From Rhabdaerophilum sp. SD176 (GTDB lineage: Bacteria > Pseudomonadota > Alphaproteobacteria > Rhizobiales > Beijerinckiaceae): a stretch of 64,000 nt of DNA. A program made the translations under genes and the position numbers. The notes under the pieces were generated by a model. The model did not search any database. It had not been told where the DNA came from and saw only the letters and a program-made list of their open reading frames with translations. This document shows positions 1 to 64,000 of this stretch, in pieces (the first letter of the stretch is position 1; every line of letters starts with the position of its first letter). The stretch spans positions 124,001-188,000 of the forward strand of contig NZ_JARJNS010000007.1 in assembly GCF_030143245.1 (NCBI RefSeq). Reading direction: 5' to 3'.

Positions 1-824
1 TCGCCCCAGAGCAAACGGAACCCGATCAGCACAGCAATGATGGCGATCGAAACGGTAGCAAAGAATTCAAGCGTCAGTGCGGAGAGAAAAGCGATCCGCA
101 GGACCCTCATCGTTTCCAGGCGGTAGGAATCCGCCGCTTCGGCCACGGCCTGCTGCATGCGCGGACCGGCGTTGAAGGCCTTGATGGTCGCCAGTCCCTG
201 CATCGCATCCAGGAAATGGCCGGACATACGCTGGAGCTTCAGCCATTGCCGCTGGTTCAGGGCCTCGGCGCCCTTGCCAATCAGCACCATGAAGAACGGG
301 ATCAATGGAGCCGTGATCAGGAAGGCGAGGCCGGAGATCCAATCGAGCGGCGCAACGACAGCCAGAATGCCGAGGGGCAGCATCGCGGCTTGTGCAGTTG
401 CAGGCAAATATCGGGAGAAAAAAGGCTCAACGCCACGCACGCCTTCAGCGAGAGCGGAGACGACCTCGCCAGTCGGGCGCGTGGAGAGACCAACAGGCCC
501 GACCCGATCCACCTTCTCCAGCAGGGCCGATCGCAGCTTCGGCAGAATGGCGAGTGCTGCGGCAAAACCGGAGCGTTCGGCGATGTAGCTCGCCAAAATT
601 CGCGCCAGGACTGTCAGTGCAAGCAGGACGATCAGGCCAAGCACAGTGTCCAGCGCCTGCTTCTCGACCAGCACCCGATGCAGGATCATCGCCAGCAGCC
701 AGGCCTGCCCGACAATCATGATGCCGGAGATGCCACCGGCAATCATCGCGCGGGTCAACGGCTTCCGCGCGCGGGGCCGCCAGCGTTTCAGGAAGTCCAG
801 CGCCTGAGGAGAGGAACTCGCCAC
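1..824 (-). CDS. cydD: CydD, thiol-reductant ABC exporter subunit (partial, 3' end outside window)
   Basis: An open frame enters at the left edge and reads leftward out of the window, giving about 274 residues of the membrane half of an ABC exporter. Hydrophobic stretches include AGGISGIMIVGQAWLLAMIL near residue 25 and a pair around PLDWISGLAFLITAPLIPFF. The motif RPTGEVVSALAEGVRGVEPF followed by YLP is typical of CydD. CydDC exports cysteine and glutathione to the periplasm and is needed to assemble cytochrome bd. The ATPase domain would lie beyond position 1. A GTG at 824 is chosen because an in-frame TGA lies nine codons upstream. It follows cydABX on the same strand, so it is probably the last-but-one gene of a cydABXDC operon. 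Confidence 0.87.
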   Translation of the reverse strand, partial: MASSSPQALDFLKRWRPRARKPLTRAMIAGGISGIMIVGQAWLLAMILHRVLVEKQALDTVLGLIVLLALTVLARILASYIAERSGFAAALAILPKLRSALLEKVDRVGPVGLSTRPTGEVVSALAEGVRGVEPFFSRYLPATAQAAMLPLGILAVVAPLDWISGLAFLITAPLIPFFMVLIGKGAEALNQRQWLKLQRMSGHFLDAMQGLATIKAFNAGPRMQQAVAEAADSYRLETMRVLRIAFLSALTLEFFATVSIAIIAVLIGFRLLWG

Positions 825-879
825 GAGATGTCCGTTTCAACAGTCGCTGGGCCGCCTTGAACGCGCTTTCCTATCGTTC

Positions 880-1029
880 TCAGCCATGCACCTTGCGGCT
901 GCCTGCCGATGCCGCCTCCGTCGCGGCCTCTTCGCTCTCGAACTCGTTCTGGAACTCATACCACATCACATTGATGACACCGAAGGCGAGAGCAGCCGTG
1001 ACACCAAGAATCCACGCAAAATACCACAT
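880..1029 (-). CDS. cydX: CydX/CbdX small subunit of cytochrome bd oxidase
   Basis: A 49-residue protein that starts MWYFAWILGV, the hallmark of CydX, followed by one transmembrane helix (residues 3-23) with the conserved VMWYE ending. The tail is acidic and variable (ESEEAATEAA). CydX binds the CydA/CydB core and stabilises its haems. The ATG at 1029 is preceded by AAAAGGA at a good distance. It lies 22 bp after cydB on the same strand, exactly where the small subunit is expected. It is short enough to be missed by length-filtered gene callers. Confidence 0.93.
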   Translation of the reverse strand: MWYFAWILGVTAALAFGVINVMWYEFQNEFESEEAATEAASAGSRKVHG

Positions 1030-1051
1030 GATTTCAATCCTTTTCCGAGGT

Positions 1052-2203
1052 TCAGTAAGCGGAGTGCTTGTTCGCTTCGATCTGCGCGAGCGTGACCCGG
1101 CCCCACATCGCGCGATACGCCCAGAGCGTGTAAGCGAGCACGATGGGCAGGAAGATCAACACCGCAAAAAACATGATCTTCAGCGTGAGGTGACTTGAGG
1201 CGGCGTCCCAGACCGTCAGGCTGGCATTCGGCTGCGTGCTCGAGGGCAGGAGGAAGGGAAACATGGCAGCGCCCGCTGTTCCGATGATCCCGGTCATGCC
1301 GAGGCTCGAGGCAACAAAACCGATGCCCGGTCGGCCCGCCCTCGACAGTTGACGCGCGGCAAGCGGCATCAGAAGGCCCGTGATCGGCAGGAGCATGGCG
1401 ACGGGAAGTTTCGCATAGATATCGAACCACGCGCCGGCCGCGCGTACCACTTCCTTTGCCAGCGGGTTCGGCAGTGCTGAATGCGCCGGCTCGGAGACGA
1501 TGCGATAGCCATCAATGCCCAGCCACAGCCAGATCCCGCCCAGTGCGAAAGCCGCCGGAACGACAAGCCCGAGGCTGCCGATCGCGGAACGTGCCCGGTC
1601 AGCAATCACGGTATCCGCCCGCATCTGCAACCAGAGCGCGCCGTGCAAGGCCAGCATCGCGACGCTGATCGCACCGGCGAGCAGCGCAAACGGATTGAGC
1701 AGCGGCAGAAGCGCCCAGATAAAGCTGCCCTCGAAATGCGGCTTCAGGAAGCGATCCAGATGGAACGGCACCCCCTGAAGCAGGTTGCCGAACGCTACGC
1801 CAAAGATCAGCGCCGGCACGAGCCCGCCGACGAACAGGCCCCAATCCCACGCATTGCGCCATTTCGGATTCTCGAGCTTCGAGCGGTAGTCAAAGCCGAC
1901 CGGCCGGAAGAAAAGCGCAACGAGCACGAGCAGCATCGCGAGATAGAAGCCCGAAAAGGCTGCCGCATACACCGCTGGCCAGGCCGCGAAGATCGCCCCG
2001 CCCGCGGTGATCAGCCAGACCTGGTTTCCATCCCAGTGCGGACCGACCGTGTTGATGATGACGCGACGCTCCGCGTCATTCTTGCCCAGGAAGGGCAGCA
2101 GCATGCCGACGCCCATATCCATGCCATCGGCAATGGCAAAGCCGATCAGCAGCACGCCGACAAGCACCCACCAGACGAGTTTCAGGGTTTCATAATCCAA
2201 CAT
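1052..2203 (-). CDS. cydB: Cytochrome bd ubiquinol oxidase subunit II
   Basis: A 383-residue polytopic membrane protein beginning MLDYETLKLVWWVLVGVLL, with the conserved FAIADGMDMGVGMLLPF segment and GPHWDGNQVWLITAGGAIFA near residue 55, both diagnostic of CydB. Length fits the family. CydB is the structural partner of CydA in the inner-membrane quinol oxidase that reduces O2 to water without proton pumping, usually at low oxygen. It starts 20 bp after the cydA stop and is followed by cydX, so the three are co-transcribed. Confidence 0.97.
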   Translation of the reverse strand: MLDYETLKLVWWVLVGVLLIGFAIADGMDMGVGMLLPFLGKNDAERRVIINTVGPHWDGNQVWLITAGGAIFAAWPAVYAAAFSGFYLAMLLVLVALFFRPVGFDYRSKLENPKWRNAWDWGLFVGGLVPALIFGVAFGNLLQGVPFHLDRFLKPHFEGSFIWALLPLLNPFALLAGAISVAMLALHGALWLQMRADTVIADRARSAIGSLGLVVPAAFALGGIWLWLGIDGYRIVSEPAHSALPNPLAKEVVRAAGAWFDIYAKLPVAMLLPITGLLMPLAARQLSRAGRPGIGFVASSLGMTGIIGTAGAAMFPFLLPSSTQPNASLTVWDAASSHLTLKIMFFAVLIFLPIVLAYTLWAYRAMWGRVTLAQIEANKHSAY

Positions 2204-2222
2204 GGCCCGTTCCTTTCGTCGG

Positions 2223-3806
2223 TTATTCGGCAGGCTGGAAGCGCGCCGTCATCGGTGCTCCCCGCTCGTGGTGGTAACGGCCGGTATGCAGCGAACTGGG
2301 GCCCAGCCGCGCGAAGCGGAACATCAGGTACATCTCGATCGCGAGCAGCACCGAGTAGAAGACCAGGTAGGCCGCCATCGAGGTGATGATGTCGGTGGTG
2401 GTGAGTGCCGAGGTCGCAAGGAAAGTCGGCAGAACCTCACCGATGGCCCATGGCTGGCGACCATACTCGGCGACGAACCAGCCCAGCTCGCAGGCGAGCC
2501 ACGGGAGCGGAATGCTCCAGACCAGAAGGTGCAGCAGCCAGCGGTTCTGTTCGAGCCGGCCGCGCGCCAGCAGATAGAAGGACAGGCCGAACATTCCAAG
2601 CATCGCAAAACCGAGGCCGACCATGATCCGGAAGCTCCAGAACAGGTAGGGCACGTAAGGCACGCTGTCCCAAGCCGCTTTCTTGATCTGCTCCTCGCTC
2701 GCCTTGGCCGGATCCTCGACATAGCGCTTCAGGAGAAGGCCATAGCCGAGATCCCTTTTGTGCTGGTCGAACAGGCTCCTGGTCGCTTCGCTCTTGTCGC
2801 CGGCCCGCAGCTTTTCGAGCGTCGCGTAAGCCGTGATCCCCGAACGGACGCGGATCTCGTTCTTCGCCACCAGCTCCGTGATGCCCGGCACTTCCTTGTC
2901 GAGCGAGCGCGTCGCGATCAAGCCCATCGCCCAGGGAATCTGGATTTCGAAACGGTTGGTGCGGTTTTCCTGATCCGGCAGGGCGATAACATTGAAGTTC
3001 GCCGGTGCCTGCTGCGTGTGCCATTCCGCCTCGATGGCGGCGAGCTTCATCTTCTGCACATCGCCCAGCTCGTAGCCGCTTTCGTCGCCGAGCACGATGA
3101 CCGAAAGGGCCGAGGCGAGGCCAAAGCCGGCCGCCACCGCGAAGGAGCGCTTGGCAAAGGCCAGATCCCGTCCCTTGAGGATGTACCAGGCCGAGATCCC
3201 GATCACGAACATGGAGGCCGTGACATAGCCGGCCGCGACGGTGTGGATGAATTTCACCTGGGCGACCGGATTGAACAAAACCGCCCAGAAATCGGTCATC
3301 TCCATGCGCATGGTCTCGGCGGAGAATTCAGCCCCGACCGGGTTCTGCATCCAGCCATTGGCCACGAGAATCCAGAGCGCAGAAAGGTTCGTCCCGAGGG
3401 CAGTCATGAACACGACGCCGAGGTATTTCACCTTCGTGAGCCGATCGCGTCCCAGCAGCAGCAAGCCGACGAAGGTCGATTCCAGGAAAAAGGCCATCAG
3501 GCCTTCGATCGCCAGCGGTGCTCCGAAAACGTCGCCCACATAATGCGAGTAATAGGCCCAGTTCGTGCCGAACTGGAATTCCATCGTCAGGCCGGTGGTC
3601 ACGCCAAGTGCGAAATTGATCGCAAAAAGCTTGGTCCAGAACCGCGACATGTCGCGGTATACTTCCTTGCCGGTCATGACATAGACCGACTCCATGATGA
3701 CCAATATCCAGCTCAGGCCAAGCGTGAGCGGGACGAACAAGAAGTGGTACATGGCCACGGCAGCGAACTGCCAGCGTGAAAGATCAACGAATGTCTGGTC
3801 TATCAT
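2223..3806 (-). CDS. cydA: Cytochrome bd ubiquinol oxidase subunit I
   Basis: A 527-residue protein carrying the quinol site and all three haems. Visible ligands: the His of AMYHFLFVPLTLG near residue 19 (haem b595), the His of QVKFIHTVAAGY (haem b558) and the Met of WSFRIMVGLGFAML. The long periplasmic Q-loop has QKMKLAAIEAEWHT, and the GRQPWAIGEVLPT motif is present, so this is the E. coli bd-I-like class rather than the cyanide-insensitive short-loop class. An upstream ATG at 3842 exists, but the start at 3806 matches family N-termini and has AGGA eight bases upstream. First cyd gene; a 104-bp gap separates it from the preceding small gene. Confidence 0.96.
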   Translation of the reverse strand: MIDQTFVDLSRWQFAAVAMYHFLFVPLTLGLSWILVIMESVYVMTGKEVYRDMSRFWTKLFAINFALGVTTGLTMEFQFGTNWAYYSHYVGDVFGAPLAIEGLMAFFLESTFVGLLLLGRDRLTKVKYLGVVFMTALGTNLSALWILVANGWMQNPVGAEFSAETMRMEMTDFWAVLFNPVAQVKFIHTVAAGYVTASMFVIGISAWYILKGRDLAFAKRSFAVAAGFGLASALSVIVLGDESGYELGDVQKMKLAAIEAEWHTQQAPANFNVIALPDQENRTNRFEIQIPWAMGLIATRSLDKEVPGITELVAKNEIRVRSGITAYATLEKLRAGDKSEATRSLFDQHKRDLGYGLLLKRYVEDPAKASEEQIKKAAWDSVPYVPYLFWSFRIMVGLGFAMLGMFGLSFYLLARGRLEQNRWLLHLLVWSIPLPWLACELGWFVAEYGRQPWAIGEVLPTFLATSALTTTDIITSMAAYLVFYSVLLAIEMYLMFRFARLGPSSLHTGRYHHERGAPMTARFQPAE

Positions 3807-3910
3807 GGGATCATTCCTGTCTTGGCCAGGCCTGTTCGACATCCGGTTGCTCGTTTGGATGCCGCGGGCTTGTGGCCATGAATGATCGCTAGAACCAGAG
3901 CCGGTCTATC

Positions 3911-4372
3911 TCATTGAGGATCGTCAACGGGTGCGAAATCACGCATGCTCATATTGTCGCAGCGCCTCGTCCCGCGCGCATGCCGCCTGAGCACCGCATG
4001 TGCCCATTGCTCCATCGCAGCATTGGCGACCGGCATCGGTGCTTCGAGAAAGCTGATGACGAAGCGATCATCGAGTTCGCAGATCCCGATCGAGCGTGGG
4101 CGCAGCGCAAGGATTTCCGGGCTGGGAATGGAGAGCCCGAAACAGAAGACAATGTTGCGGGCATCCCGGATACCTTCGGCAATCTCGCCGTCAGCCAGTC
4201 CGCGCGTATGCGCGTAATGGTCGAAAATGCCGACGAACCGTGCATGACGATGGGCATCGATCCGTGTGCGGAAATGCGCAATCATCCCGTCGAGGGAAGC
4301 GATATCCGTCTCGCGCCGGGGCACATCGAGGATGAAGACGGGAAAGCGTTCATAGATGACGCGCTGTTCCAT
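3911..4372 (-). CDS. Conserved hypothetical protein (DUF6858-like)
   Basis: A soluble protein of 153 residues beginning MEQRVIYERFPVFILDV. It has IGIF-like FVGIFDHYAHTRGL, ARNIVFCFGLSIPSPEIL and DDRFVISFLEAPMPVANAAM segments, which recall a small uncharacterised family (DUF6858, from memory). No signal peptide, membrane segment or known catalytic motif is visible. The ATG at 4372 has GGGGAGG just upstream and sits 13 bp after the TDT gene, so the two are almost certainly co-transcribed. Position between a TDT transporter and cydA suggests a role tied to respiration or to the transported anion, but no function can be assigned. Confidence 0.65.
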   Translation of the reverse strand: MEQRVIYERFPVFILDVPRRETDIASLDGMIAHFRTRIDAHRHARFVGIFDHYAHTRGLADGEIAEGIRDARNIVFCFGLSIPSPEILALRPRSIGICELDDRFVISFLEAPMPVANAAMEQWAHAVLRRHARGTRRCDNMSMRDFAPVDDPQ

Positions 4373-4385
4373 CAGGGCCTCCCCG

Positions 4386-5366
4386 TCATTCCGGGATGCA
4401 GATCTGGTGGCGGAACGCGGCAATGACCGTCCGCAGAAGCAGCCCGGCGATCACGACCGAGGAGACCGCGAGAAGGGCCAGCCCAGCGAACAGATATCCA
4501 CTGCTGCCGGTCATCTCATGCATCACGAGCGTGGCGATCGTGATCGCGGCGAGCGGAAACGAGTAAGCCCACCACGAAACGAAGAAGGGAATACTCCGCA
4601 ACCGATTGAGCTGCGAGAGCGCCAGCAGCGTCATGAAGACAGCGGTGAAAAAGAGAATGCGGGCGAAGCCGTCGAGGGTCTGGGTAAGCTTGATATAGGC
4701 GATGAAGCCGATGGCTGGCGGCGGGATCAGAATGAACAGCGTCGGCATCATCCGCGGCGGCAGAGCCGGCTGAAACAGCATGCGATGCATGAACAGCGTC
4801 AGCAGCACCGGCCAGAACACAATGCCGATCGAGAAGAAGAACCAGCCGAGTTCAGAGTATCCGAAGGTTACGGCCGGGATGGGCACGAGGATGTTTCCAA
4901 CGATCGGAATGAACCACGCCGGATTGATGTGCTGAGGCTGGAATTGGGTCCCGTTGAACCATTGCGACAGGACGACGAGCGTCAGGGCGAGATGGGCTGG
5001 TGCCGCGACAAGAAACAGACCGTGGGCGAGCGTGGGCGCAATCTGGGCCAGTGCAATGCTCAGCAGCAAGGCACCAATTGTGATGGCGGGGAAAAAGTGC
5101 AGCCGGACCGGATGGTGGAATTCCTCGATGATTGCCGAGGGAAACCGGACGAGTTTCGCAACGTAGAGCGCGAGCAAGCCGATGAAGATTGCACTCGCCA
5201 AAGCGGTAAGTGCAAAGCCGGACCATGCGAGAAACGGAAGCGCTGCACTGGCTCGAAAATGCGCCACGCTCAATCCTGCGACACCCATCACCATTGCAAA
5301 GAGCGATACCGGAAGATGCGCAAGGCGATCTTCGGCATGAACAATGGTCGCGCTGGAGAGAGACAT
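4386..5366 (-). CDS. TDT/SLAC1-family anion transporter
   Basis: A protein of about 326 residues with roughly ten hydrophobic helices. The segments EEFHHPVRLHFFPAITIGAL and INPAWFIPIVGNILVPIPA are typical of the tellurite-resistance/dicarboxylate transporter (TehA, Mae1) and plant SLAC1 channel family. Members move small anions across the inner membrane; the substrate here is unknown. An ATG at 5429 would add 21 polar residues; the one at 5366 (MSLSSATIVHAEDRLAHLPV) is preferred because family members start close to the first helix. It heads a minus-strand series continuing into the small protein and cydABX. Confidence 0.8.
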   Translation of the reverse strand: MSLSSATIVHAEDRLAHLPVSLFAMVMGVAGLSVAHFRASAALPFLAWSGFALTALASAIFIGLLALYVAKLVRFPSAIIEEFHHPVRLHFFPAITIGALLLSIALAQIAPTLAHGLFLVAAPAHLALTLVVLSQWFNGTQFQPQHINPAWFIPIVGNILVPIPAVTFGYSELGWFFFSIGIVFWPVLLTLFMHRMLFQPALPPRMMPTLFILIPPPAIGFIAYIKLTQTLDGFARILFFTAVFMTLLALSQLNRLRSIPFFVSWWAYSFPLAAITIATLVMHEMTGSSGYLFAGLALLAVSSVVIAGLLLRTVIAAFRHQICIPE

Positions 5367-5598
5367 GGCTTTGGCCTTGCTGCGATGGACGAGATCGTCA
5401 CTTTGCGCGAGAAGGCCGTCGCATGGCATTGCGAAAACTCAAGCGAACCAGGGATGCGAGGGAATTGGCGGGAACAGCCTTTGCAAACCTCGTTTGACCT
5501 CGAGTCTGAATGTCGCTTGGCAGGTTCTGCTGCTGGCGGCCTGGTCGGGTTGTCGCGAAAGCCGAAATCGGAAAGCCGCCTCTGTCCGGGCGCAATCC

Positions 5599-5939
5599 TC
5601 AAGAGTGAGGCGTGGGTTTCAGCTGAACCCGGCCGCCTGAGACGATGAGCAGGCCATCCTCTGTCATGGAGCGGAGCGTTCGATAGAGCGCCTCATGCGT
5701 CAACCCCATTTCCGCGGCCCAACTCTTTTTCGATTGGGTGAGGACCAACTGTCCGTTGGTTCCTTCCGTCTCAATGAAGTGGATGATTCGGTCCTCGGCA
5801 GTGCGCAGAGACAGGCGCTCGGCATGGGCACGCACCCGGCGCAACTCCTGACTGAGATGCCGGATCCAGACATCCTGAACCTCCGGCTTGTTCAGTGCGG
5901 TACGGAACTGTTCGATCGGGACCGCCCGAACGCGCGTTG
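5599..5939 (-). pseudogene. Crp/Fnr-family regulator, C-terminal remnant cut by an insertion element
   Basis: About 112 codons of a Crp/Fnr regulator survive. Reading in frame from position 5939 gives TRVRAVPIEQFRTAL, then WIRHLSQELRRVRAHAERLS (end of the dimerisation helix) and a winged helix with KKSWAAEMGLTHEALYRTL. The N-terminal cyclic-nucleotide-like domain is absent: the frame runs straight into the terminal inverted repeat of an IS3-type element at 5940. An internal ATG at 5844 could still give an 81-residue DNA-binding fragment. It stops 232 bp upstream of the TDT gene that leads to the cyd genes. Crp/Fnr regulators often control bd oxidase, so loss here may have altered oxygen control; that is inference. 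Confidence 0.82.
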
Positions 5940-6063
5940 TGAACCACCCCCGGTTCGCCGGAGGCCGTTTGGTTCAGGTTATGCAGCAATAGCTGGCTGG
6001 TCCAGCATGGCGTAGTAGCGCTCCTCAACTTCGGCGGGCGGAATATCGCCGATGGGGCGCATC
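5940..6063 (-). mobile_element. IS3-family element, terminal remnant
   Basis: Position 5940 begins TGAACCACCCCCGGTTCGCC, the kind of terminal inverted repeat found on IS3-family elements. On the minus strand the preceding frame reads RPIGDIPPAEVEERYYAM, then LDQPAIAA and a TAA at 5979-5981. This is the C-terminal end of an IS3-type transposase OrfB. Only this last 30-odd codons and the terminal repeat remain. The frame breaks near 6063, where IS6-type sequence takes over. The element end abuts the interrupted Crp/Fnr gene. Confidence 0.75.
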
Positions 6064-6411
6064 ACGTCGCTTTGTGACGAAGCTTTCGAGCACTTCGCCC
6101 TCGTGATCGACGACGCGCCAGAGATAGTGTTTCACCCTGTTGATCTTCACGGAAACCTCGTCGAGATACCAGCACCAATGCTGGAAAGACCGCATCGCCT
6201 GGACCCGACTGCGGCGGATCTCTGCCGCGAGAATCGTCCCGAACCGGTTCCACCAAAACCGGACCGTCTTATGCGTGATGTCGATGCCGCGCTCATGCAG
6301 CAGGTCCTCGACGTTCCGCAATGAAAGCGGGTAGCGGACAACCAACATCACCGCGAGGCGGATGATTTCAGGACTGGTCTTGAAGTAGCGGAAAATTCGC
6401 GCGTTGCTCAT
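6025..6411 (-). pseudogene. IS6-family transposase, truncated at its 3' end
   Basis: The frame starts MSNARIFRYFKTSPEIIRLA and continues through NVEDLLHERGIDITHKTVRF (helix-turn-helix) and HWCWYLDEVSVKINRVKHYL, the first Asp of the IS6/IS26 DDE domain. It reaches FVTKRRD near 6064 and then changes to unrelated residues as it reads out of frame through the IS3 remnant, ending at 6025. The second Asp and the Glu of the triad are missing, so the enzyme cannot be active. A terminal-repeat-like sequence (TGTCAGAGGAAAAGTCGGC on the minus strand) lies upstream near 6450-6465. Related fragments occur near 12.65 and 35.5 kb. Confidence 0.87.
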
Positions 6412-6437
6412 GCTGCCCGGCTAGCCGCCCTCCCCGT

Positions 6438-6465
6438 CAGCGGCAAGCCGACTTTTCCTCTGACA
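6438..6465 (-). repeat. IS6-type element end (presumed terminal inverted repeat)
   Basis: Read on the minus strand this is TGTCAGAGGAAAAGTCGGCT followed by TGCCGCTG. Nearly the same 27-28 bases occur at 12649-12675 (minus) and, more decayed, at 35511-35538 (plus). In two of the three places IS6-type transposase sequence follows 45 to 60 bases inside, so I read it as the left terminal region of one element type. The exact outer boundary cannot be fixed from the sequence alone. Confidence 0.65.
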
Positions 6466-6605
6466 CGGCCCGCAGGAAGCTAAGCCGGAGATCTCGCTCC
6501 CTGCGTGTCAGTTTCTGGGACCTGTAACCCCTTCATGGCTATCTCCCCCTTGCGCATTGCCTTCAGATCGCAAGACTCCGGACGCGGGCCATTCTGTTCG
6601 TCGCC

Positions 6606-8333
6606 TCAGGCCGCCCGGACTTCCGTGAGGAACCGGGACACGCTTTCCCGCATGGCTTCAGCCTGTCGGGAAAGCTCGGTCGCCGCGCTCAGGACCTGGC
6701 TTGAGGCCGTAGCGGTATTATCGGCTGCACCGGAGACATGCGCGATCGAGCGGGAGACATTCTCGGTGCCCTCCGCTGCCTCGCGGACATTGGTAGCGAT
6801 CTCGAGCGTCGCATTCTGTTGCTGGGCCATTGTTCCGGCGATCTCGGTGCTGACCCTGTCAATACTCAGGAGCGCACCATCGATTGCCTGGATCGAGTCG
6901 ATCGTGGAATTCGTGACGGTGCGGATCTCGCTTACAATCGAGGCAATCTCGGTTGTCGCCCTCGATGTCTGCGCGGCAAGATTCTTGACCTCCGAGGCGA
7001 CGACGGCAAAGCCCCGGCCGGCCTCGCCAGCCCGCGCAGCTTCGATTGTGGCGTTAAGGGCGAGCAGATTGGTCTGCGCCGCGAGTTTGTTGATCAACTC
7101 GACCACCGAGCCGATCTTGTCGGCACCAAGGGCCAATGCCTGGATATCGAGATCAGCTGCCCGCATCCTTTCAACAGCCGATTTGATCGACGATGTCGCC
7201 TTGCCGAGCTGTCGAGCGATCTCCGAAGCTGTGACATTGAGCTCTTCGCCGGCCGCGGCAACACCGTTGACATTGGCGCTCGCCTGCTTGGCAGCCGTCG
7301 TGACGCTGGCCGCCTCGATCGTCGATTCTTGCGCTGCGTCGGACAAATCCTTGGCTGCAGCCGACAATTCGGTTGCCGCCGATGAAATGGCAAGCGTGAC
7401 ATCCTCGGCGATCCGCTCGAATTCGGTGATGGCAAGTCCGATCATGGCCGCCCGACGGGCATCCTGTTCCCGTCGATCGGTTGCATCCTGTTCAAGGCGC
7501 TCGTTCTCACGGAGGCCATCCCGGAATTCCGCCAGCGCAGACGCCATGTTGCCCAGCTCATTCTTTTCCCCGATGCAGGGAATGGCCGCAGCGTAATCCC
7601 GTTGGGCAACAGCCGTCATCGCCAGCGTCATGGACCGTATGGGTTTGACAACCTTGCTGAACAGCACAATGAGCCCAATGATCGCAACCACGCTTGCCGT
7701 AACGAGGGCAACAATCAGGATCGTGTGAAGCCGGCTTGCTGCTTGAGAGGTGAAGGTTAGGTCAGATTGCACATTGGACCGGATGCGTTCGAGCTGGCCC
7801 TTCTCATCCGTTCCGGAGATGCCACGGATCCGGTTCATGACATCCTCTGCCAGAGGGAGCACCATCTTGTCGAAATCCGACAGCAGGGCATCGTCAGCCC
7901 GCATCGTTCTGGGATTGGCGGCCTCGATCCAGTCCTGCGCCTCCCGAAGGCCTTTGATGCCTTCGGCCATCTTTAACCAGCTTTCTCGATTGCGAGGGTC
8001 GAAAAAGCGGGACGAGCGAGCGTTGTAGCGTTCAACCGCCTGATCAATGGCCGTCCATTCCTTGCGCCGCGCATCGACGTAGCGCTGATGGCCCGACGTC
8101 AGGTAGCCATGAGTGGCACTCAAGCTGGCGGAAATTCCGATCGCGACGTCTGACATGTCGTGTAGGTTTTGCATCCGCAGGTCTGCTGCCCGATCGGACC
8201 GGAATACAATTTCCGCAATATCACCGCGAACCAGAGCGAATGTAATCACCAACGGCAGCAACATCATCGAAAACAAAATTATTAACTTTGTTTTTATCGA
8301 AAAATCAGCCCACGACATTGCACGATTTTTCAT
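6606..8333 (-). CDS. Methyl-accepting chemotaxis protein (intact copy)
   Basis: A transducer of about 575 residues. It has an N-terminal transmembrane helix ([19 protein letters not shown]), a helical periplasmic ligand domain, a second helix ([20 protein letters not shown]), a HAMP domain starting [11 protein letters not shown], and the signalling domain with the hairpin tip [20 protein letters not shown]. The tip binds CheA/CheW. The C-terminus is EVRAA without the CheR-tethering pentapeptide. Several ATGs exist; 8333 is chosen because it precedes the first helix closely, but 8318 is equally plausible. The 110 bases upstream are AT-rich and probably hold the promoter. The next gene upstream is a near-twin that carries stop codons. 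Confidence 0.92.
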
Positions 8334-8654
8334 GGATGACACCCATGCCTGGTAAAGACATTTCATATTCACAAAATATAATGCAATAGGTAAATTTTTA
8401 GGAAAAATGAGCTGCACGCACGAGCGCTTTGAGATAAAAAAGCTTGTCAACTATTGGATGAGAACTGCGCCTTCCATTCGGCAGTGCTTTTCTATTTTCT
8501 GAGAGGGCAGCCCCTCAGAGCGCTGTTTTCTATGCCCGATCGACACCGTTGGGGGCGGCGAGGCGTGGACCGCCTGTCTTCTTGCGAAAGGACCGCCAGA
8601 ATGACCGCCTTGCGGGCACAACGCCAATGTCGGGTGCAAAGGCCCTTTTTCAGA
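8334..8654. other. Intergenic region between the two chemotaxis genes
   Basis: No gene is visible. Positions 8340-8450 are AT-rich and lie just upstream of the intact transducer, so a promoter is likely there. An imperfect stem (TCTGAGAGGG at 8498-8507 against CCCCTCAGA at 8511-8519, one bulge) is followed on the plus strand by GCGCTGTTTTCT. It resembles a plus-strand terminator, although no plus-strand gene precedes it. Confidence 0.5.
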
Positions 8655-10400
8655 TCAGGCCGCCCGGACTTCCGCGAGGAACCGGGAGACACTTTCCCGC
8701 ATGTTCTCGGCTTGCTGGGAAAGCTCGGTCGCGGCGCTGAGCACCTGGCTCGATGCTGCGGCCGTGTTACCCGCGGCACTCGAGACATGGGCGATCGAGC
8801 GCGAGACGTCCTCGGTGCCCCGTGCCGCCTCGCGGACATTCGTCGAGATCTCGAGCGTCGCGCTTTGCTGCTGGGCGACCGAGCCGGAGATTTCCGTGCT
8901 GACCCGGTCGATCGACTAGAGCGAGCCATCGATGGCCTGGATCGAGTCAATCGTCGAATTCGTGACATGGCGGATCTCGGTGACGATCGAGGCGATGTCC
9001 GTGGTGGCCTTTGCAGTCTGCGCAGCAAGGTTCTTGACTTCAGATGCCACGACGGCGAAGCCACGACCGGCCTCACCGGCGCGCGCCGCCTCGATCGTCG
9101 CGTTTAGGGCCAGAAGGTTGGTCTGGGCGGCGAGATTGTTGATGAGCTCGACGACCGAGCCGATCTTGTCTGCGGCAAGGGCGAGCGCCTGGATATCGGT
9201 ATCCGTCGCGCGCATCCTCTCGACCGCATCGCGGATCGATTGCGTAGCTACCCCCAGTTGCCGGGCGATTTCGCCGGCTGTCGCGTTGAGTTCCTCGCCG
9301 GCTGCGGCGACCCCGTTCACATTGGCACTCGCCTGATGCGAGGCTGCCGGAACGCTTGCGGCCTCCATCGTGGATTCCTGCGCGGCATTCGAAAGATCGT
9401 TGGCAGCAGCGGACAATTCCGTGGCAGCGGAGGAGATCGTGAGCATCACGCTCTCGGCTGTGCGCTCGAAACCGGCCACAGCTTGCGCGACGGCGGCTGC
9501 GCGACGCGCATCCTGCTCCCGGCGCAGGGCTGCCTCGGCTTCCATCCTGTCATTGGCTTGCAGCCCGTCGCGGAATGTTGAGAGCGTGTTGGCCATATCC
9601 CCGAGTTCGTCGCGCTGTCCCTCAGCCGGGATCGTCACCTCATAATCCTTTGCCGCAACCGACCGCATCGCTCCGGTCATGGCTACGATCGGACGCGCGA
9701 TGGTGCGGATCATCAGGAAGACAATCGCCACGGCAACGATGAGGGAAATGGCCCCTAGGACCTGGCTGGCAAGCTCCATCCGGTCAATCGTCGCCTTGGC
9801 CTCATTTGTATCCCCGCGGAGCAATGCGATCTGCCGCCTGGCCTGCCCTTCATCGGCCTTTCCGTCGCCCTCAATAATTTCGATTGCGCGGCGAGCCTTG
9901 GGGGCATGCGTCTCGGCAAAGCGCCGGACCTGCTCGTCGCTGGCCCGCTCGCCACTGGGGATTGAAGCCTCCATCTGATCCTGCGATGTCTTGATCTCGG
10001 AAATCAGACCATCCAGTTCAGCCCAACGCGCCTTGTTCGTTTCGTTGGTGAAGGTCTTCGCTTCTTCCCGGTAAGCAAGCCGGGCTTGATCAAGCGATTT
10101 CCAGGATGAAGCGCGTGCCTCCCTGAACGAAGCATCCCCCTACAGCATGTAACCGCGCACCGAAGCAATCGAGTCGGCGAGCTCGAACGCCATCGCCGAG
10201 AGGTCCAGTACCGTGGGAAGGCGCTGATCCACCACAAAGTCAAGCCTCTGGTCGACTGCAGCGATCTGCCGCAACGAGTAGATGGTCGATCCAACCATCG
10301 GCGCCATCAGGGCGGTGAGCACCCATGCAATCTTGTAGACGAGCTTGAGGTTGGAGAACCAGTTTCCGGCTTTGGCCGGCGTGCTTCAATGCGGCTCCAT
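8655..10400 (-). pseudogene. Methyl-accepting chemotaxis protein with three in-frame stop codons
   Basis: A full-length transducer frame of 581 codons. It starts at the ATG at 10400 (GAGGAG eight bases upstream) and ends with EVRAA and a TGA at 8655-8657. It keeps a first membrane helix (KIAWVLTALMAPMVGST), a ligand domain, a second helix ([14 protein letters not shown]), HAMP and a signalling domain very like that of the neighbouring copy. Three stops interrupt it without any frameshift: TGA at 10386-10388 (codon 5), TAG at 10140-10142 and TAG at 8916-8918. At the last one the intact copy has CTG (Leu). The longest uninterrupted piece could still make a fragment from the ATG at 9974. Most likely a recent pseudogene. 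Confidence 0.87.
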
Positions 10401-11037
10401 CGGCGAACTCCTCGAATTGTTACATCGAATCCGTTGGAGCAACTATCGCGCTTTCAGCTAAATTTATCGCAAATGATTAACGTTTAGACAGCTTCTGAGC
10501 TACAAGAAATCTCACATTTATTGATCATTGTGGCTATTTTTATGCATTTTGGTGCTTTTATACAATCTTTTCTTCTCTTGTTGCCTACCAAATTGTCATT
10601 TTTGATTCCAGGTCCCATTTCTTTTTGCTTGCATAGATATTTGTGGGCGCCGAATGCTTGGATTCACTTTTGGATCCAAGCATTGAATCACAAAAGGCCA
10701 TGACTGCCGGCCCATGTCGCTATCGGCTCCCTCGCCTGCACGCATTGGAATGCGTGAAGGAAGGGATGATGTCATGCCTCGTCGGTGTTCTGGACCGCCG
10801 TGAGGCACAATATCGATGACCGGGAATGTGCCGGGCTCAAATTGAATTACCGCTGCTTTTTCAGACGCGACGAATGTCTGGTTTCAGTTGAAATCGTCGG
10901 AGCTGCGAACGACCGGGATGGGGGCTGGAAGCAGACAGGCAGAATGTCTCTTTGAGGCGCTCTGAGGCCACAATGTGGTCTGGGCGCTGGGATTCCTTCT
11001 CAGGCCATCGAGGAGCGGAAGGAGCCGGCGAATGGAA
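10401..11037. other. Long AT-rich intergenic region
   Basis: No convincing gene. Positions 10420-10690 are strongly AT-rich compared with the surroundings and lie upstream of the damaged chemotaxis gene, so they probably include its former promoter. Positions 10700-11037 have normal composition and hold only short frames without ribosome sites or recognisable motifs. One strong inverted repeat at 10653-10684 is listed separately. Confidence 0.5.
10653..10684. repeat. Perfect 11-bp inverted repeat (hairpin)
   Basis: AATGCTTGGAT at 10653-10663 pairs exactly with ATCCAAGCATT at 10674-10684 across a 10-base loop. There is no T run on either side long enough for a good terminator. It lies in gene-free DNA 250 bases upstream of the damaged chemotaxis gene. 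It could be a protein-binding site or part of a small decayed element. Confidence 0.6.
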
Positions 11038-12363
11038 TTACTGTCGCGGGTTGACGCGTGTTGCCCACGGCCCCGGCGCGAAATCCGGCACGAACAGGCA
11101 CTTGCCGCCGTAGCTCGACTTTGCCGCCTCGCAATTCGCCTGCACCACGGGCATGGTCGGGCGGTTACCCGTTTCGATCCAGCCCTGAAGGGCCTTCAGG
11201 ATGGCGGGGTAATGCGGCGGGCTGGTTTTCGAGTGCTGGTTGTCGTCCACAAAGGTCTGGAACAGCCGTTGCCCGTTGCCGGCAGCTTCAATGACCCGAC
11301 GATACTCGTGTTGCTGTTCCACGAAAACGGTGGGATCGTGGATCTGATGCATGGTGATCACCGGGATTGCGATCCGACCTGTGGGGTCGCTTTCGGCAGC
11401 CAGTGCGCGCACCGCTTCGGGGTCGGCGCGCACCCGCATCACCCGGCGGTTGAAGGCCTCGTCATCGGATGTCCCGCGATAGCGGACCTTGTCATTTCCG
11501 AAGGGCGATTTCCCGCCGGTGATGAAATCCGCAATATCCCGGAACACGAAGGTTGCCCACTGGATATGGGCGAGCAGGGCCCGCGGGGGTATGCGACTTG
11601 CGGCGGCCATGTCACGCAGGGCGCGTTGCTGGGCTTCGCTCCGCTCCTCCGGCTTCAGGTTGGCGCCGGTACAGTGATTGAACCATGTGGCAACCTGCTG
11701 TCTGGTGAGGCTGGATCCGGGCATCAATCCGGTGCCGAGGGAGTCCGGCGCCTCGCCTGGCGCGGGGTGTACGTTGCAGATGGCCTGGAAGGCGGCGCGC
11801 ACATCCATGCGCATGTCATAACCGCGGGTGCCTCCGGCAAGCACGCCGGAGGTGAGCATCGCGCCATCATAGGGACGCTTGCCGGAAGCGTCGGGTGTGT
11901 TGAATTTCTCGATCAGGATCGCGCCGATATTGCCGCCCCAGGATTGGCCATGCGCGATCGTGTATCTCGGCGGCCCGAAGGCCGCGATGTAGATCTTGCG
12001 GGCATTGTCGGCATCCTCCGCGCCCTGCGTTACGCCGAAGCCGCCGCGACGGCGGCTCGTGGCCACCCAGTCATAGCCCTCGCGCACCGTTTCAATGAAG
12101 CGTTCGAGATCCTGGTCGGTCATCGCGGCATCGGGCTTGCGCATGCGCGGACCGCCATAGGTGTGGACGATCAGCGAGCCGTTGCCATTTTCGGGGCGCG
12201 CGATGAGGACGAAGGCGCCATTCGGGTCCTGGGTCGTGAAGCAGCGGATGCCGGGGCCGACCTTTTCCGGGCATGCCCGCGGTGTCGGCGTCTGCGCAAG
12301 GGCGTTCTGGCCAAGCAGGGCGAGAAACAGGCCTGTCGGGATAACCCAACGAAGGGATTTCAT
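11038..12363 (-). CDS. Secreted alpha/beta hydrolase
   Basis: A protein of 441 residues with a clear signal peptide (cleavage likely after ALAQ, residue 24). The nucleophile elbow is HGQSWGG with Ser141. A likely acid/base pair comes later: Asp within MHQIHDPTVF and His within DDNQHSK, near residues 360 and 405. The overall plan is that of a periplasmic or exported serine hydrolase acting on esters or peptides; the substrate is unknown. The ATG at 12363 is preceded by GAGG and is preferred over one four codons upstream. It stands alone, with no same-strand neighbour close by. Confidence 0.78.
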   Translation of the reverse strand: MKSLRWVIPTGLFLALLGQNALAQTPTPRACPEKVGPGIRCFTTQDPNGAFVLIARPENGNGSLIVHTYGGPRMRKPDAAMTDQDLERFIETVREGYDWVATSRRRGGFGVTQGAEDADNARKIYIAAFGPPRYTIAHGQSWGGNIGAILIEKFNTPDASGKRPYDGAMLTSGVLAGGTRGYDMRMDVRAAFQAICNVHPAPGEAPDSLGTGLMPGSSLTRQQVATWFNHCTGANLKPEERSEAQQRALRDMAAASRIPPRALLAHIQWATFVFRDIADFITGGKSPFGNDKVRYRGTSDDEAFNRRVMRVRADPEAVRALAAESDPTGRIAIPVITMHQIHDPTVFVEQQHEYRRVIEAAGNGQRLFQTFVDDNQHSKTSPPHYPAILKALQGWIETGNRPTMPVVQANCEAAKSSYGGKCLFVPDFAPGPWATRVNPRQ

Positions 12364-12735
12364 GGCAAGCCTCATTTCATGGCCTCCTGCTGTTCGAGCA
12401 CCGCTGCAAGAGAGTGATGACAGCGGATCGAATGTCTTTCCAGCGTCACCTGCTGCAGTGGAGGTGTTGTATCACAGGTCGTGCCAACCTTGCGATGGCA
12501 GCGTCGCTGGAAGGGGCAACCCTGCGCAGGTCGGGAGAACTCGGTTACGTCATCGGCAGAAGGCACGGCTGGCGATGCGGTCCGTTTCGAGAACCGCTCC
12601 GTGAAGCACTTTGGTGAAAGAATGCGTGCGTTGCCTATCCGGCCCGGCCAGCCGCAAGCCGATTTTTCTCTGACAATGCCCATGACCGGGGTCGGATCGT
12701 CACCGAACGGTGTGGGCCATCAAGCGCGACGTCTT
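12364..12735. other. Gene-free region holding a solitary IS6-type end
   Basis: No gene is seen between the hydrolase and the HisN-like gene. The short frames here are not supported by motifs or ribosome sites. The only recognisable element is the IS6-type terminal sequence at 12649-12675, with no transposase sequence beside it. Confidence 0.5.
12649..12675 (-). repeat. Solitary IS6-type element end
   Basis: On the minus strand it reads TGTCAGAGAAAAATCGGCTT then GCGGCTG, differing from the copy at 6438-6465 by a few substitutions and one base of length. No transposase reading frame is attached, so it is a solo end left by deletion or decay of the rest. Confidence 0.6.
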
Positions 12736-13542
12736 TCACGCGCTCCAAGGCCATTCCAGCCGGTCGAGGGTCGCGGGTAGCAGAGCAGGGTCGCCGAGCG
12801 CGATCATCCCGTCGGCATGGAGCGGGTTCCCGCCATCGAGTGCAGTGACGATGCCGCCGGCCCCCGCGACGATCGGAATATGCGCGGCAATATCGTAGAT
12901 CTCGAAGCCGCCCCAGCCGATGGCGATGTCGATATGACCGGCCGCGAGCATCGGCAGGGAAAAGCAATCTCCACCATAGACGAGCATCCGCACGGCGCGG
13001 CCCAACCGTTCGATGGCGGCATGGGCAGGCGCATCCCGCGCAAGTGTGGAACTGACCCAGACCGAGGCCTGAGCGAGATCGGCACATGGCCGGGTCGAAA
13101 GCGGAAACGTGCGGCCCTCCCGGCTTCCCAAGGCCTGCGCCCCATCTCCCCAATAGCGTTCCCGGAGGTAGGGCTGGTCGTTGAGGCCGAATACCGCCTG
13201 CCCGCGATGGAGCCGGGCGATGAGCGTGCCCCAGACCGGCTGCCCGGCAATGAACGACTTCGTGCCGTCAATCGGATCGATAACCCAGACATGCTCGGCA
13301 TCCGGATTCAACCGCCCATATTCCTCGCCGATTATGCCGTGTCCGGGGTAATGGGCTTGGATGAGGTCGCGGATCGCACGTTCCGCGGCGCGATCGGCCT
13401 CGGTTACCGGGTCGAAGCCGAGGGCCGATCCCTTGTCGTCGACAGCCGGCACGGCGCGGTACCAGGGCAGGATCGCGGCGCCAGCCGCATCGGCAAGGGT
13501 GTGGGCAAAGCGATCCAGGGCTTCGTAGGACGCGTCGGTCAT
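12736..13542 (-). CDS. HisN-like histidinol-phosphatase / inositol monophosphatase family
   Basis: A 268-residue Mg-dependent phosphatase. Metal-ligand motifs are in order: GEEYG near residue 72, WVIDPIDGTKSFIAG near 85-100, and FEIYDIAAHIPIV near 213, where the usual WD is YD. The IDGTKSF form is typical of HisN, which dephosphorylates histidinol-phosphate, though the same fold handles inositol and other sugar phosphates. The ATG at 13542 overlaps the stop of the upstream permease (ATGA), so it is translationally coupled to the importer. That context makes a role in handling a phosphorylated imported compound as likely as histidine synthesis. Confidence 0.8.
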   Translation of the reverse strand: MTDASYEALDRFAHTLADAAGAAILPWYRAVPAVDDKGSALGFDPVTEADRAAERAIRDLIQAHYPGHGIIGEEYGRLNPDAEHVWVIDPIDGTKSFIAGQPVWGTLIARLHRGQAVFGLNDQPYLRERYWGDGAQALGSREGRTFPLSTRPCADLAQASVWVSSTLARDAPAHAAIERLGRAVRMLVYGGDCFSLPMLAAGHIDIAIGWGGFEIYDIAAHIPIVAGAGGIVTALDGGNPLHADGMIALGDPALLPATLDRLEWPWSA

Positions 13543-15236
13543 GCTGTCTGTCGCCGCCAACCCTGCGCGCGGATGACCAGATGGCGCAATGTCAGCTGGA
13601 TGGCGGCCGCGACCATCGACAGGGCCATGATGACGACCGCAAAGGCAGAGGCCTGCCCGATGCGGCTACCTTCGACGAGATTGATCACGGCGATCGAAGC
13701 CGGGCGGGTCTGGGCCGTGAAGAGGAAGATGAGCGCCGAGACCGTCGTCATCGCATTGACGAAGAAATACCCCGCCACGTCGATCAGCGTCGGCAGAAGG
13801 ACAGGTGCATGGATACGCCTGGCGGTTCCGGCCGGGCCGATCCGCAGCGCTTGCGCGGCCAGATCGATCTCCCGGTCGAGGCGGAGCAATTCGTTGACGA
13901 CCATCAGGTGCGGCACCGTGTAGAAATGGGCGACAGTGCAGAGAATGATCAGGGCCAGGCTGCCCTGCAACGCATGGAGCGGATTGGCCGGATTGTTGAA
14001 GAAAAAGACATAGCCGAGGCCAAGCACGAGGCCCGGCACGGCAACCGGCATCATGGCGACACCCTGCAAACCGTTCCGGACCATCCCGTTTCCGAGCTTC
14101 CGTGCAATCAGCCACCCCGACAGGGCCACGAGCCCCGTTCCAGCCAGGGCCGTTCCGAAGGCGAGAATGAGCGAATTGCCGAGGGCGCGGAACTCGTCGG
14201 CATCGGTGAAGAGGCGCTCGTAGTTCTGGAGACCCAGAGAGAGGTTGTAGGGCCAGAATTTCACGAGCGAGCCGAAGATCGCCATGCCGATGATGCCGAG
14301 GATCGCGACCGCCACCAGCGTGGCAAACAGGAACAGCATGAGATCGCGCAGCGGCAGCCGCTCGGCGCGGATCGGAACGGATTTCCCGGTGATCATCGCG
14401 CGCTGGCTTTTCCGCGCGAGCCAGTCAATGCCGTAGGCGACGACGGCCGGAAGCAGCAGGAGCACGCCGACGACAGCCCCCATCTCGAAGTCGAACCGGC
14501 CGATCACCAGTTTGTAGATGTCGGTCGCCAGCACATTGGTCGAGCCGCCGACAACGCTGGGAATGCCGAAATCCGTGAAGATGAGGATGAAGGCGATCGA
14601 TGCGGCGCTGATCGCGGCATAGCGGCACGAGGGCAAGGTAACGGTAACGAAGCGACGCCAGGGCCCGGCACGCAGGGCCCGTGCCGCTTCGTAATGGCGC
14701 TGGTCACCCGCTGACAATCCGGCGGAGAGGATCAGAACGGCGTGGGGAAACACATAGAAGACACTGGCGATGACGATCCCGACAGGACCGTAGAGGCTTT
14801 CCCCGAGCAGCCATCCCTTGAGCCAACCCTGGTTGCCGAAGAGATAGACCATCCCGAAAGCCGGCAGCAGCGAGGGCGCGAGCAGCGGCAAAAGCGCGAT
14901 CAGCCGGAAGATACCGCGCCCGGGCATGGCGGTGCGCACGAGGGCATAGGCAAAGGGAAAGGCCAGCGCCATCGCGATCACGGTGGCGATCATCGACAGG
15001 CTGAGCGAGTTCCACGCGGCGATGACAAGCCCGGGCTCGGCACCATAACGCAGGAAGTTATCCAGTCCGACGAACGCGCCATCCTTTCCGAGGAAAGCCC
15101 GAACCAGCAGGGCCCCGATCGGCAGAAGGGTTGCCGTTGCGAGGACGACCAGAAGGACCGGCGGCACGATCTGCCCGGTCGGATCAGGCCGGACCTGCCG
15201 CGCCGCCATACCCGATACGGCGCTGATCTCAGCCAT
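13539..15236 (-). CDS. ABC transporter permease, two fused domains (2-aminoethylphosphonate/Fe(III) type)
   Basis: A 565-residue inner-membrane protein made of two BPD-type permease domains, each with about six helices. The two coupling motifs are in AALRAGPWRRFVTVTLPSCR (first half) and AAQALRIGPAGTARRIHAPV (second half). Fused two-domain permeases of this length belong to the FbpB/AfuB/SfuB and 2-aminoethylphosphonate (PhnU/V-like) importers. Together with the next two genes it forms a complete importer. Its start overlaps the ATPase gene by eight bases and its stop overlaps the phosphatase gene. The substrate cannot be settled from sequence: an organophosphonate is favoured by the binding protein. 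Confidence 0.85.
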   Translation of the reverse strand: MAEISAVSGMAARQVRPDPTGQIVPPVLLVVLATATLLPIGALLVRAFLGKDGAFVGLDNFLRYGAEPGLVIAAWNSLSLSMIATVIAMALAFPFAYALVRTAMPGRGIFRLIALLPLLAPSLLPAFGMVYLFGNQGWLKGWLLGESLYGPVGIVIASVFYVFPHAVLILSAGLSAGDQRHYEAARALRAGPWRRFVTVTLPSCRYAAISAASIAFILIFTDFGIPSVVGGSTNVLATDIYKLVIGRFDFEMGAVVGVLLLLPAVVAYGIDWLARKSQRAMITGKSVPIRAERLPLRDLMLFLFATLVAVAILGIIGMAIFGSLVKFWPYNLSLGLQNYERLFTDADEFRALGNSLILAFGTALAGTGLVALSGWLIARKLGNGMVRNGLQGVAMMPVAVPGLVLGLGYVFFFNNPANPLHALQGSLALIILCTVAHFYTVPHLMVVNELLRLDREIDLAAQALRIGPAGTARRIHAPVLLPTLIDVAGYFFVNAMTTVSALIFLFTAQTRPASIAVINLVEGSRIGQASAFAVVIMALSMVAAAIQLTLRHLVIRAQGWRRQTA

Positions 15237-16365
15237 GATCGTCGAGAAGGAAAAGCTGGTCCGGCTCGACCGACACCGTCACGTGATCACCGAGACCAGG
15301 CGGATTGCCGAAGCGCGGAAACGGGATTTCCGCGACGAAGGGGCCCCCGTTCTGGATTTCCGGCTGGATTTCGAGGCGCAGGCGATCACCGAGGAATGCC
15401 ATCGAGGAAACCCTTCCCCGCGTCCCGGCGGCGCCGCCGGCCGCCTCCATGCCGATCCGGACGGCTGATGGGCGGAAGCACAGATAGCCGGCTGACCCGC
15501 CCGGCACCGGACTCCCGCCAAGCCGGAACGCATGCCCTCCGGCCTGCACGATATTTCCCGAGATCGACGTGACAGGCAGCGCGTTCACCTCGCCGAGGAA
15601 ACGTGCCACGAAGAGATTGGCGGGGCGCTGGTAAAGCTCGGCGGGGGTGCCAATCTGCTCGATCCGGCCGGCATTCATCACGACGACCCTGTCGGCGATC
15701 GACAGGGCCTCCTGCTGGTCATGCGTGACCATGATGCTGGTGATGCCGATCCTCCGTTGCAACTGGCGGAGTTCATCCCGCAGACTGGCCCGGACATTGG
15801 CATCGAGGGCCGAGAGCGGCTCATCGAGCAGGAGCAGGCCCGGTGACAGGGCCAGTGCGCGCGCTAGGGCGACCCGCTGCTGCTGTCCGCCAGAGAGCTG
15901 GCTCGGATATTTGTCGGCATGCCCCTCCAGCCCCACCAGCGCGAGTAATTCCCGGATGCGGGCAGTGCGCTCGGTGCGCGAGAGCGGCAAGGTTTCCAGC
16001 CCGAAACCGATATTCCTCGCCGCGCTCCGGTTCGGGAAGAGCGCATAGGACTGGAAGACGATGCCGAAATCCCGGGCTTCCGGGGGCAGAGCGCTGATTT
16101 CCGAGCCCGCCTGCCGGATCGAACCGCTATCAGCGGCCTCAAACCCGGCAATCAGCCGCAAGAGCGTGGTCTTGCCGCATCCCGAAGGACCGAGGATGCA
16201 GAGCAATTCTCCCCGCGGCACATCAAGGTTGACATCCCTGACGACAACCGCGCTGCCAAAACGCTTGGTCAGACCGACCAGCGAAAGATAGGGGGCGGCG
16301 ATTGCCGCCGCCCCTGATGTTACTGGCTCCGAAACAACGGAGAAAGCGGTGGCAAGTCCGGCCAT
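15229..16365 (-). CDS. ABC transporter ATP-binding protein (2-aminoethylphosphonate/Fe(III) type)
   Basis: A 378-residue ATPase with Walker A GPSGCGKTT, Q-loop FQSYALFPN, signature LSGGQQQR, Walker B LLLLDEPLSALD and switch His in MVTHDQQEA. A C-terminal TOBE-like domain follows from about residue 290 (CFRPSAVRIGMEAA). It energises import with the fused permease downstream. It begins two bases after the binding-protein gene, so the three are one operon. Confidence 0.9.
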   Translation of the reverse strand: MAGLATAFSVVSEPVTSGAAAIAAPYLSLVGLTKRFGSAVVVRDVNLDVPRGELLCILGPSGCGKTTLLRLIAGFEAADSGSIRQAGSEISALPPEARDFGIVFQSYALFPNRSAARNIGFGLETLPLSRTERTARIRELLALVGLEGHADKYPSQLSGGQQQRVALARALALSPGLLLLDEPLSALDANVRASLRDELRQLQRRIGITSIMVTHDQQEALSIADRVVVMNAGRIEQIGTPAELYQRPANLFVARFLGEVNALPVTSISGNIVQAGGHAFRLGGSPVPGGSAGYLCFRPSAVRIGMEAAGGAAGTRGRVSSMAFLGDRLRLEIQPEIQNGGPFVAEIPFPRFGNPPGLGDHVTVSVEPDQLFLLDDHG

Positions 16366-16366
16366 C

Positions 16367-17392
16367 TCAGTTCTTCGGCGGAACCTTGACGCCGTAGCGC
16401 TTCTGCCATTCCGCCATGACGGCTTCCCGGCTGCTGGCGAGCTTGGCGAAATCCATCTTCAGGAGTTTCGACTTCTCGTCGGCCGGATAGTTCTTCGGCA
16501 GGACCTGGATGTCGTCATAGGCGGTGATCGGGAGATACTTGGCCGAGATCTCGGCGGCCTCGCGCGAGGAAATCCAGTCTGCCATCGCCTTGGCGTCAGC
16601 CAGGTTGCGGGCGCCCTTCACGATGGCTGCAGCCTCGATTTCCCAGCCCAGCCCTTCGGATGGCAGGATGATCTGGATCGGGGCCCCTTCGTTGATCGCC
16701 TTCACGCCCGGCGTTGCATAGGAAATGCCGATGATTGTCTCGCCGGAACCCGCCTGCCGGCACGGGGCCGAACCGGAATGTCCGTATTTCGAGACATTCT
16801 CGTGCATCTTGTCCATGAACTCCCAGCCGCCCTTTTCACCGAAGATCGTCAGCCAGCCATTGACGGCCAGCAAGGCCGTGCCCGACGAGAGCGGCGACGG
16901 CATGGTGATGTGACCCTTGTAGACCGGGTTGGTGAGGTCAGCCCAAGACTTCGGTGCCGGAATGTTCTTCTTGGCCGCCTCGACCGTGTTGAAGCAGAGC
17001 GAGGAAGCCCAGGCGTCGATGCCGACCCAGACCGGCTCGGCCCGGTTGTCGCGCATGACAGGGGCAACCTTGTCGAAATGGGCCGGCTTGTACGGCAGGA
17101 GAAGGCTGCGGGCATCCGCCGCCATCAGGGCCGAGACAGCGTTGCCCATGATGATGTCTGCCTGCGGGGAGGCCGCTTCGGCAATGACGCGCGCGATGAT
17201 CGGCGCCGTCGACCCGAGGATGGCATTGACCTTGACCTGCGGATGCTTGGCTTCGAAGCCCTTGATGAGGGCCTTCGCCTGATCCTCGTCCAGCGAGGAA
17301 TAAACGGTGAGTGTGCGCTGTTGGGCTTCTGCCACCAGCGGCACAAACGGGATAAAGGCCGCGATCGTAGCGGCAAGGATCGGCTTCAACAT
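16367..17392 (-). CDS. Periplasmic substrate-binding protein, 2-aminoethylphosphonate/Fe(III) family
   Basis: A 341-residue protein with a signal peptide (MLKPILAATIAAFIPFVPLV, cleavage near AEAQ). The mature part starts RTLTVYSSLDEDQAKALIKG, as in family 1 extracellular solute-binding proteins such as FbpA/AfuA and PhnS. The segments MPSPLSSGTALLAVNGWLTI and YGHSGSAPCRQAGSGETIIG recall the putative 2-aminoethylphosphonate-binding subgroup. No tyrosine pair typical of ferric-binding proteins is obvious, which favours an organic anion. It is the first gene of the importer operon ending in the HisN-like phosphatase; 234 bp upstream hold its promoter. Confidence 0.83.
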   Translation of the reverse strand: MLKPILAATIAAFIPFVPLVAEAQQRTLTVYSSLDEDQAKALIKGFEAKHPQVKVNAILGSTAPIIARVIAEAASPQADIIMGNAVSALMAADARSLLLPYKPAHFDKVAPVMRDNRAEPVWVGIDAWASSLCFNTVEAAKKNIPAPKSWADLTNPVYKGHITMPSPLSSGTALLAVNGWLTIFGEKGGWEFMDKMHENVSKYGHSGSAPCRQAGSGETIIGISYATPGVKAINEGAPIQIILPSEGLGWEIEAAAIVKGARNLADAKAMADWISSREAAEISAKYLPITAYDDIQVLPKNYPADEKSKLLKMDFAKLASSREAVMAEWQKRYGVKVPPKN

Positions 17393-17626
17393 CGTCTGGT
17401 CCCCTGCATGCCCGACAGTGTTTTGGGCTGTCGAGTCCTAGGGACACTCGGCGACAAGCCGATGACACTCCCGGCACCCGGTTCGTGTCCCGGCGTTGTT
17501 CAGGTCAGAGGAAGGCATCCGGAAATCTGGGGGCAGCTCAATTTTTACGCGGGACTTGAGCCCAGTTCCGCCTCTGGAGGAAAACCAGATCACCCGCATA
17601 CAAAATGTAGCGACGACGAGAAAGCC

Positions 17627-19579
17627 TTACTTCTTTTGCCCGGCCACCCATGGCGCGATATGCCATTCGACCTTGACGTTCTCACTGCAGGAATTGTCAA
17701 AGCGCCGCTTCGGGTTATCGATAAAGGCAACGCCCATTTCCCCGACGCAAGGCTGGTAGAGCAACGCACCATGGCCCGCCTCGGGGATCATGAAGGCCTG
17801 TGCATTGGTCAGTTGTTCGATGGCAATCCGCGCCCAGCTTGCGGGAGTCTGCACATCAAACAGGCTGCCAAAGGAGAGTGTGGGAATATCGCTCTTCACA
17901 GGCACATGCCAATTGTCTCGCGGCTGCGGCTTGATGGGGCCGCACCCTTCGAAGAAGGCCTTCGCGGTTCTATCGGAAATTCCGGCAAGCTGAGGATATT
18001 TCAGCTTTGCCGTCAATGACTTGTAGCCATCCATCGAATTGAACGGGATATCCTCCTGGCAGGCATAGACATCAAGATAGAAGCCGAAGAGGAACGAACC
18101 CAGAGCCGTGTAGGTATCCCGCCGGATGATTGCAAATGAACCCTCGATCTCCCGCGCGTTCATGCCGGCGAGGAGCGCCAGCAGGCGATCCTTGGTTGCG
18201 CCGGCAAAATGTGTATTCACGAAGGCCTGGAGACGCTCGCGACTGGGCACAGCGCTCTGCATGCTGGCGTAATCGGCCAGAACCACCTTCACGCGTTCCT
18301 TGTCGCCACGCAGGCTTTCGACCATGGCCGTGGCGAGTTCGGCATCGAACAAGCGGGTCAGCGGGCCGAAACGCTTCTCGGATTCCTGGCTCTCGCGCAG
18401 GCCTTCCACCGCACGGGCCGCGTTCCTGCGCGCCCGCGCCTCGATCGCCGCACTATCGAGAAGCTGCTGCACCAATGCCTTCTGGCCTGCATCGAGTTTC
18501 GCTGCCGCAGCGGTGAGTTCGGCATCGCCCGGCTTGGGCATGTCGAATTTCATGTCGAAGACCTTCTCCACCGTCGGCATCTCCCGGCCGCGCCAGAGCT
18601 CATAGACATAAGCCGGTATGAACCGGGTGATGGGTGCCGAGCCGTATTTGCCGTTCCGCGTGATCACGGGCATCAGGACAAATTCAACGGGCACTTTTTC
18701 ACCGCGGAAGGTGATCTCGCCCTTGGCTGCCTTGTTGAGGGCCTCGACAAAAATGCGACCGAGTTCCGGGTAAGCCTCGTTGCACACCCTGTCTGCCGCA
18801 CATTGATCCACAACGTGCTGGATCGCTTCATCATGCTTCATCGCGAAGGAATTGTAGAGCTGGATCCAGGACGGCGCGACGCCATCGATGATCACCGAGC
18901 GAATGTTCTGCGGCGCAACCCGCATCACCTCGAGAGCCAGCTTCGTGCCGTAGGATATGCCGTAGATATTGTAATCCCTGTAGCCGAGCGCCGACATGAT
19001 CACCGGCAGGTCGAGCGCGTTCTGCGTCGTATTGTAAGCGGCCAGTGGAATGCCCTTCGCACCCAGTTCATCAGTGCACCGCCTGATCTGCTCCGCGGAC
19101 GGGATACCGCCTCCGGCTTTGACCAGATCAACGACATTTGCTGAAAGCGCCTGGAAGCAATTGACCGACGCCCCGGAAATACCGGCGGAACGCTGGTCAT
19201 AGATCACGATGTCGCGTCGCGAACGCCACGGGCGAAAAGCCATTTCGAGGGTCGGCAGCATCGTCATGGCGCTGCCGCCGGGTCCCCCCTCCAGATAGAC
19301 GACCGGATCAGGTTCCGGGTACCGGGTCGAAGCCCTAAGCACCGCGAAGTTCAGCGGGAGTTTTCGACCGCCGATCTTGCTGCGCTCCTCCGGTACCCGA
19401 ACAGTTCCGCAAATGATCGTTGCCCCCTCGATCTCGTTCAGTGGAAGCAGGCGCGGGCAAGGCTGGATCGAGACAATGGCGTTGGGCTGGAGGCTTGCGG
19501 CCCGCAAGGTCGCAAACGGATCAGGCGATGGCGTGCCTGACAGCGAAGCAATGAGAGCAAGGACTTGGGCGTGATCCAT
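17627..19579 (-). CDS. Alpha/beta hydrolase, S33/tripeptidyl-aminopeptidase-like
   Basis: A 650-residue hydrolase. The oxyanion region is VYLEGGPGGSA (residues 95-104), the nucleophile elbow is YGISYGT with Ser209, and a late triad is suggested by SLFDVQTP (Asp) and EAGHGAL (His). A TAP-like C-terminal region surrounds the Asp. The middle 250 residues form a large helical lid. Relatives are exported peptidases. There is no strong classical signal peptide at the ATG at 19579, which is supported by GGGAG; an upstream start at 19609 does not add one. It is divergent from the L,D-transpeptidase gene. Confidence 0.75.
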   Translation of the reverse strand: MDHAQVLALIASLSGTPSPDPFATLRAASLQPNAIVSIQPCPRLLPLNEIEGATIICGTVRVPEERSKIGGRKLPLNFAVLRASTRYPEPDPVVYLEGGPGGSAMTMLPTLEMAFRPWRSRRDIVIYDQRSAGISGASVNCFQALSANVVDLVKAGGGIPSAEQIRRCTDELGAKGIPLAAYNTTQNALDLPVIMSALGYRDYNIYGISYGTKLALEVMRVAPQNIRSVIIDGVAPSWIQLYNSFAMKHDEAIQHVVDQCAADRVCNEAYPELGRIFVEALNKAAKGEITFRGEKVPVEFVLMPVITRNGKYGSAPITRFIPAYVYELWRGREMPTVEKVFDMKFDMPKPGDAELTAAAAKLDAGQKALVQQLLDSAAIEARARRNAARAVEGLRESQESEKRFGPLTRLFDAELATAMVESLRGDKERVKVVLADYASMQSAVPSRERLQAFVNTHFAGATKDRLLALLAGMNAREIEGSFAIIRRDTYTALGSFLFGFYLDVYACQEDIPFNSMDGYKSLTAKLKYPQLAGISDRTAKAFFEGCGPIKPQPRDNWHVPVKSDIPTLSFGSLFDVQTPASWARIAIEQLTNAQAFMIPEAGHGALLYQPCVGEMGVAFIDNPKRRFDNSCSENVKVEWHIAPWVAGQKK

Positions 19580-19710
19580 GGCAGGCTCCCTGGCAGGCTG
19601 GGGTTTCACCCCGCATGCTTCCCCATCGTGCCAGACGGTGACAAGATGGATTCAACGAGAAGATGCCATGATCTTCAGAGAACCCGCATTCCGGTTGGAA
19701 AGGACCGACC

Positions 19711-20724
19711 ATGACAGGGAACAAGACAGTTGATCGACGGGCGGTTCTTTCGGGTGGCGCCGGCTTCGGGCTCGCGGTGGGAATGGGGGTCGGATCGACG
19801 ATCGGACAGGGCGTCGTTAAGGAGGTTCATGATCTCCGCCCCGGCGAATTTACCTGGCATCCCGATCGGTCTCCGAAGGGACCGGTGGCGGTGATTGTCT
19901 CGATTCCGGAGCAGCGGGTCCATGTCTACCGTAACGGGATCCGCATTGCCGTTTCTACCTGCTCGACAGGGAAACCCGGTCATGCCACGCCGACAGGGGT
20001 TTTCGTGGTCCTGCAAAAGGACAGGCACCACCGCTCCTCGACCTACAACAATGCGCCGATGCCGAACATGAACCGCTTGACCTGGAGCGGAATCGCCCTG
20101 CATGCAGGCAACCTGCCCGGCTATCCCGCTTCGCATGGCTGTGTGCGCCTACCGTTCGAATTTTCGGCCAACCTCTTCGGGATCACCCATCTGGGAACAC
20201 CCGTCATCATTTCCGGAAGCCGCTCCGATCCCTGGGAACTCGTTCATCCCGGCCTTGTCCTGGGCGACGGCGCAGAGGCCTCGATGGAAAAAGCGGTCTC
20301 GGCACTCGCGGGCAAAAAGCACCCGTCGGATTGGCCGGACGGGCATAGCCAACCGATCACGTCAGTCCTTGTCTCGGCAGCCGATCGCTCGATTCGATTG
20401 ATCGAGGACGGCCGCGAAGTCGCCTTCGCCTCGCTCTCGATTGGCGGCTCCCCCCGTCTGGGCGAGCATGTCTTCACCCTGCGGGGCGCATCAGGCCAAG
20501 GCCTCTCGTGGCATGGCGTGAGCCATCATCCCGATCCGGACAGGCCTGCAGCGCCCGAGGAGGCCCTCCTGCAACGCTTGCGAGCAGACGGCGCCTTTGT
20601 TGAAGAGATGCGCAGTCGCCTGCATCCCGGCATGCTGATGGTTGTCACCGATCTGCCGGTTTCGCCCGATCGCCGGACGGGAACCGATTTCGTCGTCATG
20701 GCTGATTCCGACCCGCATGCCTGA
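19711..20724 (+). CDS. L,D-transpeptidase (YkuD domain), twin-arginine-like signal
   Basis: A 337-residue exported protein. The N-terminus DRRAVLSGGAGFGLAVGMG looks like a twin-arginine signal. The YkuD domain covers about residues 58-170, with the catalytic motif HAGNLPGYPASHGCVRLP: His131, His142 and nucleophile Cys144. L,D-transpeptidases make 3-3 crosslinks in peptidoglycan or attach proteins to it. A second, non-catalytic domain of about 160 residues follows (ITSVLVSAADRSIRLIEDG onward), which repeats part of the YkuD fold pattern without the Cys. AAAGGA precedes the start. It converges on a lysozyme-inhibitor-like gene. Confidence 0.88.
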   Translation: MTGNKTVDRRAVLSGGAGFGLAVGMGVGSTIGQGVVKEVHDLRPGEFTWHPDRSPKGPVAVIVSIPEQRVHVYRNGIRIAVSTCSTGKPGHATPTGVFVVLQKDRHHRSSTYNNAPMPNMNRLTWSGIALHAGNLPGYPASHGCVRLPFEFSANLFGITHLGTPVIISGSRSDPWELVHPGLVLGDGAEASMEKAVSALAGKKHPSDWPDGHSQPITSVLVSAADRSIRLIEDGREVAFASLSIGGSPRLGEHVFTLRGASGQGLSWHGVSHHPDPDRPAAPEEALLQRLRADGAFVEEMRSRLHPGMLMVVTDLPVSPDRRTGTDFVVMADSDPHA

Positions 20725-20766
20725 CATCCGCCATCGCGCGCAACAGATTCCGCGACCGGTCAGCAG

Positions 20767-21414
20767 TCACTCCCCATCCGGCGTCATGGCCATGACATCG
20801 CGCAATTGACGGGCAGGTGTAAAGAGGCATCGGAATTTCTTGATGCCCTCGGCACCCTTGTCCACGGTTCCATCGAGACGCAAGCCATTCGCTGCCCGCC
20901 TCAGCGCGCCCATCCGGACACGCGGCGGCGGGACGGCATACATGTCCGCTACGCGGCTCTGACATTGATCACGCATCATCCGGTCAGATGTACCGGGGCT
21001 GACACCGCCGACGGCTCCCGTGACTTCAAAAGAGATGCGGTATCGGCAGGTCTCGTTCCGGCGAGCCGCATTGCGCATCAGATAGATCTGGAACCGGTAT
21101 TCACCGGCAATCGTGGCACTCTGGCCGAATTCATTCCCGGCGGACGAGCCGATATGGACTGCGCCTTCCTGGCCGGGTGCAAAGGCATTGAAGTAACAGG
21201 AACGGTTCGATGGCGAAAAAAGGACCTGCAAGACCTGCCCCGAGCCGGTCCGGAGCCGATAGGTGGCATCAGTGTTTCCGCGCAATGTCCCGCGAATCTC
21301 GCGTGCGGTCGTCCCCGGAGCAAAGCTGACCTGCCGGTCAATCGACTGGGCCGATGCAGCGGAGGAAAGCAGCCACAGGGCGACAGGCAGTCCAAGAAGC
21401 AGCCGAATTTTCAC
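20767..21414 (-). CDS. Secreted protein resembling periplasmic lysozyme inhibitors (PliI/PliG type)
   Basis: A 215-residue protein with a signal peptide (VKIRLLLGLPVALWLLSSAA, cleavage near ASAQ). The first domain has GTTAREIRGTLRGNTDATYR, a Cys-containing loop (SNRSCYFNAF), HIGSSAGNEF and YRFQIYLMRNAARRNE. That pattern matches my recollection of the PliG/PliI inhibitors that protect against goose- and invertebrate-type lysozymes. A second domain of about 65 residues has CQSRVADMYAV and KKFRCLFT. The GTG at 21414 is chosen because AAGGGGG sits five bases upstream; an ATG at 21447 lacks such a site. Not a proven inhibitor; the neighbour is a peptidoglycan enzyme. Confidence 0.6.
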   Translation of the reverse strand: MKIRLLLGLPVALWLLSSAASAQSIDRQVSFAPGTTAREIRGTLRGNTDATYRLRTGSGQVLQVLFSPSNRSCYFNAFAPGQEGAVHIGSSAGNEFGQSATIAGEYRFQIYLMRNAARRNETCRYRISFEVTGAVGGVSPGTSDRMMRDQCQSRVADMYAVPPPRVRMGALRRAANGLRLDGTVDKGAEGIKKFRCLFTPARQLRDVMAMTPDGE

Positions 21415-21726
21415 GAGAGCCCCCTTTGCACGGAACACGATCGACATTCGAATGATAGGGCATGCTGTGGCACGAGGCAAAGTCGTGTCTGGTTGTTTGG
21501 CGGGGGCGAATCTCACGCATGTATTCCGGTTTCGGACAGCCTCTTTCCGGCCCCATCCCGCCATGCGACACGCCGGAGCGCAAGATTGGGAAAAGGCAAT
21601 CCCGGTTGACCCGGCAAGGCCGGCATTGGGGCCGATTGTCGAATGCCGGCCATTCCAGAGCGGAGTCAAAAAACAGCCGTATGTTCATGCGCGGCACAAA
21701 AATAGACCTGACGCGCATTGACTGGA
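21415..21726. other. Gene-free region
   Basis: About 310 bases between two minus-strand genes. Short frames cross it, but none has a ribosome site or recognisable motif. It should contain the promoter of the lysozyme-inhibitor-like gene and the end of the long operon upstream. No clear terminator hairpin was seen. Confidence 0.4.
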
Positions 21727-22578
21727 CTATTTGCCGGGCCCTGCAGCCGAACCGGCGACGATATTTTCGAGCCACCGGTTCAGACAATCCACCGACCCAG
21801 GCTCATCGAGGAAGGGGACATGCCCTCGATCGTCCACCTGGGCATAGATCATATCCGGTCGCTTGACCCGCATGGCCGAAACGGTTGCCGGGCTCAAGAC
21901 GTCGGAATTCTTCCCGCGGATCAGAGCAATGGGAAGACCTTCGCAAGCATCGAAAAGCGGCCAAAGTTCGGGAAGGGGCGCGGAAAGCGCAGCCAGAACG
22001 CCGTTCCGAAGCGCCGGATCATAGGGCAACCCGACATAGCCATCGTGTTGCACAAAATGACGAACAGCCTCTTCAGCCCAACGCAGTTCAGGGACATTCC
22101 GGAAACCGGGCATCGCCGCAGGCAGTCGGTCTGCAATTTCCTCGAGGGTTTCGACCGCCGGGGGAATGCCGACATAGGCTCCGATCCGGGCCAGACCGTC
22201 ACGTTCGAGAACCGGACCGACATCATTCAGGCAAAGGCCAAGCAAGCGGGTCTTGTCCTGCATCGCCATCATCATCCCGACGAGGCCGCCCCGCGACGAG
22301 CCGATAATGGCCACGCGGGCGATCGAGAGGTGATCGAGCAGCGCCACGGCGTCGCGTGCTTCCTGGGCGACGGTGTAGGTCGCAGGGTCGGCCCAGGCGG
22401 ATCGACCGCGCCCGCGGCTATCGAGCCGCAGAAAGCGAATGTCTCGCGGCAGATGGCGCGCGAGATAGTCAAAATCCCGGCTGTCTCGTGTCAGACCGGC
22501 CAGGGCCAGCAGAGGTAACCCGGCCCCTTCATCTCGGTAGGCGAGGCGGATTCCCTCCTCCGCGAGAAACGCCTGCAT
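21727..22578 (-). CDS. Alpha/beta hydrolase at the end of the hydroxybutyrate operon
   Basis: A 283-residue cytoplasmic hydrolase. Motifs: RLDSRGRGRSAW (the usual D-x-RGxGxS turn), nucleophile elbow IGSSRGG with Ser near residue 94, and His in VDDRGHVPFLDEPG. The lid is small. It follows 3-hydroxybutyrate dehydrogenase by 99 bases on the same strand, so it is probably co-transcribed. A role in hydrolysing 3-hydroxybutyrate oligomers or a thioester is possible from context but not shown by sequence. Confidence 0.75.
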   Translation of the reverse strand: MQAFLAEEGIRLAYRDEGAGLPLLALAGLTRDSRDFDYLARHLPRDIRFLRLDSRGRGRSAWADPATYTVAQEARDAVALLDHLSIARVAIIGSSRGGLVGMMMAMQDKTRLLGLCLNDVGPVLERDGLARIGAYVGIPPAVETLEEIADRLPAAMPGFRNVPELRWAEEAVRHFVQHDGYVGLPYDPALRNGVLAALSAPLPELWPLFDACEGLPIALIRGKNSDVLSPATVSAMRVKRPDMIYAQVDDRGHVPFLDEPGSVDCLNRWLENIVAGSAAGPGK

Positions 22579-22677
22579 GCCCTGTTCCTCTGTTCCGGGT
22601 TCAAGGCCGGGGGCCCTGCTCGGCCTTGCCAGCCCTGAAAGCGTCGACGGCCTAGATCCAAAGAGTGCGCGATTATT

Positions 22678-23460
22678 TTACTGCGCTGTCCAGCCGCCAT
22701 CCACCGGCAGGGATGCCCCTGTAATCTCGGAGGCTGCCGGCGAGCAGAGAAAGGCCGCCAGGGCGCCGATCTGCCCGGGATGGACAAACCGCTTGGTCGG
22801 TTGCGCCGCCAGAAGCACGTCCCGGATCACCGCGTCTTCGGAGATGCCGCGCGCCTTGGCTGTCTCGGGGATCTGGCGCTCGACAAGGGGAGTCCGGACA
22901 TAGCCGGGGCAGATCGCATTGGCCGTGACACCCGCTTCGGCACCCTCGAGAGCCAGGGTCTTGGTCAGACCGACAAGGGCGTGCTTGGCCATGACATAGG
23001 CCGACTTGTAGGGCGAGGCGACGAGACCATGCGCGGATGCAATGTTGATCACACGTCCCCACCGGCGTGCCTTCATCGGGCCGAAAGTGGCCCGGCACAG
23101 ATACCAGGCGGATGTCATGTTGACGGCCATGATCTGGTTGTAGCGGTCGATCGGAAAGTCCTCGATCGCCGACACCGTCTGGATCCCGGCATTGTTCACG
23201 ACGATATCGACCTGACCGAATATTTCCGTTGTTTCGGCAACCAGCGCGTCGATCTGGCCGAAGTCAGACAGATCCGCGCCGTTGAAAGCGATCGGCGCGC
23301 CGGTCTCGATTTCCATGGCTGCCCGTTCGGCCTCGATTTCGGCCGGGTCCCCGAACCCGTTCATCATGACAGCATGGCCGGCGCGGGCCAGGGCATGGGC
23401 GATGGCAAGGCCGATGCCCGACGTGGATCCCGTCACGATCGCGGTTCGGAATTCGCTCAT
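22678..23460 (-). CDS. bdhA: 3-hydroxybutyrate dehydrogenase (SDR family)
   Basis: A 260-residue short-chain dehydrogenase: TGSTSGIG cofactor motif (residues 10-17), NNAG, catalytic Ser-Tyr-Lys in ASAHGLV and SAYVMAK, and the C-terminal SEITGASLPVDGGWTAQ. Overall pattern and length match BDH enzymes that oxidise (R)-3-hydroxybutyrate to acetoacetate with NAD. Its ATG overlaps the stop of the CoA-transferase B gene (ATGA). With the CoA-transferase it would feed acetoacetyl-CoA into thiolysis. Confidence 0.92.
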   Translation of the reverse strand: MSEFRTAIVTGSTSGIGLAIAHALARAGHAVMMNGFGDPAEIEAERAAMEIETGAPIAFNGADLSDFGQIDALVAETTEIFGQVDIVVNNAGIQTVSAIEDFPIDRYNQIMAVNMTSAWYLCRATFGPMKARRWGRVINIASAHGLVASPYKSAYVMAKHALVGLTKTLALEGAEAGVTANAICPGYVRTPLVERQIPETAKARGISEDAVIRDVLLAAQPTKRFVHPGQIGALAAFLCSPAASEITGASLPVDGGWTAQ

Positions 23461-24122
23461 GGCATGCCCCCGGCGAGGTCCATTTCCGGTACTGACTCGG
23501 GAACGATCAGGATTGCTTCGGTCGCGTCGACAATCTCGGCAATGGTCACCCCCGGCGCCCGTTCCTTCAGGACAAGCCCGTCATCTGTGGGCTCGATCAC
23601 GGCGAGATCGGTCACGATCAGGTTGACCCGGCGCTCGGCCGTCACGGGAAGCGTACAGCGCGGCACGATCTTCGATTGTCCCTTGGCTGCATGCTGCATG
23701 GCAACGATCACCCGTGCGGCGCCGGTCACAAGATCCATGGCGCCCCCCATGCCAGGCACCATCTTTCCGGGAACCTTCCAGTTGGCGAGACGACCTTGCG
23801 CATCCACCTGGAGGCCGCCAAGGACGGTCATATCGAGATGGCCGCCCCGGATCAGGCCGAAGCTCATGGCGCTGTCGATTGCCGCAGCTCCGGGCACAGC
23901 GGTCACGAAGCCCCCGCCGGCATCGGTGAGATGGCGGTCTTCCATCCCCTCGGGCGGCCGTGCTCCCAGCCCGATCACGCCATTCTCGGCCTGAAAGAAC
24001 ACGCCGAGGCTGGCCGGTACATAATTCGCCACCATCGACGGGAGACCGATGCCGAGATTGACGAGGGTTCCGGGTCTGATTTCCCGGGCAACCCGACGGG
24101 CCACGCGTTCCTTTGCGTCCAT
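23457..24122 (-). CDS. atoA: Acetoacetate CoA-transferase, beta subunit
   Basis: A 221-residue subunit with LVNLGIGLPSMVANYVP, the catalytic glutamate in FQAENGVIGLG (residue about 52) and LGGLQVDAQGRLANWKVPGK. It matches AtoA/ScoB family length. With the alpha subunit it moves CoA from an acyl-CoA to acetoacetate or another short acid. It lies 12 bp after the alpha subunit and overlaps bdhA by four bases. Confidence 0.93.
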   Translation of the reverse strand: MDAKERVARRVAREIRPGTLVNLGIGLPSMVANYVPASLGVFFQAENGVIGLGARPPEGMEDRHLTDAGGGFVTAVPGAAAIDSAMSFGLIRGGHLDMTVLGGLQVDAQGRLANWKVPGKMVPGMGGAMDLVTGAARVIVAMQHAAKGQSKIVPRCTLPVTAERRVNLIVTDLAVIEPTDDGLVLKERAPGVTIAEIVDATEAILIVPESVPEMDLAGGMP

Positions 24123-24134
24123 GTCGCACTCCCC

Positions 24135-24788
24135 CTATGAGGCACGGATCAGAAGGTGGTCGACCAGGACGCCGGGCGTTCTCACGGCATCCGGCGCGAT
24201 AACCCCGACCGGAACGATGCTTTCCGGCTCGGCAATCACGGTCCGTCCGGCCAGGGCCATGATCGGATTGAAGTTCTGCGCAGTGAGCATGTAACTGAGG
24301 TTGCCGACATAATCGGCCTGCCATGCACCGAGGAGCGCGAAATCGGCGGTAATCGGCGTCTCGATCAGCCAGCGCTTGCCGTCCAGTTCGATGGTCGGCT
24401 TGCCCTGCTCCACCTCGGTTCCGAGCCCGGTCGGCGTCAGAACGCCGCCAAGGCCCACACCTCCGGCCCGGATGCGCTCGACCAGGGTACCCTGCGGAAC
24501 AAGCTCGCAGGTCAGTTCGCCGGCGATCATCTTGGCCTGGGTCTCCGGATTGAGGCCGATATGCGAGGCAATCACGTGACGGACAAGACCGGCCGAGATC
24601 AGCTTGCCGATACCGCGTCCCGGCATGGCCGTGTCATTGGCAATGATCGTCAGGTTTTTCGTTCCCCGCGCGACGATCGCGTCGATCAGGCGCTCGGGCG
24701 ATCCAACGGCCATGAACCCGCCCACCAGCAGGCTGGCGCCCTCCCCGATCAATTCGGCAGCGGCCTCGGGCTTCAGCGCGCCTTTCAT
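24135..24788 (-). CDS. atoD: Acetoacetate CoA-transferase, alpha subunit
   Basis: A 217-residue subunit closely patterned on AtoD: LLVGGFMAVGSPERLIDAI, LTIIANDTAMPGRGIG, VIASHIGLNPETQ, LVPQGTLVERIRAGG and ARNFNP-like AQNFNPIMALA. It pairs with the beta subunit just downstream. Its start overlaps the acetate kinase stop by four bases (ATGA), showing translational coupling. Confidence 0.93.
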   Translation of the reverse strand: MKGALKPEAAAELIGEGASLLVGGFMAVGSPERLIDAIVARGTKNLTIIANDTAMPGRGIGKLISAGLVRHVIASHIGLNPETQAKMIAGELTCELVPQGTLVERIRAGGVGLGGVLTPTGLGTEVEQGKPTIELDGKRWLIETPITADFALLGAWQADYVGNLSYMLTAQNFNPIMALAGRTVIAEPESIVPVGVIAPDAVRTPGVLVDHLLIRAS

Positions 24789-25966
24789 GCGGCCTCCTTG
24801 TCGATGAGCCCGGCAAGCGCGCGCGTGGCAAGTGCAATGACCCGCTCCTCATTGGTCGGGATGACCATCACACTCGTCCGTGCAAGATCCGACGAGATGA
24901 CGCGGGCATTCGCTGTATTCGCGGTATGGTCAATTTCGATGCCCATCCAGGCGAGGCGTTCACAGATCCGGGCCCGGATCATGCGCGAATTCTCGCCGAT
25001 GCCGCCACAGAAAATCAGGGCGTCGATTCCGCCCAGGGCAGCGGCCATCGCGCCGATCTCGCGCTGACAGCGGAAGACGAAATAATCGATCGCCTCTGCG
25101 GCTTCCCGTGTCCCGGCGCCTTCAAGCGTTCGCATGTCGTTGGACAGCCCCGACAAGCCAAAAAGGCCGGATTGCTTGTACAGAAGATCGGAAATCTCGC
25201 GCGCGGACATGCCGCGTTGATCCATGAGATAGAGCACCACGCCCGGATCCAGCTGGCCACACCGCGTTCCCATCGGAAGGCCATCCAGGGCGGAGAAACC
25301 CATGGTCGACGCGATGGATCGCCCGCCCTGCATGCCACACATCGAGGCCCCGTTGCCGAGATGGGCGACAACCACCCGCCCCGCAGCCAGATGGGGCGCC
25401 TGCGATGCTATCGTCGAGGCAATGTATTCATAGCTCAAGCCATGGAACCCGTACCGCCGGACACCCTGCTCGTAGAATTCCCGCGGCAGGGCAAAGGTAT
25501 CATTCACCCACGGATGGCTCCGGTGGAAGGCCGTGTCAAAACAGGCGACCTGCGGAACGCCGGGAAAGGCCTCCATGGCCGCGCGGATCCCTTCTAGATT
25601 GTGCGGCTGATGAAGCGGGGCGAAGGGCGACAGGGTAGCCAGTTCCTCGAGCAACCCGGCATCGACGAGGGCATGAGTGGCCCGGTCCGCCCCGCCATGG
25701 ACCACCCGATGACCAACCGCCGCAAGCGTCATGTCCGGCCAATGGCTGCCGAAGCCAGCGAGAACGGTCCGGATCGCCGCTGCATGGCTGGACATGTCAC
25801 CTGAGGCGGGAATGGCCGCGCCCTCGTGATCCCGCAACCGGATCGAGGCTTTGGGGCCGATACCGTCCACCAGCCCTGTCGCCAGCGGTGTCTCCCCGGC
25901 AACAGGAAACAGGGACACCTTGAGCGATGAGGAGCCTGAATTCAGGGTGAGAATCGCCTTCATCAT
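24785..25966 (-). CDS. ackA: Acetate kinase
   Basis: A 393-residue kinase beginning ILTLNSGSSSLKVSLF, with HRVVHGG near residue 90, the catalytic Asp in VACFDTAFH, GFHGLSYEY, HLGNGASMC and IFCGGIGENSRMIR. It converts acetyl-phosphate and ADP to acetate and ATP, or the reverse. Two adjacent ATGs (25966, 25963) overlap the pta stop. Sitting between Pta and the CoA-transferase, it allows substrate-level ATP formation from acetyl-CoA. Confidence 0.95.
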   Translation of the reverse strand: MMKAILTLNSGSSSLKVSLFPVAGETPLATGLVDGIGPKASIRLRDHEGAAIPASGDMSSHAAAIRTVLAGFGSHWPDMTLAAVGHRVVHGGADRATHALVDAGLLEELATLSPFAPLHQPHNLEGIRAAMEAFPGVPQVACFDTAFHRSHPWVNDTFALPREFYEQGVRRYGFHGLSYEYIASTIASQAPHLAAGRVVVAHLGNGASMCGMQGGRSIASTMGFSALDGLPMGTRCGQLDPGVVLYLMDQRGMSAREISDLLYKQSGLFGLSGLSNDMRTLEGAGTREAAEAIDYFVFRCQREIGAMAAALGGIDALIFCGGIGENSRMIRARICERLAWMGIEIDHTANTANARVISSDLARTSVMVIPTNEERVIALATRALAGLIDKEAA

Positions 25967-27342
25967 GCCTTGCTGCCCGCAAAATGATGGATCGCTGCCA
26001 CAGCACAGGAGGCCAGTCGTGACATCGGGCTGTCGGACCGGCTGTTGAGGATGACGGGCACCCTCGCACCGAGGACGAGCCCGGCGCCTTCGGCATGGCT
26101 CATGAAGGACAATTGCTTGGCCAGCATGTTTCCGGCATCGAGGCTCGGCACGACGAGAATATTCGCGCGGCCCGCCACGGCCCCCTTGATCCCCTTCGTC
26201 CGGGCAGCGCTCATATCGATGGCATTGTCCATCGCAAGCGGCCCCTCGACCTGACCACCCCGGATCTGGCCGCGATCCGCCATCTTCGAGAGCAGCGCGG
26301 CATCGATCGAGGACTGGATCGCCGGGTTGACGGTCTCGACCGCGGAGAGGATGCCCACACGAGGATCCATACCCAGCGACAATGCAAGATCGATCGCGTT
26401 CTGGCAGATATCGACCTTGGTCATCAGATCGGGTGCAATGTTGATGGCGGCATCGGTGACGAAAACCGGCTCGGGCTGGCCCGGCACATCCATCACGAAG
26501 ACATGCGTGAACCGACGGCCGACCCGGAGGCCGATCGTCTTGTCCAGCATCGGCCTGAGCAGATCATCGGTATGAAGGTGGCCCTTCATGATCGCGGCGA
26601 CCCGTCCGTCGCGGACCAGCTGGCAGGCGCGCTCGGCCGCAGCCACATCCCCCTCGATATCGACGATCTCGATCCCGTCGAGATCGGCTTCAAGGGCTTC
26701 TGCAGCTTTCCGGATCGCGGCTTCATTGCCGACGAGGAGCGGCGCAATGATGCTTTCCCTGGCCGCCAGGAGCGCCCCGCCAAGCGAATTGGCCTCATCA
26801 GGGCAGACAACCGCCGTCGGCAGGGCCGGCAAGGGCCGGGCCCGCTCGAGCATGGCCTCGAAATGCCGGTGCCGCTGGACGATCAGACCGGGCACCTCCA
26901 CATTGTCGCTGTCGAAGCGTTCGGTCGGCGCCACGACGACCGCGTGGCCTGAAAGAACCGGCTCCTTGTCCCCGGCGCGAACCACTGTGGTGGCGAGATG
27001 GATGGTGCCGTCCTCGAGCTTGTCGAGCACTCTGACACTGGCGATCACTTCGTCACCGGCATGGGCCCGGGTATGGAACTGGAAGGTCTGGTGGCGATAA
27101 AGCGTGCCAGGCCCCGGCAATTTGGTCCCCAGGACCGCAGAGATCAGTGAACCAATGAAAAGGCCCGGCGCAACGCGTTCGCGTGTCCCATCGCCGTCGA
27201 GATCGCTGTCGGCCAGGTGCATGGGATTGAAATTTCCCGATGCGGCGGCAAACACGTAGAGATCGTCGGCCGTGATCAGACGACGGATTTCCGCCGAATC
27301 GCCGGGCTCGATTTCCGAGAAAAGCCGGTTACTCAGTCGCAT
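25963..27342 (-). CDS. Bifunctional enoyl-CoA hydratase (MaoC-like) / phosphate acetyltransferase
   Basis: A 459-residue fusion. Residues 1-140 form a MaoC-type hot-dog domain with [16 protein letters not shown], where Asn/His are hydratase-type residues, and [17 protein letters not shown]. Residues from about 165 form a phosphotransacetylase/phosphotransbutyrylase domain with [46 protein letters not shown] and [11 protein letters not shown]. The ATG at 27342, preceded by AGGCGGGG, overlaps the end of the DUF3141 gene by 14 bases. It should make acetyl- or butyryl-phosphate from the CoA ester for the kinase that follows. Confidence 0.9.
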
Positions 27343-29836
27343 TCTGCAACCCCGCCTTTTTTCGACGACCGGAGGGCGAGGCCACTTCGCTGGAAGCCTC
27401 GGCCGCAACGGGCTCTACGGGATGCCCGGCGACTGGAACAGTATTGGCCGAAGCGAGGGGATCCTCAAGCACATTGCCCGTCAGCGGCGGCAGATCGAGA
27501 ACCTCGCGGAAACGCTGCAGCATCGACAGCGTGCGCGGGCTCATTTCCTCGATCGGCCCCGGCACGAATTGCACCACCTGAAGCGCCAGTTCCCGATCTT
27601 GCGGATCGCGAAGGAGAAGCGGAAGCGTCTCGATCGCACGATCCGGCTCGTAGCTCGCGATCAGGGTCTGCTGATGGATGATCATCGCGCGGCGTTCCGC
27701 GCCAAGCGAGCGGAAGGGCTCGTCCTGCGTCAGGACCTGCGATGAACGCTCAAGGCGGTCCCGCCGGACCTGCCCCCGGTTTTCAGCCAGAAGGACCAGC
27801 ATCCGGATCACGGCCTCCGCAAAGCCGCCCTGTTCCATGGCATGGATGGCCTGCGCGACCTCGGGGAGACCGCGCAATTCGCCCTGGCTCTTCAGGGTGC
27901 GGCGCGCTTCATGGGAACGGCCGAAGACCCGCGCCCAGGGCGTGCTCCACAGGGCGTGGAAAGCCAGTTCGACGCTCATGTCGCGCAGGTCGCGCCAGAG
28001 GTCGATGGCCTGTTCCGTGGATTGAACCCACAAGGCCTCGGCGGCGAGAAAGGGATTGTCCGGATGGGCCGGCATGCGCTTCTCTCGGATCGTTCCCGCC
28101 AGTTGCTCAACTTGCTTCATCATGGGGTTCTGCGACGACATCATGGCCCGGCTCAGGCGCTGCGGGTGCAAGGCCCGAGACAATTCCGCGGATGTCTCTG
28201 TCACAAGGGACCGGACCGCCGGTCGGACGACAGCGTCGTAGACCTGCGCCTGGACTTCGGCAGCGCGTGCAACAGCAGCAAAAGGTCGCTCGTCGAAGAA
28301 ACCATCGTCAAGCGCGCGGATATCATCGAATGTCCGCTCCGAGAAACTGACGATGAAATGCTTGCGTCCGTCCCGCTCTACGACATCGTCAATGGACATT
28401 TCGTAGAGGCCCGGCGCCAGCGCCTCGATGGTCTTCAGTGTCGAGGCGACCTCGGTATGCTCCTTTTTTGCAATCTGCGAGGAGACGAAGATACCGAGAT
28501 GGCCGACCTGATCATGCACCATGTAAATGATGCGCTGGCCGCGGATCCGGATCTCTGCCACATCGGCATAGGTCTCGACGATCCAGTTGAGGGCCTGTTG
28601 CGGTGGCGTGATGTTGTCGCCATGGCTGGCGAACACGATGATCGGCGCACGGATCGCTTTCAGATCGACAGGCCGCCCGGGTTCGAGCCGGGCCTCGTTC
28701 TTGACGAGCCGGTTGCCGACGAAGAGCTGTTCCACAATCCAGCGGATTTCCGGCTCGTTGAGCAGGAAGAAGCCCCCCCACCAGCGTTCGAACTCGATGA
28801 AGCCCTCATCCCCCTTGTCGATATCCCGGAAAAGATCTGTGTATTTCCGGAACAGGGTCCTGCCGGGATTCAGCATCTCGAAATTCTGGATGAGATGGGC
28901 CCCGTCGAAGATCCCCCCGCCCAGGTCGGAGAGGAACATCGGGATCCAGGTCCCCCCCACGACGCCCGCATTGTAACGCATCGGGTTTTCCCCGATCCGG
29001 CCGGACCACGGGGCTACCGGTGCTCCATTGATGATGATGGGGCCTGTCAGGTCCGGGTTCGCCGCCGCGAGAAGCAATGTGGCCCAGCCGCCCTGGCAAT
29101 TCCCGGCAACAATCGGCCGCGGCGAATTCGGGTGGCGGCGCATCACCTCCCGAACGAAGGCGGCCTCCGAGCGCGTCACATAGGAAAGATACTGCCCCGG
29201 TTCCGGCTCGCGGCGGAAAGCAACAAAATAGACCGGGTGCCCGTCACGAAGCGCGACACCCACCTGGCTGTCTGCCTTGAAGCCGCCGATTCCAGGGCCG
29301 TGCCCGGCGCGCGGATCGATGATGATATAGGGCCGCTTCATTTCGATAACGGTGACGCCTTCCGGCGGCAGGATCTTCAGAAGCATGTAATTCGATGGAT
29401 ACGGGAGATCCTTTCCATCCATGACAATCTCGTACCCGTAAATCAGCACGGGCGGGCATCCCGCTTCCTCATGTTCGAGAAAGACATTGCCACGCTTCCG
29501 CAGCGTGTCGGCCGTCAGGATGGCGCGCTCGCCGACATCCCGCAGATATGAAACCCACGCCTGCCCGAGCTGGCCTGCGCCCTGGGCGAAGCGGATCTCG
29601 CCGAGCAACCGCTCGGCATCGGCGATCGTCTCGTGCATGCGGCGCGTATGGACATCGTTGATCCGCTTTCCATGGCGTGAACTGGCCGTGGTCAGGATGT
29701 TGAATGTCGCGCTGCTGGCCTCGATCTCGGCGGTGGCATCCTGCATCAGCCGGCGGGTCGCGGCGATGAGGTCACCTTCCGGTCGCGGGATTGCAGGCTG
29801 ACGGCGCGGATCCATGAAATCGAAGATGCTTGCCAT
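27329..29836 (-). CDS. DUF3141 protein, PHA-synthase-like alpha/beta fold with Cys nucleophile
   Basis: An 835-residue protein. The N-terminal helical part (1-110) recalls PhaC/phasin-like regions. The hydrolase core has AGNCQGG with Cys247 in place of the usual Ser, [12 protein letters not shown] (Asp407) and HDQVGHLG (His446): the Cys-Asp-His triad of polyhydroxyalkanoate synthases. The 300-residue C-terminal part is helical, with [18 protein letters not shown], and ends in a charged tail. DUF3141 genes are known to sit beside pta, ackA and fabI as here. Polymer synthesis, depolymerisation or acyl transfer are all possible; no member's reaction is known to me. Confidence 0.85.
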
Positions 29837-29845
29837 GGTTCATTC

Positions 29846-30616
29846 TCACGCTGTGATGGAGTAGCCGCCATCGATGTCATGGATGCCGCCCGTGAGATTG
29901 CGGGCGGCAGGTGAAGCGAGGAACGCCGCCATGGCCCCGACATCGTCGATCGTCGCCAGCTGGCGGGTCGGGGCACGGCGTGCCGCTTCGGCGAGCAACT
30001 CGTCGAAGTGATCGATGCCGCTGGCTGCCCGTGTGGAGAGCGGCCCGGGCGAGAGGGCGTGAACGCGGATCCCGCCGGTGCCGAGTTCGGCTGCGGCATA
30101 CCGGACGGCGCTCTCCAGCGCAGCCTTGACAGGGCCCATCAGATTATAATGCCGGACAACCCGCGATGACCCGAAGAAGGACACCGACAGGCAAGTCCCG
30201 CCTTCCTTCATCAACGGTTCGGCCATCCGGATCATGCGGAGGAAGGAATGGACAGAGACATCCATGGCCTTGGCAAAGCCTTCGGCCGAGCAATCGATCA
30301 CCCGCCCGTGCAGGTCATCCCGGGGTGCAAAGGCAATTGAATGCACAAGGGTATCCAGCCGCCCCCATCGCCCGGCAATCTCGTCGAAGATGGCTTCGGT
30401 CTGGCCTGGCTTTGTCACATCGAGCGGACCGACAATCTCGGCGCCGATTTCCTCAGCCAAGGGCCGGACATGGGGCTCGGCCTTGTCGTTGAGCCAGGTG
30501 ACGGCGAGGTCACTGCCCTGCGCCTTCAGCGCCCGGGCGCACCCCCAGGCAATCGAATGCTCGTTCGCAATGCCAACCACGAGAGCCTTCTGGCCGGCAC
30601 ATGAAAAGAGGTCCAT
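29846..30616 (-). CDS. FabI-like enoyl-acyl carrier protein reductase (SDR)
   Basis: A 256-residue SDR of the FabI type. The cofactor region is VVGIANEHSIAWGCA; the catalytic pair is in RHYNLMGPVK (Tyr157, Lys164, equal to E. coli Tyr156 and Lys163). The residue matching E. coli Tyr146 is Phe147 (VSFFGSS). The C-terminus has AGAMAAFLASPA-like DDVGAMAAFLASPAARNLTG. FabI reduces enoyl-ACP to acyl-ACP. Its position at the head of the DUF3141-pta-ackA operon suggests an enoyl-CoA or specialised reductase here. The ATG at 30616 is preferred over one at 30673 because it fits the family N-terminus. Confidence 0.84.
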   Translation of the reverse strand: MDLFSCAGQKALVVGIANEHSIAWGCARALKAQGSDLAVTWLNDKAEPHVRPLAEEIGAEIVGPLDVTKPGQTEAIFDEIAGRWGRLDTLVHSIAFAPRDDLHGRVIDCSAEGFAKAMDVSVHSFLRMIRMAEPLMKEGGTCLSVSFFGSSRVVRHYNLMGPVKAALESAVRYAAAELGTGGIRVHALSPGPLSTRAASGIDHFDELLAEAARRAPTRQLATIDDVGAMAAFLASPAARNLTGGIHDIDGGYSITA

Positions 30617-30792
30617 GAACTGATCTCGACATTTTATGTGGTCAGCATCATGGCTAGTGCCAATGCAAAACATTTTGATGTCATTGGGATCTGGTAGTTA
30701 AACCTGCCGCCGCCCATTGCTCCCATTATCCCGGCCGCACTCCCGGTCGAAAATTTTCAGGAAAATTCGGAACAAAACCTGGGTATTTATAT

Positions 30793-30815
30793 AGTCGGCA
30801 ATACTATTGCCAACT
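30793..30815. promoter_or_regulatory. 23-bp interrupted palindrome between fabI and pstS (candidate operator)
   Basis: The core GGCAATA-C-TATTGCC (30797-30811) is a perfect 7+1+7 palindrome, extended by AGT on the left and ACT on the right after one mismatch. It lies in the AT-rich divergent region, 180 bases from the fabI start and 95 from pstS. Size and symmetry suit a dimeric repressor or activator. No regulator gene is adjacent, so the binding protein is unknown. Confidence 0.55.
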
Positions 30816-30908
30816 TGCATCCTGTCATTTTAATGCAATCCGCAACGAATACCTGTTGGAAAGAGACAGTTGTCCTTCGGGAAATTGTCATCAACGGGGG
30901 ATTTTTCC

Positions 30909-31964
30909 ATGAGCAACGCAATTCGGCGCTCGTTTCGAGCGGCGGCAACGCTTGTCCTGGCCCTCGGCGCAAGCCATGTCGTCGCGGAACCGATCCGGGG
31001 CGCCGGCTCTACCTTTGCCGCACCGGTCATCGCGAAATGGTCAAAGACCTACACCGATATACGGACCGATGGCGGCGACTTCACCTCACCGGACTGGCGG
31101 GTCGATTTTGAGCCGGTTGGTTCGCTGGCAGGCATCATGCGGCTGCGGCAACCGGAACTCGATTTTGCGGCAACCGATGCACCTCTTGCCGCCTCGGAGG
31201 TTTCGAAATCAAACCTCTTGCAGTTTCCCGTGGTCATTGGCGGCGTCGCCATTGCAACAAACATTCCCGGCATTGCCGATGGTCAGTTGAGGCTCAATGG
31301 CAGCATCCTGGCCGACATTTATCTCGGCAAGATCCAGAATTGGTCCGATTTGGCGCTGCGGGAACTCAATCCCGGGCTGCAGCTCCCGGATCTTCCGATC
31401 CGGGTGTTCCACCGCAAGGACGGCTCGGGGACAACCTACACCTTCACGGATTATCTCTCGGCCGTCAGCCCGGAATGGAAATCGAAATATGGCGCCGACA
31501 CGCTGATTGCGTGGCCGCTGGGGACCAGCGCCGTGGGAACAGGCGGAGTGATCCGCGCTGCCCGGGAACAGCAGGGATCGATCGCCTATCTGGAATTCGG
31601 GCAGGCCTCACGCGCGAAGCTCCCCGTTGCCCGCCTGGGCAACAAGGCGGGAGAGTTCGTTCAACCCGATCCGGAGAGTCTCATTGCGGCCGTCACAGCC
31701 GAGGCCTGGAGGCCAGAGGACCACTTCTTTCGTAGCCTCGTGGACCAGTCCGGCCCGCGGGCCTATCCGATCGCTGCGGCCACCTATGTCCTGATCCCCC
31801 GCGATCGCGGCGAGGCGCGGATCCAGCGCGTCATTGATCTCTTCATCCTCGCGCTCGAAGGCGGGCAGCGGGATGCAGCGGGTCTGGGGCTCGTGCCGTT
31901 GCCGGACGTCCTCGTGAACACCGTCAGACTTTACTGGGCCAACGCTCGAAAGGCCGGCGGCTGA
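30909..31964 (+). CDS. pstS: PstS-like phosphate ABC transporter substrate-binding protein
   Basis: A 351-residue periplasmic protein. The signal peptide covers about residues 1-26 (cleavage near VVAEP), and the mature part begins IRGAGSTFAAPVIAKW. Phosphate-site motifs are the GAGSTF loop, ATDAPL and KDGSGTTYTFTDYLS, which sit as in E. coli PstS. It lacks the neighbouring pstCAB; a Na/Pi cotransporter gene follows 58 bp downstream instead. GGGGGA precedes the ATG at 30909, while an upstream ATG at 30870 gives a poor signal peptide. One CTGTCAT half-site at 30822 is not enough to claim a PHO box. Confidence 0.9.
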   Translation: MSNAIRRSFRAAATLVLALGASHVVAEPIRGAGSTFAAPVIAKWSKTYTDIRTDGGDFTSPDWRVDFEPVGSLAGIMRLRQPELDFAATDAPLAASEVSKSNLLQFPVVIGGVAIATNIPGIADGQLRLNGSILADIYLGKIQNWSDLALRELNPGLQLPDLPIRVFHRKDGSGTTYTFTDYLSAVSPEWKSKYGADTLIAWPLGTSAVGTGGVIRAAREQQGSIAYLEFGQASRAKLPVARLGNKAGEFVQPDPESLIAAVTAEAWRPEDHFFRSLVDQSGPRAYPIAAATYVLIPRDRGEARIQRVIDLFILALEGGQRDAAGLGLVPLPDVLVNTVRLYWANARKAGG

Positions 31965-32022
31965 GCCTCCGTTCGACAGCGCGTCTTCAGCCGCAGCCAT
32001 ATCCAGAACCGAAGGGTGAGTC

Positions 32023-33753
32023 ATGAACATCGACATTTTCAGGGACATCCTCGTTCCCGTCATTGGCGGGTTGGGGATCTTTATGCTGGGCCTCGAATTC
32101 ATGTCGAACGGGATCCAGGCCCTTTCGGTCAACAAGATGCGGGCATTCCTCGCCAAGGCCGCCGGCACGCCGATCAAGGGCGTCCTTGCCGGGACGCTGA
32201 TCACCGGGGTCATCCAGTCTTCCACCGCAATGACGGTGATGACGGTCGGGCTCGTCAATGCAGGCGTCGTTGCCCTGCGCCCGGCAATTTCGGTCATCAT
32301 GGGGGCGAATATCGGAACCACCCTGGGCAACGGGCTGATTGCCCTTCCCCTCGGTCCGCTGGGCTTGATCTTCTCCGGAATTTTTGCGCTCGTCTATGTC
32401 TTCGCCAAAAGCGAGAAAGTCAGGAATATCGCCCTCGCTTGCATGGGCTTTGCCCTGATCTTCTACGGTCTCAACCTGATGACAGGCGGCCTGCGCCCCT
32501 TGCGCAACATGCCCGAAGTCATGGAGCTCATGCGTTCGCTCCGGGCTGACAATTTCGGCGCGCTGCTCGCCTGCGTCGGCATTGCCGCCCTGATCACGGC
32601 CTTGATTCACTCGTCCTCGGCAACCATCGGCATTGTGATGGGTCTGGGCGCTGCGGGGATCCTGGACTGGAAGACCGCGGTCGCCTTCTCGCTCGGGGCC
32701 GATCTCGGCACGACCATTACGTCTTGGATGGCGTCATGGAACCTTTCGAAGAACGCAAAGCGCGCCGCCTACGCCCATATCTCGTTCAATGTCATCGGGG
32801 TCTGTGTCACGATCCCGCTGTTTTTCCTGTCTATGGATGTCCTGAGCTATGTCATGACCAATTGGTTCGCGGGTGATCCTGGCAAGCCCGTGCTTGTGAA
32901 CGGCAAGGAGACATTCCCGCTCGTTCCGGTGGCGGTCGGGCTCTATTCGACCTTCTTCAACATCTTCAACACGGCGCTGCTTTTCCCCTTTGTCGGCGTC
33001 TTCGAGAAGGTGCTGGCCCGCATCGGTCATGCCGATTCCGACGATGTCGAGGACTATTCGGCACCCCGATTCCTTGACAAGGCGATCGCCGACGATTTCG
33101 CCAAGGCCGTCCCGGCAATCCAGCAGGAAACCCAGCGCCACCTCGCTGCCGGCGCGCTGTTCCTCGACATTGCCCGCGGCAGCAAGAAGGCACCCGCCGA
33201 TCCCGGTGAACATTACGCAGCCACGGATGTCCTCAGCCGGGACATCCGCGCCTACACCGCCAACCTCATGGCGCGCGATCTGCCCTATGAGCAGCTCGAT
33301 CTCGTCGCGAGCCTGATCGAGGAAGAGGATTTCACCAATGCCCTGGCGGAATCGCTCCATCAGGTTGCGCGGCGCGTGAAACGCGAGCAATTCGGTGCGG
33401 AAGCGACGGCGATCGTCTCGGCGGCGCTCGACAAGCTGGAATATGCGCTGCGAGACATCCTGCCCGACTACGGGGTCAAGGCGCCCAACATGCCCGCAAT
33501 GCATGCAACGCATCCCGATGTCGAGGTTTTGCGGGCGCGAGCCCTGGCGCTCGGTCCCAATGCCGGCGCGCGGGAGCGCGGCGCGATCCTTGCCCTGCTC
33601 GGATCGGTCGAGCGGGCGGAGTTGCTCATCCGGCGGATTGATGCCGAACGGAAATCCGTCAACCGTGCCAACATTCTGGCCAAGGCGCGCAATGCTGCAA
33701 CGCCGGGGCGGCCCGAACCGACGGGTGGCATGGCGCCGCTCCCGGCTGAATGA
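32023..33753 (+). CDS. Na/Pi cotransporter family protein with C-terminal PhoU-like domain
   Basis: A 576-residue protein. Two inverted QSS repeats mark the NptA/PNaS transporter core: TGVIQSSTAMTVMTVGLVNA and ALIHSSSATIGIVMGLGAAG, with eight or so membrane helices up to about residue 330. A soluble helical PhoU-like domain follows (about 345-560), with alternating helices such as HLAAGALFLDIARGSKKAP. Such proteins move phosphate with sodium. Located right after pstS with GAAGGGTGAG as ribosome site, and ended by a strong terminator at 33785. Confidence 0.9.
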   Translation: MNIDIFRDILVPVIGGLGIFMLGLEFMSNGIQALSVNKMRAFLAKAAGTPIKGVLAGTLITGVIQSSTAMTVMTVGLVNAGVVALRPAISVIMGANIGTTLGNGLIALPLGPLGLIFSGIFALVYVFAKSEKVRNIALACMGFALIFYGLNLMTGGLRPLRNMPEVMELMRSLRADNFGALLACVGIAALITALIHSSSATIGIVMGLGAAGILDWKTAVAFSLGADLGTTITSWMASWNLSKNAKRAAYAHISFNVIGVCVTIPLFFLSMDVLSYVMTNWFAGDPGKPVLVNGKETFPLVPVAVGLYSTFFNIFNTALLFPFVGVFEKVLARIGHADSDDVEDYSAPRFLDKAIADDFAKAVPAIQQETQRHLAAGALFLDIARGSKKAPADPGEHYAATDVLSRDIRAYTANLMARDLPYEQLDLVASLIEEEDFTNALAESLHQVARRVKREQFGAEATAIVSAALDKLEYALRDILPDYGVKAPNMPAMHATHPDVEVLRARALALGPNAGARERGAILALLGSVERAELLIRRIDAERKSVNRANILAKARNAATPGRPEPTGGMAPLPAE

Positions 33754-33784
33754 TAGACGTTCAGAAGCACCACGCTTGGGGGAA

Positions 33785-33809
33785 GGCCGCGCGGATAGCG
33801 CGGCCTTTT
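33785..33809 (+). terminator. Rho-independent terminator after the Na/Pi cotransporter gene
   Basis: GGCCGCGC at 33785-33792 and GCGCGGCC at 33798-33805 form a perfect 8-bp GC stem with a 5-base loop, followed by TTTT. It lies 32 bp after the stop codon and just before the DUF808 gene. Confidence 0.85.
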
Positions 33810-33846
33810 CAGCGAATGGGGATCATTTGGCGCGAAGGATTTGGCC

Positions 33847-34875
33847 ATGAGCATCGGATTGATCGCACTCCTCGATGACATTGCAGCCATCGCCAAGGTA
33901 GCGGCAGCATCCCTTGACGATGTGGCGACGCAGGCGGCACAGGCTGGCGGAAAGGCCGCAGGCGTGGTGATCGACGATGCCGCGGTGACCCCCGGCTACG
34001 TGACGGGATTCTCGCCGGCGCGGGAACTGCCGATCATCCGGCAGATCGCCGTGGGCTCACTGAAGAACAAACTCATCATTCTCTTGCCCGCCGCCCTGCT
34101 GTTGAGTTCTCTCGCGCCCTGGGCGATCACGCCGCTTCTCATGATCGGCGGAGCCTATCTGTGCTACGAGGGCGCAGAGAAGGTCTTCGGACTCGCCTTT
34201 CCTCACGCAGCACACCACCATGAGTCCGAACTTGCGCCGGTCGACGTCGATCCCGGCACGCTTGAACAGCAGAAAATCGCAGGGGCCATCAAGACCGATT
34301 TCATTCTCTCCGCCGAAATCATGGTCATCACGCTGGGTTCGATACCCGCGAAGGACATCCAAACTCAGGCGGCAGTGCTTGCCATTGTCGGTATCGGTAT
34401 CACCGTGGCGGTCTATGGGGTAGTTGCCCTCATCGTGAAGCTGGATGATATCGGGCTCTTGCTTGCCCGCAGCCCGGCATCCGGAACCCGAGGCGCCGTG
34501 ATGCGCGGCGTCGGTCGCCTGCTGGTCCGAGGGACACCGAAGTTTCTGGTCGGCCTGGGCCTTGCGGGGACCCTGGCCATGCTCTGGGTGGGCGGTGGCA
34601 TCTTCATTCACGGTCTCGAGCAATTTGGTCTGGGCCGGCTTGCCCACTGGCTTCACGATGCGGGCGCGATCGCAGCGGGATGGATTCCCGCACTTCCCGG
34701 GTTCATGGCCTGGCTTGGCGAGGCCGTGTCTGCAGGTGTGTTTGGCCTCGCCCTCGGGCTTGCCTTGATGCCGGTTGCCGCGCGGATCGTATCGCCGCTC
34801 TGGTCTCTCCTGTCGCGCGCTCTGGCAGCCTTGCGGAGCCGTGCCGGCGCGGCGCGCACCAACGGCGGTTCGTGA
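33847..34875 (+). CDS. DUF808 family membrane protein
   Basis: A 342-residue protein starting MSIGLIALLDDIAAIAKVAA, the signature start of DUF808 (YedI-like) proteins. It has about six to seven hydrophobic helices, the conserved LLMIGGAYLCYEGAEKVF, AIKTDFILSAEIMVITLGSI and a Gly-rich AMLWVGGGIFIHGL segment. Function is unknown in the family. GAAGGA precedes the ATG at 33847; a TTG two codons earlier is less likely. It stands alone between two hairpin terminators. Confidence 0.85.
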   Translation: MSIGLIALLDDIAAIAKVAAASLDDVATQAAQAGGKAAGVVIDDAAVTPGYVTGFSPARELPIIRQIAVGSLKNKLIILLPAALLLSSLAPWAITPLLMIGGAYLCYEGAEKVFGLAFPHAAHHHESELAPVDVDPGTLEQQKIAGAIKTDFILSAEIMVITLGSIPAKDIQTQAAVLAIVGIGITVAVYGVVALIVKLDDIGLLLARSPASGTRGAVMRGVGRLLVRGTPKFLVGLGLAGTLAMLWVGGGIFIHGLEQFGLGRLAHWLHDAGAIAAGWIPALPGFMAWLGEAVSAGVFGLALGLALMPVAARIVSPLWSLLSRALAALRSRAGAARTNGGS

Positions 34876-34881
34876 AACAGA

Positions 34882-34911
34882 AGCGCGTCGGCATGAACAT
34901 GCCGACGCGCT
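34882..34911. terminator. Strong hairpin between convergent genes (bidirectional terminator)
   Basis: AGCGCGTCGGCAT at 34882-34894 pairs perfectly over 13 bp with ATGCCGACGCGCT at 34899-34911 across a GAAC tetraloop. It sits seven bases past the DUF808 stop and 40 bases past the amphi-Trp stop. The T run is weak (GATTTG), but the stem is strong for both directions. Confidence 0.75.
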
Positions 34912-34952
34912 GATTTGCAACTGGACGGGAAGTACCTTGGTTCTGAAGCCGG

Positions 34953-35267
34953 TCAGGCCGCGGCTTCCGACTTGTCCGAGGCTTCCGCCTCGTCCTCGTC
35001 ATCAACGCCTTCGGCTTCTTCCTCGTCCTCGTCGCCATCTTCATCATCGGCGTCGGTTTCCCAGGAAAGCTGGAACTCCAGCTCCTCGCGGCCATCTTCG
35101 CGTTCATGCTCGATCGAAAGGATTGCCGATTTCGCGACCGTCACGGTCTCGCCTTCGACATCCACGGAAAAATCACCGCCCTGTTCGAGGGTGTCAGCCA
35201 GCTCACGCAACTTTGCAACAAATTCGGCAACAGGGAGTGTCATTTCAACGTCACGATCATTCGACAT
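34953..35267 (-). CDS. Amphi-Trp domain protein with long acidic tail
   Basis: A 104-residue protein. The first 70 residues match the small amphi-Trp domain: MTLPVAEFVAKLRELADTLE then FSVDVEGETVTV and ELEFQLSWE. The last 35 residues are almost entirely Asp, Glu and Ala, probably disordered. The function of this domain is unknown. GGAGA precedes the ATG. The DNA directly upstream is a 200-bp AT-rich stretch that should contain the promoter. Confidence 0.8.
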   Translation of the reverse strand: MSNDRDVEMTLPVAEFVAKLRELADTLEQGGDFSVDVEGETVTVAKSAILSIEHEREDGREELEFQLSWETDADDEDGDEDEEEAEGVDDEDEAEASDKSEAAA

Positions 35268-35510
35268 ATCGAAATCTCCATTTTATCTACGATTGCAAAG
35301 TTACATAAAAATGTGAATTTGAAGCAAAATTCACGTATCAAAAAAATAACAATAAAATATATTTTGGTTTTAGCGATTGTATATTTTCAAAAATATTTGG
35401 GAATATTATTAGCAAGCAAAGAAAATATGATAGACAAGACAAAAGATTGATACATCTATATTTGTCGATTTATAATTTTTACACCCGCTTCCAAGCGTTC
35501 CGGAAGGCGC
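35268..35510. other. Strongly AT-rich gene-free stretch
   Basis: From about 35270 to 35480 the sequence is mainly A and T, with runs such as AAAAAAATAACAATAAAATA, in contrast to the GC-rich flanks. No reading frame is convincing. It separates the amphi-Trp gene from an IS6-type relic and may be promoter DNA, an H-NS-like target or a trace of inserted foreign DNA. Confidence 0.5.
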
Positions 35511-35644
35511 TGCCAGAGGAGAGGCCGCTCGCCGCTACCCGAGCAGGCGGCCAGCCAGACCGCCTGAGCAACGCGCATGACTTCCGCTATTCCAAGACTT
35601 CGTCCGCGATCATCCGCCTCGCGATGATGACGGTTGCCCGGATA
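35511..35644 (+). mobile_element. Decayed IS6-family element: left end plus transposase N-terminus
   Basis: Positions 35511-35538 match the IS6-type end at 6438-6465 at about three quarters of bases. From 35568 the plus strand encodes LSNAHDFRYSKTSSAIIRLA then MMTVARI, clearly the N-terminus of the transposase at 6411 (MSNARIFRYFKTSPEIIRLA). The start codon is gone (CTG) and similarity ends near 35644. Older than the copy at 6 kb, judging by divergence. Confidence 0.75.
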
Positions 35645-35700
35645 CACGAGGCAAACGTCAGCGCCCGGCCCCTTCCTGTGCGTTGGGAACACGAGGACGT

Positions 35701-36513
35701 TTACGCAGTGATGGCGTGCAACGCCTCGGCAGTCGCCTTGTCCGCCGGAAAGAACACCTCCAGCGCAAGTTCTGAAAGCGTGATGTCCACAGGTGTACCG
35801 AAGACAGTTGTGGTCGACAGGAACGAAAGGATGCCCCGGGCAGTATTCAGACAGAAAGGCACCACGATGTTGGAATGATCCGGGACGGGCACGTTTTTGT
35901 TCGCCTGGCTGGTCGGCAAAGGACAGGATTGCAAGTCCCTCATCAACAACTCGAGCTTCGGATCGGCTGTGATTTCGATCTGATGGCGCAGTCGCGCCAG
36001 CAGATGCATGCGCCATTCGGGAAAATTGACAATATGCGGGGCGAGGCCTCCCGGGGCGAGGCTCAGCCGGAGCACGTTGACAGGCTGCTCGAGGAGACTC
36101 TTGTCGGCGACCATCTCGAGCAACTTCGGAACCGCTGCATTGGCGGCGACGAGTGTCCAGTGCCTGTCGATGGCAATTGCCGGAAACGGCTCGTGAGCCT
36201 TCAGGACGAGATCAATGGCTGACCGCGCCGCCCTGAGCGCTGGATCATCCAGCCTGCGCTCCGGAAAGACCGGTGCATAGCCAGCCGCGAGCAGCATCAG
36301 GTTGCGCTCCCGGAGGGGCACCTTCAGGTGCTCTGCCAGACGCAACACCATCTCGCGGCTCGGTAATGACCTGCCGCTTTCGATAAAGCTCAGATGCTTC
36401 TGGCTGATATTCGCATCGAGTGCGAAGGCCAGCTGGCTGAGCCGGCGGCGCTGGCGCCAATTGCGTATGTGATTGCCAATGGATTGTTCGGCAGCGGCGA
36501 TCGACGCATTCAT
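35701..36513 (-). CDS. XRE-family regulator with MmyB-like ligand domain
   Basis: A 270-residue regulator. The N-terminal helix-turn-helix is IRNWRQRRRLSQLAFALDAN followed by ISQKHLSFIESGRSLPSREM. The rest (about 95-270) is the MmyB-like PAS-type domain with AIAIDRHWTLVAANAAVPKL and ILSFLSTTTVFGTPVDITLS. Such regulators usually control a divergent neighbour. Here that is the small membrane protein at 36624, 110 bp away. The ATG at 36513 fits family starts; a longer frame upstream lacks support. Confidence 0.87.
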   Translation of the reverse strand: MNASIAAAEQSIGNHIRNWRQRRRLSQLAFALDANISQKHLSFIESGRSLPSREMVLRLAEHLKVPLRERNLMLLAAGYAPVFPERRLDDPALRAARSAIDLVLKAHEPFPAIAIDRHWTLVAANAAVPKLLEMVADKSLLEQPVNVLRLSLAPGGLAPHIVNFPEWRMHLLARLRHQIEITADPKLELLMRDLQSCPLPTSQANKNVPVPDHSNIVVPFCLNTARGILSFLSTTTVFGTPVDITLSELALEVFFPADKATAEALHAITA

Positions 36514-36623
36514 GATTGCAGCATAGACCGGCAGGAGCGCCTGGCCAATTACCTCCGGCTTAATCGACGGGCACTGCCGAAACGCGCATCGTCCTGTCCA
36601 TAGATCCAGCACAGGAGAGGCCG

Positions 36624-37037
36624 ATGCCCATTTCCATGACTCCCTCACCATTTCTGCGGTTTGCGTTGGTCGGTGATGCCCTGGCCAGCGGCGGGACCGG
36701 CTTGCTCCTTGCCGGCGGAGCCGGCTTTCTCACCGACGTCTTTGGTTTGCCGGAGCCATTGCTGCGCTACGCCGGTCTCTTCCTGCTGCCTTATGGCGCC
36801 TTCGTGGGCTATATCGGCACACGCGTCGTGGTTTCGAAGGGGATGATATGGGCCATCATTCTCGCCAATATGGTCTGGGCCGTTGAAAGCGTCCTCTTGT
36901 TGGTCGGGGGCTGGGTATCGCCCACCACCCTCGGCACCGCCTTCATCATCGCGCAGGCCCTTGTCGTTGCGGGCTTCGCCGAGGCGCAGTGGATCGGCCT
37001 GCGGAAGAGCCAGGCCACAACCTTGGCTGAAGCATAG
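36624..37037 (+). CDS. Small four-helix membrane protein, unknown function
   Basis: A 137-residue protein with four hydrophobic helices: FALVGDALASGGTGLLLAGG, RYAGLFLLPYGAFVGYIGT, MIWAIILANMVWAVESVLLL and GTAFIIAQALVVAGFAEAQW. The pattern resembles small integral membrane proteins often annotated as hypothetical. It is divergent from the XRE regulator, which likely controls it. It ends 127 bp before the sigma-type promoter of the radical SAM gene, so it is a separate unit. Confidence 0.7.
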   Translation: MPISMTPSPFLRFALVGDALASGGTGLLLAGGAGFLTDVFGLPEPLLRYAGLFLLPYGAFVGYIGTRVVVSKGMIWAIILANMVWAVESVLLLVGGWVSPTTLGTAFIIAQALVVAGFAEAQWIGLRKSQATTLAEA

Positions 37038-37164
37038 GGGCTGCCGAACAATGCCAGCAAGGGGCTCCCTTGCGCGGTGGCTCTGCCGGACGAACGGCAA
37101 ACCCGTCGGCCGGCAGAAAGCCGAGATCTTGATGCCAGGGAACCAGCCGGCTCAAGAAGCCAAT

Positions 37165-37190
37165 GTAACGAACTGGTCGCGAGGATCGAA
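37165..37190 (+). promoter_or_regulatory. ECF sigma-type promoter GTAACG-N16-CGAA for the radical SAM gene
   Basis: GTAACG at 37165-37170, 16 bases, then CGAA at 37187-37190, with T before the -35 and AT after the -10. The radical SAM start lies 41 bases downstream. The same pattern stands before the ECF sigma gene itself and three other units in this block. It resembles the promoter class used by Caulobacter SigF (GTAACC-N16-CGAA, from memory). Confidence 0.77.
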
Positions 37191-37230
37191 ATGACCCATG
37201 TAGACCTCTCCGCATTCTGGAAGTGACGCC

Positions 37231-38178
37231 ATGGACCTTGGAACGCTCGGCCGAGCCAAATTTGATGATCCCGTTCTGACAGCAAAGGGCGAACGCCGGG
37301 CACGGGTCGGCCTGAAAGCGTTGGAAACCCTTTGGTTCAACACCGGCACCTTGTGCAACATTACCTGCCAGAATTGCTACATCGAGAGTTCGCCGAAAAA
37401 CGACCGGCTGGCCTATCTCTCCCTTGCCGATGTTCGAAGCTATCTGGACGAGATCCGCACCGGGAACCTGCCGGTCAAGATGATCGGGTTCACGGGCGGC
37501 GAACCCTTCATGAACCGTGAGATGATCGCGATCCTCGAGGAGACCCTCAATCGCGGTTTCGAGGTTCTCGTCCTCACCAATGCGATGCGGCCGATGATGC
37601 GCTTTCAGAAGGCGTTGAAACAGATCCGCGAGGCGCATGGCGGGTTGATCCGGTTCCGGGTTTCTCTGGACGATCACCGAGCCGAAATTCATGATCTGGA
37701 GCGGGGCACGGGCTCTTTCCGGAAAGCGATGGAGGGGCTCCGGTTCCTTTCCCGCGAAGGGTTTCAGATCGAGATTGCGGGCCGGCGTCTGGGCGCTGAA
37801 CCGGACGAAGTGGCCCGTGCCGGTTATCGCAACCTCTTCGCGAAGGAAGGGATCGGCATCGACTGTGATGATCCGGTGCAACTCGTCATCTTCCCGGAAA
37901 TGCTCCCCGATGCCGATCCGCCCGAAATCACCGAGGCCTGCTGGCGCATTCTGCACAAGAGCCCTGAGGATGTGATGTGCGCAACATCGCGAATGGTTGT
38001 CCGTCGGAACGGAGCGGATCGCCCCTCGGTGCTGGCCTGCACGCTGATTGCCTATGATCCCCGGTTTGAACTGGGACATACGCTCGCCGAGGCAAGCGCG
38101 CCCGTCGCCCTGAACCACCGCTATTGCGCAACCTTCTGTGTTCTCGGCGGGGCGGCCTGTGGTGCCACCAAGGGCTGA
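37231..38178 (+). CDS. Radical SAM enzyme of unknown reaction
   Basis: A 315-residue protein with the cluster motif LCNITCQNCY (Cys42, Cys46, Cys49) binding a 4Fe-4S cluster and SAM, and the GGEP motif in IGFTGGEPFMN (residues 89-92). The C-terminal 65 residues hold five more Cys (in DVMCATS, LACTLIA, HRYCATFCV and AACGA), suggesting a second cluster. The function is not recognised; it lacks the DUF3641 domain of ArsS as I recall it. It is preceded by a sigma-type promoter and converges with a PhnC-like ATPase gene. Context with glycosyltransferases and MtnP suggests small-molecule rather than peptide modification. Confidence 0.84.
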   Translation: MDLGTLGRAKFDDPVLTAKGERRARVGLKALETLWFNTGTLCNITCQNCYIESSPKNDRLAYLSLADVRSYLDEIRTGNLPVKMIGFTGGEPFMNREMIAILEETLNRGFEVLVLTNAMRPMMRFQKALKQIREAHGGLIRFRVSLDDHRAEIHDLERGTGSFRKAMEGLRFLSREGFQIEIAGRRLGAEPDEVARAGYRNLFAKEGIGIDCDDPVQLVIFPEMLPDADPPEITEACWRILHKSPEDVMCATSRMVVRRNGADRPSVLACTLIAYDPRFELGHTLAEASAPVALNHRYCATFCVLGGAACGATKG

Positions 38179-38215
38179 TTTTCTGCCCGGTTGGCGATCA
38201 GCCCGTCGTGAAGTG

Positions 38216-38911
38216 CTACGCGTCAGGTGCGGCCAATCGGCCGGAACGCATCAGCAGGATGCGGTCGGCAAATTCGGCAGCGAGTTCCGGCTGATGCAGC
38301 GTACAGAGGATGGCCAGCCCCTTCGACTTTGCCATCTCGCGCATGAGACCGAGAACCAGCCGCGCGGCGTGCGGATCAAGGCTGGCGACAGGTTCGTCCG
38401 CAAGCAGGATGCGGGTTTCCTGCATGAGGGCCCGAGCGATCGCAACGCGCTGTTGCTGCCCGCCGGACAAGGTATCGGCGCGCTGGTATCGCTGGCTGGC
38501 GAGACCGACCGATGCGAGCGCTGTTTCGGCTTTGGCCGTGAGGCCTTCCGGGTATAGCCCCGAAGCGATACGCCAGAGCGGGAGACGTGGCAAAGCGCCT
38601 GTCATCACATTCGCCAGGGCCGTTCGCCGTCGGACAAGGTTGAACTGCTGGAAGACAACGCCAATCCGGCCGCGGGCTTGCCGGAGTGCTCGCCCCTTGA
38701 GAGAGCCAAAGGCAACGCGATCGATTTCGATCGAACCGGCATCCGGCTCGATCAATCGTGTGATGCACCGGAAGAGCGTGGACTTCCCCGAGCCACTGGG
38801 GCCCAGCACAGCAACAAATTCGCCGGCCGCAATGTCAAACGAGACATTGTCGAGGGCGTCAAGCCCGCCGAAGCGTTTCGTGAGGCCCGCAACAGCAAGA
38901 ACCGGCGTCAT
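38216..38911 (-). CDS. PhnC-like ABC transporter ATP-binding protein
   Basis: A 231-residue ATPase: Walker A GPSGSGKST (residues 37-45), Q-loop VFQQFNLVRR, signature LSGGQQQRVAIARAL, Walker B ILLADEPVASLD and the switch His in CTLHQPELA. The FNLVRR and TLHQ features match phosphonate/phosphite importers (PhnC, PtxA). It overlaps the permease gene by four bases and is the last gene of a three-gene operon expressed from the sigma-type promoter at 40699. Confidence 0.87.
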   Translation of the reverse strand: MTPVLAVAGLTKRFGGLDALDNVSFDIAAGEFVAVLGPSGSGKSTLFRCITRLIEPDAGSIEIDRVAFGSLKGRALRQARGRIGVVFQQFNLVRRRTALANVMTGALPRLPLWRIASGLYPEGLTAKAETALASVGLASQRYQRADTLSGGQQQRVAIARALMQETRILLADEPVASLDPHAARLVLGLMREMAKSKGLAILCTLHQPELAAEFADRILLMRSGRLAAPDA

Positions 38912-39750
38912 GAAAGCCTCCGCCGAAGCCAGGCGCTCAGCTGATCGATAAGCGTGACCATCACCAGAATGACGAGAAGGATTGTCAGCACACGGTCAAA
39001 CAGCAGCAGATCGACGCTGTTCTTGAGTTCCTGTCCGATGCCCCCGGCCCCGACAATGCCGAGGACAGTGGAGGCCCGCACATTGAATTCCCACATGTAG
39101 AGAAGGATCGAGGCAAGCTGGGGCAGGACATCCGGCAACTGGGCATGGAAGAACACCTTGAGGCGGCCAGCCCCGCTCATCCGTGCCGCTTCGACGGGCC
39201 CGTTCTCGGCGGTTTCGATGGCCTCGGCCCAGAGCTTGGCGATCGATCCTGCCGTATGGACCGCAATGCCAAGAACGCCGGCGAAGGGGCCAAGGCCGAC
39301 CGCAGCAACGAAGATCAAGGCGAAGACGAAGGAATCGATGCCGCGCAGGCCATTCAGGAGCCAGCGCGCAGGAAGGGCCGCAATCGGCGAGATGCCGATA
39401 TTCCGGGCCGAGAGCAGGCAGATCGGCGCGGCAATGATCGCACCGAAAGAAACGCCGATTGTGGCCATGGCGACCGTTTCAAGGCCGCGCCGGATGAGGA
39501 CGTCCAGTTCGCTCAGATCCGGCGGCCAGGACCGCGCGAGCCATGTCCAGAGGCGCGGCAGCCCTTCAACGAGCCGTGAAAGACTGACTTCCGAGACGTG
39601 AAGGCATAGCAGGTAGAATGCGATGCCGAGAACAACCAGCGGCAGGAATGCCCGGGCCTGGCGAGGGCCGGGTTCAGTCGCTCCGCTTGGTCCCGTGTTA
39701 TTGCCATCCCGGGGCCGATCCACGGCCACGTCCTCGATCCGATCGGCCAC
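38908..39750 (-). CDS. PhnE-like ABC transporter permease
   Basis: A 280-residue permease with about six helices. The coupling loop is EAARMSGAGRLKVFFHAQLP followed by DVLPQLASILLYMWEFNVRA, and GIVGAGGIGQEL follows, typical of PhnE. A GTG at 39750, preceded by GAGGG, is chosen; it lies nine bases after the binding-protein stop. An ATG at 39840 lies inside the previous gene and lacks support. Confidence 0.83.
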   Translation of the reverse strand: MADRIEDVAVDRPRDGNNTGPSGATEPGPRQARAFLPLVVLGIAFYLLCLHVSEVSLSRLVEGLPRLWTWLARSWPPDLSELDVLIRRGLETVAMATIGVSFGAIIAAPICLLSARNIGISPIAALPARWLLNGLRGIDSFVFALIFVAAVGLGPFAGVLGIAVHTAGSIAKLWAEAIETAENGPVEAARMSGAGRLKVFFHAQLPDVLPQLASILLYMWEFNVRASTVLGIVGAGGIGQELKNSVDLLLFDRVLTILLVILVMVTLIDQLSAWLRRRLS

Positions 39751-39758
39751 AGCAGCCC

Positions 39759-40622
39759 TCAGGCCTTGGGTTGCAGGCGGCCGACGGCCATTCCGGCCGC
39801 TTCGATGAGGGCATAGGCGCTGTGACCGGCCTTGATCCACCCCGTATAGCGGGGGGCCATGATGGTCCGGGCATCCTCCTCCGAGATCGCGGTGACGATG
39901 TCCTGGATCCGCGCGGTCATCGCTGGTTCGAAGCCCGCGCGCACCACAAGCGGGTCATTCGGCAGCGGGTCGGAGGTCCAGACAATCCTGACCTCCTCGC
40001 GCTTGACGAGGCCACGATCCGCCATGCTGTTGAAGTTGCGATCGAAATCGGTCGCGAGGTCCACCTGCCCGTTGGCGACAGCCGTCACATTGGCCGGATG
40101 GGAGGCACCGTCGCGATACTGGAAGAATGTCTTCGGATCGATGCCCCGCTGCCGGAAATAATGGGTCGGAATCAGCCAGCCTGACGTCGAGCCGACATCC
40201 GCAAACGAGATCCGCAATCCCTTCGCGCCCTCCGGCCAGGAGGGAATCGTCAGGCCGGGACGGCCGAGGATGATGGCGTGATAGAACGGGCGGCCATCAT
40301 ATTTGACGGTGGCGATTGCCTGTGCGCCGCCCTGATGATGGGCGAGCACATAGCCCCACGGGCCCATCCAGGCGAGATCGGCCTGCCCATTGGCGAGCGC
40401 GATCGCAATCCCGGCCCAATCATTGGTGACCACGAGGTCATAGGGTCGGCCAAGGCGATCGGCGAGATGCTTGAAGAACGGCTCGAAGGCTTTCCGCGTG
40501 TCTGACGGTGTTGGCTGAAAAGGGCCAACGGCAAAACGCAGGCGAGTTTCCCGTGCCCGGAGGATCGCCGGTGCAGCCAGCAGGCCGCCGGTTGTCAGAA
40601 TCAGGGATCGACGGCTCAGCAT
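39759..40622 (-). CDS. PhnD-like periplasmic binding protein
   Basis: A 287-residue protein with a twin-arginine-like signal (MLSRRSLILTTGGLLAAPAI). The mature part has LRFAVGPFQPTPSDTRKAFE, TNDWAGIAIALANGQADLAW, DVGSTSGWLIPTHYF and NDPLVVRAGFE, the plan of phosphate/phosphite/phosphonate-binding PhnD proteins. The true ligand could be any small oxyanion or organophosphorus/arsenic compound. It is the first gene of the importer operon and starts 77 bases from a sigma-type promoter. Confidence 0.85.
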   Translation of the reverse strand: MLSRRSLILTTGGLLAAPAILRARETRLRFAVGPFQPTPSDTRKAFEPFFKHLADRLGRPYDLVVTNDWAGIAIALANGQADLAWMGPWGYVLAHHQGGAQAIATVKYDGRPFYHAIILGRPGLTIPSWPEGAKGLRISFADVGSTSGWLIPTHYFRQRGIDPKTFFQYRDGASHPANVTAVANGQVDLATDFDRNFNSMADRGLVKREEVRIVWTSDPLPNDPLVVRAGFEPAMTARIQDIVTAISEEDARTIMAPRYTGWIKAGHSAYALIEAAGMAVGRLQPKA

Positions 40623-40698
40623 GAGAAGGCTCTCGCTTGTCAGGTTCTCGGACGTGAACGATGCCATCCCTGCTCGAGCAGGTCGGCCTATGCGAGAT

Positions 40699-40724
40699 TT
40701 CGGTCTGCCGATCAGTAACGTTAC
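40699..40724 (-). promoter_or_regulatory. ECF sigma-type promoter for the PhnD-like importer operon
   Basis: On the minus strand: TGTAACG with GTAACG at 40724-40719, 16 bases, then CGAA at 40702-40699. The importer starts at 40622. Its -35 hexamer overlaps by two bases that of the opposite promoter at 40715, forming the palindrome GTAACGTTAC. Confidence 0.77.
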
Positions 40725-40740
40725 AGCAGAGGCCTGCGAA
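40715..40740 (+). promoter_or_regulatory. ECF sigma-type promoter for the metallophosphoesterase gene
   Basis: GTAACG at 40715-40720, 16 bases, CGAA at 40737-40740. The gene starts at 40768, only 27 bases after CGAA, with its ribosome site GAAGAGG in between. Confidence 0.77.
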
Positions 40741-40767
40741 AACAGGGGGAACGGAAGAGGTGCTCTC

Positions 40768-41628
40768 ATGAACGACAAGGCCTGGCTGCTCTTTGGTGGT
40801 CCCTACAGCAACCTTCAGGCGACAGAGGCTCTGCTGGCCGAGGCAAAACGGCTCGGGTTCCCGTCAGAGCGGATGCTGTGTACTGGCGATCTCGTTGCCT
40901 ATTGCGGTGATCCGGTCGCAACCATCGACAGGATCCGCGAGGCCGGCATTGCCGTCGTGATGGGAAATTGCGACGAGCAGCTCGGGGCCGGAGCCACGGA
41001 TTGCGGATGCGGGTTCGAGCCGGACAGCGCCTGCGCGCGCCTCTCCGCCGATTGGTATTCCTATGCGAACAGCGTCGTACGCCCCGATCAGCGCCTTTGG
41101 CTCGCCGGCTTGCCGCGCCGCATCGACCTCGATATCGGCGGCAGGACATTCGCGGCCATCCATGGCTCGGCGAAGTCCATCAATGCATTCGTCTTTTCCG
41201 GTACGCCGGAGCCGGAAAAGCTAGCCAGCCTCGAGGATGTCGGTTGCGACGGCGTGATCGGCGGGCATTCAGGTCTTCCGTTCACCGACCGGATCGATCA
41301 TCGCCTCTGGCACAACCCCGGCGTGATCGGTATGCCGGCCAATGACGGCACCGCGAGGGTCTGGTTCAGCCTGCTCATCCCGGAACCGGCGGGGCTGAGG
41401 ATCGAGCATCGTGCACTTGCCTATGATGTTGCCGGGGCACAGGCCGCGATGGCGCGTGCGGGGCTGCCGGCCTGTTATCGCGAGGCTCTGGGCACCGGAC
41501 TTTGGCCAAGCCTCGACGTGCTGACCGAGCGCGAGCGGATGGCAACCGGCAAGCCGATCAAGGAGACAGGCTTCCTTTGGTCCGCGCCCTTGAAAGACGA
41601 GGTCCCGCAGGCTGAAGCCGCGGCCTGA
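40768..41628 (+). CDS. Metallophosphoesterase-fold protein with altered first metal motif
   Basis: A 286-residue protein of the calcineurin-like fold. Later motifs are in place: CTGDLVAYCGDP (motif II), VMGNCDEQ (motif III), AIHGSAK and IGGHSGLPF (His-containing motifs IV and V). The first motif, normally D-x-H-G-N, reads LLFGGPYSNLQA, so the Asp and His that hold the first metal are missing. It may bind one metal or act on an unusual substrate. The ATG at 40768 has GAAGAGG eight bases upstream. It is divergent from the PhnD-like importer and shares its promoter region. Confidence 0.77.
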   Translation: MNDKAWLLFGGPYSNLQATEALLAEAKRLGFPSERMLCTGDLVAYCGDPVATIDRIREAGIAVVMGNCDEQLGAGATDCGCGFEPDSACARLSADWYSYANSVVRPDQRLWLAGLPRRIDLDIGGRTFAAIHGSAKSINAFVFSGTPEPEKLASLEDVGCDGVIGGHSGLPFTDRIDHRLWHNPGVIGMPANDGTARVWFSLLIPEPAGLRIEHRALAYDVAGAQAAMARAGLPACYREALGTGLWPSLDVLTERERMATGKPIKETGFLWSAPLKDEVPQAEAAA

Positions 41629-41636
41629 CCGGATCT

Positions 41637-42290
41637 TTACCGATGAAGGAGCGCCTGGCGGAAGGTCAGGCGGAGGTGGTGCCATGTCGTTCGGAACCAG
41701 CCGTTCCGCGCGTATTTCCGGGCGCTGGTGAGGACAGTCACGCCGACCGGGCGAACCGGCATGCCCAGGCGATGCGCCTTCTGGATCAGCAGATGATCTT
41801 CGCCCGTTGATGTCCGCTCATCATAGCCTCCGAGGCGCATGAAAGCCTCATGCGAAAGGCAGAGTGCCTGATCACCGAACGGGATGCCGAAGCACCGGGA
41901 CCGGAAATGCACACCCAGCTCGGTCAGGCGCATAAGGGGGCTCCCGTCGAAACGGAGGTCAAAATAGTAGATGGCCTCCGCTTTTTGCAGGCAGGCCTGA
42001 AGCGCCTCGATCGCATCCGATGACAGGATGGTATCCGCATGCACAAACCAGAGATATTTTCCGGAAGCCATTGCCGCCGCACGGTTCATGCTGGACGCGC
42101 GCGTTCCGCCGCGGGCCAGAATGATCTCGAAGCTCGGAGGCAAGCTGTCGAGCAGCCGGACAGGGCGAACTTCTCCTGTCGCGAGCGGGATGATCACGCT
42201 CAGGGCGGGCTCCTTCTGCGCGCTCGGCTGGCAGAGTTCGAGCTCGACCGGTTGCTCCGTCGTGGCAGGTGTTCTGATCCCATCGATCAT
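41637..42290 (-). CDS. GT2-fold glycosyltransferase, TIGR04283-like (rSAM/selenodomain-associated transferase 2)
   Basis: A 217-residue transferase. The region SSMNRAAAMASGKYLWFVHADT, here cited in part (residues about 78-99), plus PFGDQALCLSHEAFMRLGGY and GEDHLLIQKA match the TIGR04283 family often linked with arsenosugar-type clusters. The N-terminal nucleotide-sugar loop, usually with a DGGS motif, is ARGGTRAS, and the opening IPTLNE is IPLATGE, so donor binding may differ. The ATG at 42290 has GGCGGAGG six bases upstream; a longer frame to 42416 has no such site. It converges with the metallophosphoesterase gene, eight bases apart. Confidence 0.72.
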   Translation of the reverse strand: MIDGIRTPATTEQPVELELCQPSAQKEPALSVIIPLATGEVRPVRLLDSLPPSFEIILARGGTRASSMNRAAAMASGKYLWFVHADTILSSDAIEALQACLQKAEAIYYFDLRFDGSPLMRLTELGVHFRSRCFGIPFGDQALCLSHEAFMRLGGYDERTSTGEDHLLIQKAHRLGMPVRPVGVTVLTSARKYARNGWFRTTWHHLRLTFRQALLHR

Positions 42291-42406
42291 TCTTGCCTCC
42301 GCCAGGTAGCCGTTCAGCGCCGTGAAACCGGGATCTGTCCAGCCGGAGGCATCTGACGCCAAACCGCACCGGTTGGACCTTCTGTTGATCTGGCTACGTT
42401 CCCAAA

Positions 42407-42432
42407 TACGCGACACCCGTCAGTTCTGTTAC
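42407..42432 (-). promoter_or_regulatory. Weaker sigma-type promoter candidate for the TIGR04283-like gene
   Basis: On the minus strand GTAACA (42432-42427), 16 bases, CGTA (42410-42407). It differs from the five perfect sites at one -35 and one -10 base, and lies 117 bases from the gene start. Listed because spacing and strand fit, but chance occurrence is possible. Confidence 0.35.
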
Positions 42433-42514
42433 AGACATTTTGCGACCGGCAGGGAAGAACAACACGGGCACACACCCTTTCGGCAGCGTTGGACGCTCGT
42501 CAGCGAAAACCAGA

Positions 42515-43441
42515 TCAGATCAGCAGCTCCGCCCAGCCCTTGAACCTGCGCCTGCCGGAACCATCCGTTCGACGGACCTCGCCCTGGATCACCGACATGG
42601 CGAAGCCGCCCTTTGTCCAATCCGCCACAGCCTCGAGATGGACCGTCGAGGCTTCCAGCTGCCATTGCCCGCCGGCATGTTGAAAGCCGATCTCCCATCG
42701 GGTCGGCCAACGGTAGTCGCGATCCGCCAAAGCCTGGGTCTCCTTGATGGAAAAATCGATTGCGGAGAGCGTACCAGGCGCCTCGAATGTGGCCATCCCG
42801 CTCTCACGCGGCGTCCCAGGCTGGATGCGTTCGTGATAGCGGATATAGAGGTCGTGGTAATCCTCGGTCATCAGGTAGAGACCGTTGAAATTGGACCAGT
42901 TGGCGCCAAAATCGCTGGTGAAGCGATTATATCCCGTCTGTGCGATGAACTCGAAGAGAACGCGCCCTTTCAAGGTTCGTCCGCGCCAGTTCAGGATGGC
43001 CGGCGCAGCGCCGATCCAGTAATCGCGATCCTCGGTCTGCCGGCGCAGGACCGGAACCAGCCTGTCGACTGACATCTCGATGCCGTTGGTTGCGCTGGAC
43101 ATGCGGATGCCGCTCTCGATTGTCCCCCGAAACTGGAAATGCCCGGAATCGGGAATGATCAGAAGTTCGCGCCCGGGATTGGGATAATGCGCGCTGCCGA
43201 CAATCGGCACGATGCCTGTGCCTTCGGCATACATCATGATCCAGTGATCGGCGAAAAACTGGTCACCGGTCTGTCCGCGATTATTGTCATGGGCAAGATA
43301 GACCGAGCCCTCCGCATCCGATCCCACAAAGGAAAAATAGTCGGAATGGTAGCGCTTCGTGACCTCGGCCCAAGCCGGATGGCTGGCGCAGACAGCGAGT
43401 CCGGTGCCCAGGCCAAAAAGGTCGCGGCGATTGAATGACAT
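42515..43441 (-). CDS. Exported protein of unknown function, twin-arginine-like signal
   Basis: A 308-residue protein with signal MSFNRRDLFGLGTGLAVCAS and likely cleavage near AWAEV. The mature part is rich in aromatic and beta-type segments: FSFVGSDAEGSVYLAHDNNR, WIMMYAEGTGIVPIVGSAHY, FGANWSNFNGLYLMTEDYHD and a C-terminal GRRRFKGWAELLI. The layout loosely recalls lipocalin-like carotenoid hydratase/AttH proteins, which I cannot confirm. It is divergent from the eight-gene flavoprotein operon and ends near the TIGR04283-like gene. No perfect sigma-type promoter was found for it. Confidence 0.62.
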   Translation of the reverse strand: MSFNRRDLFGLGTGLAVCASHPAWAEVTKRYHSDYFSFVGSDAEGSVYLAHDNNRGQTGDQFFADHWIMMYAEGTGIVPIVGSAHYPNPGRELLIIPDSGHFQFRGTIESGIRMSSATNGIEMSVDRLVPVLRRQTEDRDYWIGAAPAILNWRGRTLKGRVLFEFIAQTGYNRFTSDFGANWSNFNGLYLMTEDYHDLYIRYHERIQPGTPRESGMATFEAPGTLSAIDFSIKETQALADRDYRWPTRWEIGFQHAGGQWQLEASTVHLEAVADWTKGGFAMSVIQGEVRRTDGSGRRRFKGWAELLI

Positions 43442-43589
43442 GAATTGACCTCTCCCTGCCTGGGCAGCAACGATGCCGGCTCATGCGTATCGCGCAATTC
43501 ACGTTCTCTCGATCACGGCTTCTCAAAAGCGGCGGAGCCATGTCCAGCGCGTTCACGATTGCCTGACAAAGGCGTGAAGCGCTTTGGCT

Positions 43590-43615
43590 GTAACGGGAAT
43601 TCCGCCAGACACGAA
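43590..43615 (+). promoter_or_regulatory. ECF sigma-type promoter for the eight-gene flavoprotein operon
   Basis: TGTAACG with GTAACG at 43590-43595, 16 bases, CGAA at 43612-43615 followed by TAT. The first start codon of the operon is at 43652, 36 bases downstream, with AGGA in between. Confidence 0.77.
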
Positions 43616-43651
43616 TATACTCGCAAGAAACACGAGTTCACAGGAACCCTG

Positions 43652-45130
43652 ATGGCCGGTGCAACCACTCCATCGCTGCCGCCGAAGCGCCCGGAAATCC
43701 GCGGCGATACCGTTCATGCCGATCTTTGCATTCTGGGCGCAGGATCCGGAGGGCTTTCCGTCGCAGCCGGTGCCGTCCAGATGGGTGCATCCGTTGTCCT
43801 GATCGAAAAGGGCGAGATGGGCGGGGATTGCCTCAATACGGGGTGCGTGCCGTCAAAGGCCCTGATTGCAGCGGCCCATGTAGCCCATACCCATCGAATC
43901 GGGGGCCGGTTTGGCATCCATGGCGCGGAACCGGAAATCCGGTTTCACGAGGTGCACGACCATGTCCATGGCGTCATCGGCGCGATCGCCCCGCATGACA
44001 GCGTCGAGCGGTTCGAAGGCCTGGGCGTCATGGTCATCAAGGCCGCCGGTCAGTTTGTCGATAGAGAAACGGTCGAGGCCGGTGGCCGCCGGATCAAGGC
44101 CCGCCGCTTCGTGGTGGCGACGGGCTCGCGGGCGGCCGTACCACCGATCCCGGGCCTCGCGGAAGCTGGCTATCTCACCAATGAAACGGTTTTCGAACTG
44201 AAGGAACGTCCCGCCCACCTGATCGTGATTGGTGGTGGACCGATCGGGATCGAGATGGCGCAATCCTTTCGTCGTCTGGGATCGGAAGTGACCGTCATCG
44301 AGAAATTCGGGATCCTCTCGAGGGATGAGCCGGAGGCGGTCGAGGTCGTGCGGGCATCGCTTTCCGGCGACGGCGTGCGTCTTGTCGAAGGCCTTGGCGT
44401 CAGCGAGGTCGGACGGGACGATGGCGCGGTTACCGTGACCCTGGATGCCGACAGCCCGTTTGGCCGGACACTGTCCGGCACGCATATCCTCGTAGCGGCT
44501 GGGCGGCGTCCGAATATCGAGAGCCTCGGACTCGACAAGGCAGGTATCGCCGCATCGCCGAAGGGAATCACCGTCGATGCGCGGCTGATCACCAGCAACC
44601 GCAAGGTCTTCGCCATCGGCGATGTGGCCGGCGGCCCGCAATTCACCCATATCGCCGGCTATCACGCCGGAATTGTCATCCGGAACGCCTTGTTCGGGCT
44701 GCCGGCCAAGGTGGATTATCGCGCCTTGCCCTGGGTCACATACACGGATCCCGAACTCGCCCATGCCGGGCTGACCGAGGCCGAGGCCCGCAAGGCGGGC
44801 CACGCCGTTGAAACCCTGACCTGGTCCTTTGCCTTGAATGACCGGGCACAGGCCGAACGGGCAACTGAGGGTCTCGCCAAAGTCGTTCTCGGGCCGAAAG
44901 GCAAGATTCTCGGCGCGACGATTGTCGGCCCCCGGGCCGGCGAGTTGATCGGCACCTGGGCACTGGCCATCAGCGCCGGGCTGAAAATCGGAGCGATCGC
45001 CGGGGCTGTGCTCCCCTATCCAACCCTCTCCGAAATCTCGAAACGGGCCGCGGGCAGTTATTACACGCCGAAGCTCTTCGGCACTTTCACCCGCCGCGTC
45101 GTCGGCCTTGTCCAACGCATCCTGCCCTGA
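43652..45130 (+). CDS. Pyridine nucleotide-disulfide oxidoreductase, MerA/Lpd-like, without the C-terminal His motif
   Basis: A 492-residue flavoprotein. FAD motif GAGSGGLSVAAGA (residues 29-41), redox-active pair CLNTGCVPSK (Cys60, Cys65), NAD(P) motif VIGGGPIGIEMA, and FAD-contact VFAIGDVAGGPQF. In dihydrolipoamide dehydrogenase the dimer end carries HAHPT-SE; here it is VLPYPTLSEISKR, with no active-site His. It also lacks the MerA N-terminal metal domain and C-terminal Cys pair. So it keeps a dithiol but not the usual proton relay. It leads an operon whose genes mostly overlap; relatives commonly sit beside TVP38 proteins. Confidence 0.85.
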   Translation: MAGATTPSLPPKRPEIRGDTVHADLCILGAGSGGLSVAAGAVQMGASVVLIEKGEMGGDCLNTGCVPSKALIAAAHVAHTHRIGGRFGIHGAEPEIRFHEVHDHVHGVIGAIAPHDSVERFEGLGVMVIKAAGQFVDRETVEAGGRRIKARRFVVATGSRAAVPPIPGLAEAGYLTNETVFELKERPAHLIVIGGGPIGIEMAQSFRRLGSEVTVIEKFGILSRDEPEAVEVVRASLSGDGVRLVEGLGVSEVGRDDGAVTVTLDADSPFGRTLSGTHILVAAGRRPNIESLGLDKAGIAASPKGITVDARLITSNRKVFAIGDVAGGPQFTHIAGYHAGIVIRNALFGLPAKVDYRALPWVTYTDPELAHAGLTEAEARKAGHAVETLTWSFALNDRAQAERATEGLAKVVLGPKGKILGATIVGPRAGELIGTWALAISAGLKIGAIAGAVLPYPTLSEISKRAAGSYYTPKLFGTFTRRVVGLVQRILP

Positions 45131-45141
45131 ACGAGGCCATC

Positions 45142-45867
45142 ATGTCGCTCTCTTCCCTCCTCAAGGATCGCCGGCTCTGGCTGGCCCTGATCGCCATCGG
45201 CGCGTTCCTCCTGCTGCGCTGGTCGGGGCTGGCCTCCTATCTGTCGTTCGAGACCCTGAGGACGCATCGGGAAGCGCTCACAGCCTGGGTGCAAGGCAGC
45301 CTTCTTCTGGCGAGCCTGTCCTACATCGCGATCTATGTGATTGCAGTCGCGTTCTCGTTCCCGGGCGCCGTTATCCTGACCCTGTCCGGCGGGTTCCTCT
45401 TCGGCGCTGCACTGGGCACGCTGCTGACGGTGACCGGAGCAACGATTGGCGCAACGGTGATCTTCATCTTCGCCAAGGCGATTTTCGGCGAGAATGCACT
45501 GGATCGATTCGGCGCCCCGGCTGCGAAGCTGGCTGAGGGCATCCGTCGCAATGCCGGTTCCTATCTCCTTGTCCTGCGCCTCGTGCCGCTGTTTCCGTTC
45601 TTCCTTGTCAATCTCGTGCCGGCCTTTGTCGGCGTGAAGATCCCGACCTATGTGATCACCACCTTCTTCGGCATCATTCCCGGGACAGCCGTGTTCTCTC
45701 TCGCCGGGGCGGGCCTTGGCACAGTCCTTGACCAGGGGGGCGCCATCACACCGGGCTCAATCCTGACACCGGAGATCATCGCCGGGCTTTTCGGGCTTGC
45801 AGCCCTGTCGCTGGCAGCAATCCCCCTGCGGAAACGGTTCGAAGCCCGAAACGGGCAAGCCACCTGA
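45142..45867 (+). CDS. TVP38/TMEM64 (DedA-like, VTT domain) membrane protein
   Basis: A 241-residue protein with about six helices. The VTT-domain core is AVAFSFPGAVILTLSGGFLF followed by GALLGT-like GAALGTLLTVTGATIGATVI, then RNAGSYLLVLRLVPLFPFFL and NLVPAFVGV. These proteins are thought to move lipids or ions across the inner membrane; some sit next to mercuric-reductase-like flavoproteins, as here. It begins 11 bp after the flavoprotein stop with GAGG as ribosome site. Confidence 0.88.
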   Translation: MSLSSLLKDRRLWLALIAIGAFLLLRWSGLASYLSFETLRTHREALTAWVQGSLLLASLSYIAIYVIAVAFSFPGAVILTLSGGFLFGAALGTLLTVTGATIGATVIFIFAKAIFGENALDRFGAPAAKLAEGIRRNAGSYLLVLRLVPLFPFFLVNLVPAFVGVKIPTYVITTFFGIIPGTAVFSLAGAGLGTVLDQGGAITPGSILTPEIIAGLFGLAALSLAAIPLRKRFEARNGQAT

Positions 45868-45905
45868 TGACGCTCTCGCCAAGAAATGCTCCGGAGACAT
45901 CCCAG

Positions 45906-46727
45906 ATGACCCGCCACGCCTTCACCCTTGATCGCCGCCATGCCCTTGGCCTCGGTGTCGCGCTTGTCCTTTCACCGCGAACCTTTGCTGTGGCGCAGAC
46001 CGATCCCGACGCACCCTACGATGGTCTGCTGAGGCGCTATGTGAAGCCGAGCCCGGATGGCATTACCCGTGTCGATTACGCGGCCTGGCGCGCCAATACG
46101 GCTGATAGGGCAGCACTGGATGCCTATATCGCCGAGATGGCGCAACGCCGTCCTTCCGCGATGGGGCGCGGCGACGCCATGGCCTACTGGGGCAATCTCT
46201 ACAATGCCATCACGCTCAAGGTCATCATTGATCGCTATCCTGTCGCTTCGATCCGCGACATCAAGAGCGATTCATGGCTCGATCCGAAGGCCTATAGCGG
46301 CCCCTGGCGTCAGCCGCGGGTGACCGTCGAAGGACGTCGTCTCTCGCTTGACGATATCGAGCATGCGATCATGCGCCCGACCTTCAAGGATCCGCGCGTC
46401 CATTACATCGTCAATTGCGCGTCCTATGGCTGTCCCAATCTGATGAACCGGGCATGGCGCGCAGCAACCCTCGAAGCTGATCTCGATGCCGGGGCGCGGG
46501 CCTTCATCAACCATCCCCGCGGCGTGACCATCCTCCCGTCGGGAGCGCTCAAGGTTTCGTCGATCTACAAATGGTTCATCGAGGATTTCGGCGGCAACGA
46601 TGCCGGCCTCGTCGCCCATTTCAGGGCCTATGCGGAACCGGCGCTCAAACGACATCTCTCGACATCGCCGCGGATCGCCGAAGACGATTATGACTGGTCG
46701 CTCAACCGCACCCGCCCGATATCCTGA
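45906..46727 (+). CDS. DUF547 exported protein
   Basis: A protein of 273 residues with a twin-arginine-like signal (LDRRHALGLGVALVLSPR). The DUF547 core has VDYAAWRANTADRAALDAYI, AYWGNLYNAITLKVIIDRYP, the conserved NCASYGCPNL and KVSSIYKWFIEDFGGNDAG. DUF547 is linked to thioredoxin/transglutaminase-like folds with a catalytic Cys, probably the one in NCASYGCP. An ATG at 45867 overlapping the previous stop is possible; 45906 is preferred since GGAG precedes it and it starts the signal peptide properly. Confidence 0.85.
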   Translation: MTRHAFTLDRRHALGLGVALVLSPRTFAVAQTDPDAPYDGLLRRYVKPSPDGITRVDYAAWRANTADRAALDAYIAEMAQRRPSAMGRGDAMAYWGNLYNAITLKVIIDRYPVASIRDIKSDSWLDPKAYSGPWRQPRVTVEGRRLSLDDIEHAIMRPTFKDPRVHYIVNCASYGCPNLMNRAWRAATLEADLDAGARAFINHPRGVTILPSGALKVSSIYKWFIEDFGGNDAGLVAHFRAYAEPALKRHLSTSPRIAEDDYDWSLNRTRPIS

Positions 46728-46761
46728 TCTGCCCGCGAATGAAGGCAAGACGGGCAGAGAC

Positions 46762-47358
46762 ATGACGGGGCTCGGAATGAAACCGCGAACGCTGGCAATC
46801 GGACTCGGAGCCGGCTTGCTCCTGGTGGCCGCAGCCGCATATGGCGGCCTGCCTGCCCTGTCGCCCAACCTTCGCCCCTGGACATTGGATCCGACTGATC
46901 CCCGTGTGTCGCTGGAAGATGTCGAGCGCGAAGTCATCCGCCGCTACCCGGTTGACGATGTTCTGCCTTCGACACTGGCGGCGATGGTCGCCCGCGGCGA
47001 CGTCACCCTTCTTGACGTACGCACGCAGGAAGAGTTCGAGTCAGGCCATCTCGCCGGCGCGATCCGGGTTGAGCCAGGGAGTTCGGCCGAAGATATCCTG
47101 CGACAGCATCAGACCCGCCTGAAGGGCCGCCCGGTTGTGTTCTATTGTGCCGTGGGGGTGCGTTCGTCGCAGGTGTTGATGCAATCGTTGCGGGAACTGG
47201 TCCCCCATACCGATGGCCGCCTCTACAATCTTCGAGGCGGTGTCTTCCGCTGGACGGCGGAAGGGCGCCCGCTCGTCAGCGGAAACAAGCCGGGCAAGGC
47301 GCATCCCTATGACAAGGATTGGGGACAGCTCCTTTCAAGGACTGTGCCTGGTCTATGA
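46762..47358 (+). CDS. Rhodanese-domain protein with N-terminal membrane anchor
   Basis: A 198-residue protein. An N-terminal helix (TLAIGLGAGLLLVAAAAYGG) anchors or exports it. The rhodanese domain spans about residues 75-180 with TLLDVRTQEEFESGHLAGAI and the active Cys in FYCAVGVRSSQV, whose loop is CAVGVRS. It would carry a persulfide (or Se/As-linked group) in the periplasm. Its stop overlaps the start of the GT-C gene (ATGA). Confidence 0.87.
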   Translation: MTGLGMKPRTLAIGLGAGLLLVAAAAYGGLPALSPNLRPWTLDPTDPRVSLEDVEREVIRRYPVDDVLPSTLAAMVARGDVTLLDVRTQEEFESGHLAGAIRVEPGSSAEDILRQHQTRLKGRPVVFYCAVGVRSSQVLMQSLRELVPHTDGRLYNLRGGVFRWTAEGRPLVSGNKPGKAHPYDKDWGQLLSRTVPGL

Positions 47359-48773
47359 GCATGGAGTTTCCAGCCATCGTCGGCCGCGACCGCATTCTGC
47401 GTGAATCCCGGTTCTTCCTTCTCTTGGCTGTCCTTGCAGGGGCTGTCCTCGTGCAGTCTGCGATCGCTTTCGTCTTCGGCTCGATGCCAGGCTCTGCACG
47501 CGATACATGGCCCGTGTCCCTGCCGCTCTTCGGCCTGCTGGCCAGTTCGGGCGGTCTCGTGCTCTGGAGCGTCTGGCATGCCCGCTCCCTTCCGGACGGG
47601 CCGTGCCTGCTGAGCGCGGTCGCCATCGCGGGGTTTCTGATGCGGCTGCCCTATTTCGGTGCCGGCCCCATGCTGGAGGATGATCAATTCCGCTATCTCC
47701 TCGACGGCGCGATGGTCGCACATGGGTTCAGCCCCTATGCCCTGTCACCGCAGGATCTTCTGAACGGCAGCGGGAATCCGGCTGCCGGGCTGGTTGCTTC
47801 CGGCCGCCCTGTGATCGAGGCGATCAATTTCCCGGATCTGCGCTCGGTCTATCCCGGGACAGCGCAGATCCTGTTTGCACTCGCGCATAGGCTGATGCCG
47901 TGGGACATGGATGGCATCAGGGTTCTTGTTCTCGCGGCCGAAAGCATCACGGCAATCCTGATCTGGCATGTCCTGAAGGTTTCAGGACGCTCGTCCCTTG
48001 GCGCTGCCCTTTACTGGTGCAACCCGCTTCTGGCGTTCTGCCTGACCGGGCAGGCGCATATCGATGCGGCTCTCGTCCCGGCGGTTTTCCTTGCGCTTCT
48101 TGCCGGCTGGTACGGCAGAAGCCTTGCTGCCGGCGTTGCGCTGGGCGTGGCGGTTGGAGTGAAGCTCTGGCCCATTCTTTTGGCGCCGCTTCTGGCTCGG
48201 ATGTTCTGGCCGGCAGGAAAGGCCATCGCCTCGTTCGCGCTCGGGCTTGGGATCATCAGCGCCGCGCTCTGTGCTCCGCTGATTTTGGCAAGCCTGTCCC
48301 CGAATGCCGGGTTGACGGCCTATGCCGGCGGCTGGAGCGTCAACAACGCCCCGTTCGCCTGGCTCTCCTACGCGGCCTTGCATTGGATCGGGCCAACAAC
48401 CGGTGAGCAGGCCCTGCGCCTGACAATGGCAGCCCTCGGCCTCAGCGTGAGCTTGCTTGTCGCCTGGAAAAGGCCGGACACTCTCGGCGGGCTTTTCGGA
48501 TCAGCCGCCCTGCTGGCTGCTTCCGTGTTCTATCTCTCTCCCGCTCAATTCCCGTGGTACGCCGTGTGGTTCCTGCCCCTGGCCATCGCGGCGGGCGGCT
48601 GGGCGCTGGCCGCCGCCACAACCGGGTTGCCGATCTATTTCCTGTTCTTCCCCCTGGCAGCGGCGGGCCAACGTGACATTCACAGCTACTGGCTGGCTGC
48701 CCTCCATGTGATGCCCGTTCTGATGGTCGGCCTCCTCGTCCACAGGTCGTCAGGGCAAGGCTCGGTCTCATGA
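47355..48773 (+). CDS. GT-C type membrane glycosyltransferase
   Basis: A 472-residue protein with about eleven helices. The first outside loop has GPMLEDDQFRYLLDGAMVAH with the acidic pair of GT-C enzymes (E/DD), followed by GFSPYAL, and later VGVKLWPILLAPLL. GT-C enzymes transfer a sugar from a polyprenyl-phosphate carrier on the outer side of the inner membrane. It overlaps the rhodanese gene and the GT2 gene at its two ends by four bases. It pairs logically with the DPM1-like GT2 enzyme, which would make the lipid-linked sugar. Confidence 0.8.
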   Translation: MSMEFPAIVGRDRILRESRFFLLLAVLAGAVLVQSAIAFVFGSMPGSARDTWPVSLPLFGLLASSGGLVLWSVWHARSLPDGPCLLSAVAIAGFLMRLPYFGAGPMLEDDQFRYLLDGAMVAHGFSPYALSPQDLLNGSGNPAAGLVASGRPVIEAINFPDLRSVYPGTAQILFALAHRLMPWDMDGIRVLVLAAESITAILIWHVLKVSGRSSLGAALYWCNPLLAFCLTGQAHIDAALVPAVFLALLAGWYGRSLAAGVALGVAVGVKLWPILLAPLLARMFWPAGKAIASFALGLGIISAALCAPLILASLSPNAGLTAYAGGWSVNNAPFAWLSYAALHWIGPTTGEQALRLTMAALGLSVSLLVAWKRPDTLGGLFGSAALLAASVFYLSPAQFPWYAVWFLPLAIAAGGWALAAATTGLPIYFLFFPLAAAGQRDIHSYWLAALHVMPVLMVGLLVHRSSGQGSVS

Positions 48774-49486
48774 GTTTGAACGGGATGAGGATCGGGGTTG
48801 TGATCCCGACACGGAATGAAGCCGGCGCCCTGCCGACGGTGCTGGCCAGCATGCCCGGTTTTGTCGATGCCGTTGCCATCGGAGATTTTCGCTCAAGCGA
48901 CGGCACGCCGGAAATCGGGCGCCGGGCCGGAGCAATCGTGGTGGACGTTTCCGGACCGGGTTATGGCCGGGCCTGTCTCGAGGCGATCCAGGCGATGCCG
49001 CCGGTCGATATCCTCGTCTTCGTCGATGGCGATGCTGCAGATGACCTTTCGGCCATGGCACGCCTTGTCGAGCCGATCCTCCAGGGTGAAGCTGTCTTCG
49101 CGCTCGGGTCGCGGGTGCTCGGCCGGCGGGAACGCGGTGCGCTGACACCCCAGCAGATCTTCGGGAACTGGCTCGCCTGCACCCTGATCCGGCTGATCTG
49201 GGGCAAGACCTTCACCGATCTGGGGCCCTTCCGGGCGATCACCCGCGCAGCTTTTGACCGTCTCGCGATGGCCGATATGAACTATGGCTGGACGGTTGAA
49301 ATGCAGATCAAGGCCGCACAGGCGGGTCTTCTCACGCGCGAGATCCCGGTCGACTACCGGCGGCGGATCGGAGTTTCCAAGGTCTCGGGCACACTGAACG
49401 GCACGATTCGCGCCGGCAGCAAGATCCTGTGGGTGATCGGTCGGGAAGCGATCGGTTCAGCCGGCTTCCAGAGGCGCAGTTCATGA
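48770..49486 (+). CDS. GT2 family glycosyltransferase, dolichyl-phosphate-sugar synthase-like
   Basis: A 238-residue soluble GT-A enzyme. VVIPTRNEAGALPTVLAS opens the fold, VFVDGDAADDL carries the metal-binding acidic motif, and FTDLGPFRAITRAAFDRL with WTVEMQIKAA is typical of DPM1/polyprenyl-phosphate sugar synthases. It should load a sugar onto a lipid carrier or other acceptor. It is coupled by four-base overlaps to the GT-C gene before and the DUF2064 gene after. Confidence 0.85.
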   Translation: MSLNGMRIGVVIPTRNEAGALPTVLASMPGFVDAVAIGDFRSSDGTPEIGRRAGAIVVDVSGPGYGRACLEAIQAMPPVDILVFVDGDAADDLSAMARLVEPILQGEAVFALGSRVLGRRERGALTPQQIFGNWLACTLIRLIWGKTFTDLGPFRAITRAAFDRLAMADMNYGWTVEMQIKAAQAGLLTREIPVDYRRRIGVSKVSGTLNGTIRAGSKILWVIGREAIGSAGFQRRSS

Positions 49487-50199
49487 CGGCTGTCCGGACA
49501 GGCACAGGCTGGATCGGTCTCGGCTTGATGTGCAAGCCGCCGCGTCCGGGCACAAGCAAGACGAGGCTGGCGGGTTCGATCGGCCCCGAAGCCGCGGCGC
49601 GCCTGTCACAGGCGTTTCTGGAGGATTGCGCGCATTCGGCACGCGAGGCGGCCGCAATTGCCCGCCTTTTGCCCCGCGCCTTTTTCCGGCCCGAAGACGG
49701 CCGGCAGGAACTCGCCACCATCCTCGGCCCGGATTGGCCCCTGACCTTGGCCGATTCAGGCGATCTCGGGGCGACCATGATCGAGGTGCTGGCGCAGTTG
49801 CTCGCGGAATGCCCTGCCGGCGCCATGATCATGGGGGCGGATATGCCGCTCATGGGCAAGGCGGCTATTGTCGAAGCGGCAGAGGCCCTGCGCGCGGGCG
49901 GCACTGATGGCGTGGTCATCATTCCAAGCGCAGATGGCGGCTATTGCCTGCTGGGTATTCGTTCGCTCGCCGCTGCAAGGGCCCTCTGCGCACCCATGGC
50001 CTGGAGCACGCCAACCGTCCTCGCGGAGACATGCCGCCGTGCAGAGATCGCGGGCCTCGCTGTCCAGAGCCTTGCCGTCCAGCGGGACATTGACGAGCAG
50101 GCCGATCTCGGCTGGTTGAAAGCCGAACTGGCTCGCGACGCGACGGCGGCACCTTCCACACGGCGCACCATCAACGCGCTCCAAGCAATGGTACAGTGA
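49483..50199 (+). CDS. DUF2064 / TIGR04282-like transferase (rSAM/selenodomain-associated transferase 1)
   Basis: A 238-residue nucleotidyltransferase-fold protein: LMCKPPRPGTSKTRLAGSIG near the start, ADMPLMGKAAIVEAAEAL in the middle, and VVIIPSADGGYCLLGIRSL. This matches the CofC/MobA-like DUF2064 family named TIGR04282. Members cluster with TIGR04283, ArsS-like enzymes and DPM1-like transferases. A role in activating or transferring a sugar or glycerol-phosphate unit is inferred. The ATG at 49483 overlaps the GT2 stop. Confidence 0.82.
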   Translation: MTAVRTGTGWIGLGLMCKPPRPGTSKTRLAGSIGPEAAARLSQAFLEDCAHSAREAAAIARLLPRAFFRPEDGRQELATILGPDWPLTLADSGDLGATMIEVLAQLLAECPAGAMIMGADMPLMGKAAIVEAAEALRAGGTDGVVIIPSADGGYCLLGIRSLAAARALCAPMAWSTPTVLAETCRRAEIAGLAVQSLAVQRDIDEQADLGWLKAELARDATAAPSTRRTINALQAMVQ

Positions 50200-51329
50200 T
50201 GGACCGTCACCTCGTCCTCATCGGTGGCGGGCATGCGCATGTCCAGGTCATCCGTGCCCTAGCAGAACGCCCCGAGCCCGGCTTGCGGGTGACCTTGGTG
50301 ACCGATCGGCTGCTCACACCCTATTCGGGCATGCTGCCCGGGCATGTCGCGGGTTTCTACAGCCACGACGACATGCATATCGACCTCGAAAGGCTGGCCC
50401 ATGTATCTGGCATGGCGTTGGTCCGCTCGGCTGCTTGCCGCATTGACCGCCAGAGCCGGCTGGTGATGACGGAAGATGGCACCGTCGTTCCCTTCGACAT
50501 CCTGTCGCTCAATGTCGGCATTACGCCCGACCTTTCAGGGATTGCAGGCGCGGACAGGCATGGCATCGCCGTCAAGCCGATCAGTACCTTCCTCGGAAGG
50601 CTGGAGAGGGTGCTGGACGACGCGTCACGCCCGGATGGGCCACGCCGGATCATTCTGGTGGGCGGAGGAGCAGCCGGGATTGAACTTGCGCTTGCGCTGA
50701 AGGCACGGCTCCGCTCGATAGATGCCGCCGGGCGGCCCTTCTGGATCGCCATCGCGACAGGCAACGGCCTCGTGCCGACCTTGAATGGCAGCGTTCAGCG
50801 CCGGGCCCGCGCAGCGCTGGCTCGCCATGGCGTCAAGGTGCTCGATGCCTTCCGCGTTGCAGAGATCAACTCCGATGGCATCCGCTCGCGGGATGGCCGC
50901 TTTGTTGCTGCCGACGCCGTGCTCGTTTCAACGGCGGCACGCGCACCGGCCTGGCTTCAGGAGACCGGCCTTCCGACCGATCCGGGTGGCTTTGTGAAGA
51001 TCGAACAAACCCTGACGGTCATGGATGATCCTGCGATCTTTGCGGTCGGCGATTGCGCAACGGTCGTTGACAACCCGATGCCGAAAGCAGGCGTCTTCGC
51101 GGTTCGGCAAGGTGCAGCCCTTACCGAGAATCTGCGCCGGACATGCCGGCATATGCCACTTCTTCCGCACCAACCGGATCGGAATTTTCTCACCATCCTG
51201 ATGACGGGTGATGGATCCGCGATCGCTGGTCGCGGACGCTGGTTCGCCTTGGAGGGGGCCTGGGTCTGGCGCTGGAAAGACTGGATCGACCGCCGCTTCA
51301 TGCGGCTTTTCTCCGATTTCCGGCGTTGA
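50199..51329 (+). CDS. FAD/NAD(P) oxidoreductase like the N-terminal domain of SelD fusions
   Basis: A 376-residue flavoprotein starting LVLIGGGHAHVQVIRALAER, with TPYSGMLPGHVAGFYSHDDM, second nucleotide motif IILVGGGAAGIELALAL and FAVGDCATV. This exact domain type is found fused ahead of selenophosphate synthetase in some bacteria; here it stands alone and no SelD follows. It is an NDH-2-like oxidoreductase without a disulfide. Start overlaps the DUF2064 stop by one base (TGATG). It is the last gene of the eight-gene operon; its presence beside rhodanese and TIGR0428x genes hints at selenium or arsenic chemistry. Confidence 0.83.
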   Translation: MDRHLVLIGGGHAHVQVIRALAERPEPGLRVTLVTDRLLTPYSGMLPGHVAGFYSHDDMHIDLERLAHVSGMALVRSAACRIDRQSRLVMTEDGTVVPFDILSLNVGITPDLSGIAGADRHGIAVKPISTFLGRLERVLDDASRPDGPRRIILVGGGAAGIELALALKARLRSIDAAGRPFWIAIATGNGLVPTLNGSVQRRARAALARHGVKVLDAFRVAEINSDGIRSRDGRFVAADAVLVSTAARAPAWLQETGLPTDPGGFVKIEQTLTVMDDPAIFAVGDCATVVDNPMPKAGVFAVRQGAALTENLRRTCRHMPLLPHQPDRNFLTILMTGDGSAIAGRGRWFALEGAWVWRWKDWIDRRFMRLFSDFRR

Positions 51330-51389
51330 TCATGCCCCATCGGCGTCAAATGGGTGGCAAGTCCTTGGCCGAGAAGGCAAATCCCTTGC

Positions 51390-52259
51390 TTACCGAAGCA
51401 CCCGCCCGGCCACGGCATCGAGTTTCGCCACAAGGACCGGATCGCGCGCCTCGGGCGCCGTAATGATGGCAAAATCGAGCGCCCGGTGCGAGCCGACGGG
51501 GCATTCTTCCCGCTCTGCCGGGAAATCCGCTGCCAGTTCCGCCAGCACGCGCCGCGCCGCCAGCGTGTTTTCGTGCACCTGATGGATGACCAGTTCGACG
51601 CTGACATTGGCATGGTCCGGGTGCCAGCAATCAAAATCTGTCACCATGGCGCACATGGAATAGGTGATCTCGGCTTCCCGGGCGAGCTTGGCTTCGGGCA
51701 TCGATGTCATGCCAATGATGTCGTAGCCGAGCCCCTTGTAGAAGAGGCTCTCGGCTCGTGTCGAGAATTGCGGGCCCTCCATGCAGACAGCAGTTCCCCC
51801 CTCGCGAATTGTGATCCCGGCGCGGCGCGCAGCCTCGGCCACCCGGCGGCTGAGTCTCGGTCCGAAAGGATCCCCGAAGGCGACATGCGCCACGCAGCCA
51901 TTGCCGAAAAAGCTGCTCTCTCGGGAAAATGTGCGGTCGACCAGTTGATCGGGGACAACAAACACGCCCGGGGCCAGATCTTCCTTGTAGGAGCCGACCG
52001 CCGAAAAGCTGACAATATCCGTGACGCCAACCCGCTTGAGCGCATCGATATTCGCGCGGTAGTTGATCCCGTCGGGGGAAAGGCGGTGCCCCTCGCCATG
52101 GCGGGGCAGGAAGACCAGTTCGGTCGTGCCGATCCGCCCGAACCGCAATGCGGCCGAGGGTTGCCCCCACGGCGTCTGGACCATCTCCTCCCGTCGATCC
52201 TCCAGCCCCGGCAGATCATAAAGACCTGAACCACCGATCACGCCAAGCCGAGCCTTCAT
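51390..52259 (-). CDS. mtnP: S-methyl-5'-thioadenosine phosphorylase
   Basis: A 289-residue nucleoside phosphorylase: LGVIGGSGLYDLPGLED, LPRHGEGHRLSPDGINYRAN, AVCMEGPQFSTRAES and TDFDCWHP, the last being typical of enzymes for 5'-modified adenosines. It splits methylthioadenosine and similar 5'-deoxy-5'-substituted adenosines into adenine and the sugar phosphate. It lies 60 bp after nrsF on the same strand, so it is probably in the sigma factor operon. That places a 5'-modified adenosine cleaving enzyme in the same regulon as a radical SAM enzyme. Confidence 0.92.
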   Translation of the reverse strand: MKARLGVIGGSGLYDLPGLEDRREEMVQTPWGQPSAALRFGRIGTTELVFLPRHGEGHRLSPDGINYRANIDALKRVGVTDIVSFSAVGSYKEDLAPGVFVVPDQLVDRTFSRESSFFGNGCVAHVAFGDPFGPRLSRRVAEAARRAGITIREGGTAVCMEGPQFSTRAESLFYKGLGYDIIGMTSMPEAKLAREAEITYSMCAMVTDFDCWHPDHANVSVELVIHQVHENTLAARRVLAELAADFPAEREECPVGSHRALDFAIITAPEARDPVLVAKLDAVAGRVLR

Positions 52260-52319
52260 GGAAATATCCTTGTGTTTGGGGATGCAATCGGCGTGTTGAA
52301 AGCCGTCGTGGATCGGGAT

Positions 52320-52955
52320 CTACCAGCGGAGCCACAGGTGCCCGGCCAGGGAGCCGACAACAGCGACGATGACAGCGGCAAGTGAATACCAGGCCGCCAC
52401 GAAGCTGGTGCTGTCTTCCGTGCAGTAGAGACCATAGGCCACGATGGCCAACCCGGCCGAGGCAAGACCCGCGAGTGCTCCGGCAGAGGCCGGATGGGAT
52501 GTTGCACCCGCCCGCAAGGCCATCAGGGACGTGACCAGCGGCATAGCGGCCAGAAGCGGGATGACGGTCAGGCAGGAAATGATGCTCTTCCCCAGCATCC
52601 GGCTGAGGAACCCCTCTTGCCCCCATGTCGCAAGATCAACCGCCAGGAGAAGCGATAGGGGCAGAAGAACAGCAGCAAGGGCAGCAAGCCCCCGGGCGAT
52701 CGAGGCCTCCGGGCGCAGGAGCGTGCGGGTGCCCATGAGCGCGGCGATGGCAACAACCAGCCCAAGACCGGTCTTGACGAGTGTCGGCATCGCGCCTGTC
52801 GACGTCAGATCTGTCCTGATCCCCACCAGACCAAGAAAGATGATGCCCGTGGCAAGCGCGGCGACGGGCAGCCAGATCAGCAGGCGCCGGCTGGCTCTCG
52901 GGGGTTTGACGGCGAGATCCTCGGCCAGCCAGTCGATGAGTTTCTCAGTCTGCAT
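52320..52955 (-). CDS. NrsF-like anti-sigma factor (DUF1109)
   Basis: A 211-residue membrane protein with six helices. A short cytoplasmic start (KLIDWLAEDLAVKPPR) precedes the membrane part, as in DUF1109 proteins such as Caulobacter NrsF. Only a few Cys are present, one in the helix IISCLTVIPLLA and one near GLYCTEDS, which may sense metal or redox state by analogy with NrsF. The ATG at 52955 lies inside the end of the sigma gene (11-base overlap), the standard arrangement for a sigma/anti-sigma pair. Confidence 0.86.
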   Translation of the reverse strand: MQTEKLIDWLAEDLAVKPPRASRRLLIWLPVAALATGIIFLGLVGIRTDLTSTGAMPTLVKTGLGLVVAIAALMGTRTLLRPEASIARGLAALAAVLLPLSLLLAVDLATWGQEGFLSRMLGKSIISCLTVIPLLAAMPLVTSLMALRAGATSHPASAGALAGLASAGLAIVAYGLYCTEDSTSFVAAWYSLAAVIVAVVGSLAGHLWLRW

Positions 52956-53511
52956 GTCGGCTCTTCCCGAACATTTTTCCAAGCCGTTTCAGGGAGCGGT
53001 GAAGCGCAACGCGCACGGCGCCCTCGCTCATGCCGAGTTCCGCACCGACATCTGCAGAAGAACGGCCAACCATGATGATCTGCTCGACAAGCTTGCGCTG
53101 TTTCGCATCCAGCGCATTCAGGATTCTCGCACTATCAAGCGTGCTGTCACGCCTCTCGTCCGGCGCGGCCAGCGCTTCACTCATCGTGTCGATATCCACC
53201 TCGACCCTGAACCCGGACTTGCGAAGGGCGTCGATCGCCTTGTAGCGCGCAACGGCATTGAGCCAGGGCAGGAAGGGAAACGAAGGGTCCCATGTCGCGC
53301 GTTTGAGATGAACGGCAAGCAGCGTTTCCTGTACGATGTCCTCGAGATCCGCCAGGCCTCGCCCGGAACGCATGAGCAGGGGGCGCACAACGCCGCGAAG
53401 ATGCGGCGCAACCGCACCAAGAAGCGTCTTGTAGGCGCCCACATCACCGTCAAGGGCCTGACGCATCAGGTTGCTCCATTCCTCTTCTTTTCCCGCCGGT
53501 CTTTTATGCAC
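52945..53511 (-). CDS. ECF sigma factor of the NrsF-controlled (SigF-like) type
   Basis: A 188-residue sigma factor. Region 2: AYKTLLGAVAPHLRGVVRPL, DLEDIVQETLLAVHLKRATW, then FLPWLNAVARYKAIDALRKS. Region 4: RKLVEQIIMVGRSSADVGAE followed by LGMSEGAVRVALHRSLKRL. It directs RNA polymerase to a set of stress promoters and is held by the membrane anti-sigma encoded next. GTG at 53511, with AGGAAG, is chosen as it keeps the conserved EEEWSNLM stretch; an ATG at 53466 with GGAG is an alternative and would leave a more usual leader from the promoter at 53526. It appears to control its own gene and four other promoters in this block. Confidence 0.87.
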   Translation of the reverse strand: MHKRPAGKEEEWSNLMRQALDGDVGAYKTLLGAVAPHLRGVVRPLLMRSGRGLADLEDIVQETLLAVHLKRATWDPSFPFLPWLNAVARYKAIDALRKSGFRVEVDIDTMSEALAAPDERRDSTLDSARILNALDAKQRKLVEQIIMVGRSSADVGAELGMSEGAVRVALHRSLKRLGKMFGKSRHAD

Positions 53512-53525
53512 GCGACTTCCTGATA

Positions 53526-53551
53526 TTCGGACCCAGACTCCCATCCGTTAC
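53526..53551 (-). promoter_or_regulatory. ECF sigma-type autoregulatory promoter
   Basis: On the minus strand TGTAACG with GTAACG at 53551-53546, 16 bases, CGAA at 53529-53526 followed by TAT. It lies 15 bases before the GTG at 53511 and 60 bases before the ATG at 53466. ECF genes commonly drive their own expression from the promoter class they recognise, which supports reading the motif as this sigma factor's target. Confidence 0.79.
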
Positions 53552-53733
53552 AGGATAGCCGGACAAGCCAACAAATTGCTTTTTTGTGATCCCGGCGGGC
53601 TGCCATCACAGCAATGTGTGCCCTCGGGCATGACAGTTGATTGGCACTCGGGGCGGATCGTCCCCTATGGGTGGCGCCAGTTCTGCTGAGCCAACGGGCG
53701 GCGAAGCCCATTCCAGATCGAAAGGCCTTTTCC

Positions 53734-54283
53734 ATGTCGGATATCATTCCCGTCATCCCGCGACTTCCGGCACCGGATCTTGAGGTGGTCCTGACAGGTT
53801 CCGGCGGGGCGCATTTCTCGCTGGCCGACGAGGCGCCCGAAACATTCACGCTGGTTGTCTTCTATCGGGGCTATCACTGCCCGATCTGCCGTACCCAGCT
53901 GAAGGAGCTGGAAGCCAACCTGCCGGAATTCGAGAAGCGTGGAGTGTCTGTCGTCGCGGTTTCCTCCGACTCGGGCTACAAAGGCAAAGGCTGAATGGAA
54001 CTTGCCGCATTTGCGCCTTGGCTATGGCCTCGACCTCAACATGGCCCGGCGCTGGGGCCTCTATGTCTCGGCAGGGCGGGGGGTCACCTCGATCGGTGTC
54101 GAGGAGCCAGCCCTGTTCTCGGAGCCGGGTCTTTTCCTCATCCGCCCGGACCGCACCGTCTATTTCGCCTCGGTCCAGTCGATGCCCTTTGCCCGTCCTC
54201 ACTTCACCGACATTCTCGCGGCGATCGACTTCGTGGTCGCGAAATCATACCCGGCGCGGGGCGAGGTCACCACCCTTGCTTGA
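53734..54283 (+). pseudogene. Peroxiredoxin-like (AhpC/TSA) protein with a frameshift
   Basis: The first frame (53734-53994) reads MSDIIPVIPRLPAPDLEVVL through VVFYRGYHCPICRTQLKELE, with the peroxidase-type CPIC motif near residue 50, to VVAVSSDS near residue 84, then stops at a TGA (53992-53994). The rest of the family pattern continues in the +1 frame: RATKAKAEWNLPHLRLGYGL, WGLYVSAGRG, EEPALFSEPGLFLIRPD and SMPFARPHFTDILAAID, ending at 54283. A one-base gain or two-base loss near 53970 explains it. Unless recoded or a sequencing error, only a truncated protein is made. It is divergent from the ECF sigma gene, but no matching promoter was found for it. Confidence 0.82.
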
Positions 54284-54338
54284 CCCGTCTTCCGGATTAC
54301 CGACAATCCGGAAGCCTCTGCGCTTCCGGACATTGACC

Positions 54339-55172
54339 ATGGGCATTGGTCTCGCGACGCTGATCGCGGCCAGCCCATTCTTGCCCTGGTCGAGCCGGGC
54401 AGCGGCTCAATCCAGCAATGTCGCGCCATATGCCCCGCTGCCGGATACCGAGATCAGTGCTTCCGGCCCGTTCAAGGCATGGCTGATCCAGCCGACCACC
54501 CGATACAATCATGGGGTTCTCGGCGATGCCGTGGAAGCAGGCGGCTTCGTGGTCGAGCATGGTCGAAAACGCCTGGTCTTTACACTTCCGTCCGAGGCGG
54601 TTTTCGAGGACAGGCGTGTCCGGCTTGCCGATCTTGATGGCGACGGCGTCCCGGAGGCAATCATCGTCAAGGCCTATCTGGAGCGAGGCGCCGCGATCGC
54701 GGTCTACCGCATCCTGAAGGACCGTATCGAACCGCTGGCGGAAAGCCCTGCGATCGGCACCCGCAATCGCTGGCTCAATCCGTTGGGCATTGCCGACTTT
54801 ACCGGCTCGGGCGAACAGATGATCGCAGCGGTGATTACCCCGCATCTCGCCGGATCGCTGAGGCTTTACCGACTGAGAGCGGGGACACTCGAGGAAGTGG
54901 CACGGATTGAAGGGTATACCAACCATATCCTGGGCAGCCGCGACCTTGATCTCGGACGCATTGTCCGGCTCTCGCGCCGCAATCCTCCGCTCGTCATTGT
55001 TCCGACACGTGACCGGAATGCCCTCGCGATGGTCAGCTTCAGAGATGCGAGCCCGCGCATCGTCAGGCAATGGTCCATCAACGCCCGGATTGACGGCTTG
55101 CGTATCGAAAACGGTTCCCGCGTGAAGCTCTCGACATCATCCGGGGTTCGGATGGTCGAGCTTGCCGAATGA
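54339..55172 (+). CDS. Exported VCBS/FG-GAP-like repeat protein
   Basis: A 277-residue protein with a signal peptide (MGIGLATLIAASPFLPWSSR, cleavage near AAAQ). Calcium-loop-like blade VRLADLDGDGVPEAIIVKAY and the segment GIADFTGSGEQMIAAVITPH indicate FG-GAP/VCBS beta-propeller repeats, here about four. The role is unknown; binding of a carbohydrate or protein partner is usual. The start lacks an obvious ribosome site, so an upstream non-ATG start is possible. It lies 55 bp after the broken peroxiredoxin gene. Confidence 0.72.
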   Translation: MGIGLATLIAASPFLPWSSRAAAQSSNVAPYAPLPDTEISASGPFKAWLIQPTTRYNHGVLGDAVEAGGFVVEHGRKRLVFTLPSEAVFEDRRVRLADLDGDGVPEAIIVKAYLERGAAIAVYRILKDRIEPLAESPAIGTRNRWLNPLGIADFTGSGEQMIAAVITPHLAGSLRLYRLRAGTLEEVARIEGYTNHILGSRDLDLGRIVRLSRRNPPLVIVPTRDRNALAMVSFRDASPRIVRQWSINARIDGLRIENGSRVKLSTSSGVRMVELAE

Positions 55173-55356
55173 AGGGACGCGGTTAGCGCCCGAGGCCTTC
55201 GCTTGTTGCGATCGACCGTTGCAATGACCTCCAGAAGGCCGGCATGCCTCTGCCGCCCTGAACCCGGGGAATCCGGAAACACCCGGACCGGCGCCCGCTT
55301 CCGGATGGTCCGCGGGCCGTAGGGCCGGACGGCTCGGCGCGGAATGACGGCGCCGC

Positions 55357-55800
55357 TCAGCGCTCCTTCACCGTCGTGAGGATGAACATCGAGCGTGTCG
55401 CCGCGACGCCCGGCACCTTCTGGATGCCGTCGAGCATGATCTCCGAGAAATGGGTCATGTCCCGCGCGGTGATCTCGACCATGACGTCGCAATCCCCGGA
55501 GACGATCCAGCAATTCTTGATCCCCGGCAGCCGGGCGAGGGATTCCGCGACATAGGCCGCCGGCACCTGGGGTTCGCGCTGCACCGAGGCCAGCACCCGC
55601 ACCGCCTCGCCGATTGCCTGCGGCTCGATCCGGGCATGGTAGCCCCGGATGACCTTCGCATCCTCGAGCCGCTTGATCCGGCGCGATATCGCGGAATGCG
55701 ACAGCGGGATCCGGGCCGCAAGGTCGAGATTGCTGAGGCGGGCCTCCGCCTGCAGCGCCCTCAGGATCTGGTGGTCGAAATCGTCGAGGTCGAGAGTCAT
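55357..55800 (-). CDS. Lrp/AsnC-family transcriptional regulator
   Basis: A 147-residue regulator: winged helix with ILRALQAEARLSNLDLAARI and LSHSAISRRIKRLEDAKVI, then the RAM/AsnC ligand domain with GIKNCWIVSGDCDVMVEITA. Lrp-type regulators sense amino acids and typically control a neighbour. Here that is the divergent cystathionine-gamma-synthase-family gene. The ATG at 55800 gives the usual length; an upstream ATG at 55857 would add 19 unusual residues. Confidence 0.92.
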   Translation of the reverse strand: MTLDLDDFDHQILRALQAEARLSNLDLAARIPLSHSAISRRIKRLEDAKVIRGYHARIEPQAIGEAVRVLASVQREPQVPAAYVAESLARLPGIKNCWIVSGDCDVMVEITARDMTHFSEIMLDGIQKVPGVAATRSMFILTTVKER

Positions 55801-55848
55801 TGCAAGGTCTTTTCCGGACAGGCCGGCCCTTCCGGGACCGGAGCACAT

Positions 55849-55876
55849 AATTTGCACAGATTATCCTGAATTTGCA
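55849..55876. promoter_or_regulatory. Direct repeat AATTTGCA, 20-bp period (candidate Lrp operator)
   Basis: AATTTGCA occurs at 55849-55856 and again at 55869-55876, exactly two helical turns apart. It is in the intergenic space between the Lrp/AsnC gene and its divergent target. Same-face repeats suit Lrp-type octamers. Confidence 0.5.
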
Positions 55877-55973
55877 AAAACTTCGACATTTTCCGCTTTT
55901 TCCGCGCTTATCTTGCGCTCAATTGGCCAGTTTGGCAGACTCCCTCATGCCCCGAGGAGATGGAGAAACCACC

Positions 55974-57278
55974 ATGGCCAAGTCTGACAGTTCAAGGACC
56001 GACAGCTCGAAAACCTACCGCGAGACCAGCCTCGGGCAGCACGCACTGCATAACGAGACGCTGATGCTCGGCTATGGCTATGACCCTGCCTTGTCCGAAG
56101 GGTCGGTGAAGCCGCCGGTCTTCCTGACCTCGACCTTCTGTTTCCCGAGCGCCGATGCCGGCCGCGAATTCTTCGACATCGCCTCCGGCCGTTCCGCCGG
56201 CAAGAACGATGTCGATGGCGGACTCGTCTATTCGCGCTTCAACCATCCGAATGCCCAGATCGTCGAGGAGCGCCTCGCCCTGTTCGAGAAGGCCGATGCC
56301 GGCGCCGTCTTCGCCAGCGGCATGGCGGCGATCGCCACGATTCTCTTCGCCCATTGCCGCCCGGGCGACGTGATCCTGCATTCGACGCCGCTCTATGGTG
56401 GCACCGACACGCTGGTGCACAAGGTGCTGCCGCAATTCGGCATCATCGCCCTGCCGGTCGCCGACCCGAATGATCCCGCCGGCCTCGAGGCGGCGATGAT
56501 TGCGGCGGAAGCCCGCGGCCGGCTTGCCATGCTCTACCTGGAGACGCCCTCGAACCCGCTGGCCACGCTGGCGGATATCGGCCTCTCGGCCCGGCTGGCG
56601 GAAGCCTCCGCCCGGCGCCAGCAGCACCGGCCGCTGGTCGTGGTCGACAATACGCTGCAGGGTCCGGTCTTCCAGAACGCCATCCGCGCCGGCGCCGACC
56701 TCTCGCTCTATTCGCTGACCAAATATGTCGGCGGCCATTCCGATCTCATCGCCGGCGGTGTTGTCGGCAACCGGATCGCCATGACGCCGGTCCGCAGCCT
56801 GCGCGCCCTGATGGGCGGCAGCCTCGACCCGCATTCCTGCTGGATGCTGTCGCGCTCGCTCGAGACCGTGACCCTCCGGATGGAGCGCGCAGCTTCGAAC
56901 GCCATGACGATCGCCCGCTGGCTCGAACGCCACAAGGCCGTGCGGCAGGTCCATTTCGCCGCCCTCGCGCCGCAAGGCAGCGTGCAGCACCGCATCTACA
57001 CCACGCAATGCACCGGGCCAGGCTCGCTGATGTCCTTCGATGTCGGCACCCGGGAAAAGGCCTTCCGCGCGCTGGACCGGCTGCGCATCGTCAAGCTGGC
57101 TGTGAGCCTTGGCGGCACGGAATCGCTCGCCTGCCACCCGTCAACCACCGTGATTTCCGGCGTTGCGCCGGAAACGCGCGAGGCCATGGGCGTGACGGAA
57201 GGGTTGATCCGCCTTTCCGTGGGGATCGAGCATGTCGACGACCTGATCGCCGATCTCGATTATGCCCTCGCCGATTGA
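55974..57278 (+). CDS. Cystathionine gamma-synthase family PLP enzyme (methionine gamma-lyase-like)
   Basis: A 434-residue enzyme of the Cys/Met metabolism PLP family. Motifs: VYSRFNHPNAQIVEERLALF (the usual Y-x-R of the phosphate site), ASGMAAIATILFAH, LYLETPSNPLATLADI, VVDNTLQGPVFQNAIRAGA and PLP lysine in LYSLTKYVGGHSDLIAGG. It acts on homocysteine, cystathionine or methionine; lyase activity is as likely as synthase. The start at 55974 has GGAGA upstream. It is regulated, probably, by the divergent Lrp/AsnC protein, which fits a role in amino acid breakdown. Confidence 0.9.
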   Translation: MAKSDSSRTDSSKTYRETSLGQHALHNETLMLGYGYDPALSEGSVKPPVFLTSTFCFPSADAGREFFDIASGRSAGKNDVDGGLVYSRFNHPNAQIVEERLALFEKADAGAVFASGMAAIATILFAHCRPGDVILHSTPLYGGTDTLVHKVLPQFGIIALPVADPNDPAGLEAAMIAAEARGRLAMLYLETPSNPLATLADIGLSARLAEASARRQQHRPLVVVDNTLQGPVFQNAIRAGADLSLYSLTKYVGGHSDLIAGGVVGNRIAMTPVRSLRALMGGSLDPHSCWMLSRSLETVTLRMERAASNAMTIARWLERHKAVRQVHFAALAPQGSVQHRIYTTQCTGPGSLMSFDVGTREKAFRALDRLRIVKLAVSLGGTESLACHPSTTVISGVAPETREAMGVTEGLIRLSVGIEHVDDLIADLDYALAD

Positions 57279-57290
57279 GGGATGAACCGG

Positions 57291-57311
57291 CGGGCGCCGT
57301 ACAGGCGCCCG
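57291..57311. terminator. Hairpin between convergent genes
   Basis: CGGGCGCC at 57291-57298 and GGCGCCCG at 57304-57311 form a perfect 8-bp stem with a 5-base loop, between the PLP enzyme stop and the TadG-like stop. It lacks a T run, so it may be a weak or Rho-aided terminator for both. Confidence 0.6.
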
Positions 57312-57316
57312 CGCTA

Positions 57317-58726
57317 TCAGTTGATCAGTCGGGCCTTCGCCATCACCGACCGGAACATCATCTCCGTCGCCTGCGAGATTTCGCCCGGCGTGGTGGCGAA
57401 ATAGGCATATTCCGGCAGCGTGGCGCAATCGCGCATGGTCTGGCGGATGACCGGCTTCAGCATCGACTGGATCTGCACGAAGCGGGTATCGGTCGAGCCC
57501 GGCGGCGTGATGTATTCGGTATTGAGCGTCGCAACCGTGATGCCCTTGTTCTTGAAACCGTCGCATACCTTGGAGTCGATCGCCTGCGAGCGTTCGGAAC
57601 CCCAGTAGAAGCCCGGATTGTTGACCGTGAAATTCGTATCCGGGCTCCATTGCCCCCAGTAATTGCAGATATTCTTTTTCTTTCCGTCCACCCAGGCATC
57701 CTTGCACTGGCTGTACTCGTTGACATTGCCCTCGACGCCGTCGGTCATCAGAAGCAGCATGACCTTCGGCGAAGCTGCCGTCTTCCCGTCACCGCTGGCC
57801 GGGATCTTCTTCAGCAGGTCCTTCATCGCCACCGTGAAGTTCGACCCGGCGCCGGCAACATCCATTTCCATATTGTTCACGGCAGTCTTGACCGTGGACA
57901 GGCTGGCGCTTTCCTTCTGGACCTCGGTCAGCGTGTTGCTGAACTTGTAGACCGCGAAGCGGAACTGGTCCGGCAGCTTGGCCATGGTGCCGGCCTCGTC
58001 GATGACATCGGAAAGCGCCGAGCGGACAATGTCGAACCGGGTCTTGGCCCCGATCTTCTTGGCGCAGACCGGCGTGGCGCGGCCGTCATCCCAGCCCCCG
58101 GTGGCCTTGCAATCCGGGTTGAACATCGGAACTTTCCAGCTCAGCGTGTGGCAGGCAAAGGCGCAGCCAAGCTTGCTGTTCATCAGCGTCTGGTCCGTGG
58201 TGCTGGCGCCGATCCCCATGGAACCGGACGCATCGGCCAGCACATAGACGCTGACAAAGAGTGGCGGTGCGGAGGACGCGCCGGCGCAACCGCCGAAATC
58301 CATGGTCGCAAACCCGGCAATCGCCACGGCCATGGTCTTCTGCGTGCCCGAAAAGCACACATTGGCGATGACGGCGTTGTTCTTGAGGGTGATTTCGTAG
58401 GTGGCACTGGCCATGGCGCCGTCGAGGCCGGCGACGGACATCAGCGACTCGAAAGTTGCCTTGGCAATCTTCTCGCTCTCGATCTTCTGCTGCTCCCAGG
58501 AATAGGTTGGCTTCACAACCGATTCTGCAACGGCAGAAAGCGCGGCGGCATCGGCGATGCTCTGCACCTTGGCCCGCGTGCCGGCAACCGTCGCAAAATC
58601 AACCGAAGCCCCGAGCAGCCCGATCACCGGGATCATCGACAACGAGAAGGTTGTCGCCACCGAACCATGCCGGCTGGCCCGGAATCGTTGAACGGTGCGG
58701 GAAATAAGTCGGGACAGGGCGGTCAT
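57317..58726 (-). CDS. TadG-like pilus assembly protein with vWA domain
   Basis: A 469-residue protein. The N-terminal TadE/TadG-type helix is SLSMIPVIGLLGASVDFATV, followed by the Flp-type TRAKVQSIADAAALSAV. A von Willebrand A domain begins near residue 170 with the metal site DASGSMG and continues to LLLMTDGVEGNVNE; a Cys-rich insert (CAFACHTLSW, DCKATGG, CAKKIG) lies between. It would sit in the envelope as part of a Tad secretion/pilus system, but no other tad gene is in the window. AAGGAG precedes the ATG at 58726. Confidence 0.85.
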   Translation of the reverse strand: MTALSRLISRTVQRFRASRHGSVATTFSLSMIPVIGLLGASVDFATVAGTRAKVQSIADAAALSAVAESVVKPTYSWEQQKIESEKIAKATFESLMSVAGLDGAMASATYEITLKNNAVIANVCFSGTQKTMAVAIAGFATMDFGGCAGASSAPPLFVSVYVLADASGSMGIGASTTDQTLMNSKLGCAFACHTLSWKVPMFNPDCKATGGWDDGRATPVCAKKIGAKTRFDIVRSALSDVIDEAGTMAKLPDQFRFAVYKFSNTLTEVQKESASLSTVKTAVNNMEMDVAGAGSNFTVAMKDLLKKIPASGDGKTAASPKVMLLLMTDGVEGNVNEYSQCKDAWVDGKKKNICNYWGQWSPDTNFTVNNPGFYWGSERSQAIDSKVCDGFKNKGITVATLNTEYITPPGSTDTRFVQIQSMLKPVIRQTMRDCATLPEYAYFATTPGEISQATEMMFRSVMAKARLIN

Positions 58727-58918
58727 GAAAGCAACTCCTTGCACGCCAAGAAGAGGTACAAGGGAACGGCTAATCAGCATTTAATCGGATCGCAGAAGCA
58801 ACAATTCGAGCAATGATGCCTTCCAAAGCCTGAAACAACCCGATTGCATTTGAAGCAATCACCGGGGCTTTACCGCACGTTCCCGGCGCGGCATGGTCGC
58901 GCGGAGGAATCAAGCCGC

Positions 58919-60115
58919 ATGCAACCCGGTCCCGCCGATCTCGACAATGCTGCCGGCCCTGCGGAATGGGCGCGCGCCATGACCGATCCCGCCGCCTTTG
59001 CGGCGGAGCAGGAACAGCTCGGCCATGTCTGGACCTTCCTCGGTGTTGCCGGCGAGATCCCGGTGCTGAATGACTGGTTCACCGCCACCTTGGGCGGCAG
59101 GTCGATCTTCGTGCAGCGCTTTGAATCCGGGCTCCGCGCCTACGAGAACAGATGCGCCCACCGCTTCTATCCGCTCCGCATTGGCAAGACCGGGAACGGC
59201 CCTGTCGTCTGCGGCTTCCATCACTGGCGCTACAATGCCGAAGGGCGCGCCCTCGGCATTCCCAAATGCATCGAGATGTATGGCCGGACCCCGCGCGACA
59301 TTGATGCCCGCCTCCTCGAGGTCGAACTGGCGCAATGCGGCGACCTCATCTTCGGACGCTTCCCGGGCCGGCAGCATTGCTCGCTGGCGGAATGGCTTGG
59401 CCCCGGCCATGATGTGCTTTCCCGGTTCGGGACAGGAATCGCCAGGCCGGATAGCTTCAGCAGGGAGGTTGACGCCCACTGGAAGCTGCTGATGAACATC
59501 TCGCTCGACGACTACCATATCGTCGCAGTCCATCCGACCAGCTTCGGCAAGGCGGGCTACCTGCCGCCGGATATCATCCATTACGCGCATTTCAACACGC
59601 ACAGTGCCTATCTGCCCGGCGGCTCGCCCGGCACATTGGAGGCTGTCGCGGCAGCATGCCGCGAGGGCACGTACCTTCCCGAGCGCTACCGTATCTTCCA
59701 GTTCTTCCCCGGCCTGATTGTCGCGTTGATCAAGGCCATGGACTATATGGGCGACTCCTACTGGTTCGTGCTGTTCCAGCATCTCGAGCCCATCGGTCCG
59801 GGGCGGACGCGTTCGACCACCCGCACTGTCCCCCTGCCATTCCGGCGCAAGGCGGGCCGTGTCCGCACGACCATTCGGGCCATGACGATGCCCTGGATGC
59901 GGCTGGGTTTCCGGATAAACGCCGTGCGAATCCATGGCGAGGACAACGCTGCCTGCGAGCAATTGCAGCGGATTGCGAGCCAGGCCGGCGCCCAGCCGAT
60001 CCTGTCGCGGCAGGAAGCGCGCGTCGGCTGGTTCGAGGCGGATTATGCCCGCCTCATGGCCGGACAGCTCGAACCCACAGGCCGCATCGAGACGTTTTCC
60101 GGGCTCGACGGCTAG
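58919..60115 (+). CDS. Rieske-type (ring-hydroxylating-like) oxygenase
   Basis: A 398-residue protein. The Rieske cluster motif is NRCAHRFYPL with VVCGFHHWRYN (C-x-H ... C-x2-H, residues about 79-105). The mononuclear iron motif is ISLDDYHIVAVHP (D-x2-H-x4-H), near residue 200. These are the features of the alpha subunits of Rieske oxygenases, which hydroxylate or demethylate organic substrates using electrons from a partner reductase. No reductase gene is nearby. GGAGGA lies ten bases before the ATG at 58919. The substrate is unknown. Confidence 0.85.
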   Translation: MQPGPADLDNAAGPAEWARAMTDPAAFAAEQEQLGHVWTFLGVAGEIPVLNDWFTATLGGRSIFVQRFESGLRAYENRCAHRFYPLRIGKTGNGPVVCGFHHWRYNAEGRALGIPKCIEMYGRTPRDIDARLLEVELAQCGDLIFGRFPGRQHCSLAEWLGPGHDVLSRFGTGIARPDSFSREVDAHWKLLMNISLDDYHIVAVHPTSFGKAGYLPPDIIHYAHFNTHSAYLPGGSPGTLEAVAAACREGTYLPERYRIFQFFPGLIVALIKAMDYMGDSYWFVLFQHLEPIGPGRTRSTTRTVPLPFRRKAGRVRTTIRAMTMPWMRLGFRINAVRIHGEDNAACEQLQRIASQAGAQPILSRQEARVGWFEADYARLMAGQLEPTGRIETFSGLDG

Positions 60116-60302
60116 GACGTATCCTCATCGATCGCTCCCGTCTGTGAGTATGCGTCATGATCACATCCGCGTGAGCGGAAAGACCCCGACGCGCCTCTCC
60201 GCAATTCCGTCCCAATGTTACCCTATCGGCAATCCGGGTGCCGCTACACGGCGTATATTGCGCTGCACCATGCTGCCTGGACGGCTGGCACGGGATCACC
60301 GG

Positions 60303-61475
60303 ATGACTGCGAACGCGAACGCCCTGTCGAGCACACGGGACTTGCGGATTGATTTCTTCCGCGGGCTTGCGCTTGTCATGATCTTCGCCAACCACGTCCC
60401 TGGAAATCCGCTGAGCGCCTTCACCCAGCGCAACTGGGGGCTGTCGGATTCTGCCGATGTCTTTGTCCTGCTCGCCGGCATCTCCTCCGCTCTGGCCTAT
60501 GGCCGCTTCTTCGATCGTGGCGCCGCCGGCGCAGGCGTGATGGCGGTCTTCTCCCGCATCTGGGCGCTCTACATCATGCATCTGATGATGTTCCTGGTCA
60601 TCGCGGCCCTGTGCGTCGTCGGCGCGGAACGTCTGAACGACCCGACCTATCTCGAAACGCTCGGAATCGACGTCTTCCTTCAGGCGCCGGCGGGCTTCAT
60701 CGTCGATGTCCTGACGCTGCGCTTCCTGCCCGGCTATCTTGACATCCTGCCACTCTACATTGTCCTTCTGGCGATGGTTCCGGTTCTCGTCTCGCTGACG
60801 CGCCGGCATTGGCTGCTGCCGCTTCTGCTCTCGCTCGGCCTTTATGCCGGCGCCAATCTCGGCGGCCTCAACCTGCCCAATACACGCACGGCGAGCGCGT
60901 GGTTCTTCAACCCCTTCGCCTGGCAATTGCTGTTTGTGATCGGCTTCTCGCTCGGCCGCGCCATCCAGGGGCATGCCCCTGTCGGCCGGATCGGCCCTGG
61001 CATACGGCGGGTTCTGGCGGCTCTGGCCGCCATCGTCACGCTGGCCGGCATCGTGCTCGCCGCGCCCTGGCGCGAGATCGACGGCCTCGAGAACGCGTTC
61101 CTCGTCAACCCGGCCCTGCTCGGCGCCTTCAGCAAGACGAATTTCCACCCGACCCGGCTGCTCGACCTGATGGCCAAGTTCTGGCTTGTGCTGGTCCTCG
61201 TCCCGGCCGCAAGCCCCTGGCTGCGTTCGGCCGTTGCCGCGCCTTTGGTCTGGATGGGCCAGCATTCGCTGGAAGTCTTCGTGCTCGGCAATGTCCTCGC
61301 TGTCGCGGGCGGCATCCTCGCCACGGCCTATGGCTTCCACCCCTGGTTGATGGTCGCGATCAATGCCGTCGGCATCGGCGCGATGCTCGGCCTTGCCGCC
61401 CTGCTCGAGTGGCGGAGAACCGCGATGGCCAGTCTGGCCGCGCGGCCGCGCGCCATGCCGGTTGCGGCAGAGTGA
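60303..61475 (+). CDS. OpgC-like membrane acyltransferase family protein
   Basis: A 390-residue protein with about ten helices. It begins RDLRIDFFRGLALVMIFANH, the OpgC signature, then GLSDSADVFVLLAGISSALA, LPGYLDILPLYIVLLAMVPV and a late WMGQHSLEVFVLGNVLAVAG with the typical His. OpgC adds succinyl groups to osmoregulated periplasmic glucans. Whether this copy does so is unproven; no opgG/opgH is in the window. It is followed five bases later by the propeller gene, so the two are coupled. Confidence 0.85.
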   Translation: MTANANALSSTRDLRIDFFRGLALVMIFANHVPGNPLSAFTQRNWGLSDSADVFVLLAGISSALAYGRFFDRGAAGAGVMAVFSRIWALYIMHLMMFLVIAALCVVGAERLNDPTYLETLGIDVFLQAPAGFIVDVLTLRFLPGYLDILPLYIVLLAMVPVLVSLTRRHWLLPLLLSLGLYAGANLGGLNLPNTRTASAWFFNPFAWQLLFVIGFSLGRAIQGHAPVGRIGPGIRRVLAALAAIVTLAGIVLAAPWREIDGLENAFLVNPALLGAFSKTNFHPTRLLDLMAKFWLVLVLVPAASPWLRSAVAAPLVWMGQHSLEVFVLGNVLAVAGGILATAYGFHPWLMVAINAVGIGAMLGLAALLEWRRTAMASLAARPRAMPVAAE

Positions 61476-61480
61476 GAGCC

Positions 61481-62527
61481 ATGCGAACCTGCCTGTCCAT
61501 GAAGGGACCCTTGTTCGCCTCCATCCTCGCTGCCACTGCCCTCGGCGCCCTGCCGGCCCTTTCCCAGGCCCCGAAACCACAGGTGCAGCGTGTTGCCCAG
61601 CCGGCAACCCTTTCGAGCCTGGGCACGCCCGTGGATTTCGAACTGCGCGTGGCGAGCCAGCCGCTGGCGCTCATCCAGGCCTCGGATGGCACGATCTGGT
61701 TTGCAGCCTATACATTGGGCGCGCTGGGCCGGATCGACCGTACCACCCGCGAGATCACCTATTTCCCGCTTGGCACCGGCTCGCGCCCGTACGGGCTCGT
61801 CGAGGCGCCGGACAAGTCGATCCTGGCGGTTGACCGTGCGCTGAACGTGCTGCACCGCCTCGCCCCGGCCAATGGCGAAGTCACCCGCATCGGCATGCCG
61901 GCTGACCTGCCCTTCCTCGATCTGTCCAGCCTTCGCCTCGACAGCGAGGGGCGGATCTGGTTCAGCGGCGCGTCGGGCTGGCTCGGCAGCCATGATCCGC
62001 GCACCGGCACCACGGACGTCTCCTCGCACGAGGATCTGCAGGGCCTGACGCTCTCTGCAGCCTCGCCGACGGGCTCGATCTGGTTCGTCGCCGGCAAGTC
62101 CGGCCGCATGATCCGCATCGACCCTGCCCGCTCGCGGTTTGACAGCGCCGTCATCCCGCCGGAAGCGCAGGGGATCCGCAGCATGGCCGTCAGCCCCTCC
62201 GGCGAGGTCTGGCTGTCGGCCATGAAGAGCCAGACCCTTGTACGCTATGCCGGCCGAGCAGCCTGGATGACCGCCAAACTGCCCTGGCCCGAAAGCCGCC
62301 CGCAGGCGCTGATCGTGCGGCAGGATGGCACGATTGTCTTCGCGGATGCTGGACGTCGCAAGCTCGTGCGGTATCGTCCCGGCTTCGACCGCTTCGAGGA
62401 CCTTGCCGATCTCGGCGCCGGCGGCGCCATCAAGGCGATGATCGATCTCGGGGATGGGATTGCCGTCGCGGATATGGGCGCAGACCGGATCCGCATCTAT
62501 CCCGACATTCCGCCGACCCAGAACTGA
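61481..62527 (+). CDS. Exported six-bladed propeller protein, Vgb-lyase-like fold
   Basis: A 348-residue protein with a signal peptide (LFASILAATALGALPALSQ). Repeats of about 42 residues carry the pattern seen in DGTIWFAAYTLGALGRIDRT, EGRIWFSGASGWLGSHDP, TGSIWFVAGKSGRMIRID, SGEVWLSAMKSQTLVRYA and DGTIVFADAGRRKLVRYR, as in streptogramin lyase-type (Vgb) propellers. The Vgb catalytic His-Glu-His arrangement is not evident, so enzyme activity is doubtful. Start at 61481 is supported by GAGAG. Coupled to the OpgC-like gene. Confidence 0.82.
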   Translation: MRTCLSMKGPLFASILAATALGALPALSQAPKPQVQRVAQPATLSSLGTPVDFELRVASQPLALIQASDGTIWFAAYTLGALGRIDRTTREITYFPLGTGSRPYGLVEAPDKSILAVDRALNVLHRLAPANGEVTRIGMPADLPFLDLSSLRLDSEGRIWFSGASGWLGSHDPRTGTTDVSSHEDLQGLTLSAASPTGSIWFVAGKSGRMIRIDPARSRFDSAVIPPEAQGIRSMAVSPSGEVWLSAMKSQTLVRYAGRAAWMTAKLPWPESRPQALIVRQDGTIVFADAGRRKLVRYRPGFDRFEDLADLGAGGAIKAMIDLGDGIAVADMGADRIRIYPDIPPTQN

Positions 62528-62569
62528 CGGCTGGGCCTCCAGCGCTTCCGGATCTCGAACGCAGCAGAC

Positions 62570-63370
62570 TCAGCGTACCGGGATGCGGGTCGCGGAAATT
62601 GCCACAGGCTTGGACACGCTGCTTCCGGCAATTTGCTCGGCCAGCAGCTTGCCGGTGCAGAAATGTGCCAGCTGGGTCATGTGCAAGCCATCGGCCTGAA
62701 CGAGATCGCTGGGCTTGGCCTCGTCGGTCTCGATCAGGCGCTTCATGATGGCCTGCCGATGGAAATGCATCACGCCATGCTTCTTGCCGGCTTCGGTGAT
62801 CGCCGCCTGCATGACGGGTGTGTCCCGATCCCGGTCCACCAGCGGCGACACTTGCAGATCGACAAGGACAACAGGAAGTTTGGCCTTCCGGAAGGTCTCG
62901 AGTGCCGCTTCCATCCGCGCGATCGCACCGTCAACACCGTCCATCTGCAGCACGTCATTGACGCCGAGCTGCCAGACAACGAGATCCGGCTTGAGGTTCA
63001 GGACATCGCGCTCGATCCGGTCAACCATTTTCGGAATGGTCTCGCCGCCCTTGCCCTTGTTGACCACCTCGACCGGAGTCAGCATTTGCCGGGCGAGCTC
63101 ACGTTCCATCACGCTGGCGAAGAGCTGGTCGCGCGGCATGTCCGGCGTGCCCTCCACCGAGGAAGACCCCAGAGCCACGATGCGGATGGGTTCGCCGAGA
63201 TCGACCTTTTCCTGGAGGACCGGCAAGCTTTTCTCGAGGCCGGCAACGGCCTTGGCCTTGCTGCAGCGCTCGACGGCCATGCCGGCAAGGGCAGATCCAC
63301 ACAGGATCGAGGCCCCGATGGCGAGGCGAACCATACCATTCCGGAAGATCACCCGGCCAGACACCGCCAC
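62570..63370 (-). CDS. SGNH/GDSL hydrolase, membrane-anchored or exported
   Basis: A 266-residue protein. A hydrophobic N-terminal helix (MVRLAIGASILCGSALAGMA) is followed by the four blocks of SGNH hydrolases: IVALGSSSVEG with the nucleophile Ser, VVNKGKGGETI (Gly block), QLGVNDVLQM (Asn block) and VQADGLHMTQ (Asp/His block). It cleaves an ester, perhaps acetyl groups on a glycan. The first ATG at 63370 is used; a start 12 codons later is possible. It is convergent with the propeller gene. Confidence 0.84.
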   Translation of the reverse strand: MAVSGRVIFRNGMVRLAIGASILCGSALAGMAVERCSKAKAVAGLEKSLPVLQEKVDLGEPIRIVALGSSSVEGTPDMPRDQLFASVMERELARQMLTPVEVVNKGKGGETIPKMVDRIERDVLNLKPDLVVWQLGVNDVLQMDGVDGAIARMEAALETFRKAKLPVVLVDLQVSPLVDRDRDTPVMQAAITEAGKKHGVMHFHRQAIMKRLIETDEAKPSDLVQADGLHMTQLAHFCTGKLLAEQIAGSSVSKPVAISATRIPVR

Positions 63371-63511
63371 AGACCCCCTGCTCTTGGCCAGGCAACAACA
63401 CGACCTGATAAGCCTGACCAGGGAAAGAATGGCGTTAAAGGCCTCGCGAGTCCAGCCGGCCCGGCCATGACATGATGCCCCAACCCGGAGGCGATATTGA
63501 AAGCCCGGCCC

Positions 63512-64000
63512 TTACTGCGATGATCGCCAGGCCCACTCGATCCAGCCCGGGTCAAAATCATGACCGCCCGGATGCAGGCAGAAGAGAAGAGATGCGCCTT
63601 CGCACGCGGAATTCCGCGCGCAGACCAGCGCGCCATGCCGTTCGGTTCGCTGTTCCGGCGCCGGGCAGCTGGATCGTGCACGGAACTGGGTCAGCGCGCG
63701 GAAGACATCGCCCTGATGGAAGGCTCCGCCACGGATGGGACGCCCCTCCAGCGGAACGGTCCGATCGGCAACACCATGAATATGGGTGAGCGGCACGATC
63801 GGCGAGGAACAACGATCCGGCTGCGGCCGCCAATAGGTGCCGGCGATCGCGAGATACCGGATCGCGGGGTCGCCGGCATGGCAGGCCAGGTTCCAGACCA
63901 TGGCCGCCCCCTGGCTGAAGCCGCTGATCAGGATACGCTTGCGATTGACCGGGTAACGCCGGCCAAGATCCTCCATCATGGCCGAGTGGAATCGGAATTC
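63512..64000 (-). CDS. LpqC-type esterase / PHB-depolymerase family protein (partial, 5' end outside window)
   Basis: The frame continues to the right edge without a start. The visible C-terminal 162 residues carry the nucleophile elbow ISGFSQGAAMVWNLA, the acid region HIHGVADRTVPLEGRP and the His in LHPGGHDFDPGWIEWAW. This is the pattern of the LpqC/feruloyl-esterase family, which includes polyhydroxybutyrate depolymerases. Exact substrate unknown. Internal ATGs near 63979 are not real starts, since the homologous part of the fold must begin earlier. Confidence 0.82.
   Translation of the reverse strand, partial: EFRFHSAMMEDLGRRYPVNRKRILISGFSQGAAMVWNLACHAGDPAIRYLAIAGTYWRPQPDRCSSPIVPLTHIHGVADRTVPLEGRPIRGGAFHQGDVFRALTQFRARSSCPAPEQRTERHGALVCARNSACEGASLLFCLHPGGHDFDPGWIEWAWRSSQ

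Follow-up and report, generated by a model that had tools for sequence, protein, structure and literature searches.

One block in the DNA analysed here, a stretch of 64,000 nucleotides of Rhabdaerophilum sp. SD176 (the window), is very probably an autoregulated regulon of the ECF16 (SigF-NrsF) type, whose genes would form a single oxyanion-modifying pathway. The regulon itself is well supported. On the best reading, this ECF16 regulon serves to adenosylate and glycosylate a small oxyanion, possibly an organoarsenical. The regulator is of a known kind, while the target set is an unfamiliar one. The block carries the following promoter features:

37165..37190, + strand: promoter 1, GTAACG-N16-CGAA, upstream of the radical SAM gene
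40699..40724, - strand: promoter 2, GTAACG-N16-CGAA, upstream of the importer
40715..40740, + strand: promoter 3, GTAACG-N16-CGAA, upstream of the metallophosphoesterase
40715..40724, no strand: palindrome GTAACGTTAC, the back-to-back -35 boxes of promoters 2 and 3
42407..42432, - strand: promoter 6, GTAACA-N16-CGTA, upstream of the TIGR04283-like glycosyltransferase
43590..43615, + strand: promoter 4, GTAACG-N16-CGAA, upstream of the eight-gene operon
53526..53551, - strand: promoter 5, GTAACG-N16-CGAA, upstream of the sigma operon

The earlier note had reported five identical GTAACG-N16-CGAA sites, each on the right strand and shortly before a start codon, and its coordinates and strands are correct. 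The pattern has five matches in the window against 0.05 expected (mean of 100 dinucleotide shuffles; largest 1), every site lies on the coding strand, and by the script's count CGAA lies 15-77 bases from the start codon. CGAA follows 16 bases after 5 of the 13 GTAACG of the window, at these sites only, and among spacings of 10 to 23 bases other than 16 there is one match altogether, at 12. The exact pattern occurs five times in the genome of 3,960,461 bases, always inside one 16.4-kb block; the reversed control pattern occurs nine times in the same genome. If any base is allowed at position 6, six GTAACC-N16-CGAA sites outside the block come in, five of which fall within mechanically listed ORFs (four of these at least 374 aa long), and the intergenic one lies 70 bases upstream of an mltG gene. 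When one mismatch is tolerated, 185 places are found genome-wide, so the regulon, which the earlier note called complete, is complete for the strict pattern only, and promoter 6 had been missed. GTAACN-N16-CGTA occurs only twice in the window genome, promoter 6 included, and at the corresponding position the CGTA form is found in G015 and Bosea and the CGAA form in G007 and G004. Since promoters 2 and 3 share two bases of their -35 boxes within the palindrome, they do not count as independent sites; the same two-way arrangement is present in G000, G015, G012 and Bosea.

The sigma operon lies at one end of the block:

52945..53511, - strand: ECF16-type sigma factor (NF009165, 205.9 bits, above cut-off)
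52320..52955, - strand: NrsF/DUF1109 membrane anti-sigma factor (PF06532, 142.9 bits; gathering 26.8)
51390..52259, - strand: MtnP, S-methyl-5'-thioadenosine phosphorylase (NF006492, 468.1 bits, above cut-off)

By sequence, the sigma factor and NrsF belong to the ECF16 (Caulobacter SigF) type. The sigma factor matches PF04542 and PF08281 (ECF regions 2 and 4), and NrsF, which stays below the cut-off of the narrower NCBIfam model NF042994 (80.9 of 300 bits), has cysteines 128 and 178, about 50 residues apart and invariant in all 13 aligned sequences. The ECF16 promoter, tGTAACc-N16-CGAA, precedes both the operon itself and its targets, with G or A, not c, as the last base of the -35 box. MtnP is probably the third gene of this operon; having been found in 7 of 17 genus genomes, it is no core gene here.

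In Caulobacter crescentus SigF-NrsF, the ECF16 prototype, the sigma factor and DUF1109/NrsF are encoded in one operon and two cysteines are conserved, according to the consulted part of the description (PMC3511200). The block resembles it in operon layout, in the two cysteines and in the promoter, and the likeness drawn in the earlier note was right, since the published SigF motif is GTAACC-N16-CGAA (PMC3511200). The Caulobacter promoter has C at position 6 of the -35 box, where the block has G or A, and the SigF targets named in the consulted text (CC2905-2907, CC3254-3257 and CC2748) differ from the target set of the block. The Bradyrhizobium EcfF-OsrA promoter, with -35 GTAAC(g,a) and -10 CG(t,a), matches the G/A and the CGAA/CGTA forms of the block, although its spacing is stated as 14-15 and that of the block is 16. 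EcfF-OsrA and the ECF16 system BcrS-AbcS of Brucella have cysteines 129 and 179, comparable to 128 and 178 of the block (PMC3420878, PMC8315932). The inducers of ECF16 systems named in the consulted portions are Cr, Cd, H2O2, singlet oxygen or HOCl (PMC3511200, PMC3420878, PMC8315932); outside Caulobacter they are the last three (PMC3420878, PMC8315932).

By analogy with Caulobacter and Bradyrhizobium, the membrane protein NrsF would hold the sigma factor at rest, and a signal acting through its two conserved cysteines would release it. RNA polymerase with the sigma factor would then start at six promoters, GTAAC(G/A)-N16-CG(A/T)A, and switch on sigma-nrsF-mtnP, the radical SAM gene, the HtxB-hybrid importer, the metallophosphoesterase, the glycosyltransferase and the eight-gene redox/glycosyltransferase operon.

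Conservation, a module that in one relative lies at another place together with its promoters, and the co-occurrence of sigma and targets strongly support the ECF-sigma regulon proposed in the earlier note. Across the window genome and five relatives, all but one of 29 intact transcription-unit heads (28) carry the signal, and the distance of the radical SAM promoter is 41 in all five genus genomes possessing the gene. Aligned upstream regions keep the motif core in four units (0.97, 1.0, 1.0 and 1.0, against 0.53-0.69 for the spacer); the importer alignment failed, its four sequences giving 0.72 with misaligned rows. In G012 the importer/phosphoesterase module is on a different contig and keeps both promoters of the double promoter, and the TIGR04283-type glycosyltransferase gene of this genome has GTTACA upstream, outside the pattern. 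The sigma factor is found at 66% identity or more in 6 of 17 genus genomes, which include all five with the radical SAM gene. Among 100 loci of this gene, the nine closest (at least 73% identity), which include Bosea, Devosia, Hyphomicrobium and Phreatobacter, have the signal at most 250 bases upstream, and none of the remaining 91 has it within that distance. In these four lineages, as in Brevundimonas, cluster genes are preceded by the signal and the genome encodes an ECF16-like sigma; the Devosia FAD oxidoreductase gene departs from the pattern, with GTAATG.

The left part of the block encodes the radical SAM enzyme, the importer and three further single genes:

37231..38178, + strand: radical SAM protein of 315 aa, with CX3CX2C and conserved C-terminal cysteines
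38216..38911, - strand: ABC importer ATPase, PhnC-like (TIGR02315, 257.8 bits; cut-off 266.1)
38908..39840, - strand: ABC importer permease, PhnE-like, start uncertain (TIGR01097, 262.4 bits, above cut-off)
39759..40622, - strand: HtxB hybrid-class periplasmic binding protein, 49% identical to HtxB
40768..41628, + strand: calcineurin-type metallophosphoesterase of 286 aa (PF12850)
41637..42416 as listed, - strand: TIGR04283-like glycosyltransferase (140.2 bits; cut-off 182), with a probable true start near 42362
42515..43441, - strand: 308-aa protein with a signal-like N terminus and no family match

The 308-aa gene lacks its own ECF16 promoter; none is present in three of three genus genomes. 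The eight-gene operon consists of:

43652..45130, + strand: MerA/lipoamide-dehydrogenase-like FAD oxidoreductase (NF004991, 471.7 bits; cut-off 620)
45142..45867, + strand: TVP38/VTT-domain membrane protein (PF09335)
45867..46727, + strand: DUF547 protein (PF04784)
46600..47358, + strand: rhodanese-domain protein (NF045521 'rhoda_near_glyco', 70.1 bits; cut-off 145), probably starting near 46759
47319..48773, + strand: membrane-type protein of 484 aa, no family match
48770..49486, + strand: family 2 glycosyltransferase of AglJ/dolichyl-phosphate type
49429..50199, + strand: TIGR04282-like (CofC/DUF2064) transferase (132.6 bits; cut-off 134)
50196..51329, + strand: TIGR03169 oxidoreductase, N-terminal-to-SelD family (414.8 bits, above cut-off)

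The hybrid class is defined by an HtxB-like sequence with the W52 cap, N128S, F158H and M176Y/F, and the binding protein has all three substitutions (N128S, F158H, M176F) and retains W52, the P-H cap tryptophan, P71, Y97, T129, S130, R178 and D206. The arsenic-binding relatives ArrX and AioX match it far more weakly (2.4e-10 and 2e-9). The importer thus resembles HtxBCDE, the hypophosphite importer of Pseudomonas stutzeri, through its binding protein of the hybrid subclass, but the block has no htxA or ptxD match.

For the radical SAM protein the nearest NCBIfam model is the Rv1681 family, with a score below cut-off, and the ArsS model TIGR04167 is matched by the N-terminal half only (62.1 of 300 bits, below cut-off). 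Its structure model has a mean pLDDT of 89.2, and its closest PDB folds form a general set of radical SAM enzymes with BlsE and SkfB at the head, rather than a C-As enzyme; structure was dropped as a guide to the substrate, given this mixture. Members of the family occur in 115 of the 385 class genomes sampled. Some matches contain an internal stop, which may be TAA, TAG or TGA, and almost all of these matches reach at least residue 313, so the stops are probably natural ends and selenocysteine was discarded.

The earlier note regarded the genes of the block as without obvious relation, a view that finds no support, as several recur jointly around the radical SAM gene elsewhere and resemble one pathway. 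At 76 non-duplicate loci its neighbours include TIGR04282-type (13) and TIGR04283-type (12) genes, FAD oxidoreductases (10) and arsM-type methyltransferases (6), and one scanned TIGR04282 relative and one TIGR04283 relative from such loci exceed the family cut-offs. The commonest neighbours are uninformative about the pathway, being sugar-phosphate genes of roseobacter-type loci (22-23 each of 76), presumably zwf, pgl and pgi. ArsM above the NF008823 cut-off is found in none of the 17 genus genomes (best match 59.2 bits in the window genome and 86.8 bits in the genus); sub-cut-off arsM-type neighbours of the radical SAM gene elsewhere score 158-209 bits, and only two of seven scanned arsM-type neighbours reach this curated cut-off. 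At locus L114 a single GTAACT-N16-CGAA, which may be due to chance, lies about 70 bases upstream of an arsM-type gene.

In the proposed pathway a small tetrahedral oxyanion would be captured, the radical SAM enzyme would add a 5'-deoxyadenosyl group, MtnP would take off adenine, and glycosyl transfer would follow, in parallel to arsenosugar synthesis. With the arsenosugar pathway (ArsM, ArsS, phosphorylase, TIGR04282/TIGR04283) the block shares a radical SAM enzyme and a nucleoside phosphorylase, as well as candidate, near-cut-off members of TIGR04282 and TIGR04283, transferases that NCBI labels arsenosugar. It differs in the sub-threshold ArsS match, the presence of an importer and the ECF16 control, in a genus without ArsM above cut-off. 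A more specific version, which we hold to be rather doubtful, is that the importer takes up dimethylarsinate or a comparable dialkyl oxyanion, a new radical SAM family adenosylates it, and MtnP and the glycosyltransferases yield an arsenosugar-like product, the pathway being switched by a redox-sensing ECF16 sigma; this genus would import the methylated arsenical produced by bacteria that have arsM next to this radical SAM gene. Such a dialkyl oxyanion has the shape of hypophosphite with methyls replacing the hydrogens.

That the motif matches arise by chance in an ordinary gene cluster is virtually untenable. The pattern was picked only after reading the sequence, and 8 of the 10 genus genomes lacking such a sigma have scattered matches, 24 in all, but chance is refuted because the sites are conserved at fixed distances from genes, the module on another contig keeps its promoters, and the signal ends sharply at the nine closest radical SAM loci. 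Scavenging of reduced phosphorus, with an importer for phosphite or hypophosphite in a phosphorus or redox regulon whose other genes change envelope or lipids, is unlikely. It would fit the HtxB identity and the kept W52, and the available part of PMC6629693 judges hybrid proteins likely phosphite binders; yet the proteins of the block have no match to phosphite dehydrogenase or hypophosphite dioxygenase families, and in G004 the importer is absent from the block, the region searched, while the other units keep their promoters. Also against phosphorus scavenging, ECF16 is not known to be a phosphate-starvation system.

A general oxidative or heavy-metal stress regulon, in which the oxidoreductases, rhodanese and TVP38 protein are protective and MtnP merely salvages the 5'-deoxyadenosine that the radical SAM enzyme releases, also seems improbable. 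The MerA-like enzyme and the response of known ECF16 systems to metals and oxidants, as far as described, speak for it. However, methionine sulfoxide reductases, which the consulted text places in the Bradyrhizobium and Brucella ECF16 regulons, are unmatched among the block proteins, the three glycosyltransferase-type genes and the phosphoesterase are left without a reason, and a number of these genes are likewise grouped around the radical SAM gene at loci with no sigma detected in the vicinity.

Among the papers searched, none joins ECF16 with arsenic or HtxB with radical SAM, two name a sigma factor along with arsenosugar, and TIGR04283 is not mentioned in those listed for it. The oxyanion-modifying regulon preferred here has a target set without counterpart in the parts compared of three ECF16 descriptions (PMC3511200, PMC3420878, PMC8315932), and is an ECF16 regulon legible from sequence and checkable across families. 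It also supplies a gene context for the HtxB hybrid importers, which the consulted portion of PMC6629693 discusses only as likely phosphite binders, and ties a radical SAM family to a phosphorylase, to glycosyltransferases and, in some lineages, to arsM-type methyltransferases, so that the substrate of each becomes testable.

The window contains five copies of the strict pattern GTAACG-N16-CGAA, against 0.05 expected from dinucleotide shuffles, and a pattern scan finds all five at the positions and on the strands reported in the earlier note:

37165, forward strand, before the radical SAM (rSAM) gene
40699, reverse strand, before the importer
40715, forward strand, before the phosphoesterase gene
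43590, forward strand, before the eight-gene operon
53526, reverse strand, before the sigma gene

CGAA follows at the 16-base spacing after five of the 13 GTAACG copies in the window. A scan of the whole genome for the exact pattern returns those five sites only and none beyond (3,960,461 bases, 25 contigs); the reversed pattern, a rough control, gives nine genome matches, and allowing one mismatch gives a bare count of 185 places. An intergenic GTAACC-N16-CGAA located 70 bases upstream of the mltG gene (L014:1501-2997, window genome) may be chance or a further target.

Published ECF16 motifs permit CG(t,a) at -10, according to the available text of PMC3420878. GTAACN-N16-CGTA has two copies in the window genome, one of which, at 42407-42432 on the reverse strand, is upstream of the TIGR04283-like glycosyltransferase gene (GT4283) and makes a sixth promoter-like site. 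This site reads GTAACG-N16-CGTA in G015 and in Bosea, GTAACG-N16-CGAA in G007 and G004, and GTTACA-N16-CGTA, a single-base departure from the pattern, in G012 (G-numbers are genomes of the genus). The gene for a 308-aa protein, located between the GT4283 unit and the eight-gene operon, was found in three genus genomes and has no ECF16-type site in any of them.

The sigma gene overlaps nrsF, and mtnP follows 60 bases on. NrsF matches PF06532 in a profile search (142.9 bits), and its C128 and C178 are kept by all 13 sequences in the alignment. They match C129/C179 of OsrA and C131/C181 of NrsF from published systems, whose mutants are affected in sigma binding or signal response, according to the accessible portions of PMC3420878 and PMC3511200. 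Outside the eight-gene operon, the targets are the genes for the radical SAM protein, the ABC importer, the metallophosphoesterase and the glycosyltransferase. The first four genes of the eight-gene (FAD) operon encode a MerA-like oxidoreductase, TVP38, DUF547 and rhodanese proteins, and the last four a membrane-type protein of 484 aa that matches no family, a family 2 glycosyltransferase, a TIGR04282-like transferase and a TIGR03169 oxidoreductase. An inverted repeat, TTCACG-N15-CGTGAA (43552-43578), is found 11 bases upstream of the operon -35; a similar repeat is present in four of the six aligned upstream regions, and it may be a second operator. Past the sigma gene, at 53735-54283, a gene that we take to be peroxiredoxin-like is apparently split by a reading-frame change, which may be genuine or an assembly error. 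An inverted repeat of the form CAAA..GC..TTTG (53572-53586) precedes the sigma promoter and has similar copies in the seven aligned regions. For Caulobacter sigF, a second, unknown regulator is also reported in the available part of PMC3511200.

Among the 17 genus genomes searched, the sigma gene (at least 66% identity) is present in six (the window genome G000, G004, G007, G010, G012 and G015), the rSAM gene in five, every one among those six, and mtnP in the six and in G014. The G010 assembly has a completeness of 78%, and its copy of the block is cut by a contig end. G008 has only a 39% relative, a distant ECF16 sigma (L061:7081-8603); two exact motifs lie no more than 2.3 kb away, and the rSAM gene is absent. 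Where sigma and rSAM genes are both present (five genomes), 23 of 27 exact matches fall in the block or in a module on a separate contig; the ten genus genomes lacking such a sigma have 24. The signal, GTAACN-N16-CG(A/T)A, is found at 28 of 29 intact unit heads in the genus loci compared, and the sole miss is GT4283 in G012. G010 contributes one head, and the count leaves out the broken G007 importer as well as the 308-aa gene (0 of 3). The distance to the start is 41 bases for rSAM in five of five and 15 for sigma in five of six.

Because the search pattern itself fixes the core columns in that count, the 110-base upstream regions were also aligned as such, a comparison proposed in the earlier note. 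In rows from genus members and Bosea (for rSAM also Devosia and Hyphomicrobium), chosen with the signal already seen, the core is conserved above the spacer in the rSAM (0.97 vs 0.59, eight sequences), sigma (1.0 vs 0.68, seven), FAD operon (1.0 vs 0.53, six) and phosphoesterase (1.0 vs 0.69, six) units. The Devosia FAD gene (GTAATG) and GT4283 were excluded, and the importer set (four) gave no usable alignment.

Outside the genus, named relatives come from the best 80 of 550 confirmed matches, and 100 rSAM loci were taken in all. The signal precedes rSAM in nine, which are the nine closest by identity (73-95%) among the matches listed: four of the genus, Bosea, Devosia, two near-identical Hyphomicrobium and Phreatobacter. 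The remaining 91 (38-69% identity) have no GTAACN-N16-CG(A/T)A upstream of the rSAM gene. Because the signal is seen only at the nine closest loci, ECF16 control, as predicted from sequence, is a property of one branch of the rSAM family. Bosea signals precede the FAD operon, glycosyltransferase, phosphoesterase, importer, sigma and rSAM genes, and its importer/phosphoesterase site has the same palindrome as the window. Both Hyphomicrobium sites, sigma and rSAM, have CGTA. In Devosia, the signal precedes the sigma gene and two rSAM genes on separate contigs (one at 175 bases); the second rSAM gene (MAG locus L207:9606-10774), 53% identical to that of the window, has GTAACG-N16-CGAA upstream. 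Phreatobacter has 12 GTAACN-N16-CGAA matches, one ahead of rSAM and another, on a different contig, 132 bases ahead of a phosphoesterase gene (50% identity). In Brevundimonas, the signal precedes mtnP and not rSAM; an ORF at L182:3804-4406, presumably MsrA-like, is directly ahead of DUF547-TVP38-FAD oxidoreductase genes.

Ten genomes were tested for the sigma factor. An ECF16-like sigma (40-63%) is encoded in each of the five where the signal precedes cluster genes. Among the remaining five, a 39% relative is present in one, and the other four gave no match at E 1e-15. Across 19 sources (358,325 bases) there are 45 signal matches, one Bosea site being counted twice, and 42 were assigned by script to a cluster gene, including a DUF547 assignment in locus L125 that is probably spurious. 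One of the three unassigned is the Bosea glycosyltransferase site, removed by the distance filter.

Differences in the importer and phosphoesterase among three genomes are a natural experiment. In G012, both genes are on contig C6, with the double promoter unchanged, and the block is on C11. In G004, the importer is missing from the block, the region in which it was sought, and the phosphoesterase retains its promoter. The G007 importer is a remnant of PhnE C-terminal and PhnD N-terminal parts (L057:5191-5828), and the importer-facing -35 of its double promoter is TTAACG, not GTAACG.

Among 385 genomes sampled from the class, 115 carry a member of the rSAM family. From the 100 loci, four of the genus and then 20 near duplicates were dropped, leaving 96 and then 76, in which the rSAM neighbours include TIGR04282-type (13) and TIGR04283-type (12) proteins, FAD oxidoreductases (10) and arsM-type methyltransferases (6). 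Genes that we take to be for sugar-phosphate metabolism are beside rSAM in 22-23 of the 76, in roseobacter-type loci. One TIGR04282 relative scanned passes its cut-off of 134 with 194.9 bits, and one TIGR04283 relative its cut-off of 182 with 272. Two of seven arsM-type neighbours scanned exceed the NF008823 cut-off of 263 (340.8 and 283 bits), four score 158-168, and one, at 208.7, is nearest to the arsinothricin ArsM model (356.5 of 500). In arsenosugar logic, phosphorolysis by a phosphorylase is the step after adenosylation. Radical adenosylation belongs to arsenosugar synthesis, as cited in the available text of PMC12159101. Two results speak against an ordinary arsenosugar pathway: no ArsM above the cut-off is found in the 17 genus genomes, and the window rSAM enzyme is not ArsS by model. 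The substrate would therefore be imported. The importer binding protein is closest to HtxB (2.8e-89, 49% identity), with PtxB second (1e-24), ArrX at about 1e-10 and AioX at about 1e-9. It has all three substitutions of the HtxB 'hybrid' class, as described in the accessible part of PMC6629693. Arsenic is a tentative candidate for the element handled, and import of dimethylarsinate is unlikely.

The observation of the earlier note is upheld and extended. The six sites are of the same type and conserved, and by its sequence features the system belongs to ECF16; the block is almost certainly an ECF16 regulon. This kind of regulon is known, and this target set was not found described in the literature searched. 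Sigma would be set free through the cysteines of NrsF and would turn on all six units, of which the importer and phosphoesterase promoters may be mutually exclusive at their common -35 palindrome. The products of the block fairly probably act in a shared pathway, in which those of the six units would join.
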